Shown piece by piece: positions 1 to 64,000 of a stretch of 64,000 bases of DNA. The notes beneath the pieces were generated by a model. The model had not been told where the DNA came from. It searched no databases and saw nothing but the letters and a program-made list of their open reading frames with translations. Made by a program: the position numbers and the translations under genes. Positions within the stretch are counted from its first letter, which is position 1, and each line of letters starts with the position of its first letter. Source of the DNA: Phycisphaerae bacterium. Lineage in GTDB: Bacteria > Planctomycetota > Phycisphaerae > Phycisphaerales > SM1A02. The stretch spans positions 1 to 64,000 of the forward strand of contig PBAY01000036.1 in the NCBI GenBank assembly GCA_002717655.1. The letters run 5' to 3'.

Positions 1-1
1 C

Positions 2-811
2 CACGAGAAGGACTACATCATCATTCCCAAGGGCGTGATCTACCGAATGGTCTTCAACGAACAGCCCGAAGGCCAGCCACCTGCGAAATTCATCTGCTTC
101 GAAACGATGAACACCAGTCACATCCTGCCCCCGCCGAGATACCTCTCCAAGAAGACAAGCCAGTTTCTGGAACATGCCCCCTACTGTGAACGTGATCTCC
201 GGCTGCCGCAGCTTCCGATGACCCACGATGAGCAAGGCGAATTCGAAGTTCGCATCAAGGCCCGGGACTCGGTCCACTCCTATATCTACAGCTACCACCC
301 GCTGGATGTTGTGGGCTGGGACGGATGCTACTACCCGTACATCTTCAACATCGATGACTTCTCACCCATCGTCGGCAAACATCACATGCCGCCGCCGACG
401 CATCAGACCTTCGAAGGTCACAACTTCGTGATCTGCTCCTTCTGCCCACGCGTTCTGGACTTCCATCCGCAGGCCGTGCCGGTCCCGTACTACCACAGCA
501 ATCTGGATTCAGATGAAGTCCTGTACTACGTGGAAGGCAACTACAAGGCTCGCAAGGGAATCGAACAGTGCTCCGTAAGCCTTCATCCTCAGGGCATCGC
601 CCACGGCCCGCACCCCGGCACCGTCGAGAAATCACTCGGTGCCAAATGGACCGATGAACTGGCGGTCATGTGCGACACCTTCAGGCCGCTGCATCCAACC
701 AAGGCTGCACTGGACCTCGATGACCCGGACTATCCTCAGTCATGGTCGGACTGGAAACCGGAACCAGTGGCCCCCGCTCCAGGCAATGACGACTCCGTCA
801 GCACATGGTGA
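2..811 (+). CDS. hmgA: Homogentisate 1,2-dioxygenase, 5'-truncated by window edge
   Basis: This enzyme opens the aromatic ring of homogentisate with O2 to give maleylacetoacetate in cytoplasmic tyrosine/phenylalanine breakdown. The frame is open from base 2 and reads HEKDYIIIPKGVIYRM, which matches the interior of the cupin-fold enzyme, so the real start lies left of the window; the GTG at 35 is internal. Visible iron-binding candidates are the His and Glu in YYHSNLDSDEVLYYVEG and the later His in SLHPQGIAHGPHPG, as known for the family. The C-terminal part (about 270 residues) is complete. Its stop overlaps the start of the next gene by 7 bases. Fumarylacetoacetase is encoded nearby on the other strand, which supports the pathway assignment. 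The isomerase step was not seen in this window. Confidence 0.95.
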   Translation, partial: HEKDYIIIPKGVIYRMVFNEQPEGQPPAKFICFETMNTSHILPPPRYLSKKTSQFLEHAPYCERDLRLPQLPMTHDEQGEFEVRIKARDSVHSYIYSYHPLDVVGWDGCYYPYIFNIDDFSPIVGKHHMPPPTHQTFEGHNFVICSFCPRVLDFHPQAVPVPYYHSNLDSDEVLYYVEGNYKARKGIEQCSVSLHPQGIAHGPHPGTVEKSLGAKWTDELAVMCDTFRPLHPTKAALDLDDPDYPQSWSDWKPEPVAPAPGNDDSVSTW

Positions 812-1332
812 ACCGACGTCTGATCAGCATACTTTCATGCCTGCTGCTTGCCACCGGCTGCGCTGCGCCCGAGTCGGGCCAGTCAACGTCTTCAACTCCT
901 GAACGACTCGCTGAATCTGCGCAACCCATCTTCCACGTTCATGAGCACACCCTCCGCCCGGCGGTTGCCATTGATCCAACAACCCGCCAACGCGGCCTGC
1001 AGAATCAGACACCACCCGATGATGGCCTGATCCTGTGCTTTCCGTTCAGCAAAAGACAATCACTATGGATGCCCAACTGCCCCTACCCGCTTGAGGCCTG
1101 GGTCATATCCGATCATGGCGAAGTGCTGGAGATCCTCCCCTTGCCATCGGAACCCCCCCAACAGGCATTTGAAAGTGACTGGAGCTATCAGTCCAGGCTG
1201 CCACGACATCTTTCGAATCACGAGACCCGGTTCATGTGGGAATTTGCTTCAGGCGAAGCACGCCGTCGAAGCATCACACCAGGCGACTTCATTGAAGGGC
1301 CCTGGCTTGATCTCAAGGAACAGATTCGCTGA
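805..1332 (+). CDS. DUF192-family lipoprotein
   Basis: A 175-residue predicted lipoprotein: the N-terminus is a signal peptide ending in the lipobox LATGC (Cys19). The body resembles the DUF192 family: an RQRGLQNQ segment, then a hydrophobic strand, SLWMPNCPYPLEAWVIS (family pattern roughly FWMxNTxxPLD) and a following strand-turn GEVLEI. DUF192 proteins are small secreted or periplasmic beta-rich proteins with no settled function. The start ATG overlaps the hmgA stop (ATGGTGA), so translation is probably coupled to hmgA. Whether it has any role in tyrosine catabolism is unknown. It ends 1 base before the stop of the convergent gene at 1334. Confidence 0.8.
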   Translation: MVNRRLISILSCLLLATGCAAPESGQSTSSTPERLAESAQPIFHVHEHTLRPAVAIDPTTRQRGLQNQTPPDDGLILCFPFSKRQSLWMPNCPYPLEAWVISDHGEVLEILPLPSEPPQQAFESDWSYQSRLPRHLSNHETRFMWEFASGEARRRSITPGDFIEGPWLDLKEQIR

Positions 1333-1333
1333 T

Positions 1334-2587
1334 TCAGCGGCGACGCATCTGCTGCCAGAGCTGGAAGTCCTCTTCCTCATCCGGATTCACAGCGGCGGCA
1401 TGCAACATGATGCCGTCAACACCAGTAAAGCGACCAAGCGTCAGATCTTCCGCTGGATACTTCAGATTTCTCGGGTTGTCATCCGAGTTGTCGACATTCA
1501 GTTCCAGCTCAAGACGAGTACCCGCCTGAAGGACAAGCGGCTCGACCAGCAATTCCGTTGAGGCCCAGTGCGGATCCCAGTCGGGATAACTGACAAGGAG
1601 TCTCCGCTCGCCCTCAAGACCAATGGCCTCGAGACTCATCGATCTCAGGTAATGGTCACCACGAGGTGTCATGGCTACGACTTCGATATCAAATGGAATG
1701 ATCAACTCCGCCACTTCCTTGCGACGTTCTCCAGCAGCGAGCTTCATCCATGGCTTCATGATCATGACGGACTCAAGTGGCCGAAGTTCATCCTCCGGAT
1801 GCGCCAACTCCAGTTCCAGACTTCCAGTCAGTGGCAACTCACGCCCTACCGGACGATACGCCACCTCGGTGACGATCGCGGACCCGACGGGCACTCGGAA
1901 ACCGAAGCCTTCAGGCAAGGTGAACGCCCTGGCTCCGACACCCAGCATGCCCATGCTGCCTGAAGGAACTGACCCGACATCACCTGACATGTGGTAACCC
2001 GCGGGCGACTCGAGCTCATCGGCCACCTCGGCCTGACCGGTTGGATCAGCGGATACCGCTACACCATGTATCGCATTGTTCAGCGGAGTAACCCAGCGAA
2101 GACCACGAACAAACAAAGGCTCGTCATTCACCAGTGGAATCGCGAAGGTGCGAACATTATGTGCATGAGCATGAAGTGTGATTTCACTTTCAGCAGGGAT
2201 ATCAAACCCTTCTTCCAAAGCAAAGGTCGCGGCATCATCGGATGAGGTCACGACATCAGGACGCACTGCCGCGCCCTTCGGGTGCGGAGCCCCTGCATTC
2301 AACCAGGCCAGCAAGGTGTCCTTGTCCTTGCTGGACAACGGGCCTCGACCATGAATGGGAATCCCATCCTGCCCCGGCAGCCAGGGTGGCATCAGATCCT
2401 GCTCGATGACAGCAGCGGAGAAGGTGCGTCTTGCGGCAAAATCAGAGGCACGATCCAACCGGAAGGGCGCCTCCCCTCCGGGACTGTGGCACGTGGCACA
2501 TTGCGACGCGATGATGGGTGCGACATCTTTCCACTCAGGCGACAAGCCTGCAGCATGGACAACCAGTACTGTCGCCAGTTCCAACAT
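1334..2587 (-). CDS. Cytochrome c / PHM-like copper monooxygenase domain protein
   Basis: A 417-residue secreted protein. Residues 1-14 are a short hydrophobic leader. A class I heme-binding CATCH motif (Cys30, Cys33, His34) starts a short cytochrome c-like segment followed by DLMPPWLP, as in planctomycete DUF1587/cytochrome proteins. Residues from about 150 to the end resemble the two jelly-roll domains of copper type II ascorbate-dependent monooxygenases (PHM/DBH superfamily), with a GYHMSGD turn, a YPDWDPHW strand, a LNVDNSDDNP turn and a final FTGVDGIM segment. The usual His-x-His copper pair in the C-domain appears here as GDH, so copper binding may be altered. It lies 3 bases after fahA in a minus-strand run; a role in aromatic metabolism is only suggested by context. 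Confidence 0.75.
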   Translation of the reverse strand: MLELATVLVVHAAGLSPEWKDVAPIIASQCATCHSPGGEAPFRLDRASDFAARRTFSAAVIEQDLMPPWLPGQDGIPIHGRGPLSSKDKDTLLAWLNAGAPHPKGAAVRPDVVTSSDDAATFALEEGFDIPAESEITLHAHAHNVRTFAIPLVNDEPLFVRGLRWVTPLNNAIHGVAVSADPTGQAEVADELESPAGYHMSGDVGSVPSGSMGMLGVGARAFTLPEGFGFRVPVGSAIVTEVAYRPVGRELPLTGSLELELAHPEDELRPLESVMIMKPWMKLAAGERRKEVAELIIPFDIEVVAMTPRGDHYLRSMSLEAIGLEGERRLLVSYPDWDPHWASTELLVEPLVLQAGTRLELELNVDNSDDNPRNLKYPAEDLTLGRFTGVDGIMLHAAAVNPDEEEDFQLWQQMRRR

Positions 2588-2590
2588 GAG

Positions 2591-3895
2591 CTAGAGCGCA
2601 GGCTGAATGACCGCTGAACAATCACCAAGGCCGATACGTACCGCACCCTCGGACTCACAGAAGGCGGACATGATGACTTCATCTCCATCCTGCAGAAACT
2701 TGCGTTGCGTCCCATCAGGAAGCTCAACCGGCTCCTGACCTCTCCAGGTCATCTCGAGCAGGCAACCACGCGATTCCTTTTCCGTACCACTGATGGTGCC
2801 TGAACCCATGAGATCACCTGGCTGCATCGGACAACCGGTGCTGCTGTGATGGGCGAGCATCTGGCTGAAGGTCCAGGTGAGATCGGACAGATTGCCGCGG
2901 CTCACTCGATGAGGGGCCATCTGCTGTGATCGCATCTGTTCGGAAACGATATAGACATCAACGGTCACATCCAGCACATCATCCTTCGTGGGCACAAGGT
3001 AATCCAGCAGCGGCGGATCATCGGGCAACCGCTCCGGCCCCGATCGACGGAATGGCGAGAGCGCCTCCATGGTCACGATCCAGGGTGAAATACTCGTGCC
3101 GAAGTTCTTGGCATTAAACGGGCCAAGTGGCTGATACTCCCACTTCTGAACATCCCGCGCAGACCAGTCATTGAGAATCACGATGCCGAACAGGTGATTG
3201 TCCGCTTCCTGAATGGCGATCGGATGGCCCATGGGTGAACCCTGCCCGATGAACACGCCCATTTCCATTTCATAGTCGAGCAAACGACACGGACCATGCT
3301 GACTCGGGCCATCATCAGGCTTGAGCTGGCCCATCGGCCGACGAATCGGCGTACCTGAAACCACGACCGAACTGGCCCGACCGTGATACCCAACAGGGAG
3401 ATTGAGATAGTTAGGCAGAAGCGGGTCGGCATCAGGCCGGAACATCCGTCCGACATTCGAAGCATGATGCCGGGAGGCGTAGAAGTCGGTGTAATCACCG
3501 ATCTGCGCCGGCATCCTCATGGAAACGGAGGACTGTGGAATCAGAAGTTGCGGATGCGGATCTGCCCCACGCGCCAGCAATGATGAAATCGACCGGCGAG
3601 CGGCACGCCAGGAGCGTGGCCCCTGCCCCATGAAGGCATTCAATGTCGGCGCACAGAGACTGCATGCGGTCTCGGGCGGAAGGCCCTGCAACGCCAAGGT
3701 ATCGATGGCCTGCTTGACATCCAGAATCATGTCGCCGATGGCGACGCCAATACGATCTTCACCGTCAGACGTAATGAAGACGCCCCATGGAAGATTCTGA
3801 ATTGGAAAATTACCCCCGACTTCATTCGCGGATTCAACCCAGCTCTGAAGCGACGGGTCAAGCGTGGGGTCGTTGATTTCACCAGATGCACTCAT
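2591..3895 (-). CDS. fahA: Fumarylacetoacetase
   Basis: Hydrolyses fumarylacetoacetate to fumarate and acetoacetate, the last step of tyrosine catabolism. The 434-residue length is typical. The N-terminal domain contains FPIQNLPWGVF and GVAIGDMILDV; the C-terminal catalytic domain shows DFYASRHHASNVGRMFR, LPVGYHGRASSVVVSGT, LDYEMEMGVFIG and LNDWSARDVQKWEYQPLGPF, all signature stretches of the FAH fold with its acidic metal ligands. The start at 3895 is supported by a strong Shine-Dalgarno GGAGGTGAT ending 3 bases before ATG. The gene follows the conserved unknown gene at 3927 and precedes the cytochrome/monooxygenase-like gene on the same strand, suggesting one transcript. Confidence 0.96.
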   Translation of the reverse strand: MSASGEINDPTLDPSLQSWVESANEVGGNFPIQNLPWGVFITSDGEDRIGVAIGDMILDVKQAIDTLALQGLPPETACSLCAPTLNAFMGQGPRSWRAARRSISSLLARGADPHPQLLIPQSSVSMRMPAQIGDYTDFYASRHHASNVGRMFRPDADPLLPNYLNLPVGYHGRASSVVVSGTPIRRPMGQLKPDDGPSQHGPCRLLDYEMEMGVFIGQGSPMGHPIAIQEADNHLFGIVILNDWSARDVQKWEYQPLGPFNAKNFGTSISPWIVTMEALSPFRRSGPERLPDDPPLLDYLVPTKDDVLDVTVDVYIVSEQMRSQQMAPHRVSRGNLSDLTWTFSQMLAHHSSTGCPMQPGDLMGSGTISGTEKESRGCLLEMTWRGQEPVELPDGTQRKFLQDGDEVIMSAFCESEGAVRIGLGDCSAVIQPAL

Positions 3896-3926
3896 TGATC
3901 ACCTCCATCAAATACGTTCGCCCCAC

Positions 3927-4853
3927 TCAATCACTGGAATCAAGACGTGGAAGATAGCCCAGTGACTGCAGATCTGCGATGGGCTCTCTCCAACTGCATG
4001 AACCAAAGGAGATCGCAGTACCCCCACGGGACGCTTCCAATTGCTCACAACCCAGCACGAGCCCATCGATCGATACCTGATCATCCTCGAACTCGATGGC
4101 ACCAGTGTAATCAAGCAACTCCACGATATCGCCTTCATTGAGTCGATGAACTGCAGCTGCAGCGGAAGCAAGAAAGACGTTGAGAAAGCCCTGCTGATGA
4201 GCAGGAATCGATGGGTTCTCATTGGGCAGTGGATGATGCAGTCCAGCCGTGGCCTTGAATGGCACGTCCGCCTGTACGGCATTGCGAATGAATCGAGCCA
4301 CATCGGCAGTCGCAGGATTCAATTCGGGCTTGATGCCTCCGGTACGAATCTTGGCGGCCGCCTCTGAACCTGCAAGCGCGGCCAGCAACCCACGGGAATC
4401 ACTGCTGCTACTCAGTTCGAAGAAGGGAAAGAGGTCATCAGGCAACAGATCCAACGCGGAATCGATCGCTTCTGCCGAATCAGCCCTGAGCTCGATCACA
4501 TCAGCCAGCGCGAGACCATTCGCTGCATTGCAGTGTCGTTCATTGAACGCGGCAAGCCGCTCGATATCACCCTCGAGTTCATCACTGCCTGCCGGAGAGA
4601 CCAGCACGCTGAGACACCAGGGATCATCCGTATCGTCATCCGGCAGCAATGATGCCGCAGCCTGCTCGAACTCATCAAGCTTTCCAACCGGAACAATCAC
4701 ACGAGCAAGCATCCATCCCATGGGATGATCAAGACCTTCATCGAAACCCTTGACCATGGTCTCCATGTCTTCGCGTGCCGGGGGAAACAGTCCTGCGTAA
4801 TCAACCAGACCATCAAGCAGGCAGGCCAGGGTCCTGGGCAGTGTCTCGATTAT
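3927..4853 (-). CDS. Conserved protein of unknown function, probable non-AUG start
   Basis: No function is recognised. The first ATG in frame is at 4766 (279 residues), but the reading frame continues upstream without a stop and encodes LVDYAGLFPPARED just before it. As I recall, a DYAGLFPPA segment is the conserved N-terminus of this family (followed by WMLxRxxVP, seen here as GWMLARVIVPVGKL, and later FKATAGLHHP). No ATG, GTG or TTG lies upstream in frame before gltX. A good Shine-Dalgarno (AGGAGAGG) sits directly after the gltX stop, 8 bases before an in-frame ATA at 4853 and 11 before ATC at 4850. I therefore set the start at 4853 (308 residues); CTG at 4841 or a sequence error are alternatives. 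It sits between gltX and fahA in a same-strand run. Confidence 0.6.
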   Translation of the reverse strand: MIETLPRTLACLLDGLVDYAGLFPPAREDMETMVKGFDEGLDHPMGWMLARVIVPVGKLDEFEQAAASLLPDDDTDDPWCLSVLVSPAGSDELEGDIERLAAFNERHCNAANGLALADVIELRADSAEAIDSALDLLPDDLFPFFELSSSSDSRGLLAALAGSEAAAKIRTGGIKPELNPATADVARFIRNAVQADVPFKATAGLHHPLPNENPSIPAHQQGFLNVFLASAAAAVHRLNEGDIVELLDYTGAIEFEDDQVSIDGLVLGCEQLEASRGGTAISFGSCSWREPIADLQSLGYLPRLDSSD

Positions 4854-4866
4854 CGCAACCTCTCCT

Positions 4867-6531
4867 TCAGCCGGATGGACACAGGACGGAACGCTGTTCC
4901 AGACATCGCTCCATTCGCCGAAGCGAAGAGTCCTTGCCCAGAATCACCAGTGTGTCGTAGATCGGCGGACTGATGGGCCCACCACTGACGGCTACTCGGA
5001 TGGGCTGAGCGACCTTCCCCAGATTACCGTCGGCATGTGCTGCTGCCCATTCATCGATCGCCGACTCGAGACCGGAGACCGTCCAGTCTTCAAGAGAACG
5101 AAGGACAGGCAGAATGGCCTCAAGCCTTTCATAACCGCACGGGTCACCGTTGCATAACGCCTTGCGAACAGGCTTGATCGCTTCCCAGGTGATTGAATCA
5201 TCATTCTTGAGAAAGAAACCGCCGGTACGAATTGGATCAACCAGTGTCTTGGAACGTTCCTTGTTCGCTCTGGCAAAGTGCTCGAAGGTCTCACCATCAA
5301 AGTGGGCGATGACATTCGGATGATGCTGTTGACAGAACGCCCTGAATCGATCGACGAACTCCTGCTCTTCCATGTTCTGGATGGCATCCAGATTGAAGGC
5401 GAGCAGCTTGTCACGATCGAATCTGGCTGGAGACTTGACGATGCGATCCAGATCAAAGTGCTCAACCAGGAACTTCTGATCGAACTGCTCCCGATTTTCA
5501 CCAGGAGACCAGCCAAGCAGCGCCAGATAATTCACCAGCACCTCCGGCAGATATCCCGCCCGATCAAAATCAGCGACATCGATTTCCGGTAGCTCGACCT
5601 GGAGCTCGACCGCAAGACTGCTGGCCGCACCGGTAGGCAACTGGATGGTCTTGTCATTCAGCCAAGTCGACCAGGTTTCTTCATCAATCCCACAGCCAGG
5701 AGGCGGAGACTCGACCTTGCGTTCTCGCACCGTCGTCCGCAGAAGCTTGTCCTTGTCACGCTTGGACATCTTCGAACCATCTGGATTGAAGATCAATGAG
5801 ACGTGAGCGTAAGCCGGATGCTCGAAACCCAACGCTTCCTGCAACAGGACGTGCTTGGGCGTATTCGCGAGATGCTCCTGACCTCGGATGACATGCGTCA
5901 CACCCATCAGTGAATCATCGACGACGACTGCGAAGTGATAGGTGGGATAGCCATCGGCCTTGCGAATGACGAAATCCTCAAGTTCACCAGGCGCAACACG
6001 AACTTCGCCAAGCACCAGATCATTGACGACGAGTTCCTGATCATCAGGAACCCTGAATCGGAGGACGTGCGGGCGCCCTTCTTCGAGATACTGCGCCACC
6101 GTCTCTGCTGGAAGCGAAAGAGAGGCGCGGTCATAGCGATACGGCCTCTTCTGAGCTCTTGCTTCCTTGCGAGCTTCAGCGAGTTCTTCAGGAGTCTCGA
6201 ATGCCGGGTATGCCGCACCGGATTCGATCAGACGATCGAAGTACTCGCCATAGACATCCAGTCGCTGGGACTGGAAATAGGGACCCGTATCACCTCCACC
6301 ATTTCCTTCGAAGACCGGCCCTTCATCCCAATCGATGTTCAACCACTTGAGATCTTCAAGAAACCCAAGCCCCGCTTCATCGCTGGATCTTTTCTGATCC
6401 GTATCTTCGATTCGCAGAAGAAACGTCCCGCCATGTCGCCGCGCAAAGGCCCAGCAGAACAAGGCGGACCGTGCCCCTCCAACATGCAGATGCCCTGTAG
6501 GGCTGGGCGCAAATCGTGTTCGAATCGTCAT
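4867..6531 (-). CDS. gltX: Glutamyl-tRNA synthetase
   Basis: Charges tRNA-Glu with glutamate in the cytoplasm. Class I signature motifs are plain: PSPTGHLHVGGARSALF (HIGH-type) near residue 9 and SKMSKRDK near 253. The glutamate/tRNA-binding parts (RIEDTDQKRS, VIRGQEHLANTPKH) are intact. Unusually, about 65 residues are inserted between KMSKR (254-258) and RAGYLPEVLVNYLALLGWS (from 325), where most bacterial enzymes have only a few residues; the rest of the 554-residue chain aligns normally, and the anticodon-binding C-terminal half is present. The gene starts 7 bases downstream of pssA on the same strand. Its TGA stop overlaps the ribosome-binding site of the next gene. Confidence 0.97.
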   Translation of the reverse strand: MTIRTRFAPSPTGHLHVGGARSALFCWAFARRHGGTFLLRIEDTDQKRSSDEAGLGFLEDLKWLNIDWDEGPVFEGNGGGDTGPYFQSQRLDVYGEYFDRLIESGAAYPAFETPEELAEARKEARAQKRPYRYDRASLSLPAETVAQYLEEGRPHVLRFRVPDDQELVVNDLVLGEVRVAPGELEDFVIRKADGYPTYHFAVVVDDSLMGVTHVIRGQEHLANTPKHVLLQEALGFEHPAYAHVSLIFNPDGSKMSKRDKDKLLRTTVRERKVESPPPGCGIDEETWSTWLNDKTIQLPTGAASSLAVELQVELPEIDVADFDRAGYLPEVLVNYLALLGWSPGENREQFDQKFLVEHFDLDRIVKSPARFDRDKLLAFNLDAIQNMEEQEFVDRFRAFCQQHHPNVIAHFDGETFEHFARANKERSKTLVDPIRTGGFFLKNDDSITWEAIKPVRKALCNGDPCGYERLEAILPVLRSLEDWTVSGLESAIDEWAAAHADGNLGKVAQPIRVAVSGGPISPPIYDTLVILGKDSSLRRMERCLEQRSVLCPSG

Positions 6532-6538
6532 GTGCTGC

Positions 6539-7462
6539 TCACAGATCCTCGGTTTCGCCTGCCAGCATCCTTGATCGCTCAGTCAAAAGCAGGATGGGAC
6601 CGGACAGAACATAAGCAAAGAAGACAATCGCCAGCGTCTCCTGGAAGAACCACAGCATCAGGCACAGCAGCACGACGACGCGTGCGGTATATCCGAAGCT
6701 GCGACGCACTCGGAGATACTGATTCGGCAGATGTCGATAGGGAACCGCCGAAACCATCATGATCGAAGTCAGAAGACTCATGAACGGGATGAGGACGACG
6801 ATCAAGCCCGCCAACCAGGTCGCGGTGCCAGCTTCACCTGCGGCCAGTTTCATCAGATGCTCATGCAGGAGAACAAGCCCGACCAGCGATCCCGCGGCAC
6901 CAGGCGAAGGAAGCCCACGGAAGAACAGATGATCGCCAACCTGCCCACCCTTGGTCTCGACCGCGAATCTCGCAAGTCGCAGAGCACAACAGCAGACGTA
7001 GATTGCGGCGATCGCCCAGCAGAGCTTGCCCAGGGTATGACCCGTATCCGGCGAAATGATGCCGAGCGTCTGCTCAGGACCGACATACTGACTGAGCAGA
7101 TTCAGAACCAGAAAGGCCGGTGCAATACCAAAGGTGACCAAATCCACCAGCGAATCAAGCATGCCTCCGAAGTCCGTGACGGAGTTGGTCAGTCGAGCAA
7201 CCGATCCGTCAACGGAATCAAGAAACATCCCGATCAGAATCAAGGCCCCGGCCACCGTCAGGCTCGACCATCCCCATGGCCCCTCGTAATCCAGCGGTTT
7301 GGCTGCAAAGTGAATTGCTGAGAAACCAGCGAGCAGATTGCCCAGTGTGAACAGGGTCGGCCACACACCCATCGGGCCGAGGCGGGAACGCCGGTCTGAT
7401 GGAGCCTGAGCCGACATCGAAGGGTCTGATTCAAAGTTGGATTTCTGCTCTCGAAGGCGCAT
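6539..7462 (-). CDS. pssA: CDP-alcohol phosphatidyltransferase, probable phosphatidylserine synthase
   Basis: An inner-membrane enzyme that would transfer the phosphatidyl group from CDP-diacylglycerol to serine. The CDP-alcohol phosphotransferase motif DG-x2-AR-x8-G-x3-D-x3-D is complete as DGSVARLTNSVTDFGGMLD followed by SLVD. Around it are about seven hydrophobic helices (for example TLFTLGNLLAGFSAIHF, LIGMFLDSV, CWAIAAIYVCCCALRLARF, TWLAGLIVVLIPFMSLL). The RGLPSPGAAG loop is typical of the type II PssA group. Start 7462 gives 307 residues; an internal ATG at 7417 (MSAQAP) is an alternative and neither has a clear ribosome-binding site. It is the first gene of a minus-strand run leading into gltX. 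Confidence 0.9.
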   Translation of the reverse strand: MRLREQKSNFESDPSMSAQAPSDRRSRLGPMGVWPTLFTLGNLLAGFSAIHFAAKPLDYEGPWGWSSLTVAGALILIGMFLDSVDGSVARLTNSVTDFGGMLDSLVDLVTFGIAPAFLVLNLLSQYVGPEQTLGIISPDTGHTLGKLCWAIAAIYVCCCALRLARFAVETKGGQVGDHLFFRGLPSPGAAGSLVGLVLLHEHLMKLAAGEAGTATWLAGLIVVLIPFMSLLTSIMMVSAVPYRHLPNQYLRVRRSFGYTARVVVLLCLMLWFFQETLAIVFFAYVLSGPILLLTERSRMLAGETEDL

Positions 7463-7535
7463 CGAGGCAGTTTACCGCGCACGCCATATGGATGCCGCGG
7501 TCCATAATGAACCACTCCACCCCCTCATGAGGCCA

Positions 7536-8321
7536 TCAGCCCCCTCTGAGTTCGGATTCCCAGTCGCCGAATCGAGGCGTCACCATGATCAAGCGTTGCG
7601 AGACCCCTTCTTCATGCGCTCGCTCCAGAAGCATCTGCCCCATCGTGGCAACCTCAGCTGCGGCTTCCATGGCTTCGACACTCGTATCTTCCGGCGGCGG
7701 GTGCGGCCATTGACCGGAACCGGCCACGAGCAACAGTACCTCACCCGGCGCAACAAGAAATTCCCGACGCAGATCAACAAAGCGTTCAACCGGCTTGCCC
7801 CGCATCTCGATCATCGGCGCCAACTCAACAAGGACCCGGGGACCATCCAACGTCATCATTGACCAGCCACGACCAGCAAGACCACCGATGCCAGTGGAAT
7901 ACGATTCCTGATTCTCACCCGTGACCATCATTCGATCGCCCACAGGCATCGCAGGCGGCTGCAGGTTTCGCCAGGTCAAGGCCTGTCCATGCCAGATCAG
8001 ACCAGGCGGACTTGAAGCAGGCAGACGATCGGCAATGAGGGCCAGATCCGATTGACGAAGCCGGACGATCTCCAGCCCATGAGCCTCCCAGACCTCATCC
8101 GTCAATCGCTCAAGAGCAAGCGGGTCGATGATTTCATGTACTCGCTCAAGGGGCTCAGCCGTGTCATGGTGGCGCACGGCGAATCCATGCCCTTCGACTT
8201 CAGGCAGTGCCGCCTCGACAACAGGATCAGCAGGCTCCTGCTTTGGAGCACTGGCACAACTGATCAGTGATGCGAACAGCATCATGGCTGCACCAGCACG
8301 CCAGACTTCAGGGAAGCTCAT
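7536..8321 (-). CDS. Lipoprotein of unknown function
   Basis: A predicted lipoprotein of 261 residues with signal peptide and lipobox LISC (Cys22) when started at 8321; this ATG overlaps the end of the upstream LOG gene by 14 bases. The longer frame to 8375 would spoil the signal peptide. The mature part is mixed alpha/beta with no motif I recognise. It contains a segment GLIWHGQALTWRNLQP and a final helix MGQMLLERAHEEG followed by a strand RLIMVTPRFGD. It is probably exported and membrane anchored. Translational overlap with the LOG gene suggests cotranscription rather than shared function. Confidence 0.75.
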   Translation of the reverse strand: MSFPEVWRAGAAMMLFASLISCASAPKQEPADPVVEAALPEVEGHGFAVRHHDTAEPLERVHEIIDPLALERLTDEVWEAHGLEIVRLRQSDLALIADRLPASSPPGLIWHGQALTWRNLQPPAMPVGDRMMVTGENQESYSTGIGGLAGRGWSMMTLDGPRVLVELAPMIEMRGKPVERFVDLRREFLVAPGEVLLLVAGSGQWPHPPPEDTSVEAMEAAAEVATMGQMLLERAHEEGVSQRLIMVTPRFGDWESELRGG

Positions 8322-9333
8322 TGATCCGATCCAGAAGCTGACGCATCCGACCCCAGTCGCGACGGGTATGCACAAAGGTCAGGCGTGGTAGATCCAGATG
8401 ATCCGTTTCACCTCGCAGCGCCTGGGACAGCGACATGCGTCCCCCGTCAACCACATCCGCGAACTCCTCATTGAGCGTCTCGACCTGCTCATCCGTCAAA
8501 GGGAGAGACATGCGTATGACGAACGTCGGACCGACATACCGACTTGAGTGGTACCTGCGGTAGAACTGCATGATGTGATCACGCGCATCCTCGGGACTCT
8601 CGGCAAGGTGGATCAGAGATTCATCTTCAGGAGAGATGAACCCCTTCTTCTGAAGCTGACCAACGACAAACTCCTGCCAGGCTGGCCAATAGCCTTCCTC
8701 ACCTTCAACCAGCACAATCGGGACAAGCCCCGACTTGCCGGTCTGGATCAGTGTCAAGGCTTCGAAGAGTTCATCCATCGTGCCGAAGCCGCCAGGAAAG
8801 ACCGCAACGGCATCGGCATGGGCCATGAACATCAGCTTGCGCGTGAAGAAGTAACGGAAGCTGACCAGCTTTGGATCACCTTCGATCACATCATTGGCGG
8901 AAGTTTCAAATGGAAGCCTGATGCGAAGGCCGAAACTGGCTTCACGAGTCGGACCTTCGTGGCCCGCTTTCATGATGCCGTCACCAGCACCCGTGATCGC
9001 CATCCAGCCCTCGTCCGCCATCTTGCGGCCGAAGACCCGGGCAACGTCGTAGTCAGGATGATCCTCGGGTGTACGAGCCGATCCATAGATCGTGACCTTG
9101 CGAACACCTCGATAATGATTGAAGACCTGCCAGGATCGCCTCATCTCCTTGACGGCCTTGCTCATCAACTTGATCTGACCTGAATCACAGCCGTCATGCA
9201 ACAACATGACGCCGGATCGCAGAACATCCGCCACCATGGCTCGCTGGTCCTCAGGCGCCTCGGGTGCCAGGCGATCCAGCAACGACTCCATCTCGAGACG
9301 AATATGTTCAATACTTCCGGGTCGGATACTCAT
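8308..9333 (-). CDS. LOG-family protein (putative nucleoside-monophosphate phosphoribohydrolase)
   Basis: The 341-residue protein carries the LOG/lysine-decarboxylase-like Rossmann domain: VTIYGSARTPEDHP, ITGAGDGIMKAGHEG and the hallmark PGGFGTMDELFE. Enzymes of this family cleave ribose-5-phosphate from AMP-type nucleotides; in plants and some bacteria they activate cytokinins, while many bacterial members are nucleotide-salvage enzymes or have unknown substrates. This is a long version with an extra N-terminal helical part (residues 1-75) and a C-terminal extension of about 100 residues. The start at 9333 is preferred over 9360 because GGAG lies 5 bases ahead of this ATG. The next gene, a lipoprotein, overlaps its 3' end. 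Confidence 0.85.
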   Translation of the reverse strand: MSIRPGSIEHIRLEMESLLDRLAPEAPEDQRAMVADVLRSGVMLLHDGCDSGQIKLMSKAVKEMRRSWQVFNHYRGVRKVTIYGSARTPEDHPDYDVARVFGRKMADEGWMAITGAGDGIMKAGHEGPTREASFGLRIRLPFETSANDVIEGDPKLVSFRYFFTRKLMFMAHADAVAVFPGGFGTMDELFEALTLIQTGKSGLVPIVLVEGEEGYWPAWQEFVVGQLQKKGFISPEDESLIHLAESPEDARDHIMQFYRRYHSSRYVGPTFVIRMSLPLTDEQVETLNEEFADVVDGGRMSLSQALRGETDHLDLPRLTFVHTRRDWGRMRQLLDRINELP

Positions 9334-9402
9334 GGAACTCCATTCCTCAATGGGGATCAACCGTGCATTCTAACATGGCCTCATTCCGATACGGATTTCA
9401 AC

Positions 9403-12400
9403 CTATCTCAGCTTTGGGAATGGCACCAGACCGATTTCCGGATCGGAAATCGGACCGGAAACACCGATACCGTAGACCTGGTCCTGGACGAATCCGATGA
9501 TGTCATCAACGATCAGGAGGCCGCCTCTGGGATACAACACCGCATCGATTTCACCGGAGCCATAGTCGAAGGTTCCGCTGCCAGTCATGCTGAATACCGA
9601 GAATTCACCGAGGCTGCTTTCAATCAGGATCTGATCGAGCACGATCTCGGACCCCGTCACGTAATACTCGATTTCCACGAAGTCAGGACGCGAAAGCGTC
9701 GGGACCGTCAAATGCAGCATCTGCTGAATGCCCATGATGATCGGCACATCACCGATCACGGCATCGGTGATGCGGATACGCCCGACACCACGTCTTGAAA
9801 CAGGTTCACTGAACTGACCTGCCATGAACAAGCTCATGTGAACACGGCCTTCTATCTCATCCTTCACCGAGCCGGATGACTCTTCCAATTCCTCTTGATC
9901 AGGATCAGGCTCAACGGCGAAGAGCTTGACCAGATCCGCATTGGCGATGAGCAGCTCGACCTCCCAATCATCTGCATCACTCGATCGGTTTGGATCATCG
10001 GCATCGATGGCCAATGAGGCACCAACGGAGACAGCACCCGTGCCGACACGGCCACGATCTGCATTGATCTTCAGAACATCGCCTGATTCAGAAAGCGACA
10101 TTCCACCATTGAATCCTTCGACTGTTCGCCCTCCAGCCACAAGTGAAGGTGCGTCCATCCGGACATCGAGAGTGGCGACCTGACCCTCCGGCGCGTGATA
10201 ACGACCGCGAAGACTTGCATCGATTGATTGAATCTCCATCCCCAGATCCATTCCAGCACCTTGAAGCAAGACATCACCTTCAGCAAGAATCTCAAGAGGC
10301 TCACCATCGTCACCAAGCCTGATGAAGAGTTGCCCTTGTTGAATTCGCGTGCCTTCACCATCCTGCCAGTCGAGTTCGCCAAGTGGGCCGCCGAGGGATT
10401 CAGGGAGAATTGCTCGAGCCGCAGGATCGCCCAGTCGCCCCTCGAACTCGAATTCCAGATCGATTTCAGATGCCTCTCCAATTCGAGCCTGACCTTCGAT
10501 ATCAAATCTGCCAAAGTTCGATTCACCGACAATTTGACCCATTGCCTCACCAGAACCGAGCATCGAAACCCTGCCGGAATCGAAACGAGCCTCGAGACGC
10601 TGACCCTCGTGCACGGCCGAAACTTCACGAGGCTCAAGCCACAACTCCCAGAAAGACTCGGGATCCTCCTTGAGGTCAAACTCGCCAGCAAACCATCCAT
10701 CGAGCTGCATGCCATCCCAGGTTTCACGAGGACCGGACGGCATCAGGGCGGACACCACTGCAGAAAGAAACGGCGAACCAAATCGAGCACGAGCCGAACT
10801 GATCTTCATCCTTCCTGCTGCCACTTCTCCACGCCCAATGACCCCATCCATGGCAAGCTCCCATGGCGGAACCAGCTGAGGACGTTCGAACTCAAGTGAA
10901 ACATCATCAATGACGAGTTCCTTCTGGTCGAATGAGATCGAGCCCTCCTTCAAGCGACAGACATGACCATCACCCGTTTCAATCCGTACCGCGGAAACGA
11001 CTCCATCAACCAGATCCCTCTCAGGAACATCAAGCAGAAGTGAAACCTGACCCGATCCCCCCCACCTTTTCCAGAGCCCCGTCAGAATCTCCTGCTCCGA
11101 TTCCGGAAAGACCACTGCAATACGATCGGAGACAGGGAGCGCATCCACAACGACGGACAGGTCGATGGAACCTGCAGCTCCCGAGCCAATCCGCCCTTCA
11201 AGATCAAGATTGGTCAGATCATTATGCCCGTGCATCGACTCGATGATCACCATGTCAGTAGACACCACAAGCGAAGCCTGCAGTTGATCCAATCGAAAAT
11301 CCGCCGGCCAGATCGGACCAGGCAGTCCCAGCATGCCGGCGACGTCGTCTTGTGGGTCGGCGAATCCATCAACCAGTTTGAGAACCAGATCATATTCAGG
11401 CTCACCCCCGGGAATGACCGTAAACTGCCCCGCGTAATCCACCACGCCGCCGATGCCAAGCCCACGAAGGAGCGCGGCCTCCTCTTGCGCAATACGATCA
11501 AGAGCCACGATCAGCTCAGGGCTGATCGTGTCACCTTTCACAACGATTTCGAGATTTCCAGTTGCGGCCTGATCCTCCCCAGGCAGCACGATCTCACCGA
11601 TGACCACACCCTCACCTTCGCCGGCTGTCGACATGGCAACCGGGCCATCACCGGAGACATTCTCGATATCAAGGACGCCGTCATGCCAATCAAGCCTTCC
11701 CTTGTCGAGGGTGATGGGATATGGAAATCCATCCCAGGTCAGCTCAAGTTCCTCAAAGGTGATCTGGCCTGAAAGCGTGGTCTCCTGATCTCGACCTGAA
11801 GGTCGACTGATGTCGAGATCCAGACCGACATGCTCATGCCCGGTGGAATCACCACCGCTCACAACCTTCGATCTTGCGCCGTGCTTGCCAAACAACGACA
11901 ACATCATCGAACGAGCCCCGTCAGGCATGGCATCGATCAGCGATGAATCCAAAGGCAGATCCGTTGCTGCAAGGTTGATCTGCACGCTGGGCTGAGCCTC
12001 CGAGGAAACGACTCCCGCCATGGCGATCAGACTGTCACCCGAGCCCCGCGCATGAAGATCCTTCAACTGAATCAACTTGTCATCAAACACGATATGCGCA
12101 TCAAGGTCCTCAAGTGGATAGGGAAAACCACGGAATGCACCAGCCGCATCTCGAATGACCAGCGCCCCTTCGTAGCTGATTGGGTCATCCGTTGAATCTC
12201 CCGCTGCACGCGAGAAGTTCATTTCGATCTCCACGAAACAGGATTGGACACCGAACAACTCGAAGATTTCGGCGACTTCCCGAGGCAGACCGGCCGAAGC
12301 CCCATGGTCCAACTGGAATCCTCTGGTCTTGATCCGAAGATCCATCCCGGTTCTGGCAAGCACCTCCTCCAGGCTTGCGCCGTCAGGAAGAGCGGCCATG

Positions 12401-13521
12401 GACGGCAAGTCGCTGAGCATGAAATCGATCACGTACGGCACAGGGGTCATGCTTTCCGTACCGGAATCTCCAATGATGACCCCATCCAGCCTTTCAAGTT
12501 GAAGCGAACTGCCTGAGAAGATGATTCTGCCACTGTTGACATGCAACAACGGATTCTCATCGTGTTCACCAGGCATGATCTGCCCATAGCTGTAATTGGA
12601 CCACTCGATGAATTCAGGTGTAAAGACCCTGCGAGGGATGACAAGCTTCACATCATCAAGTGCCAAGGCGATCTCCGGAGGCTGCCCGGCCTGGAAGACA
12701 GCCGTGATGGAATCAACCGCACCCTCGAGATCAAACTCACTCCAGACACGCCGAACCACCGAAGCCGGCATCAGATCCTTCAGCTCTTCATCTAGCATCA
12801 CACCTGTTACGGCAGCCTCGATACGCTCCCCATCAGGATCCAACTGGCCTTGCAGCTTCAACGGAGCTCGACGCTCATCAGCAGTCAGCTCATCAAGCTG
12901 GAATCGATAATCTTCGGTTGTCGGATCAACCACCGCCTGCCCGGCGAAATTCGCACGCCCGGACAAGACCCATGAGTCAGATCGGTCTGGATCATAGGTC
13001 CCTGTTTCAAGTCGAAGGCCGCTGACCAGAATGGTCGGCAGAAACTCGGCTTTGCCCCCACCCTCTTCTGGAGGCGTCAAGGTGTTGAGGTTGTAGTCCC
13101 AGGGCGCATTCTCATTTTCAGCAACACGAAGTGTCGCCCCATCAATCTTCACCCCATACACGACCTCTCCGGAAAAGATTCCGGAGATCGCCATGTTCAA
13201 AACCAGTGAATCAACACTGGCGATCTCCGACTCCGGGCCGGAAAGCGCCGGGGCGACCAGCTTGAAGCCACGGATCTCCAATTGATTCGAATCAATCCAT
13301 CTGGCCGAGTCGTAGGTGGCCTCACCACCTGACATCTGGGCAAGACGACCCATCACGAATGAAGCAACAACACCTGGCTGAGTCAGCAGCCACAGGCCCA
13401 ACCAGCCACCCGCCACAAGGCCACAGATGACCAGTAACACGATCAGTCGCCGACGAGGCCAGTTTCTGGGCACGAAGCAAGCTCCACAGTCGAGGATCAT
13501 CGATGCCGCCGATGATGGCAT
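9403..13521 (-). CDS. AsmA/TamB-like large membrane-anchored protein
   Basis: A 1372-residue protein with one N-terminal transmembrane helix (LIVLLVICGLVAGGWLGLWLL, about residues 27-47) and a very long periplasmic part made of repeating beta-strand stretches (for example LEIRGFKLVAP, LDLEGRIG, FDIEGQARIGEASEIDLEFEFEG). The C-terminal region (MTGSGTFDYGSGEIDAVLYP, then a segment describing GPISDPEIGLVPFP) matches the AsmA/DUF3971 group of repeating-beta-groove proteins, which link the inner and outer membranes and are thought to move phospholipids. The start could be 13521 or the ATG at 13500. It heads the minus-strand run, divergent from the SDR gene at 13602. The assignment to a subfamily is uncertain, but the general architecture is clear. 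Confidence 0.75.
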   Translation of the reverse strand: MPSSAASMILDCGACFVPRNWPRRRLIVLLVICGLVAGGWLGLWLLTQPGVVASFVMGRLAQMSGGEATYDSARWIDSNQLEIRGFKLVAPALSGPESEIASVDSLVLNMAISGIFSGEVVYGVKIDGATLRVAENENAPWDYNLNTLTPPEEGGGKAEFLPTILVSGLRLETGTYDPDRSDSWVLSGRANFAGQAVVDPTTEDYRFQLDELTADERRAPLKLQGQLDPDGERIEAAVTGVMLDEELKDLMPASVVRRVWSEFDLEGAVDSITAVFQAGQPPEIALALDDVKLVIPRRVFTPEFIEWSNYSYGQIMPGEHDENPLLHVNSGRIIFSGSSLQLERLDGVIIGDSGTESMTPVPYVIDFMLSDLPSMAALPDGASLEEVLARTGMDLRIKTRGFQLDHGASAGLPREVAEIFELFGVQSCFVEIEMNFSRAAGDSTDDPISYEGALVIRDAAGAFRGFPYPLEDLDAHIVFDDKLIQLKDLHARGSGDSLIAMAGVVSSEAQPSVQINLAATDLPLDSSLIDAMPDGARSMMLSLFGKHGARSKVVSGGDSTGHEHVGLDLDISRPSGRDQETTLSGQITFEELELTWDGFPYPITLDKGRLDWHDGVLDIENVSGDGPVAMSTAGEGEGVVIGEIVLPGEDQAATGNLEIVVKGDTISPELIVALDRIAQEEAALLRGLGIGGVVDYAGQFTVIPGGEPEYDLVLKLVDGFADPQDDVAGMLGLPGPIWPADFRLDQLQASLVVSTDMVIIESMHGHNDLTNLDLEGRIGSGAAGSIDLSVVVDALPVSDRIAVVFPESEQEILTGLWKRWGGSGQVSLLLDVPERDLVDGVVSAVRIETGDGHVCRLKEGSISFDQKELVIDDVSLEFERPQLVPPWELAMDGVIGRGEVAAGRMKISSARARFGSPFLSAVVSALMPSGPRETWDGMQLDGWFAGEFDLKEDPESFWELWLEPREVSAVHEGQRLEARFDSGRVSMLGSGEAMGQIVGESNFGRFDIEGQARIGEASEIDLEFEFEGRLGDPAARAILPESLGGPLGELDWQDGEGTRIQQGQLFIRLGDDGEPLEILAEGDVLLQGAGMDLGMEIQSIDASLRGRYHAPEGQVATLDVRMDAPSLVAGGRTVEGFNGGMSLSESGDVLKINADRGRVGTGAVSVGASLAIDADDPNRSSDADDWEVELLIANADLVKLFAVEPDPDQEELEESSGSVKDEIEGRVHMSLFMAGQFSEPVSRRGVGRIRITDAVIGDVPIIMGIQQMLHLTVPTLSRPDFVEIEYYVTGSEIVLDQILIESSLGEFSVFSMTGSGTFDYGSGEIDAVLYPRGGLLIVDDIIGFVQDQVYGIGVSGPISDPEIGLVPFPKLR

Positions 13522-13601
13522 TGTACGACCAGACCCCAGTCCGGGGCTGTTGGAAGGATTTCAGCCGTGCCTGTGATCACGAAACCATCTAAAGTGCCCG
13601 A

Positions 13602-14510
13602 ATGAGAGTTGCACTGACCGGAGCCTCGGGATTCATCGGGGCGGAAATTGCCAAGGCATTGAATGATCAGGGACATCTGGTCCATGGTCTGGTCCGCGAG
13701 ACCAGCCGACGGGACCACGTCGACCCCATTCTGGATCGCACCGTTGTGGGCAGCCAGGAATCCCGCGATTCCCACGAGGCACTGTTGAAGGATGCCGATG
13801 CCCTGATCCACAACAGTGTGGACTGGCAGGTGCTCAAGAATGAATCACTTGAACGACATATCGAGACCAACCTGACCCCTTCACTTCGACTTTTTCAAGC
13901 TGCTGCGAAGGCCTCGATTCCAATCGTGTTCGTGAGTTCAGTGGCAGTCCACCATCACATGCATGATCGGTGGCAGGGTCTCGTTGATGAAGAGCATCCG
14001 ACACGACCTGGCAACCTTTATGGCGCCCTGAAAGCCAGCCTGGAAGCGCACCTCTGGGCCCTGAATGCGAGCCATGGAATCACCTTCACTTCATTGCGAC
14101 CCGCTGCGGTCTACGGCATCGATCCCACACTGAAGCGATCAATCGGCTACCCCATCGTCCTGGACATCATGAGCAAGCAGGCCTATGAGCGCACCGGAGG
14201 AGGCAAGTTCGTGCATGTTGAGGATGTCGCAGCTGCAGCAGTCGGTGCACTGCAACGACCGGCAGGATCAACCAGCATCTACCACCTGGCCGACTGCTAC
14301 GCACGCTGGGGCGATCTGGGAATGATGGTGGCAGAGCATCTGGGCATCAAGGCTGAAGTCGACACACAGAGCCCGACCTCCTCACGCAATCAATTCTGCA
14401 AGAAGTCGATTCAGGAAGATCTGGGGATCAATCTGGATCGAGGACTCGAGGGCATTCGAAGCCATCTCTTAAATCTGATCGAGGCTATGAAGTCCGAGGG
14501 TCTGGTGTGA
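13602..14510 (+). CDS. NAD-dependent epimerase/dehydratase (extended SDR)
   Basis: A 302-residue extended short-chain dehydrogenase. The Rossmann glycine motif is GASGFIGAEIA at residues 7-17; the active-site Tyr-x3-Lys is YGALK in NLYGALKASLEAH, preceded by a Ser in VFVSSVAVHH. A RPAAVYGID segment is typical of nucleotide-sugar epimerases and related reductases such as dihydroflavonol reductase-like proteins. The substrate cannot be told from sequence. Its 3' end overlaps the end of the convergent trpE by 26 bases. Confidence 0.85.
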   Translation: MRVALTGASGFIGAEIAKALNDQGHLVHGLVRETSRRDHVDPILDRTVVGSQESRDSHEALLKDADALIHNSVDWQVLKNESLERHIETNLTPSLRLFQAAAKASIPIVFVSSVAVHHHMHDRWQGLVDEEHPTRPGNLYGALKASLEAHLWALNASHGITFTSLRPAAVYGIDPTLKRSIGYPIVLDIMSKQAYERTGGGKFVHVEDVAAAAVGALQRPAGSTSIYHLADCYARWGDLGMMVAEHLGIKAEVDTQSPTSSRNQFCKKSIQEDLGINLDRGLEGIRSHLLNLIEAMKSEGLV

Positions 14511-16089
14511 CGCTTCCCTCACCGGGACCATCCTTCACGCCAAAGGCGACCTCAGCCAGATCAATCGCCCTGCCAAGTGCCGCAGCCTTGCCGAGTGTTT
14601 CCTCGTATTCACTGGTGGGGTCAGAATCCAGAACGATTCCAGCACCCGACTGAAGATGGACATCCCAACCCGGTTCCGAGGTGCGCTTGGCAGGAATCAC
14701 CATGGTGCGAAGTGCGATGGCGATATCGAGATCTCCGTGGAAGTCGATGAATCCGATACCACCCGCATAGGGCCCTCTTCTGACCGGCTCCATTTCATCG
14801 ATGATCTGCATCGCTCGGATCTTCGGCGCGCCGCTTACGGTCCCGACAGGCAGGACGTGATGCAACGCATCCCAGGCGTCACGGCCTTCATCCAGACGAC
14901 CGATGACCGTTGAACTCAGATGCATGACATGACTGTACCGCTCGACTTCCATCAAGCGGATCACCTCGACACTTCCAGTCGTGCAGACCGTACCCAGATC
15001 ATTCCGAGCAAGATCCACCAGCATGGCGTGCTCGGCACATTCCTTCTCATCTGCAAGCAGCTCCTTCTCCAAGGCCAGATCCTCAGCCTCATCAGCACCT
15101 CGCCGGCGTGTGCCGGCAAGTGGACGACTGGTTACGAGATCACCCTCGACGCGGCAGAGAATCTCAGGAGAAGAAGCCACCAGAACAACATCAGGACTCT
15201 GCATGTAGATCATGTATGGACTTGGATTGACGATACGCAGCGCCCGGTAGATCGCAAATGGATGCGCCATCGACTTGCGATTGAATCGCTGGGAGGGAAC
15301 GACCTGAAAGATGTCACCCGCTGCAATGTATGACTTGCACGCGCGGACAATCTCCTCGAACTGACCCTGACTCATGACTGGATCCATGGTTCCAGTTGGA
15401 CTGGCCGAAGGATCAAGATCTACTGTTCCAGCAGGCAGATGAACCGAGGTCGACTGCAGACGCTCGACCACTTCATCAAGATGTCGCTCACCAAATTCCC
15501 AGGCCAACTCAGGCGATTCATGCTCACGCACATCCACATGGACGACGACATGCAGAATCTTGGCGACATGGTCGATGACCACGACTTCTCGATAGAGACC
15601 CATGTGCAGATCAGGCAGATTGCGATCATCAGCAGGCGCCTTTGAAATCGGAAGCGCCTCAGGCTCAAGCCATCTGGCGGCGTCATATCCGACATAGCCA
15701 CACCAGCCTCCGAGAAACCGAGGCATTGCTTCGCTCGAAGCCTGTGGCAGACGTGCAATACGCCAGTCACTGGCAACCTCTCTGAGGATTCCCAAGGGGT
15801 TCTCCGCGTGCTCGGTCCTACGATCCGAGCCCGTGACGATATCGATGTCATGACCTCGGACCGTGACTTCGACAGAGGGACGAGCACCCATGAGCGAAAA
15901 CCGGCCTACCTGACCATCGACCTCGACGGACTCCAGAAGGAAGCTGGAATCCAGCCGCTGATCACTTGCCACCAGTTGCCGATAGGCCAGTACAGGCGTG
16001 AGCTGATCGGTCATGAGCCGGCGTGCCACCGGGACCAGATCATGGTTGCGGGCGAGATCCAGAAAAACATCACGTGACGGTCGAATCAT
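14485..16089 (-). CDS. trpE: Anthranilate synthase component I
   Basis: Converts chorismate and ammonia/glutamine to anthranilate, the first committed step of tryptophan synthesis. The N-terminal LLESVEVDGQVGRFSLMG stretch contains the LLES motif of the tryptophan feedback site, favouring TrpE over the related PabB. The chorismate-binding part shows PSPYMIYMQSPDVVLVASSPE, GTRRRGADEAED, LVDLARNDLGTV, HVLPVGTVSGAPKIRAMQIID and GPYAGGIGFIDFHGDLDIAI, all expected. I use the ATG at 16089 (534 residues); 16113 is also open. No trpG or other trp gene is next to it. It diverges from the ABC ATPase gene with about 30 bases between start codons, so the two promoters must overlap. Confidence 0.95.
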   Translation of the reverse strand: MIRPSRDVFLDLARNHDLVPVARRLMTDQLTPVLAYRQLVASDQRLDSSFLLESVEVDGQVGRFSLMGARPSVEVTVRGHDIDIVTGSDRRTEHAENPLGILREVASDWRIARLPQASSEAMPRFLGGWCGYVGYDAARWLEPEALPISKAPADDRNLPDLHMGLYREVVVIDHVAKILHVVVHVDVREHESPELAWEFGERHLDEVVERLQSTSVHLPAGTVDLDPSASPTGTMDPVMSQGQFEEIVRACKSYIAAGDIFQVVPSQRFNRKSMAHPFAIYRALRIVNPSPYMIYMQSPDVVLVASSPEILCRVEGDLVTSRPLAGTRRRGADEAEDLALEKELLADEKECAEHAMLVDLARNDLGTVCTTGSVEVIRLMEVERYSHVMHLSSTVIGRLDEGRDAWDALHHVLPVGTVSGAPKIRAMQIIDEMEPVRRGPYAGGIGFIDFHGDLDIAIALRTMVIPAKRTSEPGWDVHLQSGAGIVLDSDPTSEYEETLGKAAALGRAIDLAEVAFGVKDGPGEGSVTPDPRTS

Positions 16090-16119
16090 GTGATGCAGTG
16101 TAGGTCGTATCATGCAGAC

Positions 16120-16908
16120 ATGAACCCAGATGGGAACCAGGACAACATGGAAACCGCCACCGCCTCAGGAAACCCCGCAGGCAAACCTGCCAATGTCATC
16201 CAGTTGCGAGGCATGTCAAAGACCTACTTCAAGGCTGATGGTTCAGTACTGGTCCAGGCCCTGAAGCCCATCGATCTGGATATCCCAAGAGGACAGTATC
16301 TGGGCATCATGGGTGCTTCAGGCTCGGGCAAGAGCACCCTGATGAATCTTCTGGGCGCACTCGATCGACCGACTCAGGGCCAGTACCTGCTCGATGGCGA
16401 AGACATTGCCATGCTCAATGACGAGTCACTCAGTCAGGCTCGGGGGCGAAAGATTGGATTCGTCTTTCAGTCCTTCAATCTCATACCCGAACTGAACATC
16501 AGCGAGAACGTTGAGGTGCCCCTTTTCTATCGCGGTACCCCACGAACCGAACGCCGAAAACGAGCAATCCAGATGCTTCAACGAGTCGGGCTCGGCGACC
16601 GTCTGGGCCATCGACCCAGTCAGCTTTCAGGTGGACAGCAACAACGCGTTGCCGTCGCCAGATCACTTGTCGGGGAACCGTCGATCCTGCTGGCGGACGA
16701 ACCAACCGGAAATCTGGATTCAGCAACCGGACGAGCGATACTCAATCTGTTCGATGAACTTCATGAAGAAGGCTTGACCGTGATCATGGTGACCCATGAT
16801 GAATCCGTTGCCTCACGCTGCGATCGTGTCATCAGGCTGTCTGATGGCCTGATCGAATCGGATGAACTCCAACCCAAGGTCGAGTCATCTCCCTCGACCA
16901 ACCGATAG
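16120..16908 (+). CDS. ABC transporter ATP-binding protein (MacB/LolD type)
   Basis: A 262-residue ATPase with Walker A GASGSGKST, Q-loop VFQSFNLIPELN, signature LSGGQQQRVAVARSL, Walker B ILLADEPTGNLD and H-loop VMVTHD-type residues in VIMVTHDESVASRCDRVI. The sequence between motifs (MLNDESLSQARGRKIGFVF) fits the MacB/LolD/FtsE-like group that works with FtsX-fold permeases in lipoprotein release, efflux or cell-envelope work. No permease is encoded beside it, so the partner must lie elsewhere. The start at 16120 leaves a 20-residue Ala/Gly/Asn-rich leader; 16090 is also open. It is followed 9 bases later by ruvC. Confidence 0.9.
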   Translation: MNPDGNQDNMETATASGNPAGKPANVIQLRGMSKTYFKADGSVLVQALKPIDLDIPRGQYLGIMGASGSGKSTLMNLLGALDRPTQGQYLLDGEDIAMLNDESLSQARGRKIGFVFQSFNLIPELNISENVEVPLFYRGTPRTERRKRAIQMLQRVGLGDRLGHRPSQLSGGQQQRVAVARSLVGEPSILLADEPTGNLDSATGRAILNLFDELHEEGLTVIMVTHDESVASRCDRVIRLSDGLIESDELQPKVESSPSTNR

Positions 16909-16917
16909 CATTTCCAG

Positions 16918-17412
16918 ATGCGTTACCTCGGCATTGATCCCGGACTTCGATTGACCGGCTATGGCTGCGTCGATCTCATGGACCATCTGGGTGAACCGGT
17001 GCTTGTGGAAGGCGGCGTACTTCGCCTGAACCCAAAGGATTCGCTGCCCAACCGACTGGCGGATCTGGATCGAGACCTGTCTGCCGTGATCGACGAACTC
17101 AAACCGGACAGGCTTGTCGTTGAACAGGTCTTCTCCCACGTGCATCGCGCACGGACGGCAATCCTGATGGGCCACGCCCGCGGAGTCATCCTTCTGGCCG
17201 GGGGACGGCACGGACTTCCTGTTGACGAATTTGCTGCGACTGAGGTGAAACGAGCCGTGACTGGCCATGGCCATGCCACCAAAGCTCAGGTGCAGGCCAG
17301 CGTGGCCAGCCAGCTCGGGCTTCAGCAGGTACCGGATCCACCCGACGTGGCCGATGCCATCGCCTTGGCAATCTGCGCCGCGCGTCGCAACGTGGAATTG
17401 ACCTCAAGCTAA
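16918..17412 (+). CDS. ruvC: Holliday junction resolvase RuvC
   Basis: A dimeric endonuclease that cuts Holliday junctions after RuvAB branch migration in recombination repair. All four acidic catalytic positions are visible: Asp7 in GIDPG, Glu69 in RLVVEQVF, and Asp143 and Asp146 in PPDVADAIALA. The DEFAATEVKRAVTGHGHATK stretch is the DNA-binding helix with its lysines. At 164 residues the length is normal. The gene follows the ABC ATPase by 9 bases and may share its transcript. No ruvA or ruvB is next to it. Its TAA stop shares three bases with the TAG stop of the convergent YdjY-like gene. Confidence 0.95.
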   Translation: MRYLGIDPGLRLTGYGCVDLMDHLGEPVLVEGGVLRLNPKDSLPNRLADLDRDLSAVIDELKPDRLVVEQVFSHVHRARTAILMGHARGVILLAGGRHGLPVDEFAATEVKRAVTGHGHATKAQVQASVASQLGLQQVPDPPDVADAIALAICAARRNVELTSS

Positions 17413-18167
17413 TTTTCAGTTGGCCGGATCAGCACCCAGACTTTCGTTCCCACAGGTGGAATCAGATCCGTCAGGGCCTTCCATTCCTCTGGTGCGACTT
17501 CAACCTGATCCGGAATGACCTCCTGATAACCAAGCAGCTCATCTCCAAAGGTGACCAGACCCACGATCGATCCGCTGGTATCCGCTTCATAGAGGGAATA
17601 ACCCTCAGGAACTTCCTGGGGAGACCGCATGCGGGAACCGGCAAAGACCCAGGGACGAAGCGGCATTCGCCCATCAGTCGAGACCACCCATTCACGGACT
17701 GGCACATAGACGAGGTCACCTGAAGTCCCCACGAGGATTTCAATCTCACTTCCTTCCGGCGGAAGGAATCCGTCAACCCATTGACCCGGACGACCCGACT
17801 CCAGCCCCACTGCAAGCATCGCGGCATGAATGGAAGACGCCGCAACCGTGGTGCTCATGATCGACTCATGTTCTCGCGTACCCACGGAACAGACCAGTTG
17901 CTCCAACCAACCCTCATCAAGACAGATCTCGGCCTCAAACATCACCGAACGCGTGGCACGTGAGCATCGCAGCCCGGGCTTCAAGTCAATCCAGGTCGGA
18001 ACAGACGCTACCCGGGAGACCTCGGAGGTGCCCGTTTCAGGCGAAGCAGAAACTCGCTCTGCGGCATTCTGTTGATGACAACCAGAACTACACAGGAAGA
18101 GCATGAGCCCGCAAGCCCATGTTGCTGATGAAAAAGTAGTTGCTGGTACAGCCATCTTGACAGCCAT
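17409..18167 (-). CDS. YdjY-like lipoprotein
   Basis: A predicted lipoprotein (lipobox CSSGC) of about 252 residues. The body matches the YdjY domain, which I recall as common in planctomycetes, with VCSVGTREHESIMST, HAAMLAVGLESG, LVYVPVREWV, PWVFAGSRM, YEADTSGSIVGLVTFGDELLGY and a final PPVGTKVWVLIRP. The function of this domain is unknown; it resembles a secreted, possibly ferredoxin- or metal-related beta domain in which TREHES and HAAL are invariant. The start is taken at 18167; 18179 and 18155 are possible. It diverges from the tetrahydropterin synthase gene with about 30 bases between the starts. The 3' end overlaps ruvC by 4 bases. Confidence 0.7.
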   Translation of the reverse strand: MAVKMAVPATTFSSATWACGLMLFLCSSGCHQQNAAERVSASPETGTSEVSRVASVPTWIDLKPGLRCSRATRSVMFEAEICLDEGWLEQLVCSVGTREHESIMSTTVAASSIHAAMLAVGLESGRPGQWVDGFLPPEGSEIEILVGTSGDLVYVPVREWVVSTDGRMPLRPWVFAGSRMRSPQEVPEGYSLYEADTSGSIVGLVTFGDELLGYQEVIPDQVEVAPEEWKALTDLIPPVGTKVWVLIRPTEN

Positions 18168-18197
18168 GAGTATACCCATCCGTGTATCGTAGAACCC

Positions 18198-18998
18198 ATG
18201 TCAGCGATGCCCGTTTCAATACTGCTTTCAAGAACCGTCCGACTGCTCATCGAACCGGGGGCACCCGTTCCATCAAGAGGTCCCAATTCGTTCGCAGCTT
18301 CGGTATCAACACCCGGCCTCGGGGCTTACTTCGAAGTCACCATCGACTGCGAAGGGCAACCTGACGAGAAGACTGGATTCATCGAGAACATCTATGAGAT
18401 CGATCGCGCGGTGTGCTCCATTCTGGCGCCCATGCTTGCCGAGGGCCTCATGCCCCCTGCAGGCAATCCTGCAGCGATCATCAAGCAGGCCATCCAACCG
18501 ATTCAGGATCATCTGGAAGCAAAGATCCATCGACTGGATTGCAGGCTTTCGCCGACCTACCGTATAGCCATGGAGACCAATGACATGAACTCCTATCTGC
18601 TGACTCAACAGTACCAGTTTGCAGCCTCACATCGACTTCACAATCCCGAACTCGATGAATCGACCAATCGAGCACTCTTCGGCAAATGCTGCAATCCCAA
18701 TGGACATGGCCACAACTACCGGATGGAAGTCGAAGTCTCCTTGCCGATCGAAGGCTGCAGCTTCACTATTCAGGATCTTGATCAGGTTGTGCACGAGACG
18801 ATCATCGACCGCTATGACCACACCTATCTCAACATGGATGTGGATGATTTCAAGACCATAAATCCAACGGTCGAGAACATCACGGTCACCTGCCATGACC
18901 AACTCAAGCCGGTACTGGCCGAACAAGGCGCGAAGCTCCGTCACATCAAACTCTGGGAAACGGAGAAGACATGCTGCACCTACCCAGCTCAATCCTGA
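18198..18998 (+). CDS. Two-domain 6-pyruvoyl-tetrahydropterin synthase family protein
   Basis: Residues 130-266 are a complete PTPS/QueD-type domain: zinc-binding His145 (AASHRLHNP) and His170/His172 (NPNGHGHNY), a Cys pair at 164-165 (FGKCCNPNG), DHTYLNMD and PTVENITV. These enzymes convert 7,8-dihydroneopterin triphosphate to 6-pyruvoyl-tetrahydropterin or 6-carboxy-tetrahydropterin. Residues 1-120 look like a second, degenerate copy (SFAASVSTPGLGAYFEVTID, then an ENIYEIDRAV helix) without the zinc histidines. The role is probably pterin or queuosine precursor synthesis, but the FGKCCNPNG motif is nearer to pterin-type PTPS than QueD. The 3' end overlaps the next gene by 28 bases. Confidence 0.85.
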   Translation: MSAMPVSILLSRTVRLLIEPGAPVPSRGPNSFAASVSTPGLGAYFEVTIDCEGQPDEKTGFIENIYEIDRAVCSILAPMLAEGLMPPAGNPAAIIKQAIQPIQDHLEAKIHRLDCRLSPTYRIAMETNDMNSYLLTQQYQFAASHRLHNPELDESTNRALFGKCCNPNGHGHNYRMEVEVSLPIEGCSFTIQDLDQVVHETIIDRYDHTYLNMDVDDFKTINPTVENITVTCHDQLKPVLAEQGAKLRHIKLWETEKTCCTYPAQS

Positions 18999-20494
18999 TC
19001 CTTTGCCTGCCTGCGATCGGCATGATGGCGCAGCCTGCCGACAACACCGCCGATCACCCGGAATCGGTCCCTCAAGAGACGCTGAACGAACCCATTGGCG
19101 ATGAAGCCAAGTGGTCTCTGGTTGCACAGGCCGCACAGGATCTCCGCATCCGAATGCGTGACGAGGCCATGACCCCCCAGGAAACCGTGCTCGCAATGGA
19201 AATCCTGCGTGATGAGGCCGAGCTCTATCTTTTGGAACAACCCTATGACTATCGCGCCTGGAATCTCATCGCGAGTCTCTGCGGTGAGATGAAGGATTCC
19301 AATTGCGTAGACAAGGCCGCCAACGCACTGCTTGATCTGCAGCCGGATAATGTGCAGGCCGGCCTCCAGTGGGCCGCCTATTACGCCCAGGTCGAGCAAT
19401 ATGATGATGCACTTCGGATTCTCAATTCGCTGCTGGTTCGCCAGCCCGAGAATCTGATGTACAACAATGCATGGCTGATCACGATGGATCAGGAGGATCC
19501 CGAAGGAATCACGAAGCGATTCACGGAACTTCTGGAGAATCCCGATGATCTCCGGCTTGCCAAGGCCATGACGAAAGCGAGACGGCAATCCAACCCATGG
19601 ATGGCTGAAACGATGGCCAAGCAGCTTCTGGAGATCGCCCCCGAGGATCCTGAGGCGATCGAAATCATGGGACGTTCCTATCGTGCGTGCAATCATTTCA
19701 AGCAAGCCAGAGAGATCCTTTCAACACTTCCGCCGGAAACGTTGAAGGAACCCCATATTGCCTATCTGTACTCCGACTGTTTCTACGCAGACCATCAGTT
19801 CGAGAACGCCTACGCCATCATGAGCGAGATCGATCTGGAAGAAGCCGACTCACGCCCCGGACTGAAGCGGCGACTCAACGTGATGCTTCCATTGCGAGAG
19901 ACCGCCATTTCCAGCCATGCCAGAGAACTTGAAATCAGAGCACGCGAAAGCGAGTCCGATTCCAACCCGATGGTTCGACTGATCATCGACGGCAATCCCG
20001 TGATCGTGGAACTCTTCCAGAATCAGGCGCCCAATACCACCGGAGCATTTCTGGCCCTTTCGCGACGCGGGGACTATGACGACATTCCGTTTGGCCAGGT
20101 GCAGACTGGATTCCGTTCCATTGGAGGAACCATTTCGGGAGGCGTCCCCTATTCGCTTCCGAGTGAATGCGGCTCCGATGATGATCGCCATTTCTTCAGC
20201 GGCACGCTTGCCGTGTATCTCCCGTTCGCAGGTCGACCGGATTCAGCACGTGGCGAATGGTGCATCTATCACTTCCCGGCTCCGCACCTCAACGGCGAAC
20301 GAACCGTATTCGGGCGAGTCACGGAAGGACTTGAACATGTCCGGGCGATGAAAGAGGGCTCACGACTTGACCGAGTCGAGATTATCCGAGCGCCTGAGGC
20401 CGAACTTGATCCCGTGGTGATCGATGAGGAAGGCCAGCGCCGTCCATTCAGCGAAGTCATGTCCGCAAACAGCAACACGACGGCTGCGCCCTGA
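18971..20494 (+). CDS. Secreted TPR protein with C-terminal cyclophilin-type PPIase domain
   Basis: The 507-residue protein begins with a signal peptide (LPSSILILCLPAIGMMAQPA). Residues about 55-310 are helical repeats resembling tetratricopeptide repeats (for example NVQAGLQWAAYYAQVEQYDDALRILNSLL and EAIEIMGRSYRACNHFKQAREIL). Residues about 330-475 resemble cyclophilin: MVRLIIDGNPVIVELFQNQAPN, FLALSRRGDYDDIPFGQVQTGF, then GTLAVYLP and a TVFGRVTEGLEHV end. Several cyclophilin active-site residues look diverged, so isomerase activity is uncertain. It is probably a periplasmic folding or assembly factor. The start overlaps the upstream PTPS gene by 28 bases. Confidence 0.75.
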   Translation: MLHLPSSILILCLPAIGMMAQPADNTADHPESVPQETLNEPIGDEAKWSLVAQAAQDLRIRMRDEAMTPQETVLAMEILRDEAELYLLEQPYDYRAWNLIASLCGEMKDSNCVDKAANALLDLQPDNVQAGLQWAAYYAQVEQYDDALRILNSLLVRQPENLMYNNAWLITMDQEDPEGITKRFTELLENPDDLRLAKAMTKARRQSNPWMAETMAKQLLEIAPEDPEAIEIMGRSYRACNHFKQAREILSTLPPETLKEPHIAYLYSDCFYADHQFENAYAIMSEIDLEEADSRPGLKRRLNVMLPLRETAISSHARELEIRARESESDSNPMVRLIIDGNPVIVELFQNQAPNTTGAFLALSRRGDYDDIPFGQVQTGFRSIGGTISGGVPYSLPSECGSDDDRHFFSGTLAVYLPFAGRPDSARGEWCIYHFPAPHLNGERTVFGRVTEGLEHVRAMKEGSRLDRVEIIRAPEAELDPVVIDEEGQRRPFSEVMSANSNTTAAP

Positions 20495-20508
20495 TGAGGG
20501 CCGACTGA

Positions 20509-20982
20509 TCAGCGAAGGTCTTCAGCACCGTAGAGCCGATAGCCCTTCCGCAGCAGGATCTGCCCGGCGAATTCATTCTCATCAACACACAAGGCGATCC
20601 GTGCGCCCGCCGCAAGTGGGTTGTCCGACATGATGGGGTAGAGAAACAGAATGTTGATCTCAACCCGAAGGAGATGCTCACACAGATCCGACAAGGGATG
20701 ATCCTCATCCGTCTCCACAACCAGCAGATCATGCTCAGCGAAGGCAATCCCCTTCTCACGAAGCAGGATCCTGGCGGCATCGGTATTGTCCGGAATGGTT
20801 CGAACAACCGCATAGTCGGAGGAGTCCATCACGGCGATCGAATGCAGCTGGACATCAATGGCATCATCAAAGGCCTGCAGAACCTCAAGCAGCCGGCCAA
20901 CCCGATTCTCCAGAAAGATACTGAACTGCTGCACGCTCGGAACGCGATAACCCTGGGCGGTTTCAGCTGGCATTTCACTCAT
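20509..20982 (-). CDS. Tandem ACT-domain protein
   Basis: A 157-residue protein that looks like two ACT domains in a row, the first starting at VQQFSIFLENRVGRLLEVLQAF and the second at LSDLCEHLLRVEINILFLYPI. Between them is ARILLREKGIAFAEHDLLVVE, a pattern seen in free-standing ACT proteins. ACT domains bind small ligands, most often amino acids, and regulate enzymes. No enzyme domain is attached, so it is likely a regulatory subunit or a sensor. Its C-terminal stretch GARIALCVDENEFAGQILLRKGY closes the second domain. It lies downstream of mqnD on the same strand. Confidence 0.75.
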   Translation of the reverse strand: MSEMPAETAQGYRVPSVQQFSIFLENRVGRLLEVLQAFDDAIDVQLHSIAVMDSSDYAVVRTIPDNTDAARILLREKGIAFAEHDLLVVETDEDHPLSDLCEHLLRVEINILFLYPIMSDNPLAAGARIALCVDENEFAGQILLRKGYRLYGAEDLR

Positions 20983-21032
20983 GCTTCAGATTCCTTGTGG
21001 CCGATTTCCCCGATGGCCAGCCTCCACTGTAG

Positions 21033-21953
21033 CTACTGCGAAGCATCCTGTCCGCAGTCTTCAGCAAGCAATTCAAGACCGATGACATCCACTTCTCCAG
21101 CATCCTGAAGCACCCCAAGACGTTGCGCCTCCTTGTAGAAGACCCGCAATGCCTGTGTTCCAGTGGTACCGACATCAACCGTCCAGCGATTGACGTACAT
21201 GTCTACGAAGGTTTCCGCTGTGGCATGATCGATTCCACGGCCATAGTTCAAGGCCCACTCGATCGCCCGCTCTTTGTTGGCCATGGCCCAGTCAACAGAA
21301 GAACGAAGGATGCCCGCAATCTCCTCCAACGCACCTGGACCGTATTGCCTGGCAAGATCACGACTAATCGCATTTCCACCCAACGGAAGTGGAAGATCCG
21401 TTCGTGATTTCCACCACGCGCCCAGATCAGCCACAAGATGCAGACCTGCATCGGCAAAGGTCAGCTGACCCTCGTGAATCACCAGTCCGACCTCGAAACG
21501 ATCCGCAACGACTTCGTCGATGATCTTCTCGAACGGCACCACCTCACAGGGCAACGGCCGACCTTCGAGCAGCATTCGACAGGCAGCCACGGCAGAAGTC
21601 CTTGCACCAGGCACGGCGGTCAAAGGAGTCTCGCGGCAGAAGGTCTCCAGATCCATCGGCGTTTTTGATACGAGTCGCGGACCATACCCGTCTCCAAGAG
21701 AGGCGCCACAGGCGGTGAGTGCATACTGATCACGCACTGAAGGATATTGGGCACAGCTGATGGCCGTGATGTCGTAGACGGCTTCTTCTGCCTGCTGATT
21801 GAGGGTTTCAATATCCTCGGCAACAAGTTCGAAACGCCATCGCCCCGTATCGACCTCCGGGCCACCATCACCAAGCCCCACCAATGGCCACCACATGAAG
21901 GCGTCATCAGGATCAGGGCTGTGTGCCAATCGGAGCAAGGCGGAATCGATCAT
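21033..21953 (-). CDS. mqnD: 1,4-dihydroxy-6-naphthoate synthase
   Basis: MqnD of the futalosine pathway of menaquinone synthesis, which turns cyclic dehypoxanthine futalosine into 1,4-dihydroxy-6-naphthoate. The 306-residue chain has the periplasmic-binding-protein-like fold. Recognisable stretches are LAHSPDPDDAFMWWPLV, YDITAISCAQYPSV, GYGPRLVSK, VPGARTSAVAACRMLL, VGLVIHEGQLTFAD and LPLGGNAISRDL. The start ATG overlaps the stop of the acyl-CoA ligase (ATGA), pointing to translational coupling. No other mqn gene is visible here. Confidence 0.93.
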   Translation of the reverse strand: MIDSALLRLAHSPDPDDAFMWWPLVGLGDGGPEVDTGRWRFELVAEDIETLNQQAEEAVYDITAISCAQYPSVRDQYALTACGASLGDGYGPRLVSKTPMDLETFCRETPLTAVPGARTSAVAACRMLLEGRPLPCEVVPFEKIIDEVVADRFEVGLVIHEGQLTFADAGLHLVADLGAWWKSRTDLPLPLGGNAISRDLARQYGPGALEEIAGILRSSVDWAMANKERAIEWALNYGRGIDHATAETFVDMYVNRWTVDVGTTGTQALRVFYKEAQRLGVLQDAGEVDVIGLELLAEDCGQDASQ

Positions 21954-23458
21954 CCGGATTCACCCGTGGTCTGCGATTCGACTTCTTCCTTGACGAGCCC
22001 GGTTTCCGGCGTGAGTTCCCTGCGCATCACCTTGCCGACAGGATTACGCGGAAGCGACTCCACCCACCGTATCTCGCGTGGAACCTTGTAGCCCGCAAGC
22101 GATTCACGGCACCAGCTTCGCAAGGCACCCGCATCGAATTCACATCCTTCGATGGTTTCCACGAATGCCAGCGCAACCTCACCACGGGAAGGATCCTGTA
22201 CTCCGATGACCGCAGCCTCGGAAACACTCGGATGCCTGACCAGCACTTCTTCAATCTCACGAGGGAAGACATTCTCTCCGCCGATGATCAGCATCTCCTT
22301 GATTCGACCGGTGATGGACAGGAACCCGTCTTCATCAATTCTGGCCATGTCTCCAGTGCAGAGGAATCCCTCCTCATCGAATGCCGCCTTCGTCTCCTGG
22401 GGCATCTTGTAATAGCCCTTCATGACGTTGCCGCCTCGAATCCGAAGCTCTCCATCCTGACCAGGGCCAAGCTTCTCACCTCCGTCACCGACGATGATCT
22501 GCTCGACACCATCAACTGCACGACCGACTGTTCCGCGACGCTCTTCCTCCGGCAATGTCCAGTTGGTGACCGGAGAGGTTTCCGTCATGCCGAACCCTTC
22601 GCAGATGCGAACCTTGAAACGCTCCGCAAATCCTTCATACACCGCATCAGGCAACGGCTCGCCACCGGAAACGATGAAACGCAGTGACGCGAAATCAGAA
22701 TCCTTCGCCGACTTGGCCTGAAGCAATGCGTTGTACATGGAGGGAATCGCCATGAATGCAGTCGGGCTCTTTTCCCGAAGAATCTGCAGAACACGCATGA
22801 CCTTGAATTGAGCGGTGTAGTACGCCCGGCATCCGATACTGAATGGCAGAACCGTACAGACACACAATCCAAAGCTGTGGAACTGAGGCAGAACACCAAG
22901 GAAGCCATCGCTGCGATTGAAGTCGGCCCACTGGACACACTGCCTGACATTCGTCATCAGATTGGTACCACTGAGCATGACACCCTTGGGACGCCCAGAG
23001 GTACCGGAGGTATACAGCACGACAGCTGTATCCTCATCAGGCCTTTGAACGGCACGCATCATCGGCGGAAGTCCGCGAGCATTCATCTTGTCGATGCGCA
23101 GTGAATTCACGCCTGCCGGCATATCACCGAATCGATCAAGCATTGGTGATGCCGTGATCACGGTATCAAGCTCAGCATGATCAATGATGTAATCAAGCTC
23201 ATCGCGAGCAAGCAGGTAATTCAACGGAACAATCGTCCGGCCACAGAGCCAGCTGGCCGCCATCGCGATCGGAAAGGCACCTGATGTCGGCAGAAAGATG
23301 CCTACATTCTGAGCATCCGTGGTGGAGGCCACCCACTTGGCAAGATGCCGGGCAGCCACCCACATGGTCGCGCCACGCCACTGCCGATGATCATCCTCAC
23401 AGAAGACCTTCAGGGGGGCGTGTCGCCAATGCCTCATAATGGGTTTGAGAATCCGCAT
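21950..23458 (-). CDS. Acyl-CoA synthetase, AMP-binding (long-chain fatty-acid type)
   Basis: An adenylate-forming enzyme of 502 residues. Motifs are VVLYTSGTSGRPKGVMLSG (P-loop), the core ICEGFGMTETSP, FLCTGDMARIDEDGFLSITGR and the C-terminal PRNPVGKVMRREL with the catalytic Lys. Such enzymes activate a fatty or aromatic acid with ATP and join it to CoA. The substrate is not clear from sequence; no acyl carrier or thioesterase is nearby. The stop overlaps the mqnD start by 4 bases, so the two are probably translated from one message. The start ATG at 23458 lies opposite the leader of the SPOR lipoprotein gene. Confidence 0.88.
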   Translation of the reverse strand: MRILKPIMRHWRHAPLKVFCEDDHRQWRGATMWVAARHLAKWVASTTDAQNVGIFLPTSGAFPIAMAASWLCGRTIVPLNYLLARDELDYIIDHAELDTVITASPMLDRFGDMPAGVNSLRIDKMNARGLPPMMRAVQRPDEDTAVVLYTSGTSGRPKGVMLSGTNLMTNVRQCVQWADFNRSDGFLGVLPQFHSFGLCVCTVLPFSIGCRAYYTAQFKVMRVLQILREKSPTAFMAIPSMYNALLQAKSAKDSDFASLRFIVSGGEPLPDAVYEGFAERFKVRICEGFGMTETSPVTNWTLPEEERRGTVGRAVDGVEQIIVGDGGEKLGPGQDGELRIRGGNVMKGYYKMPQETKAAFDEEGFLCTGDMARIDEDGFLSITGRIKEMLIIGGENVFPREIEEVLVRHPSVSEAAVIGVQDPSRGEVALAFVETIEGCEFDAGALRSWCRESLAGYKVPREIRWVESLPRNPVGKVMRRELTPETGLVKEEVESQTTGESG

Positions 23459-23509
23459 GAATCAGGCTCGCAGTGTACCCTTGGAGACATCCATGGATGG
23501 AGATCCCCC

Positions 23510-24274
23510 ATGACAAACCTCCCCGCGGCCCTGTTCACCCTCACAATCATGCTGATGATGTCGATGGGCTGTGAAACAGCCCCGAGCACCAGATCCGCCA
23601 TCACACAGGCCACCGAGGCCTATGAGGCGGGGCAACTCGAGGTGGCACGTGCAAAAGCAGAGCCTCTGGTACAGGCTGCTGGACCGAGATCCGACGAAGC
23701 CGCCTGGATTGTCGGCCTCTGTGATTACCGCGAAGGCAACCTCGCCTCCGCAGAATCGAGATTCCGGTACGTCACGACCGGAACCGACCGACCGCTTGCC
23801 GCTCAGGCAAGAGTCATGCTGGGCCAGATCGAACTCGCTCAGGGGCAGCCTTCCCAATGCCTGGCAAGTCTGGCCAGAGCATGGACCGATCTTCCTGAAA
23901 CACATCATCGCCGTGCAGCCGAGCTCGGTGTCACTGCTGCCGAAACGCTGGACGACGCCCGTGCCGAAGATCTCTGGCTGTCCCGCATGCCAGCAGCTAC
24001 CTCACGGACCACCAGCCAGATGATTTCTCTGCGTGAGCGATTCACGCTGCAGGCGGGCGCCTTTCGCAATCGTGACGGCGCGGAATCCGCCAAGGTACAA
24101 CTGGAAGAACAACCCGGAATCAACAAACTGGGCACGGCCAACATCCGCACCCGGACCGATCGCCGTGGCGACACGCTCTATCTGGTCCAGATTGGATCCT
24201 TCTCAACTCGTTCAGCCGCCGATGCCGCAAGGCGTGGAATGGACGCTGTTGAGTTCGTCGTCGTCGCACAATAA
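23510..24274 (+). CDS. SPOR-domain lipoprotein with TPR-like region
   Basis: A 254-residue lipoprotein. The start at 23510 gives a signal peptide ending at the lipobox MSMGC (Cys21); the longer frame from 23345 would overlap the divergent ligase gene and has no signal peptide. A helical TPR-like part follows (ITQATEAYEAGQLEVARAKAEP, ESRFRYVTTGTDRPLAAQARVMLG). Residues from about 178 form a SPOR domain: FTLQAGAFRNRDGAESAKVQL and YLVQIGSFSTRSAADAA. SPOR domains bind denuded peptidoglycan glycan strands, usually at the septum. This suggests a role at the cell wall, although many planctomycetes lack FtsZ. Confidence 0.85.
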   Translation: MTNLPAALFTLTIMLMMSMGCETAPSTRSAITQATEAYEAGQLEVARAKAEPLVQAAGPRSDEAAWIVGLCDYREGNLASAESRFRYVTTGTDRPLAAQARVMLGQIELAQGQPSQCLASLARAWTDLPETHHRRAAELGVTAAETLDDARAEDLWLSRMPAATSRTTSQMISLRERFTLQAGAFRNRDGAESAKVQLEEQPGINKLGTANIRTRTDRRGDTLYLVQIGSFSTRSAADAARRGMDAVEFVVVAQ

Positions 24275-24293
24275 TCCGGCTGGCAAGACTGCT

Positions 24294-25490
24294 TCAGAAC
24301 AGAAGACCAACCTCGGCAAGGCGGACGTAATCTTCAGGCCTGTTGTAGACATGAGCTGAAAGCCTCAGCCACCATTCTCCAGCCCAGTCATGAACCGCGG
24401 CATCAATACGATGTTCACGCCTGAGCCAGGCCCGCCATTGTTCAATGTCGTCAAATCCTTCGCGGACGCGTTCAGGGAGACGAATGGTTCGCATGGAGCA
24501 TTCATGGCTCGATGATGGCACGTCGAGGGGTGTTACCCCCCACTCTTCACACAATCTGCCTGCTGCCCATGAAACCAACTGACGATTGTGGCGCCGAACT
24601 TCAGACCATCCAAAGGTTTCATCAAACCACTTGATGGCCGAAGGTGCGGCGAGGAATGCAGTCGTATCACGAGTACCGAGCCAATGGAACTCCTCCTGAT
24701 AACCATCGCCAAGATAATGACTGATGATGGTTGGATGAATACGACTATGATGACGAGGGTCGACATGAAGAAAGGCCGCACCAGTAGGAGCTGACACCCA
24801 CTTGTGCAGATTACCCGTGTAGAAATCAGCGCCGATGGCTTCGACGTCAAGGTCAATCATGCCTGGAGCATGTGCACCATCAACCATCACCGGAACATTC
24901 CTGTCACGACACATCTCCACGATCTGCTCGACCGGAAACTTCATCGCGGTAGGTGAACTCACATGATCAACCATGACCAACGCCGTATCACAGTCAATCG
25001 ATTCATCGAAGGCCTTGAGAATGCCCGCCTCATCAGGCAGAGGAGGAAACAATGGAAGCTCACGCAATTGAGCACCTGCTCGATCAGCGACGAATCTCAT
25101 GGTCTGCGTTACCGCGTAGTAACCATGGGTACTCGCCACGATCGATTGGCCAGGCTTCAATCGAATGGAGCGAAGGACCGAATTGATCGCGTCACTGGCA
25201 TTGACGGCGGTCACCAGATTCTCAGGAGTACAACCGACGAATTCAGCGACGGAGGATCTGGCAGCCAGAAGCTGATCTCTGGAGGTGCCCCAGATTGCCT
25301 CATAGGGATCTGATTCGAGCAGATCCTTGAACTCACGTTGAGCAGCAGCGACAGCTCGAGGCAAACCACCAAAGCTTCCATGATTGAGAAATGTCATGTC
25401 ATCAGCCAGCATCCATGCCTCGATAGATGAACCCTCAAGAGGGGTGGGTGGTTCACTGGCGATCAGATCGATGTGGTCTGAAGAGGTCAT
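24294..25490 (-). CDS. PLP-dependent class V aminotransferase (isopenicillin-N-epimerase-like)
   Basis: A 398-residue fold-type I enzyme. TFLNHGSFGGLP is near the N-terminus, VNASDAINSVLRSI lies in the cofactor-binding part, ALVMVDHVSSPTAMKFP and MVDGAHAPGMIDLDV contain the Asp/His cofactor contacts, and the PLP lysine is in TGNLHKWVSAPTGAAF. The sequence is closest in pattern to the isopenicillin-N epimerase/cysteine desulfurase-like class V group. The real reaction is unknown; no beta-lactam genes are nearby. I use the ATG at 25490. The gene is convergent with the SPOR lipoprotein (19 bases between stops). Confidence 0.85.
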   Translation of the reverse strand: MTSSDHIDLIASEPPTPLEGSSIEAWMLADDMTFLNHGSFGGLPRAVAAAQREFKDLLESDPYEAIWGTSRDQLLAARSSVAEFVGCTPENLVTAVNASDAINSVLRSIRLKPGQSIVASTHGYYAVTQTMRFVADRAGAQLRELPLFPPLPDEAGILKAFDESIDCDTALVMVDHVSSPTAMKFPVEQIVEMCRDRNVPVMVDGAHAPGMIDLDVEAIGADFYTGNLHKWVSAPTGAAFLHVDPRHHSRIHPTIISHYLGDGYQEEFHWLGTRDTTAFLAAPSAIKWFDETFGWSEVRRHNRQLVSWAAGRLCEEWGVTPLDVPSSSHECSMRTIRLPERVREGFDDIEQWRAWLRREHRIDAAVHDWAGEWWLRLSAHVYNRPEDYVRLAEVGLLF

Positions 25491-26161
25491 GGAGAAGAGC
25501 CTAACGCTACGTTTGTAAAGAGCCAAACAGCCTGAGAAGGCGTTCAGGGGTGATCTGGGGGATAATGACCGAAAAATACACCCCGAACACGACCCGTACA
25601 GCCTTTTTGGATTAGGGTCATGTTATGCTAACGGATACCGAACACGTCTGACGATAGGAAGTTCAAGTCATCGACCAGTTCTGGTCGAGGAGTACCCGGC
25701 CTGATGTTACTCAGCCATGCAGCACCACAAGATGAAGTGGGAACCGCTCAAAGACGAGCCGCTCACTTGAGGATCTTGTGAAAGCAACTGAGGGGTTAGG
25801 TGGGTCCGATTGTTAGGGAAGAGGCGGACCCGCCGACCCGGACAGGGCAGGAACGAGAAGGAAGGGCCTGGGGCCCGCAGACAGGAGTGTTTGGGAATGA
25901 ATCAGCCACTTGTACAACTGGGACCTGGAGGGGATTACCGAACTGCATATGTCGCGCAACAACGCAACGCCGCCGGAAGGCTGATCGCACAAACCGGTTA
26001 CGACCTGAAAAGTGATCGACCAGTGAAGCCATTGTCCACCGCAATCCTCAGAGCACCACGAACGCTGCTGGATCGACTTCTTGGAATTGATCGCCCAACA
26101 CCTCCCGTCACCTCACATCATGGCACAACGTGCCCAACCCGTCACGATGAGGAAATATTCG
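25491..26161. other. Gene-free stretch ahead of lexA with hairpins; possible leader RNA or ncRNA
   Basis: No convincing gene. A perfect hairpin TCGACCAGTTCTGGTCGA lies at 25671-25688. A second candidate pairs GGGTCCG (25802-25808) with CGGACCC (25825-25831), and GGGCC TGG GGCCC can fold at about 25864-25876. Two direct copies of CCGAACACG (about 25583 and 25638) lie 55 bases apart and flank an extended -10-like TGTTATGCT (25621-25629). An ORF opens at 25897 (MNQPLVQLGPGG...) but runs 200 bases into lexA in another frame, so I doubt it is translated. The region may be the long regulated leader of lexA, or contain an independent small RNA; I could not match it to a known RNA family. Confidence 0.4.
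25621..25629 (+). promoter_or_regulatory. Candidate extended -10 promoter element upstream of lexA
   Basis: The run TGTTATGCT reads as TGn followed by TATGCT, the pattern of an extended -10 box. There is no good -35 hexamer at the usual distance (the 25601-25606 bases are GCCTTT), which such promoters can lack. It is flanked by two CCGAACACG copies, one on each side, that could be operator sites. The first transcribed base would be near 25636. This is weak evidence on its own. Confidence 0.3.
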
Positions 26162-26782
26162 ATGAATTTGACCCCCAAGCAACTTCGCATCGTTCAATTG
26201 ATCCGCGAGTGCAGACTGACCAACGGCTATTCGCCGACGATCCAGGAACTCGCAGAAGCAACCGGCGTGAGCAAAGTGACCGCCTTCGAACACGTCGGAG
26301 CCTTGGTACGAAAAGGTGTCCTGACACGCGAGGCACACAAGGCTCGCTCTTTGTCAATCGTTGAAGACGCTCCGCTTCCCGATGAGGCTGCCCCACTGCA
26401 ATTCCCTTTGGTGGGAAGAATTGCAGCGGGTATGCCCATCGAGAAGTGCGCTCAAGACGACATGCTTGATCTTGAGAATCTGGTGGGCCCCCGCCTTGGT
26501 TCCAACGCTGGGACGTTTGCACTTCGAGTAGAAGGCGACTCCATGCAGGATGAAGGAATTCTGGATGGTGACTATGTCCTGGTTGAACGACGAAATACCG
26601 CACGTGATGGTGAGCGGGTCGTTGCGCTGCTTCCTGATGGTGAAACGACGCTGAAAACCATTTTCCGCGAAGCCAACGGACAGATTCGCCTGCAACCTGC
26701 CAATGATGCCTATGAACCGATCATCGTCAATGATTGCCAGATCCAGGGAGTCGTAACAGCGGTCCTCCGTTCCTATCGTTGA
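26162..26782 (+). CDS. lexA: LexA repressor, SOS regulator
   Basis: The 206-residue repressor has an N-terminal winged helix (LTPKQLRIVQLIRECRLT, YSPTIQELAEATGVSKVTAFEHVGAL) and a C-terminal peptidase domain. The self-cleavage site is the Ala89-Gly90 pair in VGRIAAGMPIE. The catalytic dyad is Ser127 in VEGDSMQDEGI and Lys165 in ETTLKTIF. The start at 26162 is chosen because GAGGAAA lies 6 bases ahead and most LexA proteins begin MxLTxKQ. Damage-activated RecA would trigger cleavage and derepress repair genes. Its 3' end overlaps the convergent dprA by 10 bases. Confidence 0.95.
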   Translation: MNLTPKQLRIVQLIRECRLTNGYSPTIQELAEATGVSKVTAFEHVGALVRKGVLTREAHKARSLSIVEDAPLPDEAAPLQFPLVGRIAAGMPIEKCAQDDMLDLENLVGPRLGSNAGTFALRVEGDSMQDEGILDGDYVLVERRNTARDGERVVALLPDGETTLKTIFREANGQIRLQPANDAYEPIIVNDCQIQGVVTAVLRSYR

Positions 26783-27717
26783 TCAGACCAGAGACGCCAA
26801 TGGTCATCCAACCACTGAAGCAATGACTCTGGTGAATCCACCAGCGCACACCATCCTTCTGCAATGGCAGCATGACATCCAGCCATGGACGGCTGTTCCA
26901 CTGATCCCGGGATCGCCCAGGATTCACGCCCTTGCTCCTCAACTGCAAGCCGTGCTGTGATCATCGCCCCACTGCGACGGGGCGCTTCGACCACAAGCAC
27001 ACCTACGGACAATCCAGCGATGATTCGATTCCTGCGGGGAAACTGCCAGGGACGAGGCGGCTGCCAGACAGGCAACTCGCTGATGAGACTGCCACCGGTT
27101 TCGACGATCTCATCGAACAGATCAGCATGTTCCGGAGGATAGACCTGCCCCAACCCGCTGCCGAGCACGGCAACTGTTCTCCCACCAGCCCGCAGACAAG
27201 CCCGATGAATTTCCGCATCAATCCCTCTGGCACCACCTGAGACGATGGTGACACCTGCACCCCCCAACGCAGCCGCAAATCGAGCCGCCTGCCTTCGGCC
27301 ATACGCAGAACATCTCCGTGTGCCGACCATCGCAACAGCCAACCCGGACCCATTCAGGCCACCTCCCCTTATTCGAAGAACTCCAGGTGGATCCGGAATT
27401 CTGCAAAGCGATGACGGATACTCCAGCTCATCCCAGGCAATCATTCGAGCGCCAATTGAGTGGAGTCTGGACAGCTCCTTCTCGGGATTGCTCGCAGCAA
27501 TGGAATCATGAATCAACGAAGCGGCTTCGGGATTGATTCCATCCACCTGGCTCAGCTGCCCGGTATTCGCCTGCAGAACCTGCTTCGGATGCCCGAAGTG
27601 GGAAACAAGCATCTGCACGGTTGCTGGTCCGACACCATCGGCTGTCAACAGACGCAACATCGCAGCTGAAGTCTGAAGTTCAGGATCAGAGGAACGACAA
27701 GAGTCTGATGCCGACAT
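26773..27717 (-). CDS. dprA: DNA-processing protein DprA
   Basis: DprA loads RecA on incoming single-stranded DNA during transformation and also occurs in non-competent bacteria. The Rossmann-like core is complete: VAMVGTRRCSAYGRRQA, GVTIVSGGARGIDAEIHRACL, TVAVLGSGLGQVYPPEHADLF, SLISELP, FPRRNRIIAGLS, VVEAPRRSGAMITARLA and SWAIPG. The N-terminal part has helix-hairpin-helix-like turns (GVGPATVQMLV, DGINPEAASLI). The C-terminal winged-helix part seems short or absent. The 314-residue gene overlaps the 3' end of lexA by 10 bases. Confidence 0.95.
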   Translation of the reverse strand: MSASDSCRSSDPELQTSAAMLRLLTADGVGPATVQMLVSHFGHPKQVLQANTGQLSQVDGINPEAASLIHDSIAASNPEKELSRLHSIGARMIAWDELEYPSSLCRIPDPPGVLRIRGGGLNGSGLAVAMVGTRRCSAYGRRQAARFAAALGGAGVTIVSGGARGIDAEIHRACLRAGGRTVAVLGSGLGQVYPPEHADLFDEIVETGGSLISELPVWQPPRPWQFPRRNRIIAGLSVGVLVVEAPRRSGAMITARLAVEEQGRESWAIPGSVEQPSMAGCHAAIAEGWCALVDSPESLLQWLDDHWRLWSDQR

Positions 27718-27796
27718 GCCGCCACCCTAAGAGCTGAGCAACAGACAATTCATGGCACTGATACAAGCGAGTGGACCAGCGGATTGGCCGTGGATA

Positions 27797-28315
27797 CTAC
27801 TTTTGTCGCGAGGGACCCAGTACCAGCCCCAGACACAGGCACATGGCACCAGCCCCGAGGAACCAGAGCCTCCAAGGACCCGTTGCCAGTTGCTCCAGCT
27901 GGGACCGCGGAACCATGGAAGCCACCACGGCCGCGCCTCGAGTTTCCTGCTGATGGATGGAGGCATCCAGCCATTGCAGTACTTCAGATGGTGCTTCCAG
28001 ATCACGAATCACTGGCTCGTCACCGGGCTGAAGCATGTTTCGGTCAGACATCGAAACTCTGGAGATGACCGAATCGTCACCCTGACTGAGATCATCGAGC
28101 ATTGAAGTCGACTTCATCATGCGATTCTTCATCTGTGATTCAACAAGATCGGCATGGGTGAGCTGGGATCTCAGCTCAAGCTTCTCACGCCAGGAAGGAA
28201 GCAGAAGCCCCGATGCCAGCACGGCCAGGCCGATCACAATGAACAGCCAGCCCGGATCGATCAGACCATAGAGCCTGACTTGGGACTGCGCTGCACCTGA
28301 TGAAGGCCTCTTCAT
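27797..28315 (-). CDS. Two-TM membrane protein of unknown function
   Basis: A 172-residue protein with one transmembrane helix near the N-terminus (PGWLFIVIGLAVLASGLLLP, about 20-40) and one near the C-terminus (WFLGAGAMCLCLGLVLGP). Between them is a charged helical segment (SWREKLELRSQLTHADLVESQ, then DDSVISRVSMSDRNMLQ). I do not recognise a family. The start at 28315 is preferred because the longer frame to 28519 adds an unlikely Cys/Trp-rich stretch that overlaps the divergent heme-protein gene. It may be an envelope scaffold or part of a membrane complex. Confidence 0.55.
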   Translation of the reverse strand: MKRPSSGAAQSQVRLYGLIDPGWLFIVIGLAVLASGLLLPSWREKLELRSQLTHADLVESQMKNRMMKSTSMLDDLSQGDDSVISRVSMSDRNMLQPGDEPVIRDLEAPSEVLQWLDASIHQQETRGAAVVASMVPRSQLEQLATGPWRLWFLGAGAMCLCLGLVLGPSRQK

Positions 28316-28419
28316 ACCCCTGATATCGGCCCATGGCTGACATGGAGGCCAAACAACTTCACTGCTGATCGGACTTAATCTGCCAGCATTCGAGTCATGC
28401 TGGCTATCGTGTAGCCAGC

Positions 28420-30981
28420 ATGACGGCCGCGATTCAATGTGGACTATCAGCGATGGGCACCATTCTGGCCATGAGCACCCTTGCCATGGCCCAGCAAGGT
28501 GATCGCAAAGGCGAAGCACAGCCCCCGCTTCCTGCCGATCTCATTGTTCCTGAAAGCCCCCCGCTGAGCGCCATGGAAGCACTTGACTCCTTCGCAGTGG
28601 CCTCGGGACTCCGTGTGGAGCTCGTTGCCGCTGAGCCACTTGTAATCGCCCCTGTCACGACGAGTATCGGCCTGGATGGCCGCATCTGGGTCGTCGAGAT
28701 GCCTGGATACATGAGTGATGTCGATGGGTCACGTGAACTTGAACCTTCGGGAAGGATCGTGATTCTTTCAGACGAGGATCAAGACGGAGCCATGGACACC
28801 AGAACGGTGTTTCTGGACGAGCTGGCACTCCCACGCGCGGTCAAACCGGTCAAGGGAGGCGCCCTGGTTGTCGCACCTCCGAATCTGCTGTTTGCTGAGG
28901 ACCATGATGGCGATGGCACCGCTGACGAAACGACGGTGCTCGATTCAAGCTTTCAGGGACTGAGCAGCCCCGAACATGCCGGCAATGGACTTCGCTATGG
29001 AATGGACAACTGGCTCCATTGCTCTCAGCACCCCTGGGAGTATCAATTCAGAAATGGCGAAGTCCTCCGACGAAGAGTCCCTTCGCACGGCCAGTGGGGA
29101 CTGGCTTGTGACGAATGGGACAGGTGGTACTACACACCAAACTCCTATCCGCTCATGGTGGATCTCATACCCAAGCACATCGTCGCACTGAACCCGGATC
29201 AGCGGGACATCGCGGGCCTCTACAGACACCTTCCTGCGGACAAGGAGATCCACTCGATCCGCATCAATCCCGGAGTCAATCGTGGCTACCGCCCCGAGAC
29301 ACTGAATGATGATTTCACACTCAGACATTTCACGGCAGCCTGTGGCCCTGCGATCTATCTGGATCACGAACTCGGCGACTCCTTCCAGGGAGACGCCTTC
29401 ATCTGTGAGCCATCAGGCAACACGGTGGAACATCGAAATCTGATCCACCGAGGACATCAACCGCCGGAACTGCGAACTGATCCGGAAGTCGGCGCGGCAC
29501 TGGCCTCGACCGATGAACGGTTCAGGCCGGTCAACGTCGAACTCGGCAGCGATGGAAGTCTGTATATCAGCGATCTGTATCGCGGCATTCTTCAACACAA
29601 GATCTTCATGACCTCGTTTCTCAGGAAACAGGTACTGGAACGGGAACTCGACCAACATGTCGATGGAGGACGTATCTGGCGACTGGTTCCTGATGATGAT
29701 TCAACCAAGATACTCCCTGACCTTTCAGGCCTCTCAAACATTCAACTGGCTCAACAACTGACCGAACCCAACGCGACCAGACGCCTCCTCGCCCAACAAC
29801 ATCTGGTTTCACTTGGTCCTGCTGAGCCCCTCAGGAAGTCGCTCATCAATCTTGCTTCAACACCACATGCGCCTCTGACTCGGGCCCATGCCCTCTGGAC
29901 GCTTCACGCTCGGGGAGAACTCGAAGACGAACTGCTTCATGCAGCACTTCAGGATCCTGAACGCAAGCTGCAGATTCAGGCGTTGCGAATCATTTCCGAG
30001 AGAGACGCGAATGACCAGCAGCTGGCCACCGTGCTCGAACTGTTGCTTCAGGGCGAGCCTTCCGTTCGCTGGCATGCAGCCGCAGCACTTGCCCGTGCCG
30101 ACTCGTCCAGCCTCATTCCCGAACTTGCCCAGGCCCTGAACAAACACGCTGAAGATCCAATCTTCCGCACCGTTGTTGTTGCCATTGCACGCGGGGACGA
30201 ACTGCTTCTCCTCCAGGAACTGGCCATGTCGGAATTCTGGATGGATTCAGAACACCGACCGTACCGGGATCTCGCCAGATCTCTGATCCGTACCGCCGCC
30301 CGATCCAATACACCGGAATGCAATCTCCATCTGCTTGAGTTCCTGGCCTCACTGCCACCTGATTCCAACTGGGTGACCAGAACCGCCGCACAGGAAATCA
30401 TCAAACTCCATCATCTTGAATCAGCGACGCCCAGATCACTGCAACTAGCCGAAGCACCATTTGACTGGGAAGACCGGCTGAATGAGGAATCAGATCAGGC
30501 AACGGACCTGCTTCGCCTCATCGATACGCATTCAGCATGGCCAGGCCGCCCCGGGTATGAGCCGAACATCGACACAACCGGCCTGAACGAGCAGGATGCG
30601 GAAACAATCAAACGAGGAGCTGTCCTGTATGCCCAATGCACTGGTTGCCATCAAGCCGATGGCAACGGACTTCGTGGATTCTATCCCCCATTGAGCGACT
30701 CACCCTACGTCATTGGATCACCGGAACAACTTCTGGCCATTCTCATCCATGGACTGGAAGGACCAATTGAAGTCGATGGCATGAAGTACGACCAACCCAT
30801 GCCTCCTGCGCCTTTCCAGTCGGATCAGGATCTTGCTGACATCGCCTCGTTTCTGCGAAATGCCTTCGACAACGAAGCGTCAATGGTCTCGATTGCCGAG
30901 GTAGAGGCTGCAAGGACCCGAACCAGCAGCCATTCAGGCCCGCTTACCGCCAAGCAACTGCATCAGATCTGGCCCAGATGA
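28420..30981 (+). CDS. PVC-type membrane-bound dehydrogenase / HEAT / cytochrome c protein
   Basis: An 853-residue exported protein of a type very common in planctomycetes. A signal peptide (AMGTILAMSTLAMAQQ) is followed by a beta-propeller-like membrane-bound dehydrogenase domain (APVTTSIGLDGRIWVVEMPG, EDHDGDGTADETTVL, SPEHAGNGLRYGMDNWLHC, VELGSDGSLYISDLYRG). HEAT-like repeats occupy about residues 440-660. A C-terminal cytochrome c domain has CTGCH at 740-744, with a candidate axial Met in YDQPMPPAP. It probably oxidises a sugar or related alcohol and passes electrons to the heme; the substrate is unknown. A strong intrinsic terminator follows at 31116. Confidence 0.9.
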   Translation: MTAAIQCGLSAMGTILAMSTLAMAQQGDRKGEAQPPLPADLIVPESPPLSAMEALDSFAVASGLRVELVAAEPLVIAPVTTSIGLDGRIWVVEMPGYMSDVDGSRELEPSGRIVILSDEDQDGAMDTRTVFLDELALPRAVKPVKGGALVVAPPNLLFAEDHDGDGTADETTVLDSSFQGLSSPEHAGNGLRYGMDNWLHCSQHPWEYQFRNGEVLRRRVPSHGQWGLACDEWDRWYYTPNSYPLMVDLIPKHIVALNPDQRDIAGLYRHLPADKEIHSIRINPGVNRGYRPETLNDDFTLRHFTAACGPAIYLDHELGDSFQGDAFICEPSGNTVEHRNLIHRGHQPPELRTDPEVGAALASTDERFRPVNVELGSDGSLYISDLYRGILQHKIFMTSFLRKQVLERELDQHVDGGRIWRLVPDDDSTKILPDLSGLSNIQLAQQLTEPNATRRLLAQQHLVSLGPAEPLRKSLINLASTPHAPLTRAHALWTLHARGELEDELLHAALQDPERKLQIQALRIISERDANDQQLATVLELLLQGEPSVRWHAAAALARADSSSLIPELAQALNKHAEDPIFRTVVVAIARGDELLLLQELAMSEFWMDSEHRPYRDLARSLIRTAARSNTPECNLHLLEFLASLPPDSNWVTRTAAQEIIKLHHLESATPRSLQLAEAPFDWEDRLNEESDQATDLLRLIDTHSAWPGRPGYEPNIDTTGLNEQDAETIKRGAVLYAQCTGCHQADGNGLRGFYPPLSDSPYVIGSPEQLLAILIHGLEGPIEVDGMKYDQPMPPAPFQSDQDLADIASFLRNAFDNEASMVSIAEVEAARTRTSSHSGPLTAKQLHQIWPR

Positions 30982-31115
30982 TCCACATTTCAAATGCCTC
31001 TCAAGCATGGCTGGCGCGGTATCCGCTTCAAATACAAGTCAATTGAGAACCTAGTGCTGGCACCCAACCCGTAATGCAGTTAGTCTTGATTACTCAGGAG
31101 TGAGAGAGAGGGAGT

Positions 31116-31151
31116 GGCCGACTCGCATGCGAGCCGGCCTGCTCTTTTTTT
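31116..31151 (+). terminator. Intrinsic terminator after the PVC heme protein gene
   Basis: The hairpin pairs GGCCG-A-CTCG with CGAG-C-CGGCC around a CATG loop (31116-31139), followed by TGCTC and a run of seven T from 31145. The polarity fits the plus-strand gene ending at 30981. The last T bases overlap the stop codon of the convergent fusion gene at 31150. Confidence 0.9.
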
Positions 31152-33414
31152 AGATCCGAGCAAGAGCATCATCCAGCAACCGAATGGTCATGTCGATGTC
31201 CTGTTCATCAAGCACCATCGGCGGCTTGATCTTGATCACATTGTGCAACGGACCATCCGTACTGAGCAGAACACCACGTTGCTTCATCTCATTCACCAGA
31301 CGTGAAGCCTCGACATCTGCAGGCTCAAGGGAATCCCGGTCTCGGACAAGCTCGAAGCCAAGGAACAAACCCTGGCCACGAACATCGCCGATCAAGGCAT
31401 GACGCGATTTGAGATCATTCAAGCCGGCAAGGAAACGACTACCCAGCAACCGGGCTCGCTCCTGAAGACCTTCATCCTGAATCACATCCAACACGGCAAG
31501 GCCGCAGGCGCAGGAAACGGGATTTCCACCGAAGGTTGAAAAGAACTCCATGCCATTGTCGAATGATTCGGCAATTGCTCGTGTGGTGATCACCGCACCC
31601 ATCGGGTGTCCATTTCCAATGGGCTTGCCCATGACAACGATGTCTGGCACGACGTCAGCAAGTTCGAAACCCCAGAACGCCTCACCGACACGACCGAACC
31701 CGACCTGAACCTCGTCGGCGACACAGATTCCACCCGCACGCCTGACATGTTCAAAGGCCGCCTTGAGATAGCCTTCCGGCAAGGGAATCTGCCCGCCACA
31801 GGAAAGCATGGTCTCGGCGAAGAACGCGGCGATTGAACCCCCTCCGGCACAGCACTCACCGATCACGCGTCCGACTTCCAGGGCATAGCCGACGCCTGCC
31901 CCATCATCACGGATTTCACCGCGGTAGACATCAGGGCTTGGCACCACGTGCACCCATGACGATGGCCCTGCCCCTCCCGGGCCATTGAACTTGTAGGGAC
32001 TCATCGCGACGCAGTTGCCGGTATTCCCGTGATAGGCACCATCGATGACCAGTACATCATGGCTCGATGTAGCGGCCCGAGCGAGCCGCAGGGCTAGTTC
32101 GTTTGCTTCCGATCCGGAGTTGACGAAATAACAGACTTCCAGAGATGCGGGCAACGTGGCACACAGTCGATCGGCATAGGTCGTGAGATGAGCGTGCAGA
32201 TAGCGGGAATTGGTATTGAGTACCGCCGCCTGCGCAGCAATGGCCGAAACGACACGAGGATGACTGTGGCCGACGTGACAGACATTGTTGACAAGGTCGA
32301 GATAGGGACGACCATTCGCGGCATACAGATACTGCGCACGACCTTTGACGATATGCAACGGCTCGTCATAACTCAGTGACAATGAAGGCCCGATCAAACG
32401 AGACCGGTCTTGCTGGATGGAGGTCGTGTCGGAGTGATCAAGAGAACCAAACAGCAGACCATTCATTTCTGCTGGCGAAATGACAAGAAGCGACTCAAGG
32501 GTCGCCCAGGTAGAAGCTTGGTGGGAGAACCAGGTTTCGTGATCCGGCGCATTGACTCGTCGTGATTCGGCGATGCAGATCGAAGTCGCAAGTCTTGCCA
32601 GAATTAATGGAAGCAATGCCAGACTTTCCTGTGGCTCAAGTTCTCGAGCCGCCTGATAGCCCTCGACAAGACGCGCAGCCTGACAAGGACCAACCCCCTT
32701 CTGCTGAAACGCATAGGCAAGCAGAATGGCGAGGTCCTGAATCAAAGCCCCGTACTGGCAATCACCGACATCAAGCAAGCCGACGACCTCTTCGCCGTCA
32801 ACGAGAATATTCTCATCGTTGGGGTCACCATGAAGCATGCCTTGCGGGCATTCATCGAGATACTTCAAACCGAGGGCACGATAAAGATGGAAGCAGTGCT
32901 CAAGCGTGTCACGCTGATGAGCCTCCTCCAACAGTCGGATTCCCATGACATGCTGATTGGCTGCCGCCAGATCCCAGAGATGAGTTCGACTGGCACCCGG
33001 ATGCGAGAAATCAGCCAGCGATGCATGGACACGACCGAGGTAGTTGCCAATGGCGTACAACAGTTGTTCCGTACTGGGAACATCTCTCCAGGAGCACCCT
33101 TCAAGAAACTTCTGAACACGAGCGATCCCGGGGATTCCGGCGATCGTGACTGGCACCGCCACCTGTCCTGCACGCGATGGACTCGATTCAGGAACAGGAA
33201 AGCCAGCGGCAAGCAGATGCTTCAACATGGCCTCTTCAAGTTCAACATCGGACTTGTCATTCGTCGTGATCTTGAAGATCTGACAAGTACCATCAGGCAG
33301 ATTGGCCTGAAAGTTGAGGTTTTCACCAGGCAGACGAGACAACTCCGCTCGCTCACCCCAGTGTTCTTCAAGGAGATGCGAGGCAAGCTGAGGGTAGTCC
33401 GGTCTGGAAACCAT
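31150..33414 (-). CDS. Kinase-aminotransferase fusion (APH-type kinase plus class III PLP enzyme, putative phospho-lyase)
   Basis: A 754-residue protein of two enzymes. Residues 1-330 form an aminoglycoside-phosphotransferase/hydroxylysine-kinase-like domain: [10 protein letters not shown] (His195, Asp197, Asn202) and [12 protein letters not shown] (metal-binding Asp). Residues 340-754 form a class III PLP enzyme: [32 protein letters not shown] and [13 protein letters not shown] with the PLP lysine near 597. In vertebrates the corresponding activities are separate proteins: hydroxylysine kinase and the O-phosphohydroxylysine or phosphoethanolamine phospho-lyases. The fusion would phosphorylate an amino alcohol, then eliminate phosphate and ammonia. 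The substrate is not known here. A plain transaminase remains possible. Confidence 0.8.
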
Positions 33415-33426
33415 CCGTAGAGAATA

Positions 33427-36120
33427 TCAATCCGAGAGGGACTTCAGCCCCAAGAGCATGGAATGCTCAGGCCCGATCAACAGAGCAAGCTTCCTTCTGG
33501 CTCGATCATTCAGATTCCCTCGCTCGAGACGATCGCTTCTGAGCTGGAATTCAATCGCTTCCTCAGCCTTCCAGATCTCAGCAGCCATCGAATCCAGCCC
33601 CTCAGGGCCATCAAATTCGTCGGTAAATGATCGCATTCGAGCGATCATGCGATCACAGACTTCCTGATATGGAATCTGATACTCAAGCCGGATCTCTTCG
33701 ATTCCCTGATGGTGTTCCATCAACACATCCAGAGCCATCGCCTTTTTCAGAATGCGATGAACTGACTGAGGATCATGCATCGCTGCTGGAAATGCAGCCT
33801 TGTCAAAGGCAAGTCTGTACATGTTTGCGCCGTCCGAAGTCAACGACCCATCAAAGTGATCAAGAGAACTTCGATTCAATTCACGAAGCTGCGTATCCAG
33901 TATTGCCAGACGCCGCGCCGATTCCATGATGCCATCTTCACCGTTGGGCCAGACCACCGCACCCCCCTCCTCCATCGCTTCGACTGCTCTGAGGAAGGCC
34001 TGCGCATTGAGCTTGGTATTTTCAATATTCTCAGACCAACGCTGAGCATGGAGCTCGTCGGCTCTGAGGTCATATGCCTGCAAGGCATGAGCAACCATGT
34101 CACGATCCTGATCAGACAGCGGCATTCCGATACCAAGCTCAAGAAGATCGACTTCTTCTTCACGGCTGGCCATCAACAGACCCTTCATGAAACCGGAATC
34201 GATTCCATGCTGATGGGCGACTCTTCTTCGAGCACGAATGACCCGATTCAACTCGTCTTCAGACCAGCTGATACTTGACCCGACCTGATCAAGAAACCAT
34301 GAATCAAGTTCATGAATCTGGCTCATCGCGGATTTCAGATCGCGAGCGATCACCTCAGGGGCATGCCGTTCAGGATCCGGCATATCCAGACCATGACCCG
34401 CAGTGGAAAGACGAACTGGCGTGAGGACATCAGTTTCCAGCTGCTGCCACCGTATCTGATAATCCTGATACAGCACATCGATGATGTCCAACTCATCAGA
34501 GCTGCAAGTGATCCTAGAGGACAGCCACTCCCGGGAAATTGGACCGGGAATCCATTGCCTCACCGTGGAGCCGGCATCCGGAGCCGAAACCTGCTGCACC
34601 ATGGATTGATCCACTTCGAGATCAATGTCCAACTGTGATATCCCAGCATCCACTGGCGCCGTTGTTCGCCCAATCTCGATGGAACCAGGAGGCAACACAA
34701 GGGGCGCAGCATCGTCATCTGCAGCAATGAACATTGAAAGCATCATGACGGAGTCTTCCGTATCAATCACAACAGCTCCATCCGAAGCCTCATCCATGAA
34801 CATGATTTCTGCAAGCAATCCCGGCTCACCCTCAGGGCGAGGCTCAGGAACAAGACGCTCACCTTTCAAGGCTCCCAGAGCAACCATGGCCTGCTGATCC
34901 AGATCCCAGAGATCGTCACGATGAGATTCCAGCTTTTCATGCAGAGGTTCCCAGACAGGCTCATGCATCATGTAAACAGGCTGATCGAGAATCGCTCCTG
35001 AAGTCTCTACTTCTCTGATAGCCTTGGCAATGAGGCGATGACGGTCCTGCCGGTACTGCATGCCGATCTGTTCAGCTGCCAGCTGCACGTCAGCAACAAG
35101 CTTTGGATCGAAATGCATGGTGTCCGCAAGATCACCTGCACGACCCGGAACAAGTTGGAGCATGGGGTATCCGCGTGAAACAAGATGATGTTCGATCTTC
35201 GCGTAGGCCTCTGCGTTCATCAATTCGGCCAATGCCGACAAGGCAATGCGATTTTCCCGAAGATGACGCTCGTGGAGCTCATGAATCTTTTTTGCAGATG
35301 GACTGACTCCTGTGAGATGCTGCTCCACAAGAGGATTGGTCAAAAGGGACGCCTCCACCATCTCGATCAGTTCTACAGGGGAAGCGGCCTCCCCATTCTC
35401 CGCTGCATGCGCCTTGGCGAGTCGCTCATATTCGTCATCAAAGAGATCCATGGCGATTTGCTCGAGATCATATTGATCCACGACTGAATCAAGCCTTGCA
35501 CGATGAATGGATCTCACCAGAGATGTAATCCTGGCCTCATAAGCACCAAGCACATCGTCAACTGCGTCAAGCTCATCCTGCTCCATCTGAATCTCAGTCA
35601 TGAGAAAGGAGAGATCACGTGATTGAAGCGAGGTCGTACTCATGAAATCGCTGCGAGGATCCAGCGACAATCGAGCTCTTGTTCGTCGATCAGCGATTCG
35701 CGGCAACCGCTTCTGCTGATCTTCTGACAGAATCTCTGAAATGGAACTCATCAATGAAGATTCCAGGCCATCAATCAACTTGAAGATGGATTCTCTGGAT
35801 TTGACACTCTCGACCACCTGACTGCGATCAACCATCGAGAGACCCATGCTGATGCTTTCCAGATCCCAGCTGTCTTTCATCGGACCATTACGAAGATCCT
35901 GCCAGGCCTTGAAATACTGTTCATGAGCAGCATCGATGCCGTTCTCCTGAGCCTCCGCCAGTGACAATGGGGAAAGCAACTGGTAGAGATCCTCGTAGCT
36001 GACAGGATCGGGATAGACACGCTCAGGCACCCTGGCGGCAAGGCAACTGCCAGCCAGGAAGAGAAACAACGCAAGGTGGCTGATTCGACAGACGACTGAT
36101 GCTCTGGCATTGAAATGCAT
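33427..36120 (-). CDS. Large secreted alpha-helical protein with a recurring module (family A, two copies)
   Basis: An 897-residue exported protein of unknown function. A signal peptide (HLALFLFLAGSCLAARVP) begins after the ATG at 36120, which has GAGGA 8 bases ahead. The rest is predicted almost wholly helical and acidic. A module recurs twice: about residues 105-220 (FKLIDGLESSLMSS, DQQKRLPRIADRRTR, RDLSFLMTEIQ, VDDVLGAYEARITSL) and about 545-710 (DELDIIDVLYQDYQIRWQQL, SWSEDELNRVIRARRRVAHQ, EEEVDLLELGIGMPLSDQ, HALQAYDLRADELHAQRW). The same pattern is present in the tandem genes at 49066 and 50631. Its neighbours are a kinase fusion and an esterase, which give no hint of function. Confidence 0.6.
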   Translation of the reverse strand: MHFNARASVVCRISHLALFLFLAGSCLAARVPERVYPDPVSYEDLYQLLSPLSLAEAQENGIDAAHEQYFKAWQDLRNGPMKDSWDLESISMGLSMVDRSQVVESVKSRESIFKLIDGLESSLMSSISEILSEDQQKRLPRIADRRTRARLSLDPRSDFMSTTSLQSRDLSFLMTEIQMEQDELDAVDDVLGAYEARITSLVRSIHRARLDSVVDQYDLEQIAMDLFDDEYERLAKAHAAENGEAASPVELIEMVEASLLTNPLVEQHLTGVSPSAKKIHELHERHLRENRIALSALAELMNAEAYAKIEHHLVSRGYPMLQLVPGRAGDLADTMHFDPKLVADVQLAAEQIGMQYRQDRHRLIAKAIREVETSGAILDQPVYMMHEPVWEPLHEKLESHRDDLWDLDQQAMVALGALKGERLVPEPRPEGEPGLLAEIMFMDEASDGAVVIDTEDSVMMLSMFIAADDDAAPLVLPPGSIEIGRTTAPVDAGISQLDIDLEVDQSMVQQVSAPDAGSTVRQWIPGPISREWLSSRITCSSDELDIIDVLYQDYQIRWQQLETDVLTPVRLSTAGHGLDMPDPERHAPEVIARDLKSAMSQIHELDSWFLDQVGSSISWSEDELNRVIRARRRVAHQHGIDSGFMKGLLMASREEEVDLLELGIGMPLSDQDRDMVAHALQAYDLRADELHAQRWSENIENTKLNAQAFLRAVEAMEEGGAVVWPNGEDGIMESARRLAILDTQLRELNRSSLDHFDGSLTSDGANMYRLAFDKAAFPAAMHDPQSVHRILKKAMALDVLMEHHQGIEEIRLEYQIPYQEVCDRMIARMRSFTDEFDGPEGLDSMAAEIWKAEEAIEFQLRSDRLERGNLNDRARRKLALLIGPEHSMLLGLKSLSD

Positions 36121-36319
36121 GGCCTGATTCCTCGATTTCCCCAACCACGCTCTCATAAAGAGGTCGAATCAGACCTCACATGCCTGGATTATCCGAATTT
36201 CAGGGCAAATTGACCAGAAATCGCTGTTTCATGACCTGAAATAAGCTGATCCAACTGGTCTACCACATCTCATGACGTACCCTAGATGGGATCCAGAGGG
36301 GTCAGCGAAGGAGCCAACC

Positions 36320-37246
36320 GTGCGTCTATTGGCATGGATAACCAGCATTTGCATGTTCTCAACCGCTGTGGTCACACAGGCTGAAGTAGTTGATGTGATC
36401 ATCGTGGCCGGTCAATCCAACGCTGTCGGAGCAGCCCACCCCGACTACGTCCTTGAACAATCCCGACCATATTGCGCTCCGAACGAGGACGTTCGCTATT
36501 GCTTCTGGGTTCATGAACAGGTGTATACCGATGGCTGGACTCATCTTCGTCCCATCGGGGGCTACAGCTTCGGTGTCGAAATGATGATGGGCTATACCTT
36601 CAAGGAAGCAGCGCCAAATCGCAATCTAGCCATGATGAAGTACGCCTACAACGGCGTCTCTCTGGCTTGCGAATGGAACCCCAATGGATGCACACAGAAC
36701 GGCACGCTTCAGCTCTTTGAAGGACTCAAGCAGTGGATGAACACCTATCGCATCATGATTGAGAACGAGGGCGACACCTGCAACTTCGCCGGACTTGCCT
36801 GGATTCAGGGCGAGAGCGACATGATGGCTGAATGGCAGGCCGTGATGTACAAGGATCTGATGACCCAGTTCATCGACGATATCCGTGTCCATGCCAACAA
36901 CCCGGACATGCCTGTTGTGATGGCACTTGTCAATCCAACTGCTTCTGGCTTCAACTGGGTCGACTTGATTCATGAAGGCATGCATGAAATCGCAGCCAAT
37001 GACTCCAAGGTTGCGACGGCAACCTGTCGGGATCTTCCACTGAGAAGTGACAACATCCATTTCGCCGCCGACAGTGCAATCTGGCTTGGCGGGCGACTGG
37101 CCGACAGCCTGATGGCCATGGACCTGTTCAACACGACAAGCGCCCCACCACCTGTTCCAACCTGCCCAGGCGACTTCAATGGTGACGGAACCGTCGGCGC
37201 AACCGACATCCTGCTGGTCATCAACAACTGGGGCATCTGCCCGTAG
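36320..37246 (+). CDS. Secreted SASA-type (sialate O-acetylesterase-like) carbohydrate esterase with dockerin-like tail
   Basis: A 308-residue secreted esterase started at GTG 36320, which has AAGGAG 6 bases ahead and opens a good signal peptide (LLAWITSICMFSTAVVTQAE). Motifs fit the SASA domain (SGNH hydrolase): VIIVAGQSNAVGAAH, YNGVSLACEW, GLAWIQGESDMMAEW and a final SDNIHFAAD with the catalytic His. These enzymes remove acetyl groups from sugars; the substrate is not known. The C-terminus is a dockerin-type half-repeat, CPGDFNGDGTVGATDILL then VINNWG, typical of Phycisphaerae exported proteins. Confidence 0.85.
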   Translation: MRLLAWITSICMFSTAVVTQAEVVDVIIVAGQSNAVGAAHPDYVLEQSRPYCAPNEDVRYCFWVHEQVYTDGWTHLRPIGGYSFGVEMMMGYTFKEAAPNRNLAMMKYAYNGVSLACEWNPNGCTQNGTLQLFEGLKQWMNTYRIMIENEGDTCNFAGLAWIQGESDMMAEWQAVMYKDLMTQFIDDIRVHANNPDMPVVMALVNPTASGFNWVDLIHEGMHEIAANDSKVATATCRDLPLRSDNIHFAADSAIWLGGRLADSLMAMDLFNTTSAPPPVPTCPGDFNGDGTVGATDILLVINNWGICP

Positions 37247-37267
37247 CAGAGAAACCAATTCCTGCGA

Positions 37268-37753
37268 CTAACGGTGCTGATCTACAAGAATCACATTGCC
37301 ATCAGGATCTGTGAGCATCAGGTTCGCGGGCCCCTCGCTGTCCATGTCAGCCTCTACGGTCAACTCGATACCCTTCTGCTTCAGCTGCTCCTGAATCTGA
37401 CGGATGTCCATGAATTCATCAAGGTCTTCCGCCTCCGCTGACCAGCCCGGATTGAACGTGAGCATGTTCCCTTCGAACATCCCCTGGAACAAACCGATGA
37501 TTGAAGGTCCGTTGCGAAGAATGATCCAGTTCTGATCTGGATCTCCACCGACCATGACGAACCCCAGATCCTCGTAGAAGGCTCTGGAAACCTTGAGATC
37601 CTTCACGGAAAGACTGACTGAAAAGTTTCCGAGCTCCATACCAACATCCTTCTGATACGCCATAGGTTTCGTTGGAGCCACGCTGGCCTGATGACACCCC
37701 GCGAGACCAGCCAGAACCATCAGGGCGATCAAATTTCGATTCATGAAGTTCAT
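37268..37753 (-). CDS. VOC/glyoxalase-fold lipoprotein
   Basis: A 161-residue predicted lipoprotein (start at 37753; lipobox LAGC with Cys20) carrying a vicinal-oxygen-chelate domain: LSVKDLKVSRAFYEDLGFVMV, DQNWIILRNGPSIIGLFQG and a C-terminal LMLTDPDGNVILVDQ. VOC proteins include glyoxalases, bleomycin-resistance proteins and dioxygenases. The His/Glu metal ligands are not convincingly present, so catalysis is uncertain. A lipid-anchored VOC protein is uncommon; it may bind an extracytoplasmic ligand. It lies tail to tail with the esterase. Confidence 0.7.
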   Translation of the reverse strand: MNFMNRNLIALMVLAGLAGCHQASVAPTKPMAYQKDVGMELGNFSVSLSVKDLKVSRAFYEDLGFVMVGGDPDQNWIILRNGPSIIGLFQGMFEGNMLTFNPGWSAEAEDLDEFMDIRQIQEQLKQKGIELTVEADMDSEGPANLMLTDPDGNVILVDQHR

Positions 37754-37843
37754 GAAAGCACCTTCTGAACCAGAGATCTTGACCGTATGCCCCGTCTCCA
37801 CTGGTGACATCAACCAGAGTACAGGGAACGCTGGATCAACGAG

Positions 37844-37873
37844 AGCAGCCCCCTTCTGACGAAGAGGGCTGCT
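37844..37873 (-). terminator. Terminator-like hairpin downstream of the initiator tRNA
   Basis: A 13-bp stem with a GTCA loop, written on the minus strand as AGCAGCCCTCTTC-GTCA-GAAGGGGGCTGCT with one T.G wobble. It lies 11 bases downstream of the tRNA in its reading direction. The tract after it (CTCGTTGATCC) is poor in T, so it may work as a processing site, or as a weak terminator; the plus-strand side is followed by TTTCATG. Confidence 0.55.
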
Positions 37874-37884
37874 TTCATGATCAA

Positions 37885-37958
<74 letters not shown>

Positions 37959-38093
37959 GCTGAAGCGAGCCAGTATAGGTCCACCGGGACAGGGGTCAAG
38001 CTGAGCCCATCAACCAATTCAGCAGGTGCAGGGAATACCCTGATGCGTCACAATGCTTGCATGCGGTCCGAGAACCGCCTTGAGGAGCCGGCC

Positions 38094-39860
38094 ATGAGCA
38101 AGAAACCCATTGGACTGCTTGTACAGCAAGCTGATGCGGCTACCCGCCAAGGCGATCACGCGAAAGCCCTCAAACTGCTTCAACGTGCCATGAAGGATCA
38201 GCCGGATTCAGTGGAACTCGGCACCAAGCTCAGCAGTTCCATGCTTGCTCAGGGACGAGCCAAGGAGGCCGTGAGTCTGCTCAAGCGACTACTTCGCAAG
38301 AACTCCGATGATCCCTCGCTCCTGACCTCCCTGGTCCAGGCACAGCGATCAGACCAGAATCTGGGCGGCTCGCTTGAAGCCGCACTCCAGTTGACGCAGG
38401 TCAGCCCTGACGATGCTGAATCATGGCGACTGCTAGGACATGCCCAGCTTTCTTCCGCTGACGCCCCCAGTGCCTATGAATCTCTGAAGCAGGCGCATGA
38501 TCTCGATCCCGACAATCTTGAGATCCGTGGACTTCTGGCAGATGCACAGTTGAGCACTGGCATGTTTCCTCTTCCATTTGATCACACTGAAGCCCTTGCT
38601 GAACTGCAACCCAACAGTTCTCGCAATCACGCACGGCTGGGAAATGCGTACAGAATCAACAACCGATTCGAAGAGGCAATTGCCGCATTCGATCAGGCTC
38701 TTGCCTTCGACCGGAACAATCTTGAAGCCATCGCCGGGAAGGCCGAGGTACTGGAGTCACTTGGAAAAACGGAAGAAGCCCTGTCGATCGTGAAACCGAG
38801 GATCGTGACCGGACAGACTTCCTTTCTGCTTCTGGGGTGCTGGGCTCGATTATGCAGCCGGAAGAAGGATCACGAAGCAGCCATCGGCCCCATCGAACAC
38901 TACATCAGTCAGGGCAACGCCTCGGCTTGGCACCGAAGCAATCTCCTCATCAGACTGGGCCTGTTGTACGAAAAAGTCGGCCGCTATGACGAAGCCTTCA
39001 AAGCCTGGACCATTGGAAACAGTCTGCACAAGGGCCGCTGGAACCGTGAAAGCCATGAAGCATTCATCACCAGCCTGATGCAGGCCTATTCAAGCGACGC
39101 GATGAAAGACTTGCCAAGAAGCAGTTTCAAGAGCAGACAGCCCATCTTCATTGTGGGCATGTATCGAAGCGGGACAACGCTCACGGAACAGATTCTCTCC
39201 GCGCACCACTCGATCGCGGGAGCGGGCGAGCTGGGACAACTGGTGAGTCAGGTACAGCAACTACCCGAACGAGTCGATGGTGATGCCCCCTACCCCGATT
39301 GTCTGGCAAACATCACTTCGGACCTCCTGACCGTGATGGCCCAGGAATACTGCGACTACGCCCATCAGCTGGCTGACAACCAGGAACGCATCACTGACAA
39401 GATGCCCATGAACTACATGAATGTAGGCTTGATTTCATTGATGTTCCCGGAAGCCAGAATCATTCACTGCACTCGCAATCCGCTCGACACCTGCATCTCC
39501 TGCTACGGCAATGCGTTTTCATCAAGGATGGCCTACACCTCGGACCTGTCGGATCTGGGACACGCCTATGGGCAATATCAGCGGATCATGAAACACTGGG
39601 AATCAGTCAACACCATTCCGATCATGGAACTGAACTACGAGGATCTGGTCAGTGACCCTGAACCTCAGCTCCGAAGAGTCATGGAATTCATCGACATGCC
39701 ATGGGATGACGCCTGCCTGTCATTCCATGAGTCCAAGAGAATCAATGTGACACCGAGCATCGATCAGGTACGTGAACCGCTGTATCGAGGTTCGATGGGA
39801 CGAGCCGGTCATTACGACGCACATCTCGGACCACTCAAGCAGGCCCTTGAGCAACGCTAG
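38094..39860 (+). CDS. TPR-repeat sulfotransferase family protein
   Basis: A 588-residue protein. The N-terminal half has about eight TPR-like helical pairs (IGLLVQQADAATRQGDHAKALKLL, PSAYESLKQAHDLDPDN, RFEEAIAAFDQALAFDRNN). The C-terminal half is a P-loop sulfotransferase domain: PIFIVGMYRSGTTLTEQIL near 350 is the 5'-phosphosulfate loop, and HCTRNPLDTCISCYGN the 3'-phosphate-binding element. It would move sulfate from PAPS to a sugar, lipid or peptide. The start at 38094 is supported by GAGGAG about 8 bases ahead. Its TAG stop is shared with the TAG of convergent hutF through the palindrome CTAG. Confidence 0.85.
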   Translation: MSKKPIGLLVQQADAATRQGDHAKALKLLQRAMKDQPDSVELGTKLSSSMLAQGRAKEAVSLLKRLLRKNSDDPSLLTSLVQAQRSDQNLGGSLEAALQLTQVSPDDAESWRLLGHAQLSSADAPSAYESLKQAHDLDPDNLEIRGLLADAQLSTGMFPLPFDHTEALAELQPNSSRNHARLGNAYRINNRFEEAIAAFDQALAFDRNNLEAIAGKAEVLESLGKTEEALSIVKPRIVTGQTSFLLLGCWARLCSRKKDHEAAIGPIEHYISQGNASAWHRSNLLIRLGLLYEKVGRYDEAFKAWTIGNSLHKGRWNRESHEAFITSLMQAYSSDAMKDLPRSSFKSRQPIFIVGMYRSGTTLTEQILSAHHSIAGAGELGQLVSQVQQLPERVDGDAPYPDCLANITSDLLTVMAQEYCDYAHQLADNQERITDKMPMNYMNVGLISLMFPEARIIHCTRNPLDTCISCYGNAFSSRMAYTSDLSDLGHAYGQYQRIMKHWESVNTIPIMELNYEDLVSDPEPQLRRVMEFIDMPWDDACLSFHESKRINVTPSIDQVREPLYRGSMGRAGHYDAHLGPLKQALEQR

Positions 39861-41131
39861 GCTCGACCGGCGACCATGGTTCCGGCAATGCATTCCTCCG
39901 ATGCGCCGAGCATCATCGCAGCAGCGAGGTCCTCATCTCGACAATCCTGAAGTGTGGGCGATTCCAGATCAATCAGAACGAAATCCGCTTCATGATCAAC
40001 TGCCACGCTCCCCGCCTTGATACCCAGCGATTCAGCACCATGACGCGTAGCCATGTCCAGCAGCACACGGTCAATGCGCCCATCCTCGTCCCTGCAGGCA
40101 CCTCGCTTCTGCAACTTCAGACGCTGGCCATATTCAACGAGACGCATCTCCTCGAGCATCGAGATTCTTGCGTTGGAATCACTGCCAAGACAGATTCGAC
40201 CGCCCTGGGCCAGAATGCCTGGTACATCAGCCAATCCATCTCCCAGATTGGCTTCCGTCAAAGGACACAGGCAGACCCGGGCCCCGGTCTGAAGATACCG
40301 AGCCATGTCGGATGAGTCGGTGTGCGTGTCATGGACCGCCGTGAATCTGGAATCCAAGGAGAGTCGATCGAGAAGCACACCTGTAGGAGTCAACCCATAG
40401 GTCTGCTGACAGGCCTCGATCTCTGCAGGCTGTTCTTCAACATGCATGTGAAAGACCATGTCACGGGACTGACTTTCCTGATGAAGCAGAACGAGTTGCT
40501 CAACTGGCACCGCACGGATCGAATGCCCGACCACCCCCAATCGCTGCATGCGTCCATCGACCATGCCCTGAAGCCGATCCATGTTGGACCAGTAGGCCTC
40601 GAGATTCTGCCCATTGAACCGTTGTTGCGCCGCACCCAGACGCTGATCGATTCCACCGGTGACGTAATAGGCCTGAAGCAATACCAGACGAATACCAACT
40701 TCACTGGCTGCTTCGAGCATGAGCTGATCAAAGGCCCAGTCTCCCCCATCATCCGTGCAATCATGGTGCAGATAATGAAACTCTCCGACCGTGGTCATGC
40801 CACATCGACGCATCTCCCGAAAGGCTTGAATGGCGATTCGCTTGACTGATTCACGGTCAAGCTCTTCCACCAATCCGTACATGGCTTCACGCCATGACCA
40901 GAAGTCCTCGTCGGGTCGATCGAATCGCTCTCCTCGACCACGAAGCGCTCGTTGAAAGGCATGACTGTGGGCGTTGACGAATCCTGGAAGCAGCGCTATT
41001 CGAGGATGAGTCAAGGCGTCATCCGATTTGTGGACATGACTGATCTTTCCCAAGTCGTCCACTCCGACTTCGATGCCTCGGAGCAGCTCCCCATCAACCC
41101 AGGTCAATTCAGCTCGGATCGGACCGCTCAT
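39857..41131 (-). CDS. hutF: Formimidoylglutamate deiminase
   Basis: HutF belongs to the amidohydrolase superfamily and deaminates N-formimidoyl-L-glutamate to N-formyl-L-glutamate and ammonia in the five-step histidine breakdown route. The 424-residue sequence shows LLPGFVNAHSHAFQRALRGRGERF (metal-binding His55 and His57), DFWSWREAMYG, HMHVEEQPAEIEACQQ, HDTHTDSSDM and CLGSDSNARISMLEEMR. These match HutF rather than cytosine deaminase. The start ATG overlaps the stop of the ArgE-like gene by 4 bases. No hutH, hutU, hutI or hutG is visible nearby, so the last hydrolysis step is not accounted for by a known gene. Confidence 0.93.
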   Translation of the reverse strand: MSGPIRAELTWVDGELLRGIEVGVDDLGKISHVHKSDDALTHPRIALLPGFVNAHSHAFQRALRGRGERFDRPDEDFWSWREAMYGLVEELDRESVKRIAIQAFREMRRCGMTTVGEFHYLHHDCTDDGGDWAFDQLMLEAASEVGIRLVLLQAYYVTGGIDQRLGAAQQRFNGQNLEAYWSNMDRLQGMVDGRMQRLGVVGHSIRAVPVEQLVLLHQESQSRDMVFHMHVEEQPAEIEACQQTYGLTPTGVLLDRLSLDSRFTAVHDTHTDSSDMARYLQTGARVCLCPLTEANLGDGLADVPGILAQGGRICLGSDSNARISMLEEMRLVEYGQRLKLQKRGACRDEDGRIDRVLLDMATRHGAESLGIKAGSVAVDHEADFVLIDLESPTLQDCRDEDLAAAMMLGASEECIAGTMVAGRA

Positions 41132-42285
41132 TCACCACCCCCGCAACGGGCATCGACCACCTGATCAAGCAGACGGCGTCCTTCCATGAACTGGTCGACC
41201 GCGAGAAACTCGTCAGGCATGTGAGCCTGCTCGATCGAACCGGGGCCCCAGAGAACACAGTCGAGCCCCAATCTTGAGAGGTGACCGCCATCACTGCAGT
41301 AGGACACGCCGACACAGGACTCCTGCCCCATCACCTGACAGAGTTCCTGATGAATCGCCGCCTCTCTGGGGGTACACAATGGAGGATTGTCATTGAAGAC
41401 CTCGACGGACCAGTGCTGTTCATCATCAAGCAGACCTTCCATCGCCCGCTCGATCTGCGCAATCATTTCCACGGGATCCTGGTCGGGCAGCACTCGCATG
41501 CTGCAACGGATTTCGCAATGTTCCGGCACGATGTTCCAGGCCACACCTGCATCAACACCCACCACACAGAGAACAGGATTCGGCACATCGGCAAATGACG
41601 GGCTGCTGGCCGTACGCACCTTCTGAAAATCCTCACCAAGCTGTTGAAGCAGGCCCAAGACCCGGCCGGCATTTGATGTTGCATTTCGACCCAGATGCGG
41701 GCTGCCACTGTGGGCCGACTGACCCCGTTGAACAAGCTTGAACTTCATGTGCCCCTTGTGCATGCGGACGACTTCCAGCATGGTGGGCTCTCCGATGATG
41801 GTGTCACGCGGGAGGACCCGACCCTCCGGCCAGGCGTCAACCAGAGCCGCCGCACCAACTCCACCGATCTCTTCATCACAGGTCAGAACCATGGCCAGTG
41901 GATGCGCCAGTTCACGATCCGCTGCCGCTCTCATCGAGTTGATGGCGAGTGCATCGAATCCCTTCATATCGCATGACCCACGGGCATACAGAAGGCCATT
42001 CCGCTCCTGCAGATCAAACGCATCCCCGGTCCAGCCATCTCCTGCTGGCACACAATCCAGATGACCAGAAAGAGTCAGGCCTGAGGCGGGCTCAGCCGGC
42101 CCACCGACCTGAGCAACAAGATTCTCCTTGCCCTCGCCGGCATCAAATCGATCCAGAGTCACGCCGGGGAGATCCAGATAGTTGCAGATGAAGTCAATGA
42201 CCTCACGATTCGATCGACTGCTGGTGGTGTCGAAACCCACAAGCTTTCCAAGAAGTGACCGGTCATCCAGAGGGGTATTACTCAT
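41128..42285 (-). CDS. M20-family peptidase/deacylase, ArgE-like
   Basis: A 385-residue zinc amidohydrolase of the M20 family closest in pattern to acetylornithine deacetylase. Metal ligands are His and Asp in LTLSGHLDCVPAG and YARGSCDMKGFDALA, Glu-Glu in VLTCDEEIGGVGA, the dimerisation-domain contact KLVQRGQSAHSG and the C-terminal His in GPGSIEQAHMPDEF. It hydrolyses an N-acyl amino acid. Because hutF follows in a 4-base ATGA overlap, the natural substrate may be N-formylglutamate, which would fill the role of HutG. That is an inference; ArgE of arginine synthesis is the alternative. Confidence 0.8.
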   Translation of the reverse strand: MSNTPLDDRSLLGKLVGFDTTSSRSNREVIDFICNYLDLPGVTLDRFDAGEGKENLVAQVGGPAEPASGLTLSGHLDCVPAGDGWTGDAFDLQERNGLLYARGSCDMKGFDALAINSMRAAADRELAHPLAMVLTCDEEIGGVGAAALVDAWPEGRVLPRDTIIGEPTMLEVVRMHKGHMKFKLVQRGQSAHSGSPHLGRNATSNAGRVLGLLQQLGEDFQKVRTASSPSFADVPNPVLCVVGVDAGVAWNIVPEHCEIRCSMRVLPDQDPVEMIAQIERAMEGLLDDEQHWSVEVFNDNPPLCTPREAAIHQELCQVMGQESCVGVSYCSDGGHLSRLGLDCVLWGPGSIEQAHMPDEFLAVDQFMEGRRLLDQVVDARCGGGE

Positions 42286-42373
42286 GTGACAGGAGGATAA
42301 CGTCGCGGGAGAACCAATGGGACCTTATAGTGACGCGCGGCCATCAATCGTCACGTATGAAGGAGCCCAGACC

Positions 42374-44422
42374 ATGCCACCCACCACTCGCAGTCGCGTC
42401 CGAACCCGGACCCCGGTCACCCCTGAATCTCTGGAATCACTGGTGATGCTCGGCGGGCCAGCCATCTCCCCTGATGGCAATCGCATTGCCTTCGTACACA
42501 AGAAGATCGGCAATAAGAACAATTATGTGACCAACATCTGGATGATGAATGCCGATCGCGGAGAACCGTTTCAGTTCACCGCTGGCGATCGAGATGGCAC
42601 ACCGATCTGGTCTCCTGATGGAAAGTCACTGGCCTTCATTGGAGGCCGACAGAAAGGCGCCCCTCAGGTCTACGTCATACCCGCCGATGGAGGCGAAGCA
42701 CGAGCCGTGACGGAGCTCCCGGAAGGCTCGGTCTATCAGCTCAAGTGGTCCTCTGACAGCCGTACACTGGCTTTTTGCTTCAGAGCCCAGGCTGACGACA
42801 TGACTGAACCAGCCCGCAAGGAACGAACGGAGTCGGGAGGCACCACACCGCCTCTGGTCACGGAAGAAATCTTCTACCGACTTGATGGTGATGGCTACTT
42901 CGGAGAACGGCGATTCAAGCTGTTCGTGGTTGATCTGGAGACCAACAAGCATCGGATGGTCTATGGCAAGGATTCATTGGGCTTCCTTGATTACGACTGG
43001 GCTCCCGATGGAAGACGAATGGTCATCGCCACCAATCGAAGCAAACGCGCCTTTCATCAACCCGAAAAAGCCGAACTGCTGATCCTTGATGTCAACACAG
43101 GCAAATCAACCCCGATCCCCGATCTTCCAAAGGGACCGAAATCCAATCCGATCTGGTCGCCCAACGGTCGCCATATCGCCTACGCAGGCAGAGATGGAAA
43201 GGATGGAACCTACAGCACCGAGAATCTCGGGCTCTGGGTCTGCGATGCACGACATGGACGCGCCCAGTGCCTGACTCAAAAGACAGACTGGTGCCTGCTG
43301 GCCGCGACACTTTCAGACACGAGTGAAGCAAGCTTTGAACCATGGATCGCCTGGTCTGGGAATGATCGGATTCTTGCACGTATCGGCTGGCATGGCGAAG
43401 CCCATGTCGCACGGTTCAACCGAAATGGATCAGGCAAGCCAAGAATGCTCACGCTGGGCCGGGTCGTCGTGAGCCCCGGAAACCTTTCGGCTGATGGCCG
43501 GAGAATGGCCATGACGGTTGATCAACCCACTGGCCCTGCGGAAATCCACCTTGGGCGTCTGAATGCCAATTCAATTGCGATGAAGAAGCGAACTCATTTC
43601 AATGACGAGTTCGTCAAATCACATTCCATCGCCAAACCAACCACCCACTGGATTCGATCAGAAGACGGCACACGTGTGCAGGCCTGGGTGCTTCGCCCCA
43701 CGACAGGCCGCGGCAAGCGTCATCCTGGAATTCTCGAGATCCACGGCGGGCCACATGCTCAGTATGGATGGGGCTTCTTTCACGAGTTTCGGGTGCTGGC
43801 CAATGCCGGCTATGTCGTCGTCTATTCAAACCCACGTGGCAGCAAGGGGTACGGTCGTGATTTCTGTCATGCGATCCGTGGCACCTGGGGCACGGTTGAC
43901 TGGGAAGACATTCACGCCGTAGCCAAGTGGATGACGAGCAGAGACTTCATCGACAGCAAACGAATTGGTGTCATGGGCGGAAGCTATGGCGGCTACATGA
44001 CCAACTGGGCCATCGGAAGCACGAACATGTTCACCGCTGCCATCTCCGATCGATGCGTGAGCAATCTCGTGAGCATGGCCGGGAACAGCGACTTCCCACT
44101 GGAACCCAACAAGTACTGGCCGGGCAATGCCTGGGACTCACCTGAAGGCCTGTGGGCCAGCAGCCCGATCAGACTGATGGGTCAGGCTCGCACACCAACT
44201 CTGGTCATTCACTCCGAAGGTGACCTGAGGTGCAACATCGAACAAGGGGAGCAGGTCTTCTCCGCTTTGAAGCAGCAGAATGTTCCCGCCAGACTTGTTC
44301 GCTATCCACGCGAAACCAGCCATGGAATGAGTCGAAGCGGCCCACCAGACATGAGGCTCCATCGACTTCATGAGATTCTGGACTGGTGGAAACGCTGGTT
44401 CAGCGGAAAGAAGAAGTCATGA
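42374..44422 (+). CDS. S9-family prolyl-oligopeptidase-type serine peptidase
   Basis: A 682-residue serine peptidase. The N-terminal two thirds is a WD40/PD40-like beta propeller with many SPDG repeats (PAISPDGNRIAFVH, PIWSPDGKSLAFIGG, DYDWAPDGRRMVIAT). The C-terminal alpha/beta-hydrolase domain has the nucleophile Ser537 in GGSYGGYM, the acid Asp617 in HSEGDLRC and His650 in ETSHGMSR. The LEIHGGPHAQYGWGF and SNPRGSKGYGRDFC stretches are typical. It resembles acylaminoacyl-peptidases and dipeptidyl-peptidases. The chosen start has AAGGAG 8 bases ahead. No signal peptide is seen. Its stop overlaps the next start by 4 bases. Confidence 0.93.
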   Translation: MPPTTRSRVRTRTPVTPESLESLVMLGGPAISPDGNRIAFVHKKIGNKNNYVTNIWMMNADRGEPFQFTAGDRDGTPIWSPDGKSLAFIGGRQKGAPQVYVIPADGGEARAVTELPEGSVYQLKWSSDSRTLAFCFRAQADDMTEPARKERTESGGTTPPLVTEEIFYRLDGDGYFGERRFKLFVVDLETNKHRMVYGKDSLGFLDYDWAPDGRRMVIATNRSKRAFHQPEKAELLILDVNTGKSTPIPDLPKGPKSNPIWSPNGRHIAYAGRDGKDGTYSTENLGLWVCDARHGRAQCLTQKTDWCLLAATLSDTSEASFEPWIAWSGNDRILARIGWHGEAHVARFNRNGSGKPRMLTLGRVVVSPGNLSADGRRMAMTVDQPTGPAEIHLGRLNANSIAMKKRTHFNDEFVKSHSIAKPTTHWIRSEDGTRVQAWVLRPTTGRGKRHPGILEIHGGPHAQYGWGFFHEFRVLANAGYVVVYSNPRGSKGYGRDFCHAIRGTWGTVDWEDIHAVAKWMTSRDFIDSKRIGVMGGSYGGYMTNWAIGSTNMFTAAISDRCVSNLVSMAGNSDFPLEPNKYWPGNAWDSPEGLWASSPIRLMGQARTPTLVIHSEGDLRCNIEQGEQVFSALKQQNVPARLVRYPRETSHGMSRSGPPDMRLHRLHEILDWWKRWFSGKKKS

Positions 44423-45240
44423 ACCGGTTTCTGAAGCTTCTCCATGCTTCCGAAGAGAATGCCGAGTTCCACGGTTCGTGCCTGATCGGGATGGTGCATC
44501 TGCGGGCACTCCCCGGGACACCTCGTCATGAACATTCGATGCAGGAAATCGAAGAGATGGCACTTCGAGAAGCGATGATGCTGGCAGACGCCGGCTTCGA
44601 CGCCATCCTGCTTGAGAACATGCATGACCTGCCCTATCTCAACCGAAACGTAGGACCTGAGATCGTCGCCGCCATGACACGCGTTGCGACGGTGATCCGT
44701 TCAGCAGTCGACTGCCCGGTTGGTATCCAGGTACTGGCGGGCGCCAATCAGGCGGCACTCTCGATTGCTCATTGCTGCGGGCTTGAGTTCATCCGGGCCG
44801 AAGGCTTCGTCCACGCTCATGTAGCCGACGAAGGACTGATGAATGCCGATGCCGCGGAACTTCTTCGCGAACGCAGAAGACTGGGAGCCCAAGAGGTCGC
44901 CATCATCGCCGACATCTGCAAGAAACACGCCAGCCATGCCATCACGGCTGATCTCTCGCTATCAGATCATGCCAAGGCTGCGGAGTTCTGTGGAGCTGAC
45001 GCCGTGATCGTGACCGGGAATGCCACTGGCGAAGAGGTAGAAAGCGATGAGCTTGACGAAGTCCGCGAAGCCTGCAAACTGCCGGTACTCGTGGGATCAG
45101 GAGCCACAGCGGACACCATCCCATCACTGCTGAGGCAATCGAACGGCGTGATCATCGGCAGCGATCTGAAGCTCGATGGGCAATGGAAGAACGACATGGA
45201 TCCAGCCAGAATCCAGGCGATCATTGCTTCACGCAGCTGA
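44419..45240 (+). CDS. BtpA/SgcQ-family TIM-barrel protein
   Basis: A 273-residue TIM-barrel protein of the BtpA family. Motifs include LIGMVHLRALPGTPRH, EAMMLADAGFDAILLENMHDLPYL, DCPVGIQVLAGANQAALSIA, FIRAEGFVHAHVADEGLM, GADAVIVTGNATG and PVLVGSGATADTIPSLL. In cyanobacteria BtpA affects photosystem I stability; other members sit beside sugar genes (SgcQ) and the true activity is not known. In a non-photosynthetic planctomycete a photosystem role is unlikely. The start overlaps the stop of the S9 peptidase (ATGA), so it is probably translated with it. Confidence 0.85.
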   Translation: MNRFLKLLHASEENAEFHGSCLIGMVHLRALPGTPRHEHSMQEIEEMALREAMMLADAGFDAILLENMHDLPYLNRNVGPEIVAAMTRVATVIRSAVDCPVGIQVLAGANQAALSIAHCCGLEFIRAEGFVHAHVADEGLMNADAAELLRERRRLGAQEVAIIADICKKHASHAITADLSLSDHAKAAEFCGADAVIVTGNATGEEVESDELDEVREACKLPVLVGSGATADTIPSLLRQSNGVIIGSDLKLDGQWKNDMDPARIQAIIASRS

Positions 45241-45251
45241 ATCTGCCTGGA

Positions 45252-45608
45252 TCAGGAAATCATGAATCCAGCGGATTTGAATACACCCTTCTGACACCAG
45301 TGGCAGGTACGCCCATTCAACTGGAAACAGTCGACAATCTCCGAGGAACGGCACTTGGTACAGGTCGTACGATTCAGTTCACTGTCCACGTTGAACTCAT
45401 GCCCGCAGTCCATGCAAAGATGTGGAACATCATTGCCTTCCACGGGAAACCGCGGCTCATGCGGATGATAGACGTAGACTTTGCACCGTGAACGAGGCAA
45501 TCCCTTGAGGACCATTCGAACCAAATCGATGTAGTAGGGATTCCCATCATCCCAGGCAGCTACATATCTCTCGCAGAAGCTGCAGATGAACTCGACTCCC
45601 TGTGCCAT
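45252..45608 (-). CDS. Zinc-ribbon protein with four CxxC pairs
   Basis: A 118-residue cytosolic protein rich in cysteine pairs: FICSFC at 8-13, LCMDCGHEF, TTCTKCRSS and TCHWCQKG. This suggests two zinc ribbons, one formed from the middle two pairs and one from the outer two. The segment between the first and second pair (IDLVRMVLKGLPRSRCKVYVY) looks like a small alpha/beta insert. No known family is recognised. It lies 60 bases after kbl on the same strand, but a functional link to threonine breakdown is not shown. It could bind nucleic acid or act as a protein adaptor. Confidence 0.65.
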   Translation of the reverse strand: MAQGVEFICSFCERYVAAWDDGNPYYIDLVRMVLKGLPRSRCKVYVYHPHEPRFPVEGNDVPHLCMDCGHEFNVDSELNRTTCTKCRSSEIVDCFQLNGRTCHWCQKGVFKSAGFMIS

Positions 45609-45668
45609 TCAGCCCCCCCTAATCACGTCCCATGAGGCAAACCCATGGCTGAAGATTCAAGCCAGGAG

Positions 45669-46901
45669 TTACCCGTGCTTCTTCTTCAACTCGGCAAGCG
45701 CTGCGATCAATCGGTCGAGATGCTCCTGCTCATGCGCTGCTGAGATCTGGACACGAAGTCGAGCGGTTCCTTCCGGAACAACCGGGAACCCGAAGCCGAT
45801 CACGAAGACACCCATGTCCAGCAGCTCATTGCTCATGGCAATCGCCTTGGCGGTATCACCCACGATGATCGGGCAGATGGCCGTCGGGCTCTCGATCACT
45901 TCGAACCCGATTTCCCGAATACCCTTTCGGGCATAGGCGACATTGTCACGAAGCTTCTGAACCAGATCTGGATTCTTATCAAGCAGTTCGATGGCCTTGT
46001 TCGCGGAGCAGGCAACTGTCGTAGGCAAAGCGTTCGAGAACAGGGTTGGCCGCCCACGCTGGATGATCATTTCGATACCGGCCCTGGAGCCCGCGATATA
46101 TCCACCGGCGCCACCACCCAATGCCTTGCCAAGCGTACCGGTGAAGAAATCAACCTGGCTACCTTTCAGGCCAAAGTGCTCGTGGGTACCACGTCCGGTC
46201 TCTCCCATTACACCCGTTCCATGGCTGTCATCGACGACCAGCATGGCGCCATATTCATCACAGATCGCACGCAATTCATCAAGCTTGCCCAGATCGCCTT
46301 CCATGGAGAAGACACCATCCGTCACGACCCATGGGATTCCGGTCATGTCGGGATTGGAACGAGCGGCTTCAAGGACCTCGCGAAGATGACCCATGTCACT
46401 GTGTCGGTATACCGACTTGAGCAGCCCCTTCTTGATCACCGCAGCCAGTCGCATGCCGTCGATGATGCAGGCATGATTGAGCTCATCACTGATGATGATG
46501 TCACCAGGCTCGCAGAGTGTCCCGAAGATCGCCTCACTGGCGGTCCAGCAGGACACGAAGGTGTAGGAAGCTTCGACCCCCAGAAAGTCCGCAATGGTTG
46601 ACTCGAGCCTGTCATGCGCCTCGAAGGTGCCACAGATGAAACGAACGGATGCAGTACCGGCACCGAACTGCTCAAGCCCCTTGAGCCCCGCTTCAACAAC
46701 CTCTGGATGATTGGCCAGACCGAGATAGTTGTTGGAACAGAAGCAGTCGACTGTGCCTCGACCTCGAATCTCAATGGAGGGACCCATGGGCCCATCAATG
46801 GTCTGCAGGTGCTTCAACTGCCCACCTGACTCAAGACCTTCCAGCACACTGGCTGTTCGATTGGCAAAGGCGATTGAACCGGATTCGTGTGTCGTTGTCA
46901 T
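45669..46901 (-). CDS. kbl: Glycine C-acetyltransferase (2-amino-3-ketobutyrate CoA ligase)
   Basis: Splits 2-amino-3-oxobutyrate with CoA into glycine and acetyl-CoA, the second step of threonine breakdown. The 410-residue alpha-oxoamine synthase shows CFCSNNYLGLANHPEV, GTASVRFICGTFEAHDRLE, DELNHACIIDGMRL, VVTDGVFSMEGDLGKLDEL, VDDSHGTGVMG and the PLP lysine Lys259 in TGTLGKALGGGAGGY. The SVRFICGT stretch is typical of Kbl and its close relatives. The start overlaps the stop of the upstream threonine-dehydrogenase-like gene by 4 bases, which supports the pathway. Confidence 0.95.
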   Translation of the reverse strand: MTTTHESGSIAFANRTASVLEGLESGGQLKHLQTIDGPMGPSIEIRGRGTVDCFCSNNYLGLANHPEVVEAGLKGLEQFGAGTASVRFICGTFEAHDRLESTIADFLGVEASYTFVSCWTASEAIFGTLCEPGDIIISDELNHACIIDGMRLAAVIKKGLLKSVYRHSDMGHLREVLEAARSNPDMTGIPWVVTDGVFSMEGDLGKLDELRAICDEYGAMLVVDDSHGTGVMGETGRGTHEHFGLKGSQVDFFTGTLGKALGGGAGGYIAGSRAGIEMIIQRGRPTLFSNALPTTVACSANKAIELLDKNPDLVQKLRDNVAYARKGIREIGFEVIESPTAICPIIVGDTAKAIAMSNELLDMGVFVIGFGFPVVPEGTARLRVQISAAHEQEHLDRLIAALAELKKKHG

Positions 46902-47962
46902 GAGGTCTCCTGACTCACCGCTTCATAGTGCTTGCGAATGGCAGGAACAATGTAATGCTCCAATGCCTCTTCCATTCCCCACTTCGGAGCAAACCCCCAG
47001 TCCTCCCGGGCTCTGGAACAGTCGACATCAGCCGGCCATGAATCAACCAGATTCTGACGCCCCTGATCCGGCTCGAAGGTGATCTCCGCATCAGGGAAGT
47101 GCTGGCGGATGGCTTCAGCAAATTCACCCGCAGATGCTGCGAATGACCCGATGTTGTAGACCGAGCTGGGAGGAGAATCGATTGATGACATCTTCATCAG
47201 CGCATCAACACATTCCGGCATGGTCATCCAGGGAATGACCGTGTCTTCCCTGACGAAGCAGGCATAGGGCTCACCCTGTGCTGCCGCATGAAGCATTTCA
47301 GGAACATAATCACTGGTGCCGCCTGATGGCCTGGTATCTGCAGCGATGACGCCGGGCAAGCGAAGACATCTGAAATCAACCAGACACTCAGGACGACTCT
47401 TCGAGACCTGCCTGTAGTACCTGCCGTAGTAACGGCCAAGGGATTCGCAATAGAGCTTGTTGGCGCCATACATGGTGATTGGCGAAAGATGTTCTCCCTC
47501 GACAAGTGCCCCCGCCGCCATCTTCTCTTCGACGGACCCGATGCCATAGACCGCAATCGTGCTCGGAAAGATGAATTTGACGCGTTGGCCCCAGGACTCG
47601 CTCAGACGAGCCGACAGTCGCAGGAGGTGATAGGTCCCCTGAACGTTCACATCATGTGCGGTTTCAGGGACATGCTCGGCTCTTGAGCTGAGCAATGCTG
47701 CCAGGTGATAGATCTCATTGGTCTCATGCATGGTCATGACATGCTCGAGAAAGTTCTTGTCACAGACATCACCCAGATGCACCTCATCACACATGGATCG
47801 TGTTTCCTCAGGAACATCACGAAGGTCCATGGCGACGATGGAAACATCGTCGTGACGCAGGAGAGAAATCAGTCCATGGCCGATTTCGCCGGCCGCACCG
47901 GTGACGAGAATCGATCTCCGAGGGGAGTTGGGAGGGGTCATAATCAGTGGTGGCTCATTCAT
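46898..47962 (-). CDS. SDR-type L-threonine 3-dehydrogenase-like epimerase
   Basis: A 354-residue extended SDR with VTGAAGEIGHGLI at the N-terminus, FIFPSTIAVYG (Ser), and MYGANKLYCESLGRYY holding the Tyr-x3-Lys. It resembles the short-chain L-threonine dehydrogenases (the UDP-galactose-epimerase-like group) by LRLPGVIAADTRPSGGTSDYVPEM and PWMTMPECVDALM. It would oxidise threonine at C3 to 2-amino-3-oxobutyrate with NAD+. Coupling to kbl through a 4-base overlap strongly supports this over a sugar epimerase role. The start could be 47962 or the internal ATG at 47941. Confidence 0.88.
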   Translation of the reverse strand: MNEPPLIMTPPNSPRRSILVTGAAGEIGHGLISLLRHDDVSIVAMDLRDVPEETRSMCDEVHLGDVCDKNFLEHVMTMHETNEIYHLAALLSSRAEHVPETAHDVNVQGTYHLLRLSARLSESWGQRVKFIFPSTIAVYGIGSVEEKMAAGALVEGEHLSPITMYGANKLYCESLGRYYGRYYRQVSKSRPECLVDFRCLRLPGVIAADTRPSGGTSDYVPEMLHAAAQGEPYACFVREDTVIPWMTMPECVDALMKMSSIDSPPSSVYNIGSFAASAGEFAEAIRQHFPDAEITFEPDQGRQNLVDSWPADVDCSRAREDWGFAPKWGMEEALEHYIVPAIRKHYEAVSQETS

Positions 47963-48015
47963 GGGTCAATTTGTCCGGGACAACCTGCCATTGTAGTAGC
48001 TATGCTCATGGATTG

Positions 48016-49056
48016 ATGGCCGACATGACGCTCCAATTCGACGACCTCCTGAGCCGCAGCAGGACCCAATGCCGCGAGGATGCGATCAAGGCAGGCCTGC
48101 GACCTGGCAACGCCGACGACGCCTGGGTCGAGCTTCATCGACACGGTTGCCGTCAGGAAGAATCCGAACGCCCGATCATTCGGACGGAAGAAGAAGGTGA
48201 CACCGTCAAGTTCGCCTTGCGCATGCACGACGGCCATGAGACCGAGTCCGTGATCCTGCCCATGCAGGGCAGCACCGGGAAAAAACGCATTACGCTCTGC
48301 CTGTCATCACAGGTTGGATGCGCACTGGGATGCGCCTTCTGCGAAACCGCAACGATGGGCCTGATACGCAATCTTGAGGTAGCCGAGATCCTGACGCAAT
48401 GGCATGTTGCCAAGCACACGCTGAAGCAGGACATCACCAATATCGTCTTCATGGGGATGGGTGAGCCCATGCAGAATCTTGACGCTGTACTCCAAGCAAT
48501 CGAAGTTCTTGGCGATCGTTCCGGTGCTGAAATCGCCCCTTCACGAATTTCGGTTTCGACTGCGGGCCGAGTCAAGGGGATCGATCGATACCGCGAGTTC
48601 ATGAACCGCGATGGGTGGAGACAGGTTCGGCTTGCCGTGTCGGTCAATGCACCGAATGAAGAAATTCGCAAGGAACTCATGCCGATCACCCGAGCGGAAA
48701 GCATGGAGAGCGTGCGCAACGCCATGCAGCGATGGCTTGATGATGGAGGCCAGAAGATTCTGGTTGAATACGTCTTGATTCCCGGCATGAATGATCACCC
48801 CGATCATCCGCAGCAACTGGCCGACTGGATTCAGGACATGAACTGCCGGGTCAACGTGATCCCGTACAACCCTCGTCGTGATTCACCCTGGCCTGCTCCA
48901 ACCGAGGAATCAATCGATCTCTTCATTGCCGATCTGCTCTCCGCCGGATGCCAGGTCAATCGCCGCAGAACCATGGGCCGCGATGTCATGGCGGCCTGTG
49001 GCCAATTGGGAAATCCGGAAATCAAACGTCGAGTCCCTCTGCGAATCCCACGCTGA
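48016..49056 (+). CDS. rlmN: 23S rRNA (adenine-2503-C2)-methyltransferase RlmN
   Basis: A radical-SAM methyltransferase that modifies A2503 of 23S rRNA and A37 of some tRNAs. The iron-sulfur cluster motif is CALGCAFCETATMGL, with GLIRNLEVAEILTQ just after. Other RlmN stretches are NIVFMGMGEPMQNLDAVLQAI, RISVSTAGRVKGIDRY, LAVSVNAPNEEIRKELMPI and the C-terminal NRRRTMGRDVMAACGQL with the catalytic Cys. With the ATG at 48016 the protein has 346 residues, near the family norm. It diverges from the tdh-like gene (about 54 bases between starts). Confidence 0.95.
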   Translation: MADMTLQFDDLLSRSRTQCREDAIKAGLRPGNADDAWVELHRHGCRQEESERPIIRTEEEGDTVKFALRMHDGHETESVILPMQGSTGKKRITLCLSSQVGCALGCAFCETATMGLIRNLEVAEILTQWHVAKHTLKQDITNIVFMGMGEPMQNLDAVLQAIEVLGDRSGAEIAPSRISVSTAGRVKGIDRYREFMNRDGWRQVRLAVSVNAPNEEIRKELMPITRAESMESVRNAMQRWLDDGGQKILVEYVLIPGMNDHPDHPQQLADWIQDMNCRVNVIPYNPRRDSPWPAPTEESIDLFIADLLSAGCQVNRRRTMGRDVMAACGQLGNPEIKRRVPLRIPR

Positions 49057-49065
49057 ACCCGGACT

Positions 49066-50568
49066 TCAACGGCCGCCCCGGCCCCCACGGCCACCGCGAC
49101 CCCCGCCTCGGTCACCCCCTCGGCCACCTGAACCACCACGACGGCCACCGGCTCCGTCTCGAGCAGGTGACGATCTGACCATCGAGAGCTTGTCGTATCG
49201 AGTCTGACCGATGATGCCCAGCAGACGCTCGAGCATGCCTGCCTCCCATTTCTGCAGCGATTCACGGCTGCTATTGGAGGTCTCTCTCCATTGCCTGGCC
49301 ATCGTCTCCTCTTCGGAGAAGATCTGCTGTGCGGTTCTGAGTCGGGTATTCAGCAGTCGATTGGCTTCCTGATTCTTCCATTCGGACTGTGTTCGCATCG
49401 CAAAGTCCGACATCCAGCCTGCAGCCTCACTTCGCAAATCTGAAACAGCCGACTTCATGTCTTCCTCCATTGGAACTCGACTGGACATGGCTTCATCGCA
49501 TGAGCGAAGGACTCGGCCGCGTGCGTAGATGGTTGGATAGACCTGCTTGTACAGGTCTTCCTGAAAGGACTGCCCCTCATCACCGCCAATGGCGTCTGCG
49601 ATCTGGATGATGTAATCCAAATTCACATCACGCACCATTTCCCTCGCTGCCAATTCGGCCTGTGATGCGGCAATCCAGGCGGAGACGGAACGACTGCTGC
49701 CAGCCGTCACATACTGTTGGAGGATTGAATTGAACTGCTGCGCACGATCACGAAGCGTGTTGCCCGCAGCTTCCTTCCACTGATCCAGGACTGGCTGAAC
49801 ACGTGCCCTGGTCTCATCGTCCATCACACGAGATCGAAGCATGCCCGCCAGATCAATGGTCTCGCCCCCCAGTTCTCCACGAGTGATATCTCGCGAGAGC
49901 AGGATCTGGCCCATGACCTCCGGCAACCTCATCCGCTGCTCAGGCTCCAGGAACGCACCCAGCCCTGCTTCGAATGCCTCTTGCAGCAGTTGCCTTTCGG
50001 CAACCCATGATTGCAGCGCTTCGGTGTACTCCGAGAAATATCGACTCCAATCGATGGCCTCCGCACGGGCTGTTTCCAGCGCAAGAATCTCGTCCTGCAG
50101 CTCCTTCATGTCCTCATTCATCATGGTCCGCATGGCGGCCGGGTCATCTCTGAATTCACCCGCACGCCGTCGCTTGTCATAACTGGTCCGGATATCTCTC
50201 AACTTCTTACGGATGACCTCTTCACGCTGCTCGATCTCCTCGGCTTCAGGAGTCATCGGGCTCAGTTCAGAAATTCTGGACTGATAAGCAGTGGAGGCCT
50301 CCCGGAAATCATCCTGATAGGAGGAGAGCAGCATCTCCACCACAATCAGATTGTCCTCACTGATCTGAAGCGCTTCTGCAAGCCTGTTCAAATCCGACAC
50401 TTGCCACAAGGGCCTCAGCTGCCCCAGATCAGGCATGCGGATGTCCTGAATTCTTGATGGGCTTGAGCCGGACGGACGTCGATCGCGAGGAGACGTCTGA
50501 CCTGTTGCCAGTTCAGGAATCACAAATACAAACGCCAGCAGAACGATCAAGGACCAACGCGAAGACAT
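49066..50568 (-). CDS. Secreted alpha-helical protein with Arg-Gly-Gly-rich tail (family A)
   Basis: A 500-residue exported protein. The ATG at 50568 has GGAGGGGAG about 7 bases ahead and opens a signal peptide (WSLIVLLAFVFVIPELATGQ). The body is helical and charged: LAEALQISEDNLIVVEMLLSSYQDDF, ILALETARAEAIDWSRYFSEY, AFLEPEQRMRLPEVMGQILL, GETIDLAGMLRSRV and VLDQWKEAAGNTLRDRAQQF. These segments match those in the genes at 50631 and 33427. The last 28 or so residues are almost only Arg and Gly (GGRRGG, GGRGGDRGGG), encoded by GC-rich repeats at 49069-49150. The gene lies 62 bases downstream of the related gene, in the same direction. No function is known. Confidence 0.6.
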   Translation of the reverse strand: MSSRWSLIVLLAFVFVIPELATGQTSPRDRRPSGSSPSRIQDIRMPDLGQLRPLWQVSDLNRLAEALQISEDNLIVVEMLLSSYQDDFREASTAYQSRISELSPMTPEAEEIEQREEVIRKKLRDIRTSYDKRRRAGEFRDDPAAMRTMMNEDMKELQDEILALETARAEAIDWSRYFSEYTEALQSWVAERQLLQEAFEAGLGAFLEPEQRMRLPEVMGQILLSRDITRGELGGETIDLAGMLRSRVMDDETRARVQPVLDQWKEAAGNTLRDRAQQFNSILQQYVTAGSSRSVSAWIAASQAELAAREMVRDVNLDYIIQIADAIGGDEGQSFQEDLYKQVYPTIYARGRVLRSCDEAMSSRVPMEEDMKSAVSDLRSEAAGWMSDFAMRTQSEWKNQEANRLLNTRLRTAQQIFSEEETMARQWRETSNSSRESLQKWEAGMLERLLGIIGQTRYDKLSMVRSSPARDGAGGRRGGSGGRGGDRGGGRGGRGGRGGR

Positions 50569-50630
50569 GAGAGAACTCCCCTCCAAACGGACAACGGACT
50601 TGAACTCAATTCAATACCAAAACCATTCAA

Positions 50631-52079
50631 CTACTGACCACGTCTCATCAGTTCGTCCCAATACACAACATTCATGTTTCTTGATGCCGAAGCAGGAACG
50701 GGGCCACGCCTTGGATCACCACTGCGTGGAGTACGCAGACGGCCAGGCACCTGCCCATAGATCTGATCCGAAACCAACTGCTGGATCTGCTGGTTGTAAT
50801 CAAGGTCGATCTGAAGACCTGCCTGAAGATGATCTCTCCATCCAATCAGACTCTGGGGCGTCATGTTCAATCCGTTCAGCCAGGTGGGATACACCAGCAT
50901 CACGATGTTCGACTCCAGTTCATAGCGAAGTCGATCCTGCTCCTGCTCTGGTCGCAATTCAATCGCGACCAGACGCCAGATGTCTTTTTCCGACTTGTAG
51001 TTCTCCTGAATCTGATTCAGTGCCTCGACGACCTCAGAATCAAACTCCATGTTCTTCAGCAGATACCCGATCGTCATGGTCGGAGGGTCACCTCGATGGA
51101 GATCCGGAAAGATCTCCTTCAGGGCATACGCCCGAAACCTGTCACGCTCGACGCCTTCAGGTATAGCTTCACAGATGAGATTCAACCACTGCAGGTTGTA
51201 GTCAACCAGATCGCCACGAGCTCGCAACTGACGGTCGATCAGGGAAAGCACCGTACGCATGTCGGTGCGGTCTCTGGAATCAAGAAGATCGGGAGTGGTC
51301 GTTGCCAGGATCTCATCCCGATTTCGAAGAAGTTCGTCATAGCCCATGGCATATTCAAGCCGCTTGTTGCGAAGACGCTTGAAAAGATCCGAATCCGCAC
51401 CAAAGTGATTTGAAAGCAGAAGATCAAGATCAGTCTCTTCACCCCGGAACTGTTCCCGCCATGCCGAATTCAATCTGCGTATGGCACGATCGACCGCCTC
51501 CCAATGCGAAGATCCCACACCTTTGATCAATGAGAATTCAGCCAACAACTCTGCCTCAAGCTGCTGACGCCGCACACCCCAACCCTTGAGAAGCGAGGTT
51601 CGCTCCGTCGTGGGGAGGACCCCTACATTGGAAAGCTCCAACTCACGCCGAATAATCTTGTTGATGCGTTCACGACGTTCCCTGCTATTCGTCGATGTCG
51701 TGCCCAGCTTGGTTGGATCCGCCTTTATTTTCATGGCATCTCTGGCGTCTCTGCGGATCTGATTACGATCATTCAGGTCAGGCATCTGCTCCTGATCGCC
51801 CCCGCCTGCTTCTCGCAACGCCGCCTGAACCTGCTCAGATTCGGCCTGAAACTGTTCGACATATCGATCAATCAGAATCTCAACAAGAACCCGTTCATCA
51901 TCGGCCAGCCCGAGCTCCTCAGCGATCGCCGCAGCATCTCTCTGAAGATACGAGGGATAGAAAAGACCTCGCTCCATATCTCCGAAATAGGGACCACCAA
52001 CCTGAGCAGATGCTTGAGCCGTACCAAGGAAGGCAAGCAAGGCCGCTACCATTCGCAACCATTGAATTCCGGGCTTCAT
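50631..52079 (-). CDS. Secreted alpha-helical protein (family A)
   Basis: A 482-residue exported protein with a signal peptide (IQWLRMVAALLAFLGTAQASA), started at the ATG at 52079 with GAGGAAAG about 8 bases ahead. The helical body shows AIAEELGLADDERVLVEILID, then SLIKGVGSSHWEAVDRAIRRL, GEETDLDLLLSNHFGADSDL and KRLEYAMGYDELLRNRDEIL. The last two align with GETIDLAGMLRSRVMDDETR and the following helix of the gene at 49066, so the tandem genes look like diverged duplicates. It diverges from the YpdA-like gene. No function is known. Confidence 0.6.
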   Translation of the reverse strand: MKPGIQWLRMVAALLAFLGTAQASAQVGGPYFGDMERGLFYPSYLQRDAAAIAEELGLADDERVLVEILIDRYVEQFQAESEQVQAALREAGGGDQEQMPDLNDRNQIRRDARDAMKIKADPTKLGTTSTNSRERRERINKIIRRELELSNVGVLPTTERTSLLKGWGVRRQQLEAELLAEFSLIKGVGSSHWEAVDRAIRRLNSAWREQFRGEETDLDLLLSNHFGADSDLFKRLRNKRLEYAMGYDELLRNRDEILATTTPDLLDSRDRTDMRTVLSLIDRQLRARGDLVDYNLQWLNLICEAIPEGVERDRFRAYALKEIFPDLHRGDPPTMTIGYLLKNMEFDSEVVEALNQIQENYKSEKDIWRLVAIELRPEQEQDRLRYELESNIVMLVYPTWLNGLNMTPQSLIGWRDHLQAGLQIDLDYNQQIQQLVSDQIYGQVPGRLRTPRSGDPRRGPVPASASRNMNVVYWDELMRRGQ

Positions 52080-52235
52080 GTTCAATCTTTCCTCTGCAAT
52101 GAAACTACTTTCCATCCAACCTCAGACCACGACTGTGATACAACCCTATTGTGTACAGCCTGCAGGAGCAGATCCTCTTCAGGCTGCATGAAGAACTCGT
52201 CCCCAGCCACCTGCATAGTCTATGCCACCCAAATC

Positions 52236-53261
52236 ATGCCAGCGAAACATGTCCTGATCATTGGTGCAGGCCCCATTGGCCTTGAAACCGCTGCCACTCT
52301 CCAGGAGGCAGGGCTCTCTGTCACATGCGTAGACGAGGGGCCCATTGGCGGAACAATCTACTCCTTGTTTCCGCCAATGACTCGCTTTTTCAGTTCTCCA
52401 GAGCGGCTCGCGATCGCCGGCATCGACCTGCAGGTTGCTGCCCAGGAAAAAGCCACCCGTGAGGAATATCTGGCCTATCTGCGAAGTGTCGTCCATACGC
52501 GAGCGTTGCCCGTGAAGACCTATGAAAAGGTCACCGAGGCCAACCACGATGGCCGGTCCTGGCATGTGACAACACGCGGCCGAGGCGGACAGCTGTCCAT
52601 CCATGAGGCAAGTCATGTCGTCCTCGCCTTTGGAGGAACCCACCAAAGTCGGCGGCTTGGCATCCCCGGTGAAGACCTTCCACATGTCGATCGTCACCTC
52701 GGCGATCCTCATCGTTTCTTCGGCCGCAAGGTCACGATCGTCGGCGGCAAGAACAGTGCTGCTGAAGCCGCCTTGAGATGCTGGCGAGTGGGCGCAGAGG
52801 TAACCATCATCCATCGCGGCGATGGCCTTCATGAACGTGTGAAATACTGGATCAGGCCAGAATTGCAGTCTCTGATCGACGAAGGTCGGGTCAAGGCATG
52901 CTTCAATTCAACGGTTACATCGATTGAGCCTGATTCCATTCAGGTGAAGACCAATGGTCTTGAACAGACCATCGAATGCCAGGACGTCTTGGTCATGATT
53001 GGCTATCAGCAGGACCCAACCCTGCTGAAGATGTTTGGCGTTGACTATGACGGACCGCAGTCAGCCCCTGTGCACGACCCCGTGACGATGCAGACCAATT
53101 CCAACGCGGTCTATGTCGCAGGCACTGCCATCGCTGGAACACAACAGAGATTCCGGACCTACATTGAGAATTGCCATGTCCATGGTGGCCGTATTGCCGC
53201 AGCCATTCTTGGCAACCCCCCTCCTCCGGAAGTTCCAGCAAGGGTTCTTCCCGAATCCTGA
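52236..53261 (+). CDS. YpdA-like pyridine-nucleotide-disulfide oxidoreductase
   Basis: A 341-residue FAD-dependent oxidoreductase. An FAD-binding Rossmann motif is HVLIIGAGPIGLETAATL, and an NADPH-binding one is VTIVGGKNSAAEAALRC. GGTIYSLFPPMTRFFSSPERL is typical of the YpdA (bacillithiol-disulfide reductase, Bdr) family. No CxxC active-site pair is present, as in YpdA and unlike thioredoxin reductases. The start is the ATG at 52236. It probably reduces a low-molecular-weight disulfide. Whether the organism makes bacillithiol is not shown here. The gene ends 1 base from the convergent yraN. Confidence 0.8.
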   Translation: MPAKHVLIIGAGPIGLETAATLQEAGLSVTCVDEGPIGGTIYSLFPPMTRFFSSPERLAIAGIDLQVAAQEKATREEYLAYLRSVVHTRALPVKTYEKVTEANHDGRSWHVTTRGRGGQLSIHEASHVVLAFGGTHQSRRLGIPGEDLPHVDRHLGDPHRFFGRKVTIVGGKNSAAEAALRCWRVGAEVTIIHRGDGLHERVKYWIRPELQSLIDEGRVKACFNSTVTSIEPDSIQVKTNGLEQTIECQDVLVMIGYQQDPTLLKMFGVDYDGPQSAPVHDPVTMQTNSNAVYVAGTAIAGTQQRFRTYIENCHVHGGRIAAAILGNPPPPEVPARVLPES

Positions 53262-53262
53262 T

Positions 53263-53631
53263 TCAACCACGCGCTTCAAGTATGGAGGGCCAATGCTGAA
53301 TTCGAGCGATGAACAACCGATCAAAATGAACCGTCATGAGATCGATGCGCACGAAGTGTCTGGGATACCGTGCGGCAATCTGACGAGCCGAACGCCGAAG
53401 GCACCGCTGTTTGGCACCATCGATCCGTCTGAAGAGATCTCCCTCACGGGTTGCCGTTGACTTGACTTCAATACATGCCAGGATTCGACCGTCAGGAGAT
53501 TCCGCAATGATGTCGATCTCATCGTGTCCAATTCTTGGATTTCTACTGAGCAGATTCCAGCCTCGACGACGAAGCCATCGACAAGCCTGGCGCTCACCAC
53601 GATCGCCTAGATCACCAGATCTGAAGAACAT
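53263..53631 (-). CDS. yraN: YraN-family (UPF0102) putative endonuclease
   Basis: A 122-residue member of UPF0102, a restriction-endonuclease-like fold family usually near ribosome or envelope genes. The core GDLGDRGERQACRWLRRRGW, NPRIGHDEIDIIAESPDG and ILACIEVKSTATREG includes the acidic/Lys triad (Glu-Asp, Glu-x-Lys) of that fold. The C-terminal VRIDLMTVHF is also typical. The biological role is not settled; it has been linked to DNA repair and natural transformation. It follows the SurA-like gene on the same strand by 27 bases. Confidence 0.9.
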   Translation of the reverse strand: MFFRSGDLGDRGERQACRWLRRRGWNLLSRNPRIGHDEIDIIAESPDGRILACIEVKSTATREGDLFRRIDGAKQRCLRRSARQIAARYPRHFVRIDLMTVHFDRLFIARIQHWPSILEARG

Positions 53632-53658
53632 GAAAAACAGCGTCCCCGGCAGCCAGAA

Positions 53659-54909
53659 TCAACGACCTTCTGGATACCTTGAGAATGCAATGCCGATCAC
53701 ACGCATCTGCATGTCCTCGATATTGTCGTAGATACCCTTCTTGAGAAGCCCTTCGATGTACTGCTGTCGTGCACGCATCATCCGCTTACCAAGAATCTCG
53801 GACTGCAAGGCGCTCTGCACTTCTGGATCGTACAGGTCATAGTGCTGGGGACGAGTGATCTCGATCACACTGACCCAGATCGTGTACGCATTGCGCACAA
53901 AGGACTTCGAGGTCTCACCGGGACCAAGCCCCTTGAGATGTTCCTTGTAGAAGTCAGCCACTTCGATATCAGTGACTCCACCCTTTCCCATCTTGAAGGT
54001 ATCCCAGACTCCACCGTCTGACACACCGGCCCAGGTTGCCACGGTTTCAAACGTGTCACCAGCAGCCAGCATTGCCTGCACGGTCTTGATCTTGTCTTCA
54101 TTCCCCTCCGTACGAATACGGATGCGTCCGAGCATCACGGAAGGATCAGGCTGATACTGTGCCTTTCGAGCATTGTAGAGACGCTCCACATCCTTCCAGG
54201 ACATCATCACATTCGGCTGAATCTTTTCCTGCATCAAGGAGCGAATGAGCAACTGGTCTTCCTGCAACTGCAGATATTCATCCCAGGTCAGCCCCTCTTC
54301 CTGCATGATCTGTCGCTCGGCTTCTCCCCTGACACCCCCTCGTTCACCAACGAGCTCCTCACGCAGATTCTGCATGAACGCCATCAAGCCAGTCTGCTCA
54401 TCAGCACTCAGACCTGCACGCGCTTCGGATAAGTACAGCTCATTCAGAATCAATTCCTGAAGCTGCGATCGAACAAGTCTTACCAGAACCCCCTGAAACT
54501 CCTTCCAGGGGAGCGAGGCATATTCCGCATTCAACTGATCGGCAATTGGTCCCAGCACTTCATCGGCATAGATCGGCCGCCCATTCACCTGACCGATCAG
54601 ACTGTCGACGATCACACACTCACCAGGAGCAATCTCCACATCGAAGAACGTCTCCATGGAGTCATCCATCGGAGTTGGATAATAGATCGGCTCAGCTGGC
54701 CTCAGCCCGGCTGATTCCAAGGCATCCTTGGCCTCGGTCTCGGACAAGGACATGTCTGATTGGAGGGACTGATCCGAAAAGTCCGCAATGGCCAGTCGTG
54801 ACCCTGTCATCTGGGCACTACTGCATGCCGTAAGCAGTGCCACTCCGGCAAGGAGCACCGTATTCACGATGGTTCGGGCCACAATGGGGGTAGTTCGTAA
54901 TTGAATCAC
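53659..54909 (-). CDS. SurA-like periplasmic chaperone/PPIase lipoprotein
   Basis: A 416-residue predicted lipoprotein (TIVNTVLLAGVALLTACSSA, lipobox LTAC). GTG at 54909 is the first possible start. The region VIVDSLIGQVNGRPIYADEVL and the helical part after it resemble the SurA/PrsA N-terminal chaperone domain. The parvulin domain is likely at about 265-350 (SVMLGRIRIRTEGNEDKI, DTFETVATWAG, FYKEHLKGLGPGE). Such proteins help outer-membrane proteins fold. It is the first of two minus-strand genes ahead of yraN and diverges from the DUF1844 gene. Confidence 0.8.
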   Translation of the reverse strand: MIQLRTTPIVARTIVNTVLLAGVALLTACSSAQMTGSRLAIADFSDQSLQSDMSLSETEAKDALESAGLRPAEPIYYPTPMDDSMETFFDVEIAPGECVIVDSLIGQVNGRPIYADEVLGPIADQLNAEYASLPWKEFQGVLVRLVRSQLQELILNELYLSEARAGLSADEQTGLMAFMQNLREELVGERGGVRGEAERQIMQEEGLTWDEYLQLQEDQLLIRSLMQEKIQPNVMMSWKDVERLYNARKAQYQPDPSVMLGRIRIRTEGNEDKIKTVQAMLAAGDTFETVATWAGVSDGGVWDTFKMGKGGVTDIEVADFYKEHLKGLGPGETSKSFVRNAYTIWVSVIEITRPQHYDLYDPEVQSALQSEILGKRMMRARQQYIEGLLKKGIYDNIEDMQMRVIGIAFSRYPEGR

Positions 54910-54996
54910 GATTTCGATTCTACCCTGCCACGGCGAGACACGATGCCAGCGTATACTTACATCTTCGCCCTGCCATTCCGCACAAGGACCCCATTC

Positions 54997-55440
54997 ATGT
55001 CTACAGAAGAAACACCCAAGATTCAGGTTGACTCCGATTGGAAGGCCGAAGCACAGGCCGAGAAGGAAAAGCTGGCTGCCGCCGAGCAGGAACAGGGCGA
55101 GAAGGACCCACGAGCCCTGCCACCGGCGGATTTCAAGGGCCTGATGGGCGTTCTGGCCTCACAGGCCATGATGGGGCTTGGCATGGTTCAGGACCCCGGC
55201 GGCAAGGGTGTCATGGTTGATCTGGAGGGATCCAAGTTCGCCATCGATCTACTCGCTGTCATCGAAGAGAAGACCAAGGGAAATCTCAGCGATGAAGAAG
55301 ACAAGGAACTCACCCAGCTGTTGAGTGAGCTCAGGTCAAGATTCGTGCAGATTACTCAGCTCATCGCTCAGCAGGCAGCTGCTCCCGCGGGAGACATGCC
55401 GGCCGGTGGTACACCCAAGGACACGATCATCACCCCCTGA
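54997..55440 (+). CDS. DUF1844 protein
   Basis: A 147-residue soluble protein that fits the DUF1844 family. Key stretches are LPPADFKGLMGVLASQAMMGLG, VDLEGSKFAIDLLAVIEEKTKGNL, and the helix DEEDKELTQLLSELRSRFVQI. The family is short, helical and found in many proteobacteria and planctomycetes; its role is unknown. The C-terminus is an Ala/Gly/Pro-rich tail. The start at 54997 is used because upstream sequence does not resemble the family. Confidence 0.8.
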   Translation: MSTEETPKIQVDSDWKAEAQAEKEKLAAAEQEQGEKDPRALPPADFKGLMGVLASQAMMGLGMVQDPGGKGVMVDLEGSKFAIDLLAVIEEKTKGNLSDEEDKELTQLLSELRSRFVQITQLIAQQAAAPAGDMPAGGTPKDTIITP

Positions 55441-55447
55441 TCGGCGT

Positions 55448-56773
55448 CTACCAAAGCCAGCTGGAAGCAGATCCGGCAAGGATCACACTCAGGCCCACGG
55501 CCTGGAGTATCCATGCCCAGCGTGGCAACATGGCAACCCAGAGCACCGGCATCGCCGCCGTCCAGGCGAGCAGGAAACGGTCGAACACGTAACCCTGAAT
55601 CGAAAGATAGGTTGCCCAGGCCCCAAGAATGCCGAAGAACTGAAGTCGAGCAAGCGTTGCCACTCCCTTGTCACTCCGCTCACCGAACGCCATGGCGCCA
55701 AAGGCGCCGAGCCCACCCAGACCAATGCATGACAGGATTGAGATCACCATCCAATGTTGTGATTCCGCCAATCCTGTTGCCATCACAAGCGATCGCGTCG
55801 GACCCTGGAAATACGAATCAGCTCGCACCTCTCCCCAGACATGTGGGTCGATCAGATCCGGCACGGCAAACAGACCAAGAAGCAGTCCGATGATCATGCC
55901 CAGCGGTGCCAGATACCAGCAGGTGAGATAGCGATATCTCCAGAACCAGAGCAGTAGGAAGATGCCGAAAGGAATCACGAAGGTTGCGCTGAGATACGTC
56001 AGGCTTTCAAAGCGAAGGCCGAAGCTGTGCATCACCTGATAGTCGGAACTGACCACACCTCCCCAGCGAACCCAGAGCGGAATGCGCAGCAACCCAGCCA
56101 GAAGCGATGCCAGCCACCATGGCCAGCTCCGGAAACCATCTCGCCAGGCCATGGCTAGACAGACACCGCCAGCAAGCGGTACGACATGAACACGGCTGTA
56201 CAGAAGGATGGCCAGAAGTACGCCATAGATGATCGGCCCAGCGATCGGAACGCCACCTCGATGACGATCACCAGCGCCCCAAAGCACTGCCGCAAGCATG
56301 CAGGCCACACCCATCACATAGGACGGCTCCCCCATGACCAATTGAGAAACAACCAGTTCAAATGGCAGAAGAATGAGCCCTGCTGCCACCAGAGGCCAGC
56401 ATGGTGGAGGTATGCCACATCGAAGCGCGAGGAAGGCCATGGGGATCATGGTCAGAATCAGGAAGATGAGTGAGAACAGGCGGATCCTGTTCAGGTCATC
56501 TCCGACGAATCCAGCCCACCAGGCATAGGGCCAGATCATCGCCGGCCCCTTGGTTTCCTGAAAATCGATTGCGGTCTCCACGCTCCAACCACGATCCACC
56601 AGATCCTGGATCGGAATCATGATGTATTCCTCATCCCAGGTTCGATCCATGTCCAGAATGCCGGACTGCCAGCGAAGTCCGAATGCCACCACCGTCACGA
56701 TCGCGATGGAAAACAGCATCCAGGGAAACCAGGAAGCCCTTGTATCTTCCAAGCTTGTTCGCTCCATGGACAT
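55448..56773 (-). CDS. Multi-pass membrane protein, GT-C glycosyltransferase-like
   Basis: A 441-residue integral membrane protein with about ten hydrophobic helices (SIAIVTVVAFGLRW, LFSLIFLILTMIPMAFLAL, FIIPFGIFLLLWFW-like). The loop after the first helix has DMDRTWDEEYI, similar to the acidic motif of GT-C enzymes such as PMT and ArnT that use polyprenyl-phosphate sugars. No clear family match is made. It follows the FkbM methyltransferase with overlapping stop and start (TGATG). Its work may be to add sugars to an exported glycan or protein. Confidence 0.55.
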   Translation of the reverse strand: MSMERTSLEDTRASWFPWMLFSIAIVTVVAFGLRWQSGILDMDRTWDEEYIMIPIQDLVDRGWSVETAIDFQETKGPAMIWPYAWWAGFVGDDLNRIRLFSLIFLILTMIPMAFLALRCGIPPPCWPLVAAGLILLPFELVVSQLVMGEPSYVMGVACMLAAVLWGAGDRHRGGVPIAGPIIYGVLLAILLYSRVHVVPLAGGVCLAMAWRDGFRSWPWWLASLLAGLLRIPLWVRWGGVVSSDYQVMHSFGLRFESLTYLSATFVIPFGIFLLLWFWRYRYLTCWYLAPLGMIIGLLLGLFAVPDLIDPHVWGEVRADSYFQGPTRSLVMATGLAESQHWMVISILSCIGLGGLGAFGAMAFGERSDKGVATLARLQFFGILGAWATYLSIQGYVFDRFLLAWTAAMPVLWVAMLPRWAWILQAVGLSVILAGSASSWLW

Positions 56774-57654
56774 CAGGATGAGTTCTCTCTTCGAACAGCC
56801 AGCAAGTTCACATAGGAACGACCCGGACAGGCCTCATCGATCTGGGCAGGAGTAGCTGGGATGGAATTGGCCCCTGCTTCATCAAGGATGAAGAGATCAA
56901 ATCCCGCCTGATCAAGATCCGACAGAAGCGAAGAGGGGTCAGCACCTGCAGCTCGGAGCATCCAAGGCGTGTATTCCATGATGATCCGCATGGCTGGGCT
57001 CTGGCTGATCACCGCTGACATGCCCGACAGCACGTTGGCTTCCGCACCCTGCACATCGATCTTCACGAGATCAACCGCATCAATTCCAGCTGATTCGCAA
57101 TACCCATCGACCGTAACGACCTGGACTGGAACTCCTCCTGATTTGGGTTGACCCCGATAGAGCCTGTGGTCACCTGTATTGAAGGAGGAAAGCTGCAACG
57201 TCATCTCGCCTTCAACATCTGATACGGCAGCAGCCACAACCGTCACATTGTCCAGATCATTGTCCTGGACATTCGTCTGCAGCAAACTCCGGTTGCCGGG
57301 ATGAGGCTCGAATGCAATCACTCGGCCGGTCGGTCCGATCTTTCTTGCAACAGGCAGCGAGTAGAGACCCACATGAGCACCGATATCAAGAAAGACCATC
57401 CCAGGCTCAAGACCATCAAGACAGACCCCGCGAGCAAATGGCTCATAGGTACCGGTCGAATGCAATTCCAATGTGACACCGAAATCTCTGGGATCAACAC
57501 GGAATGATTGGCCCTCGAGCTGGACCTGATCTGGATGACGGCGGGCGAGCAACCAGAGCCCCAGACGCCGAACCGGACCGACACGCTCCAATACTGGACG
57601 CAAAAGAGGAGCGAATCCGTCCCGCATCCGATTGAATAGTCGTGATCCACTCAT
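56773..57654 (-). CDS. FkbM-family methyltransferase
   Basis: A 293-residue SAM-dependent methyltransferase. FLDIGAHVGLYSLPVARKIG is motif I, GRVIAFEPHPGNRSLLQTN motif II, and VDLVKIDVQGAEANVLSGM is the FkbM signature. It would O-methylate a sugar or small molecule. The substrate is unknown. Its start overlaps hemW by 4 bases and its stop overlaps the membrane protein gene by 1 base, so the three genes are one transcript, though HemW is otherwise a heme chaperone. Confidence 0.85.
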   Translation of the reverse strand: MSGSRLFNRMRDGFAPLLRPVLERVGPVRRLGLWLLARRHPDQVQLEGQSFRVDPRDFGVTLELHSTGTYEPFARGVCLDGLEPGMVFLDIGAHVGLYSLPVARKIGPTGRVIAFEPHPGNRSLLQTNVQDNDLDNVTVVAAAVSDVEGEMTLQLSSFNTGDHRLYRGQPKSGGVPVQVVTVDGYCESAGIDAVDLVKIDVQGAEANVLSGMSAVISQSPAMRIIMEYTPWMLRAAGADPSSLLSDLDQAGFDLFILDEAGANSIPATPAQIDEACPGRSYVNLLAVRRENSS

Positions 57655-58913
57655 GAGTTCGATTCCCGGGCTGGTCCCAGCAGATCAGCCGTAACGATGT
57701 TCGCCAGAAGAATGCCACGAGGCGTCAAAGCAAGGCGGTCGCCCTCCCAGACCAGCAGTTCCTGATCAAGGTGCCGCTCTATGATCGGCCTTCTACGCTG
57801 GCCACCTTCACATGCAAGCTTCAAGTCGACCTCTTCCCTTCGCAGGCCTTCCATGAGGCGAAGTCCCATCATGAACCATTCGCCTACCTGGCCATCTTCA
57901 TCCAGATGCTCCACATCCCGAATATAGGGCAGGCCATCGCCTTCCAGATACGTCTGAAGCCGAGGCAGGTTCCGCCATCGCCATCCCTCAACATGCCCGG
58001 AAGCAGAAGGACCAATGGGCCACCAGTTTCTGGTCTGCCAATAGAGGAGATTGTGCTGACAATCTTCACCAGGCCTTGCCCAGTTTGATATCTCGTATTG
58101 TCGAAGGCCATGAGATGCGAGCCTGTCACAAGTCAACTCATACATCGCTGCTTCCAGATCTTCTTCGACAGGATCAATTTCACCTCGATCTCGCCGTACC
58201 CGAAGAGGCGTCCCGGGCTCATAGATCAATCCATAGCAACTGAGATGGCCTGTTCCAATCTCGATGGCTTGATCAAGATCGGCTTCCCATCGAATGAGGT
58301 CCTGTCCGGGGATACCGAAGATCAGATCAAGACTGGTTCGACTGATACCGGCAGCATGTATCAATTCAATTGATCGAGTCACCCGAGCGGGGTCATGCCG
58401 CCGCTCCAAGGTGGAAAGAAGGCCCTGATCAAATGACTGTGCTCCCAGGCTGACACGATTGACACCTCCTTCGGCAAGAATGCCCGCCACCTCTTCCGTG
58501 ATGGTTTCCGGATTGGCTTCGACCGTGAATTCAATCGGATTCTCTGAATTGAACCGACTTGAAAGTGCCGAGAGCATTCGCCTCAGATCAGCTGGCAAAA
58601 GATAGGTTGGCGTCCCACCACCGACGAAGATGGTGCGAAGTTGTGGACCGATCCAATCTGGAATGGCATCAAGTTCACTCAGCAGGCGATTGACGAAGAC
58701 GTCACGCTGCTCATCCTGATCCGCCACCGTGAAAAAGTCGCAGTAATGACAACGATGAGCACAAAATGGCACATGAACATAAACACCTTCAATACAGGGG
58801 CTTGCGTCTGACCAGCTGCTCATGATGGAACCCGCGGTCTGCCGCGAATACGAGTCAGAGCCTTCAGCATGGCCTGCTGTGGTAGCCTGAGGTAGATGAA
58901 GGTCGTTGCTCAT
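57651..58913 (-). CDS. hemW: HemW-type radical SAM heme chaperone
   Basis: Radical-SAM protein related to HemN, now seen as a heme chaperone. The cluster motif is YVHVPFCAHRCHYCDFF. Other stretches are IFVGGGTPTYLLPADLRRML, FTVEANPETITEEVAGIL, VNRVSLGAQSFDQGLLSTL, SLDLIFGIPGQ, LSCYGLIYEPGTPL and YEISNWARPGEDCQHNLLYW. The C-terminal domain has the usual wing. The start is uncertain: 58955, 58913 and 58823 are all open; most relatives start close to YVHVPFC. A minus-strand operon with the FkbM and GT-C-like genes follows. Confidence 0.92.
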   Translation of the reverse strand: MSNDLHLPQATTAGHAEGSDSYSRQTAGSIMSSWSDASPCIEGVYVHVPFCAHRCHYCDFFTVADQDEQRDVFVNRLLSELDAIPDWIGPQLRTIFVGGGTPTYLLPADLRRMLSALSSRFNSENPIEFTVEANPETITEEVAGILAEGGVNRVSLGAQSFDQGLLSTLERRHDPARVTRSIELIHAAGISRTSLDLIFGIPGQDLIRWEADLDQAIEIGTGHLSCYGLIYEPGTPLRVRRDRGEIDPVEEDLEAAMYELTCDRLASHGLRQYEISNWARPGEDCQHNLLYWQTRNWWPIGPSASGHVEGWRWRNLPRLQTYLEGDGLPYIRDVEHLDEDGQVGEWFMMGLRLMEGLRREEVDLKLACEGGQRRRPIIERHLDQELLVWEGDRLALTPRGILLANIVTADLLGPARESNS

Positions 58914-59047
58914 GCAGCATCCTGCGTCACCCGAGAGGCGGGCTGCCTTGCCCATATGGGCAGGATCATCGATCTGTGGCCCTGAAATCGCTGCCGAGGC
59001 CCACCTACCCAGTGTACGCCCCGCAGAGGAGAAGGAGATTCAAGGGC

Positions 59048-59413
59048 ATGCTCAGCCTGATCATGAAATCTGATGGCCAGCGGGAACGGGTTTTTCCCAT
59101 GGCTTCCAAACAGATGACCATCGGCCGAGATGTAGGCTGCGACCTGCATATTCCACTGCCAGAAGTCTCCGATACCCATTGTCGCATCAGCTCGGAAGAG
59201 ACCAAAGGACCCGACATTCAGCCGGTTCTGGAGTGTCTGGATGACAGAAACGGGACAATGATCAACGGTGTCAGGGTAAATCAGGCTGTCCTCAAGAATG
59301 ACGACATCGTCCAGATAGGACCTGTCGTCTTCTACGTATCGATTTCTGATTCTGCTGATGGACGAACCTTTGAGATTCACCGTGAGGATCAGCAGCCCTC
59401 TGCTGGCAGGTAG
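59048..59413 (+). CDS. FHA-domain protein
   Basis: A 121-residue protein made of one forkhead-associated domain, which binds phosphothreonine peptides. Key FHA residues are present: MTIGRDVGCDLHIPLPEVSD (Gly-Arg), THCRIS (Ser/His contact) and DRNGTMINGVRV (Asn-Gly). The 25 residues upstream of 59048 are basic and not typical. Partners such as a Ser/Thr kinase are not encoded nearby. It is convergent with a small zinc-ribbon gene (3 bases between stops). Confidence 0.88.
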   Translation: MLSLIMKSDGQRERVFPMASKQMTIGRDVGCDLHIPLPEVSDTHCRISSEETKGPDIQPVLECLDDRNGTMINGVRVNQAVLKNDDIVQIGPVVFYVSISDSADGRTFEIHREDQQPSAGR

Positions 59414-59416
59414 GCC

Positions 59417-59599
59417 TCAGGCCACGACACGGGCCACTGCAGAGGCTTCGGTCCCACTCAATCTGATGCCTGGAACTCTCAGGGTTGATTCACAGTGTCG
59501 GCAACGCACCAGATGGCCACGTGCTGCCTTGGGCACCGCCAACAGACGTCGACAGCACAGGTTGGGGCATCGAACACGAAATCTCGAGGGTGACATCAT
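59417..59599 (-). CDS. Small zinc-ribbon protein
   Basis: A 60-residue protein. The Cys pattern RCPNLCCRRLLAVP and LVRCRHCESTLRVP resembles the two knuckles of a short zinc ribbon, a form I recall as frequent in planctomycete proteins, where it often precedes a membrane or kinase segment. Here it stands alone. The basic residues between the Cys pairs suggest a small nucleic-acid or protein-binding unit. The start ATG has GAGGG close by. Length is near the limit for confident calling. Confidence 0.6.
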   Translation of the reverse strand: MMSPSRFRVRCPNLCCRRLLAVPKAARGHLVRCRHCESTLRVPGIRLSGTEASAVARVVA

Positions 59600-59844
59600 G
59601 AGGGACCTCCGCTACAGAACCCCTCTCGGGGCCACCCCATCTATCGGAGCAGTTTGGGTCAGGCTTGAACCGAACCCGGCAGGCAAGACTTCTCCTGCTT
59701 GCTACACTTGCCCGGTAACGGATCGGCTTTCCCACAGGCACGATCCGTCTGCTTTTCCCGGACCTCGATTTCCGGGCAGCTGGTCTCCGGCCCTGACTTG
59801 CACCTCAGTTGCCGTTTCCAGATCCGCCCGATTGGAGCTTGTGA

Positions 59845-61179
<1,335 letters not shown>

Positions 61180-61234
61180 ATCGCACGCCACGACCTTCAT
61201 TCAATCACCCTGAAGAGGATCAGCTTCAAGACTG

Positions 61235-61999
61235 ATGACTGGCACTCAGAAGACAGAAGAAGGCTACGACTTGATCCCGGGGGTCGCCCCTGAGCGGATG
61301 CCTCGCCATATCGCCATCATCATGGATGGCAATGGAAGATGGGCATCCTCACGGGAGCTGCCTCGCGCCGCCGGCCATCGAGCGGGCGTCAAATCCGCAA
61401 GAGCCATTGTCGAACAAGCTGCTCGCCTGGGCATTGAAGCACTGACGCTCTACTCCTTCAGCCACGAGAACTGGAACAGGCCTCAGGCCGAGATCAATGC
61501 ACTCATGGGACTTCTGGTTGAAGTGCTTCCCATTGAACGTGAAACACTGCTCAAGAACAATGTGCGATTCAGAGTGATCGGAAGTCGTGAAGGCCTTGCC
61601 CCTGAGGTTCTGGATGAACTGGACAGAACCTGCGAAGAGAGCGCGAAGTGCACAGGACTTCAGCTGAACATCGCCTTGAACTATGGTTCTAGGCAGGAAA
61701 TCCTGGACACGACAAGACGTCTGGCCCAGCAAGTCGCCAATGGCGAACTCAAGCTTGAGGAAATCGACGAGTGCCGGTTCAGCAACTCACTCTGGACCGG
61801 CGGCCTGCCAGACCCTGATCTTCTGATTCGAACAGCAGGCGAGTACCGCATTTCCAACTATCTGCTCTGGCAGATCTCCTACGCTGAAATCCATGTCTCC
61901 GAGCTCCTGTGGCCGGACTTTGATGAAGATGCGATGAACGCAGCGATCATCGACTTCGCCTCGAGAAACAGGCGTTTCGGCACACTCGAAAATCAGTGA
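61235..61999 (+). CDS. uppS: Undecaprenyl diphosphate synthase (isoprenyl transferase)
   Basis: Makes the C55 lipid carrier for cell-wall and glycan synthesis by cis-condensation of isopentenyl diphosphate. The 254-residue enzyme has IAIIMDGNGRWA (catalytic Asp), GHRAGVKSARAIVEQA, LTLYSFSHENWNRP, LNIALNYGSRQEIL and the C-terminal PDPDLLIRTAGEYRISNYLLWQ. These are all diagnostic. It lies 55 bases after purA on the same strand. Its presence supports peptidoglycan or other polyprenyl-linked glycan synthesis in the organism. Confidence 0.96.
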   Translation: MTGTQKTEEGYDLIPGVAPERMPRHIAIIMDGNGRWASSRELPRAAGHRAGVKSARAIVEQAARLGIEALTLYSFSHENWNRPQAEINALMGLLVEVLPIERETLLKNNVRFRVIGSREGLAPEVLDELDRTCEESAKCTGLQLNIALNYGSRQEILDTTRRLAQQVANGELKLEEIDECRFSNSLWTGGLPDPDLLIRTAGEYRISNYLLWQISYAEIHVSELLWPDFDEDAMNAAIIDFASRNRRFGTLENQ

Positions 62000-62007
62000 A
62001 TGTTTGC

Positions 62008-62062
62008 AAAAAGACCGCCCGCCGAACATGCCATGGCAGCGGCGATGTGCGACGGGACGGTC
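62008..62062 (-). terminator. Candidate intrinsic terminator for the GspK-like gene
   Basis: On the minus strand, GACCG-T-CCCG pairs with CGGG-CGGTC (outer stem, one bulge) around a long GC-rich loop with further pairing (ACAT/ATGT, GCCATGGC), followed by TTTTT (the A run at 62008-62012 on the plus strand). It lies 43 bases downstream of the minus-strand gene ending at 62106. Confidence 0.6.
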
Positions 62063-62105
62063 ATGAATCATGGCGGCAATGCCGCAGGTGATCGTGGTCA
62101 GAAGA

Positions 62106-64000
62106 TCAGTTCTCAATCTCCTCGACATAGAGGATCTTCGGCTTGTCACCGGGCTTGTCGACCTCGCTTCGATCAACCAGCATCACGTAACGCTTGTCAT
62201 CGATGATTGCATTTGGATCCGTCGCATCCCACACACCTGTCTCGGGATTGGGCTTGAAGGTGCGTACACGGAAGTGGACCGTGAACATGTCAGAACGAGT
62301 ACTGATCATGTTCGAGATGCCGGAGAAGAGCAGGTTTGCCTCTTCTGCGTCACCAGCAACCATGTCACCACCCAACAGTCGTTCCCGACGACGGGCATCG
62401 GCTACATCAACACGCTCACAGGTCGGAGTCTTGCCGACATAACGTTGGAAATCATTCAACTGAATGCCATTGGCATCGTATTGATCTCCATGAGAATCGC
62501 GGATGGTACTGACGTCCGTACTGATGGCTGCGCCGATATCGCTGAAAGCGAATCGCGAATCCTGCAATGGAGAGTCATTCGCATCATCAACTTCGTCGCT
62601 GATCAGACGGAAGGGGCGATTGGCCGCAAAATCAATCTCCCAGGCACTCGGATGCGTCCAGCCACCTGCTGGCAGGTTGTAATCACTGATACGACTGTAG
62701 GCGGGACTTTCCAACTGGAACATCTGACCGATTCCACGGAAACCTCGTGTGCCTGAGGAGACCGAAATCCCATCCGCACGGCGATAGATCTCACCTGTAT
62801 TCTCATCTTGTTCCAGACCGACCTTCTGACCGATCTGCTGAAGCGTCGAAAGGATGTAGCGCTCATCAGGCCCTCGGTTGGACGAAGGCGTATGCGTACC
62901 CCGCTGGCGATAGGACGGGCCTGAGATGTAGCCACTGGCCATGGCCATCTCTTCATCGGAAGCGGTACCGTCCCAGTCAAAGTCAAGCTCTGGATAGTAA
63001 TAGGGATTGTTGGAATCACCCGCATAGAACTCGACGTTCTGGTTGGACAGCAACTGCCCGGCGCCATCGCGGTACTGCACGATGGCTTCCGGAATGGCAA
63101 CCCGAGGATTGCGATTGCCGACATTGCCTCCGTCAAAATCAGTGTCCATCACATCGCCACCGATACCCTGACTGAGAAGTACATCCGATCCAGTTCCATG
63201 GACAAGCCGATACATGTGCGGCAAGGCACGCATGACTTCAACAGGAGCAGTGTTGATGTTCACCAGGCCAGGCGTCCCCTTGCCCGTGAAGCCATGAGCA
63301 TTTCCGAATCTTGGATCGCGTCCCAGGAAGTAGTAGTAGGCCTGCTCTGGATCGATGATTCCATCCGAGACTGGATTCCAGTCATCAGGATTCGCAGAAC
63401 CGGCGACTGACGTATTGTCAAAGAGGTCGTAGACACCAGGCCCATCACAGACGAACAGATCAAGAACCCGCTGCCCCGCTGGTTGCTCAGGCTCGAGATG
63501 CGACAACTCTCCTGCAGGACGGATCCATTGAAGCAGTTCGTTGGCATCCTGACCGATGCCACCGACACGCTCTGCACCGAAATCCTTCAATGGCTCGCCT
63601 ACGATCGCATTACGAGCGTAGGCACCCGGAGAAACCTCAAGACGCCCCACTCGACGAAGCGCATCACGCATCGAGTCACGATATTCCAGCAATCTCAAAT
63701 CGGGATTACCCAGTCCACCACCTCCACCGGAGAGATCAAGATACTCCTCGGCTTGACGAGCCAGCCACGGACGTGCTGCCTCCTGTGACTCCCTCAATTC
63801 ACGTGAGAGCGACTCGGAGAAGGTGCGTACCGTCTCTCCCTGAACGCGAGGATCAGGACGCGCCTCAACACCCGGAAGTCCGGGATAGTGGCCATCGAGA
63901 TACGGATGGGCAACCAGATGAGCATGCGTCCAGATCTGGAGCACTTCACCAACCTGCTCGAAGTTGCCATCCTTGTGATTCATCTGGAAAGAGAATGGTG
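62106..64000 (-). CDS. GspK-like secretion protein, 5'-truncated by window edge
   Basis: The frame is open to the window edge at 64000; the ATG at 63983 is probably not the true start, because the frame continues upstream with PFSFQ. The protein resembles planctomycete type II secretion minor pseudopilin GspK: a helix-hairpin-helix-like TPGLVNINTAPVEVMRALP, repeated GG-rich turns and a very long central part with Asp/Asn-rich loops. The C-terminus reads DKRYVMLVDRSEVDKPGD. It would sit at the tip of a type II secretion pilus. Its C-terminal end is complete at 62106. The call rests on the NTAPVEVMRALP motif and overall context. Confidence 0.55.
   Translation of the reverse strand, partial: PFSFQMNHKDGNFEQVGEVLQIWTHAHLVAHPYLDGHYPGLPGVEARPDPRVQGETVRTFSESLSRELRESQEAARPWLARQAEEYLDLSGGGGGLGNPDLRLLEYRDSMRDALRRVGRLEVSPGAYARNAIVGEPLKDFGAERVGGIGQDANELLQWIRPAGELSHLEPEQPAGQRVLDLFVCDGPGVYDLFDNTSVAGSANPDDWNPVSDGIIDPEQAYYYFLGRDPRFGNAHGFTGKGTPGLVNINTAPVEVMRALPHMYRLVHGTGSDVLLSQGIGGDVMDTDFDGGNVGNRNPRVAIPEAIVQYRDGAGQLLSNQNVEFYAGDSNNPYYYPELDFDWDGTASDEEMAMASGYISGPSYRQRGTHTPSSNRGPDERYILSTLQQIGQKVGLEQDENTGEIYRRADGISVSSGTRGFRGIGQMFQLESPAYSRISDYNLPAGGWTHPSAWEIDFAANRPFRLISDEVDDANDSPLQDSRFAFSDIGAAISTDVSTIRDSHGDQYDANGIQLNDFQRYVGKTPTCERVDVADARRRERLLGGDMVAGDAEEANLLFSGISNMISTRSDMFTVHFRVRTFKPNPETGVWDATDPNAIIDDKRYVMLVDRSEVDKPGDKPKILYVEEIEN

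What the first reader, a model, noticed from the sequence alone, without database searches (positions are those of the whole stretch)
33427..52079. Undescribed family of large secreted helical proteins: one two-module protein and a tandem pair
Three exported proteins (33427-36120, 49066-50568, 50631-52079) share a recurring helical pattern: a helix like DxxxVVxxLxxxYxxxF, then a segment ending with ExxDLxxLL, a D-rich turn and a helix LxxYxxxxxxLLRxR. The match is clear by eye between GETIDLAGMLRSRV (49066 gene) and GEETDLDLLLSNHF (50631 gene), and EEEVDLLELGIGMP in the 897-residue protein, which seems to hold the module twice. I recognise no known domain. Several lineage-specific copies in one window suggest an expanded, perhaps structural, exported family.
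Basis: partly seen in the sequence, partly recalled or inferred. Interest (0 to 1): 0.7.

Follow-up and report, generated by a model that had tools for sequence, protein, structure and literature searches.

The report
Multi-hairpin Spy/CpxP-like exported protein family
Three exported bacterial proteins in this window belong to one large family built from repeated copies of a helical hairpin like that of small envelope chaperones and sensors, and the family's core member is encoded by the first gene of the bacterium's type II protein-secretion operon.

Summary
The three minus-strand genes encode homologous helical proteins with export-type starts: a profile from P1 and its relatives, without P2 or P3, finds both (E 9.7e-8 and 1e-5, no reversed decoy). 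P1 is a true two-module duplication (hhalign E 1.2e-46).

Three things were missed. (1) Each module is three tandem ~110-residue hairpins, so P1 has six. (2) The hairpin resembles the CpxP/Spy/CnrX fold: modelled P1 modules match CnrX over its whole length (109 of 111 residues, 2.6 A, Z 8.9), and Pfam LTXXQ hits 13 of 73 members, one above cut-off. (3) The most widespread subfamily sits directly before gspE of a type II secretion operon, in all 37 fetched loci that hold a GspE ORF. In other families of the class a single-hairpin protein sits before a gspE in 27 of the 30 best loci.

Best reading: exported, ATP-independent client-binding proteins that first served type II secretion; P1-P3 are diverged copies. 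Family and repeats are well supported, the fold kinship fairly well. Chaperone function is inferred, and acidity counts against a close Spy-like mechanism. A structural surface role has no support.

The parts
33427..36120 (-). P1: two-module (six-hairpin) protein with export-type start, 897 aa (909 aa from upstream start 36156)
   Evidence: ORF and signal-like segment; AlphaFold pLDDT 72.3, pTM 0.65
34858..36009 (-). P1 N-module: hairpin 1 about 35641-36009, hairpin 2 about 35155-35640, hairpin 3 about 34858-35154 (boundaries approximate)
   Evidence: CnrX match at P1 residues 166-320
33442..34563 (-). P1 C-module: hairpin 1 about 34177-34563, hairpin 2 about 33766-34176, hairpin 3 about 33442-33765 (boundaries approximate)
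   Evidence: AlphaFold of the module pLDDT 88.5, pTM 0.86; CnrX match at module residues 135-262
34120..34161 (-).
49066..50568 (-). P2: single-module protein with export-type start and an RG-rich C-terminal tail, 500 aa
   Evidence: profile A4, made without P2, finds it at 5.9e-33
49825..49866 (-).
50631..52079 (-). P3: single-module protein with export-type start, 482 aa, upstream of P2 (62 bases between)
51402..51443 (-).
53266..54909 (-). Upstream neighbours of P3/P2, same strand: UPF0102 gene (53266-53658) and a probable PpiC-type rotamase with a lipoprotein-like start by eye (53659-54909); context only, not shown to work with them
   Evidence: UPF0102 58.6 bits, above cut-off; Rotamase_2 17.7 bits, below its cut-off of 27; neighbourhood in other genomes

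Best explanation
P1, P2 and P3 are paralogues of a Phycisphaerales family of exported proteins made of tandem CpxP/Spy/CnrX-like helical hairpins: three per module, so three in P2 and P3 and six in P1. Shown by computation: homology of the three, export-type N-termini, internal triplication of the module, later duplication of the whole module in the P1 type, a modelled fold like CnrX in P1, and a fixed place of one subfamily as first gene of a type II secretion (T2SS) operon. Inferred: they act in the periplasm, or on their way out, as ATP-independent binding proteins. A row of hairpins would offer long grooves that hold or escort exported proteins. The T2SS-linked copy would serve secretion clients or the secreton itself. 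P2/P3 (near a probable PpiC-type rotamase) and the six-hairpin proteins (near an HtrA-type protease gene in some genomes) would be copies recruited to other envelope protein-handling jobs.
For: Homology and duplication. Triplication: 27 cross-position hairpin comparisons have hhalign probability 8-96% (median 82) against at most 6% in 72 reversed controls and at most 27.5% (26 columns) in 189 unrelated controls. Fold: the P1 C-module model (pLDDT 88.5) matches CnrX 109 of 111 residues at 2.6 A, Z 8.9; among the 50 Foldseek rows shown, only CnrX chains exceed probability 0.75. The whole-P1 model, made with an overlapping alignment, gives CnrX at Z 9.7 in the N-module and 7.1-7.4 in the C-module. 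Sequence: Pfam LTXXQ hits 7 of 33 two-module members (next family 1) and 6 of 40 single-module members (tied with EF-hand_1) at E<=0.1. In the 8 of these 13 whose positions I saw, the hit covers hairpin 1 or hairpin 3; one member (L168) scores 26.8 against the cut-off 24.3. Context: family member directly before gspE, same strand, in 37 of 37 fetched loci with a GspE ORF (every locus was fetched because it held a family member); 33 of the 37 also hold F, G, J and K homologues. In the own genome a secretin gene follows on the same strand. The core profile finds a family member in 110 of 111 genomes of this GTDB family at 90% completeness or more. In other families a single-hairpin protein with a signal-like start precedes a gspE in 27 of 30 loci, the best loci out of 72 of 298 genomes with a match; its commonest Pfam hit is Metal_resist, the CnrX family (recalled), 9 of 30, best 6.5e-6. 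Spy is an ATP-independent periplasmic chaperone with two LTxxQ motifs (PMC4791398 and PMC8144458, passages); CpxP works with DegP against misfolded pilus subunits (PMC4160245, passages).
Against: The proteins are acidic (pI 4.6-5.8 in nearly all; 2 of 33 two-module members at 7.8 and 9.1; P1 about -73 charges), whereas Spy and CpxP have positively charged concave surfaces. Foldseek E-values to CnrX are not significant (0.8 or more). Z below 13 can be a common arrangement in helical bundles; in the whole-P1 model a plant TGA3 chain scores higher than CnrX (Z 11.1, 111 residues, on hairpin 3), and in the module model a cilia protein ties at 8.9. P1, P2 and P3 have no LTXXQ hit themselves. For the single-hairpin T2SS proteins three coiled-coil families hit 7 of 30 each, nearly as often as Metal_resist. 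Their profile matches A1 moderately (81%) but A2 hardly (6.5%), and of nine hairpin profiles only N1 (62.6%; the rest at most 5.7%). Genomes hold several gspE paralogues, and in G245, G258 and G302 the hairpin gene precedes a gspE other than the closest one, so operon orthology is not settled. P2 and P3 were not modelled. The PpiC assignment is below cut-off and its neighbourhood may be general synteny. HtrA lies near 11 of 37 loci with an ORF over 780 aa, one of which (L216) is probably not two-module. No expression, localisation or activity data.
Confidence: 0.5

Rival explanations
1. The gspE-linked copy is a structural or assembly part of a divergent type II secretion machine (for example filling the place of GspC or of a pilotin), and P1-P3 are paralogues of such a part rather than client-binding chaperones.
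For: Fixed position directly upstream of gspE in 37 of 37 loci, including tandem triples in four genomes of another family, and a family member in 110 of 111 near-complete genomes; no GspC-like gene among the operon genes scanned.
Against: P1, P2, P3 and the RG-rich paralogues have no gspE within 9 kb or the fetched stretch. Rapid divergence and varying copy number are unusual for a machine part (inference). Three operon genes without a Pfam hit may be divergent GspC, L or M.
Confidence: 0.2
2. Surface or extracellular structural proteins, or cargo of the secretion system.
For: Several lineage-specific copies; RG-rich tails and EF-hand-like loops in some paralogues; a subtilase gene beside one paralogue.
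Against: No surface anchor or adhesin repeat among the Pfam hits listed (the lists for A1 and A2 show 25 of 33 and 25 of 42 families). The best whole-domain fold match is a small periplasmic protein. Cargo is not expected as the regular first gene of the operon (inference).
Confidence: 0.15
3. Periplasmic sensors or anti-activators like CnrX, ZraP or CpxP that control a sigma factor or kinase.
For: Fold match to the metal sensor CnrX; Metal_resist is the commonest Pfam hit of the single-hairpin proteins.
Against: No column of the single-module alignment is more than 50% His or Cys; the two-module alignment has one His column (88%) and one Cys column (52%), so no conserved metal site is seen. 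No sigma factor, anti-sigma or kinase gene was among the neighbours that I scanned.
Confidence: 0.1
4. A real new family, but the CpxP/Spy/CnrX resemblance is only convergent packing of helical hairpins.
For: Foldseek E about 1 and Z below 13; unrelated helical chains score Z 7-11 too; all but one LTXXQ score are below cut-off.
Against: Sequence (LTXXQ, Metal_resist) and modelled fold (CnrX) point to the same superfamily; the better matches cover nearly the whole profile or chain.
Confidence: 0.1

Closest known systems
CpxP/Spy family (Pfam LTXXQ, PF07813)
   Same: Export-type start, all-helical; LTxxQ-like signatures by eye; one relative passes Pfam's cut-off
   Different: Three or six hairpins per chain instead of one; acidic overall; one subfamily linked to T2SS genes
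CnrX metal sensor (Pfam Metal_resist, PF13801, recalled)
   Same: CnrX superposes over its whole length on hairpin 2 of both modelled P1 modules
   Different: No conserved His/Cys metal site seen; multi-hairpin chain; no sigma-factor gene among the neighbours scanned
Single-hairpin proteins directly upstream of a gspE in other families of the class (alignment A10)
   Same: Same position before a gspE, signal-like start, RG-rich stretch, LTxxQ-like C-terminus by eye
   Different: About 160-210 aa, one hairpin; sequence link to the multi-hairpin family only moderate (81% to A1, 6.5% to A2)
DegP/SurA periplasmic quality control
   Same: HtrA-type and probable PpiC-type genes are neighbours of some members
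   Different: No sequence relation seen

Membership tests
CpxP/Spy (LTXXQ, PF07813) | Pfam gathering score reached | tested here: inconclusive
   P1, P2, P3: no hit at E<=1. 13 of 73 aligned members hit at E<=0.1, one (L168, 26.8 bits) above the 24.3 cut-off
CpxP/Spy (LTXXQ, PF07813) | Four-helix hooked hairpin fold | tested here: inconclusive
   CnrX, a fold relative (recalled), matched over its whole length at Z 7-10 on modelled P1 modules; Spy and CpxP chains not in the rows shown; P2 and P3 not modelled
CpxP/Spy (LTXXQ, PF07813) | Exported to the periplasm | tested here: inconclusive
   Signal-like N-termini in all three by hydropathy; location not measured
CpxP/Spy (LTXXQ, PF07813) | Positively charged concave client-binding surface | tested here: inconclusive
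   Overall acidic, pI 4.6-5.1 for P1-P3, which speaks against it; the surface was not mapped
CpxP/Spy (LTXXQ, PF07813) | Single-hairpin chain acting as a dimer | tested here: not met
   Three or six hairpins per chain; oligomeric state unknown
CpxP/Spy (LTXXQ, PF07813) | ATP-independent chaperone activity | not testable with these tools
   needs purified protein
CnrX metal sensors (PF13801) | Conserved His-based metal site | tested here: not met
   No His/Cys column above 50% in A2; one His column (88%) and one Cys column (52%) in A1
Type II secretion core component | Recognised Gsp domain | tested here: not met
   None for P1, P2, P3 and none among the families listed for A1 and A2; only genomic linkage of one subfamily

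The most novel reading that the evidence does not exclude
An exported CpxP/Spy-like hairpin protein is an unrecognised companion of the type II secretion system, near-obligate in this family and widespread in the class. It is the first gene before gspE, with one hairpin in other families, a fused triplet in the family of this window, and tandem triplets in one genus of a related family. It works as the machine's own escort chaperone. P1-P3 are copies of it freed for other envelope clients, so these genomes record stepwise growth of a chaperone from 1 to 3 to 6 hairpins.
Probability: 0.35. Interest if true: 0.8.

Novelty: new variant of a known kind. Interest (0 to 1): 0.6.

Why it matters
Known CpxP/Spy/CnrX proteins are small single-hairpin chains. 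A family that fuses three or six such hairpins and regularly leads a type II secretion operon would be a new architecture. It also makes a testable proposal: that the secretion system in these bacteria has a dedicated periplasmic binding partner. It offers an evolutionary series for how a small chaperone can grow by repeated fusion. And it gives a reading to a protein set found in 110 of 111 near-complete genomes of this lineage for which Pfam and NCBIfam hold no fitting model.

Tried and rejected
Direct BLASTP among P1-P3 was too weak to prove homology. PDB sequence searches with A1, A2 and A10 gave nothing meaningful. NCBIfam on A2 gave only scattered single hits, one to a CpxP model at 0.02. 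Spy and CpxP chains were not among the 50 rows shown in either VIA list; by the tool's own note this excludes nothing. A metal sensor was made less likely by the lack of conserved His/Cys. The promoter/terminator scan of 48500-53800 found no more than shuffles. In 12 gspE loci from other families the family's HMMs found nothing. Of the genes before gspE there I checked three with Pfam; only the one in L269 looked alike by eye, and the class-wide search started from it. Literature: LTXXQ with planctomycetes 0 papers; LTXXQ with type II secretion 2 papers, by title and abstract start unrelated; 13 papers with LTXXQ, none on this by title; other searches. I saw nothing on this family in those listings; the library lacks most subscription journals.
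Full report
What was checked. The three genes lie on the minus strand. P1 runs 36120 to 33427 (897 aa; an upstream start at 36156 gives 909), P2 50568 to 49066 (500 aa; a TTG start gives 506), P3 52079 to 50631 (482 aa; 494 from 52115). P3 precedes P2 with 62 bases between. All three have a hydrophobic N-terminal segment by my hydropathy rule, as do most of the relatives listed there. Pfam finds no meaningful family for any of the three (E<=1).

One family. Single-sequence BLASTP among the three is not convincing. Searches of 61 genomes of the same GTDB family (own included, E<=0.001) gave matches to P3 in 56, to P2 in 59 and to P1 in 39. A profile from 36 P1-type sequences, P1 among them and P2 and P3 not, scores P2 at 9.7e-8 and P3 at 1e-5, with no reversed decoy and no ORF outside the family among 5734 ORFs. 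The P2 seed gives one reversed decoy at 4.1e-5. From any of the three starts, iteration on the first, selected ORF set (1951 ORFs) ends on 99, 101 and 101 ORFs, 99 of them shared. In the larger set 97 of 5734 ORFs belong. The own genome holds seven members: three in the window and one each on contigs C11, C14, C33 and C42.

Two modules, six hairpins. In 33 two-module members the N-half and C-half profiles match over 365 columns (100%, E 1.2e-46), and each matches the single-module profile at 99.8-99.9%. Each module again splits into three segments of about 110 residues. Same-position segments match at 97-100%. The 27 cross-position comparisons give 8-96% (median 82%), 26 of them over 73-121 columns. 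Reversed controls reach at most 6% (72 runs), and segments of seven unrelated proteins at most 27.5% over 26 columns (189 runs). In a quick tree of 123 modules the N- and C-modules of two-module proteins form neighbouring groups (support 95 and 86) inside one set with support 100. P2 and P3 each group with genes at the same rlmN locus of other genomes (five and four rows, support 93 and 94), while four further rlmN-locus rows fall elsewhere. So the duplication in P1-type proteins looks old, and P2 and P3 look like separate old lineages rather than recent copies. P1's branches are among the longest, so its exact place is unsure.

Fold. AlphaFold2 on P1 with six relatives gave pLDDT 72.3 and pTM 0.65, all helix, with a low-confidence linker at 422-521. 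The P1 C-module with 13 other modules gave pLDDT 88.5 and pTM 0.86. Its helices read short-long-long-short twice and then short-long-long. Foldseek has no significant E-value, but among the rows shown CnrX chains have the highest probability (up to 0.97; best other 0.33 for P1 and 0.75 for the module). VIA-align places CnrX over 108-109 of 111 residues at 2.6-2.8 A: Z 9.7 on hairpin 2 of the N-module (P1 166-320) and 8.9 in the module model; in the whole model other CnrX chains give 7.1-7.4 on hairpin 2 of the C-module. Against this, the tool warns that Z below 13 can be common in helical bundles. A plant TGA3 chain tops the whole-P1 list at Z 11.1 on hairpin 3, and a cilia protein ties at 8.9 in the module list. 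By sequence, Pfam LTXXQ (CpxP/Spy) hits 7 of 33 two-module and 6 of 40 single-module members at E<=0.1. It is the commonest family in the first set and tied with EF-hand_1 in the second. In the eight members whose positions I saw the hit covers hairpin 1 or hairpin 3, and one protein (L168) is above the curated cut-off. Sequence and fold thus point to the same superfamily. That CnrX, CpxP and Spy share it is recalled knowledge.

Genome context. The subfamily that holds the contig C42 member stands directly upstream of, and in the same direction as, gspE in all 37 fetched loci that contain a GspE ORF (33 in this GTDB family, 4 in one genus of another). All of these loci were fetched because they held a family member. 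In 33 of the 37 homologues of F, G, J and K are present too. Pfam names GspE, F, G and K above cut-off and GspJ below it. In the own genome the same strand continues through three genes without a Pfam hit to a secretin gene about 4 kb beyond gspK. In the four genomes of the other family three single-module genes stand in tandem before gspE. The profile of this subfamily finds a family member in 110 of 111 near-complete genomes of the family (not necessarily the gspE-linked one), but in only 6 of 294 genomes across the phylum, all in these two families (few candidates per genome were scored). P2/P3-type genes lie beside rlmN in 9 loci; in 7 of them a probable PpiC-type rotamase (below Pfam's cut-off) and a UPF0102 gene are near. 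Of 37 loci with a family ORF over 780 aa (one, L216, probably not two-module; some on short contigs), 11 have an HtrA-type protease gene on the same strand within 4 kb. RG-rich members carry EF-hand-like loops.

Origin. In 14 of 14 genomes outside this family gspE relatives were found, several per genome, and 12 neighbourhoods were fetched. The family's profiles found nothing there. In one (L269), however, the gene 96 bases before gspE encodes a protein of about 184 residues (225-residue ORF) with a signal-like start, an RG stretch and an LTxxQ-like end. Matches to it occur in 72 of 298 genomes of the class. Of the 30 best loci returned, 27 have it directly before a gspE, and one of them carries four tandem copies. 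By coordinates the same holds in G245, G258, G280 and G302, though in G245, G258 and G302 before a gspE that is not the closest one, so the operons may not all be orthologous. The commonest Pfam hit of 30 such proteins is Metal_resist (9 of 30, best 6.5e-6), but three coiled-coil families follow with 7 each. The profile link to our family is moderate: 81% to two-module A1 and 62.6% to hairpin N1, with reversed and unrelated controls below 1%. It is only 6.5% to single-module A2 and at most 5.7% to the other eight hairpin profiles. A one-to-three-to-six hairpin series at the secretion operon is therefore plausible but not proven.

How it probably works. Spy and CpxP bind unfolded or misfolded exported proteins without ATP on a concave surface, and CpxP works with the DegP protease (passages of PMC8144458, PMC4791398, PMC4160245). 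Chains of three or six such hairpins with export signals, next to type II secretion genes and sometimes near rotamase- and HtrA-type genes, are best read as holding or escort proteins for exported clients. Against this stands their acidity (pI 4.6-5.8 in nearly all), so a Spy-like charge mechanism cannot be assumed. No conserved metal site is seen. Function is inference throughout.

Verdict. 'Undescribed family' is right in that no Pfam model covers these three proteins, but they look like a multi-hairpin variant of a known fold, not an unknown one, and no evidence makes them structural.

Noticed in passing
L232:1827-14855 (own genome contig C8): A 4342-residue ORF with 36 Secretin_N domains and one C-terminal Secretin domain: a giant secretin that could make a very long periplasmic channel.
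   Followed up: partly
L295:832-3213: Four tandem copies of the single-hairpin gene upstream of a gspE in one class-level relative, a possible step towards fused hairpins.
   Followed up: no
window 31150-33414 (-): 754-aa fusion of an APH-type kinase domain and a class-III aminotransferase, 12 bases downstream of P1.
   Followed up: no
L094:8163-10193 and other RG-rich members: Paralogues with long RG-rich N-termini and EF-hand-like loops near the C-terminus; a subtilase gene is next to the own-genome copy.
   Followed up: no
L268:4081-4779: In a class-level relative a gene before gspE encodes a protein with an InlB-type repeat and a weak PEP-CTERM match, not the hairpin protein.
   Followed up: no
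L114:4652-7203 and L177:4652-7203: A two-module gene split into two overlapping frames, probably a frameshift or assembly error; left as it is.
   Followed up: no
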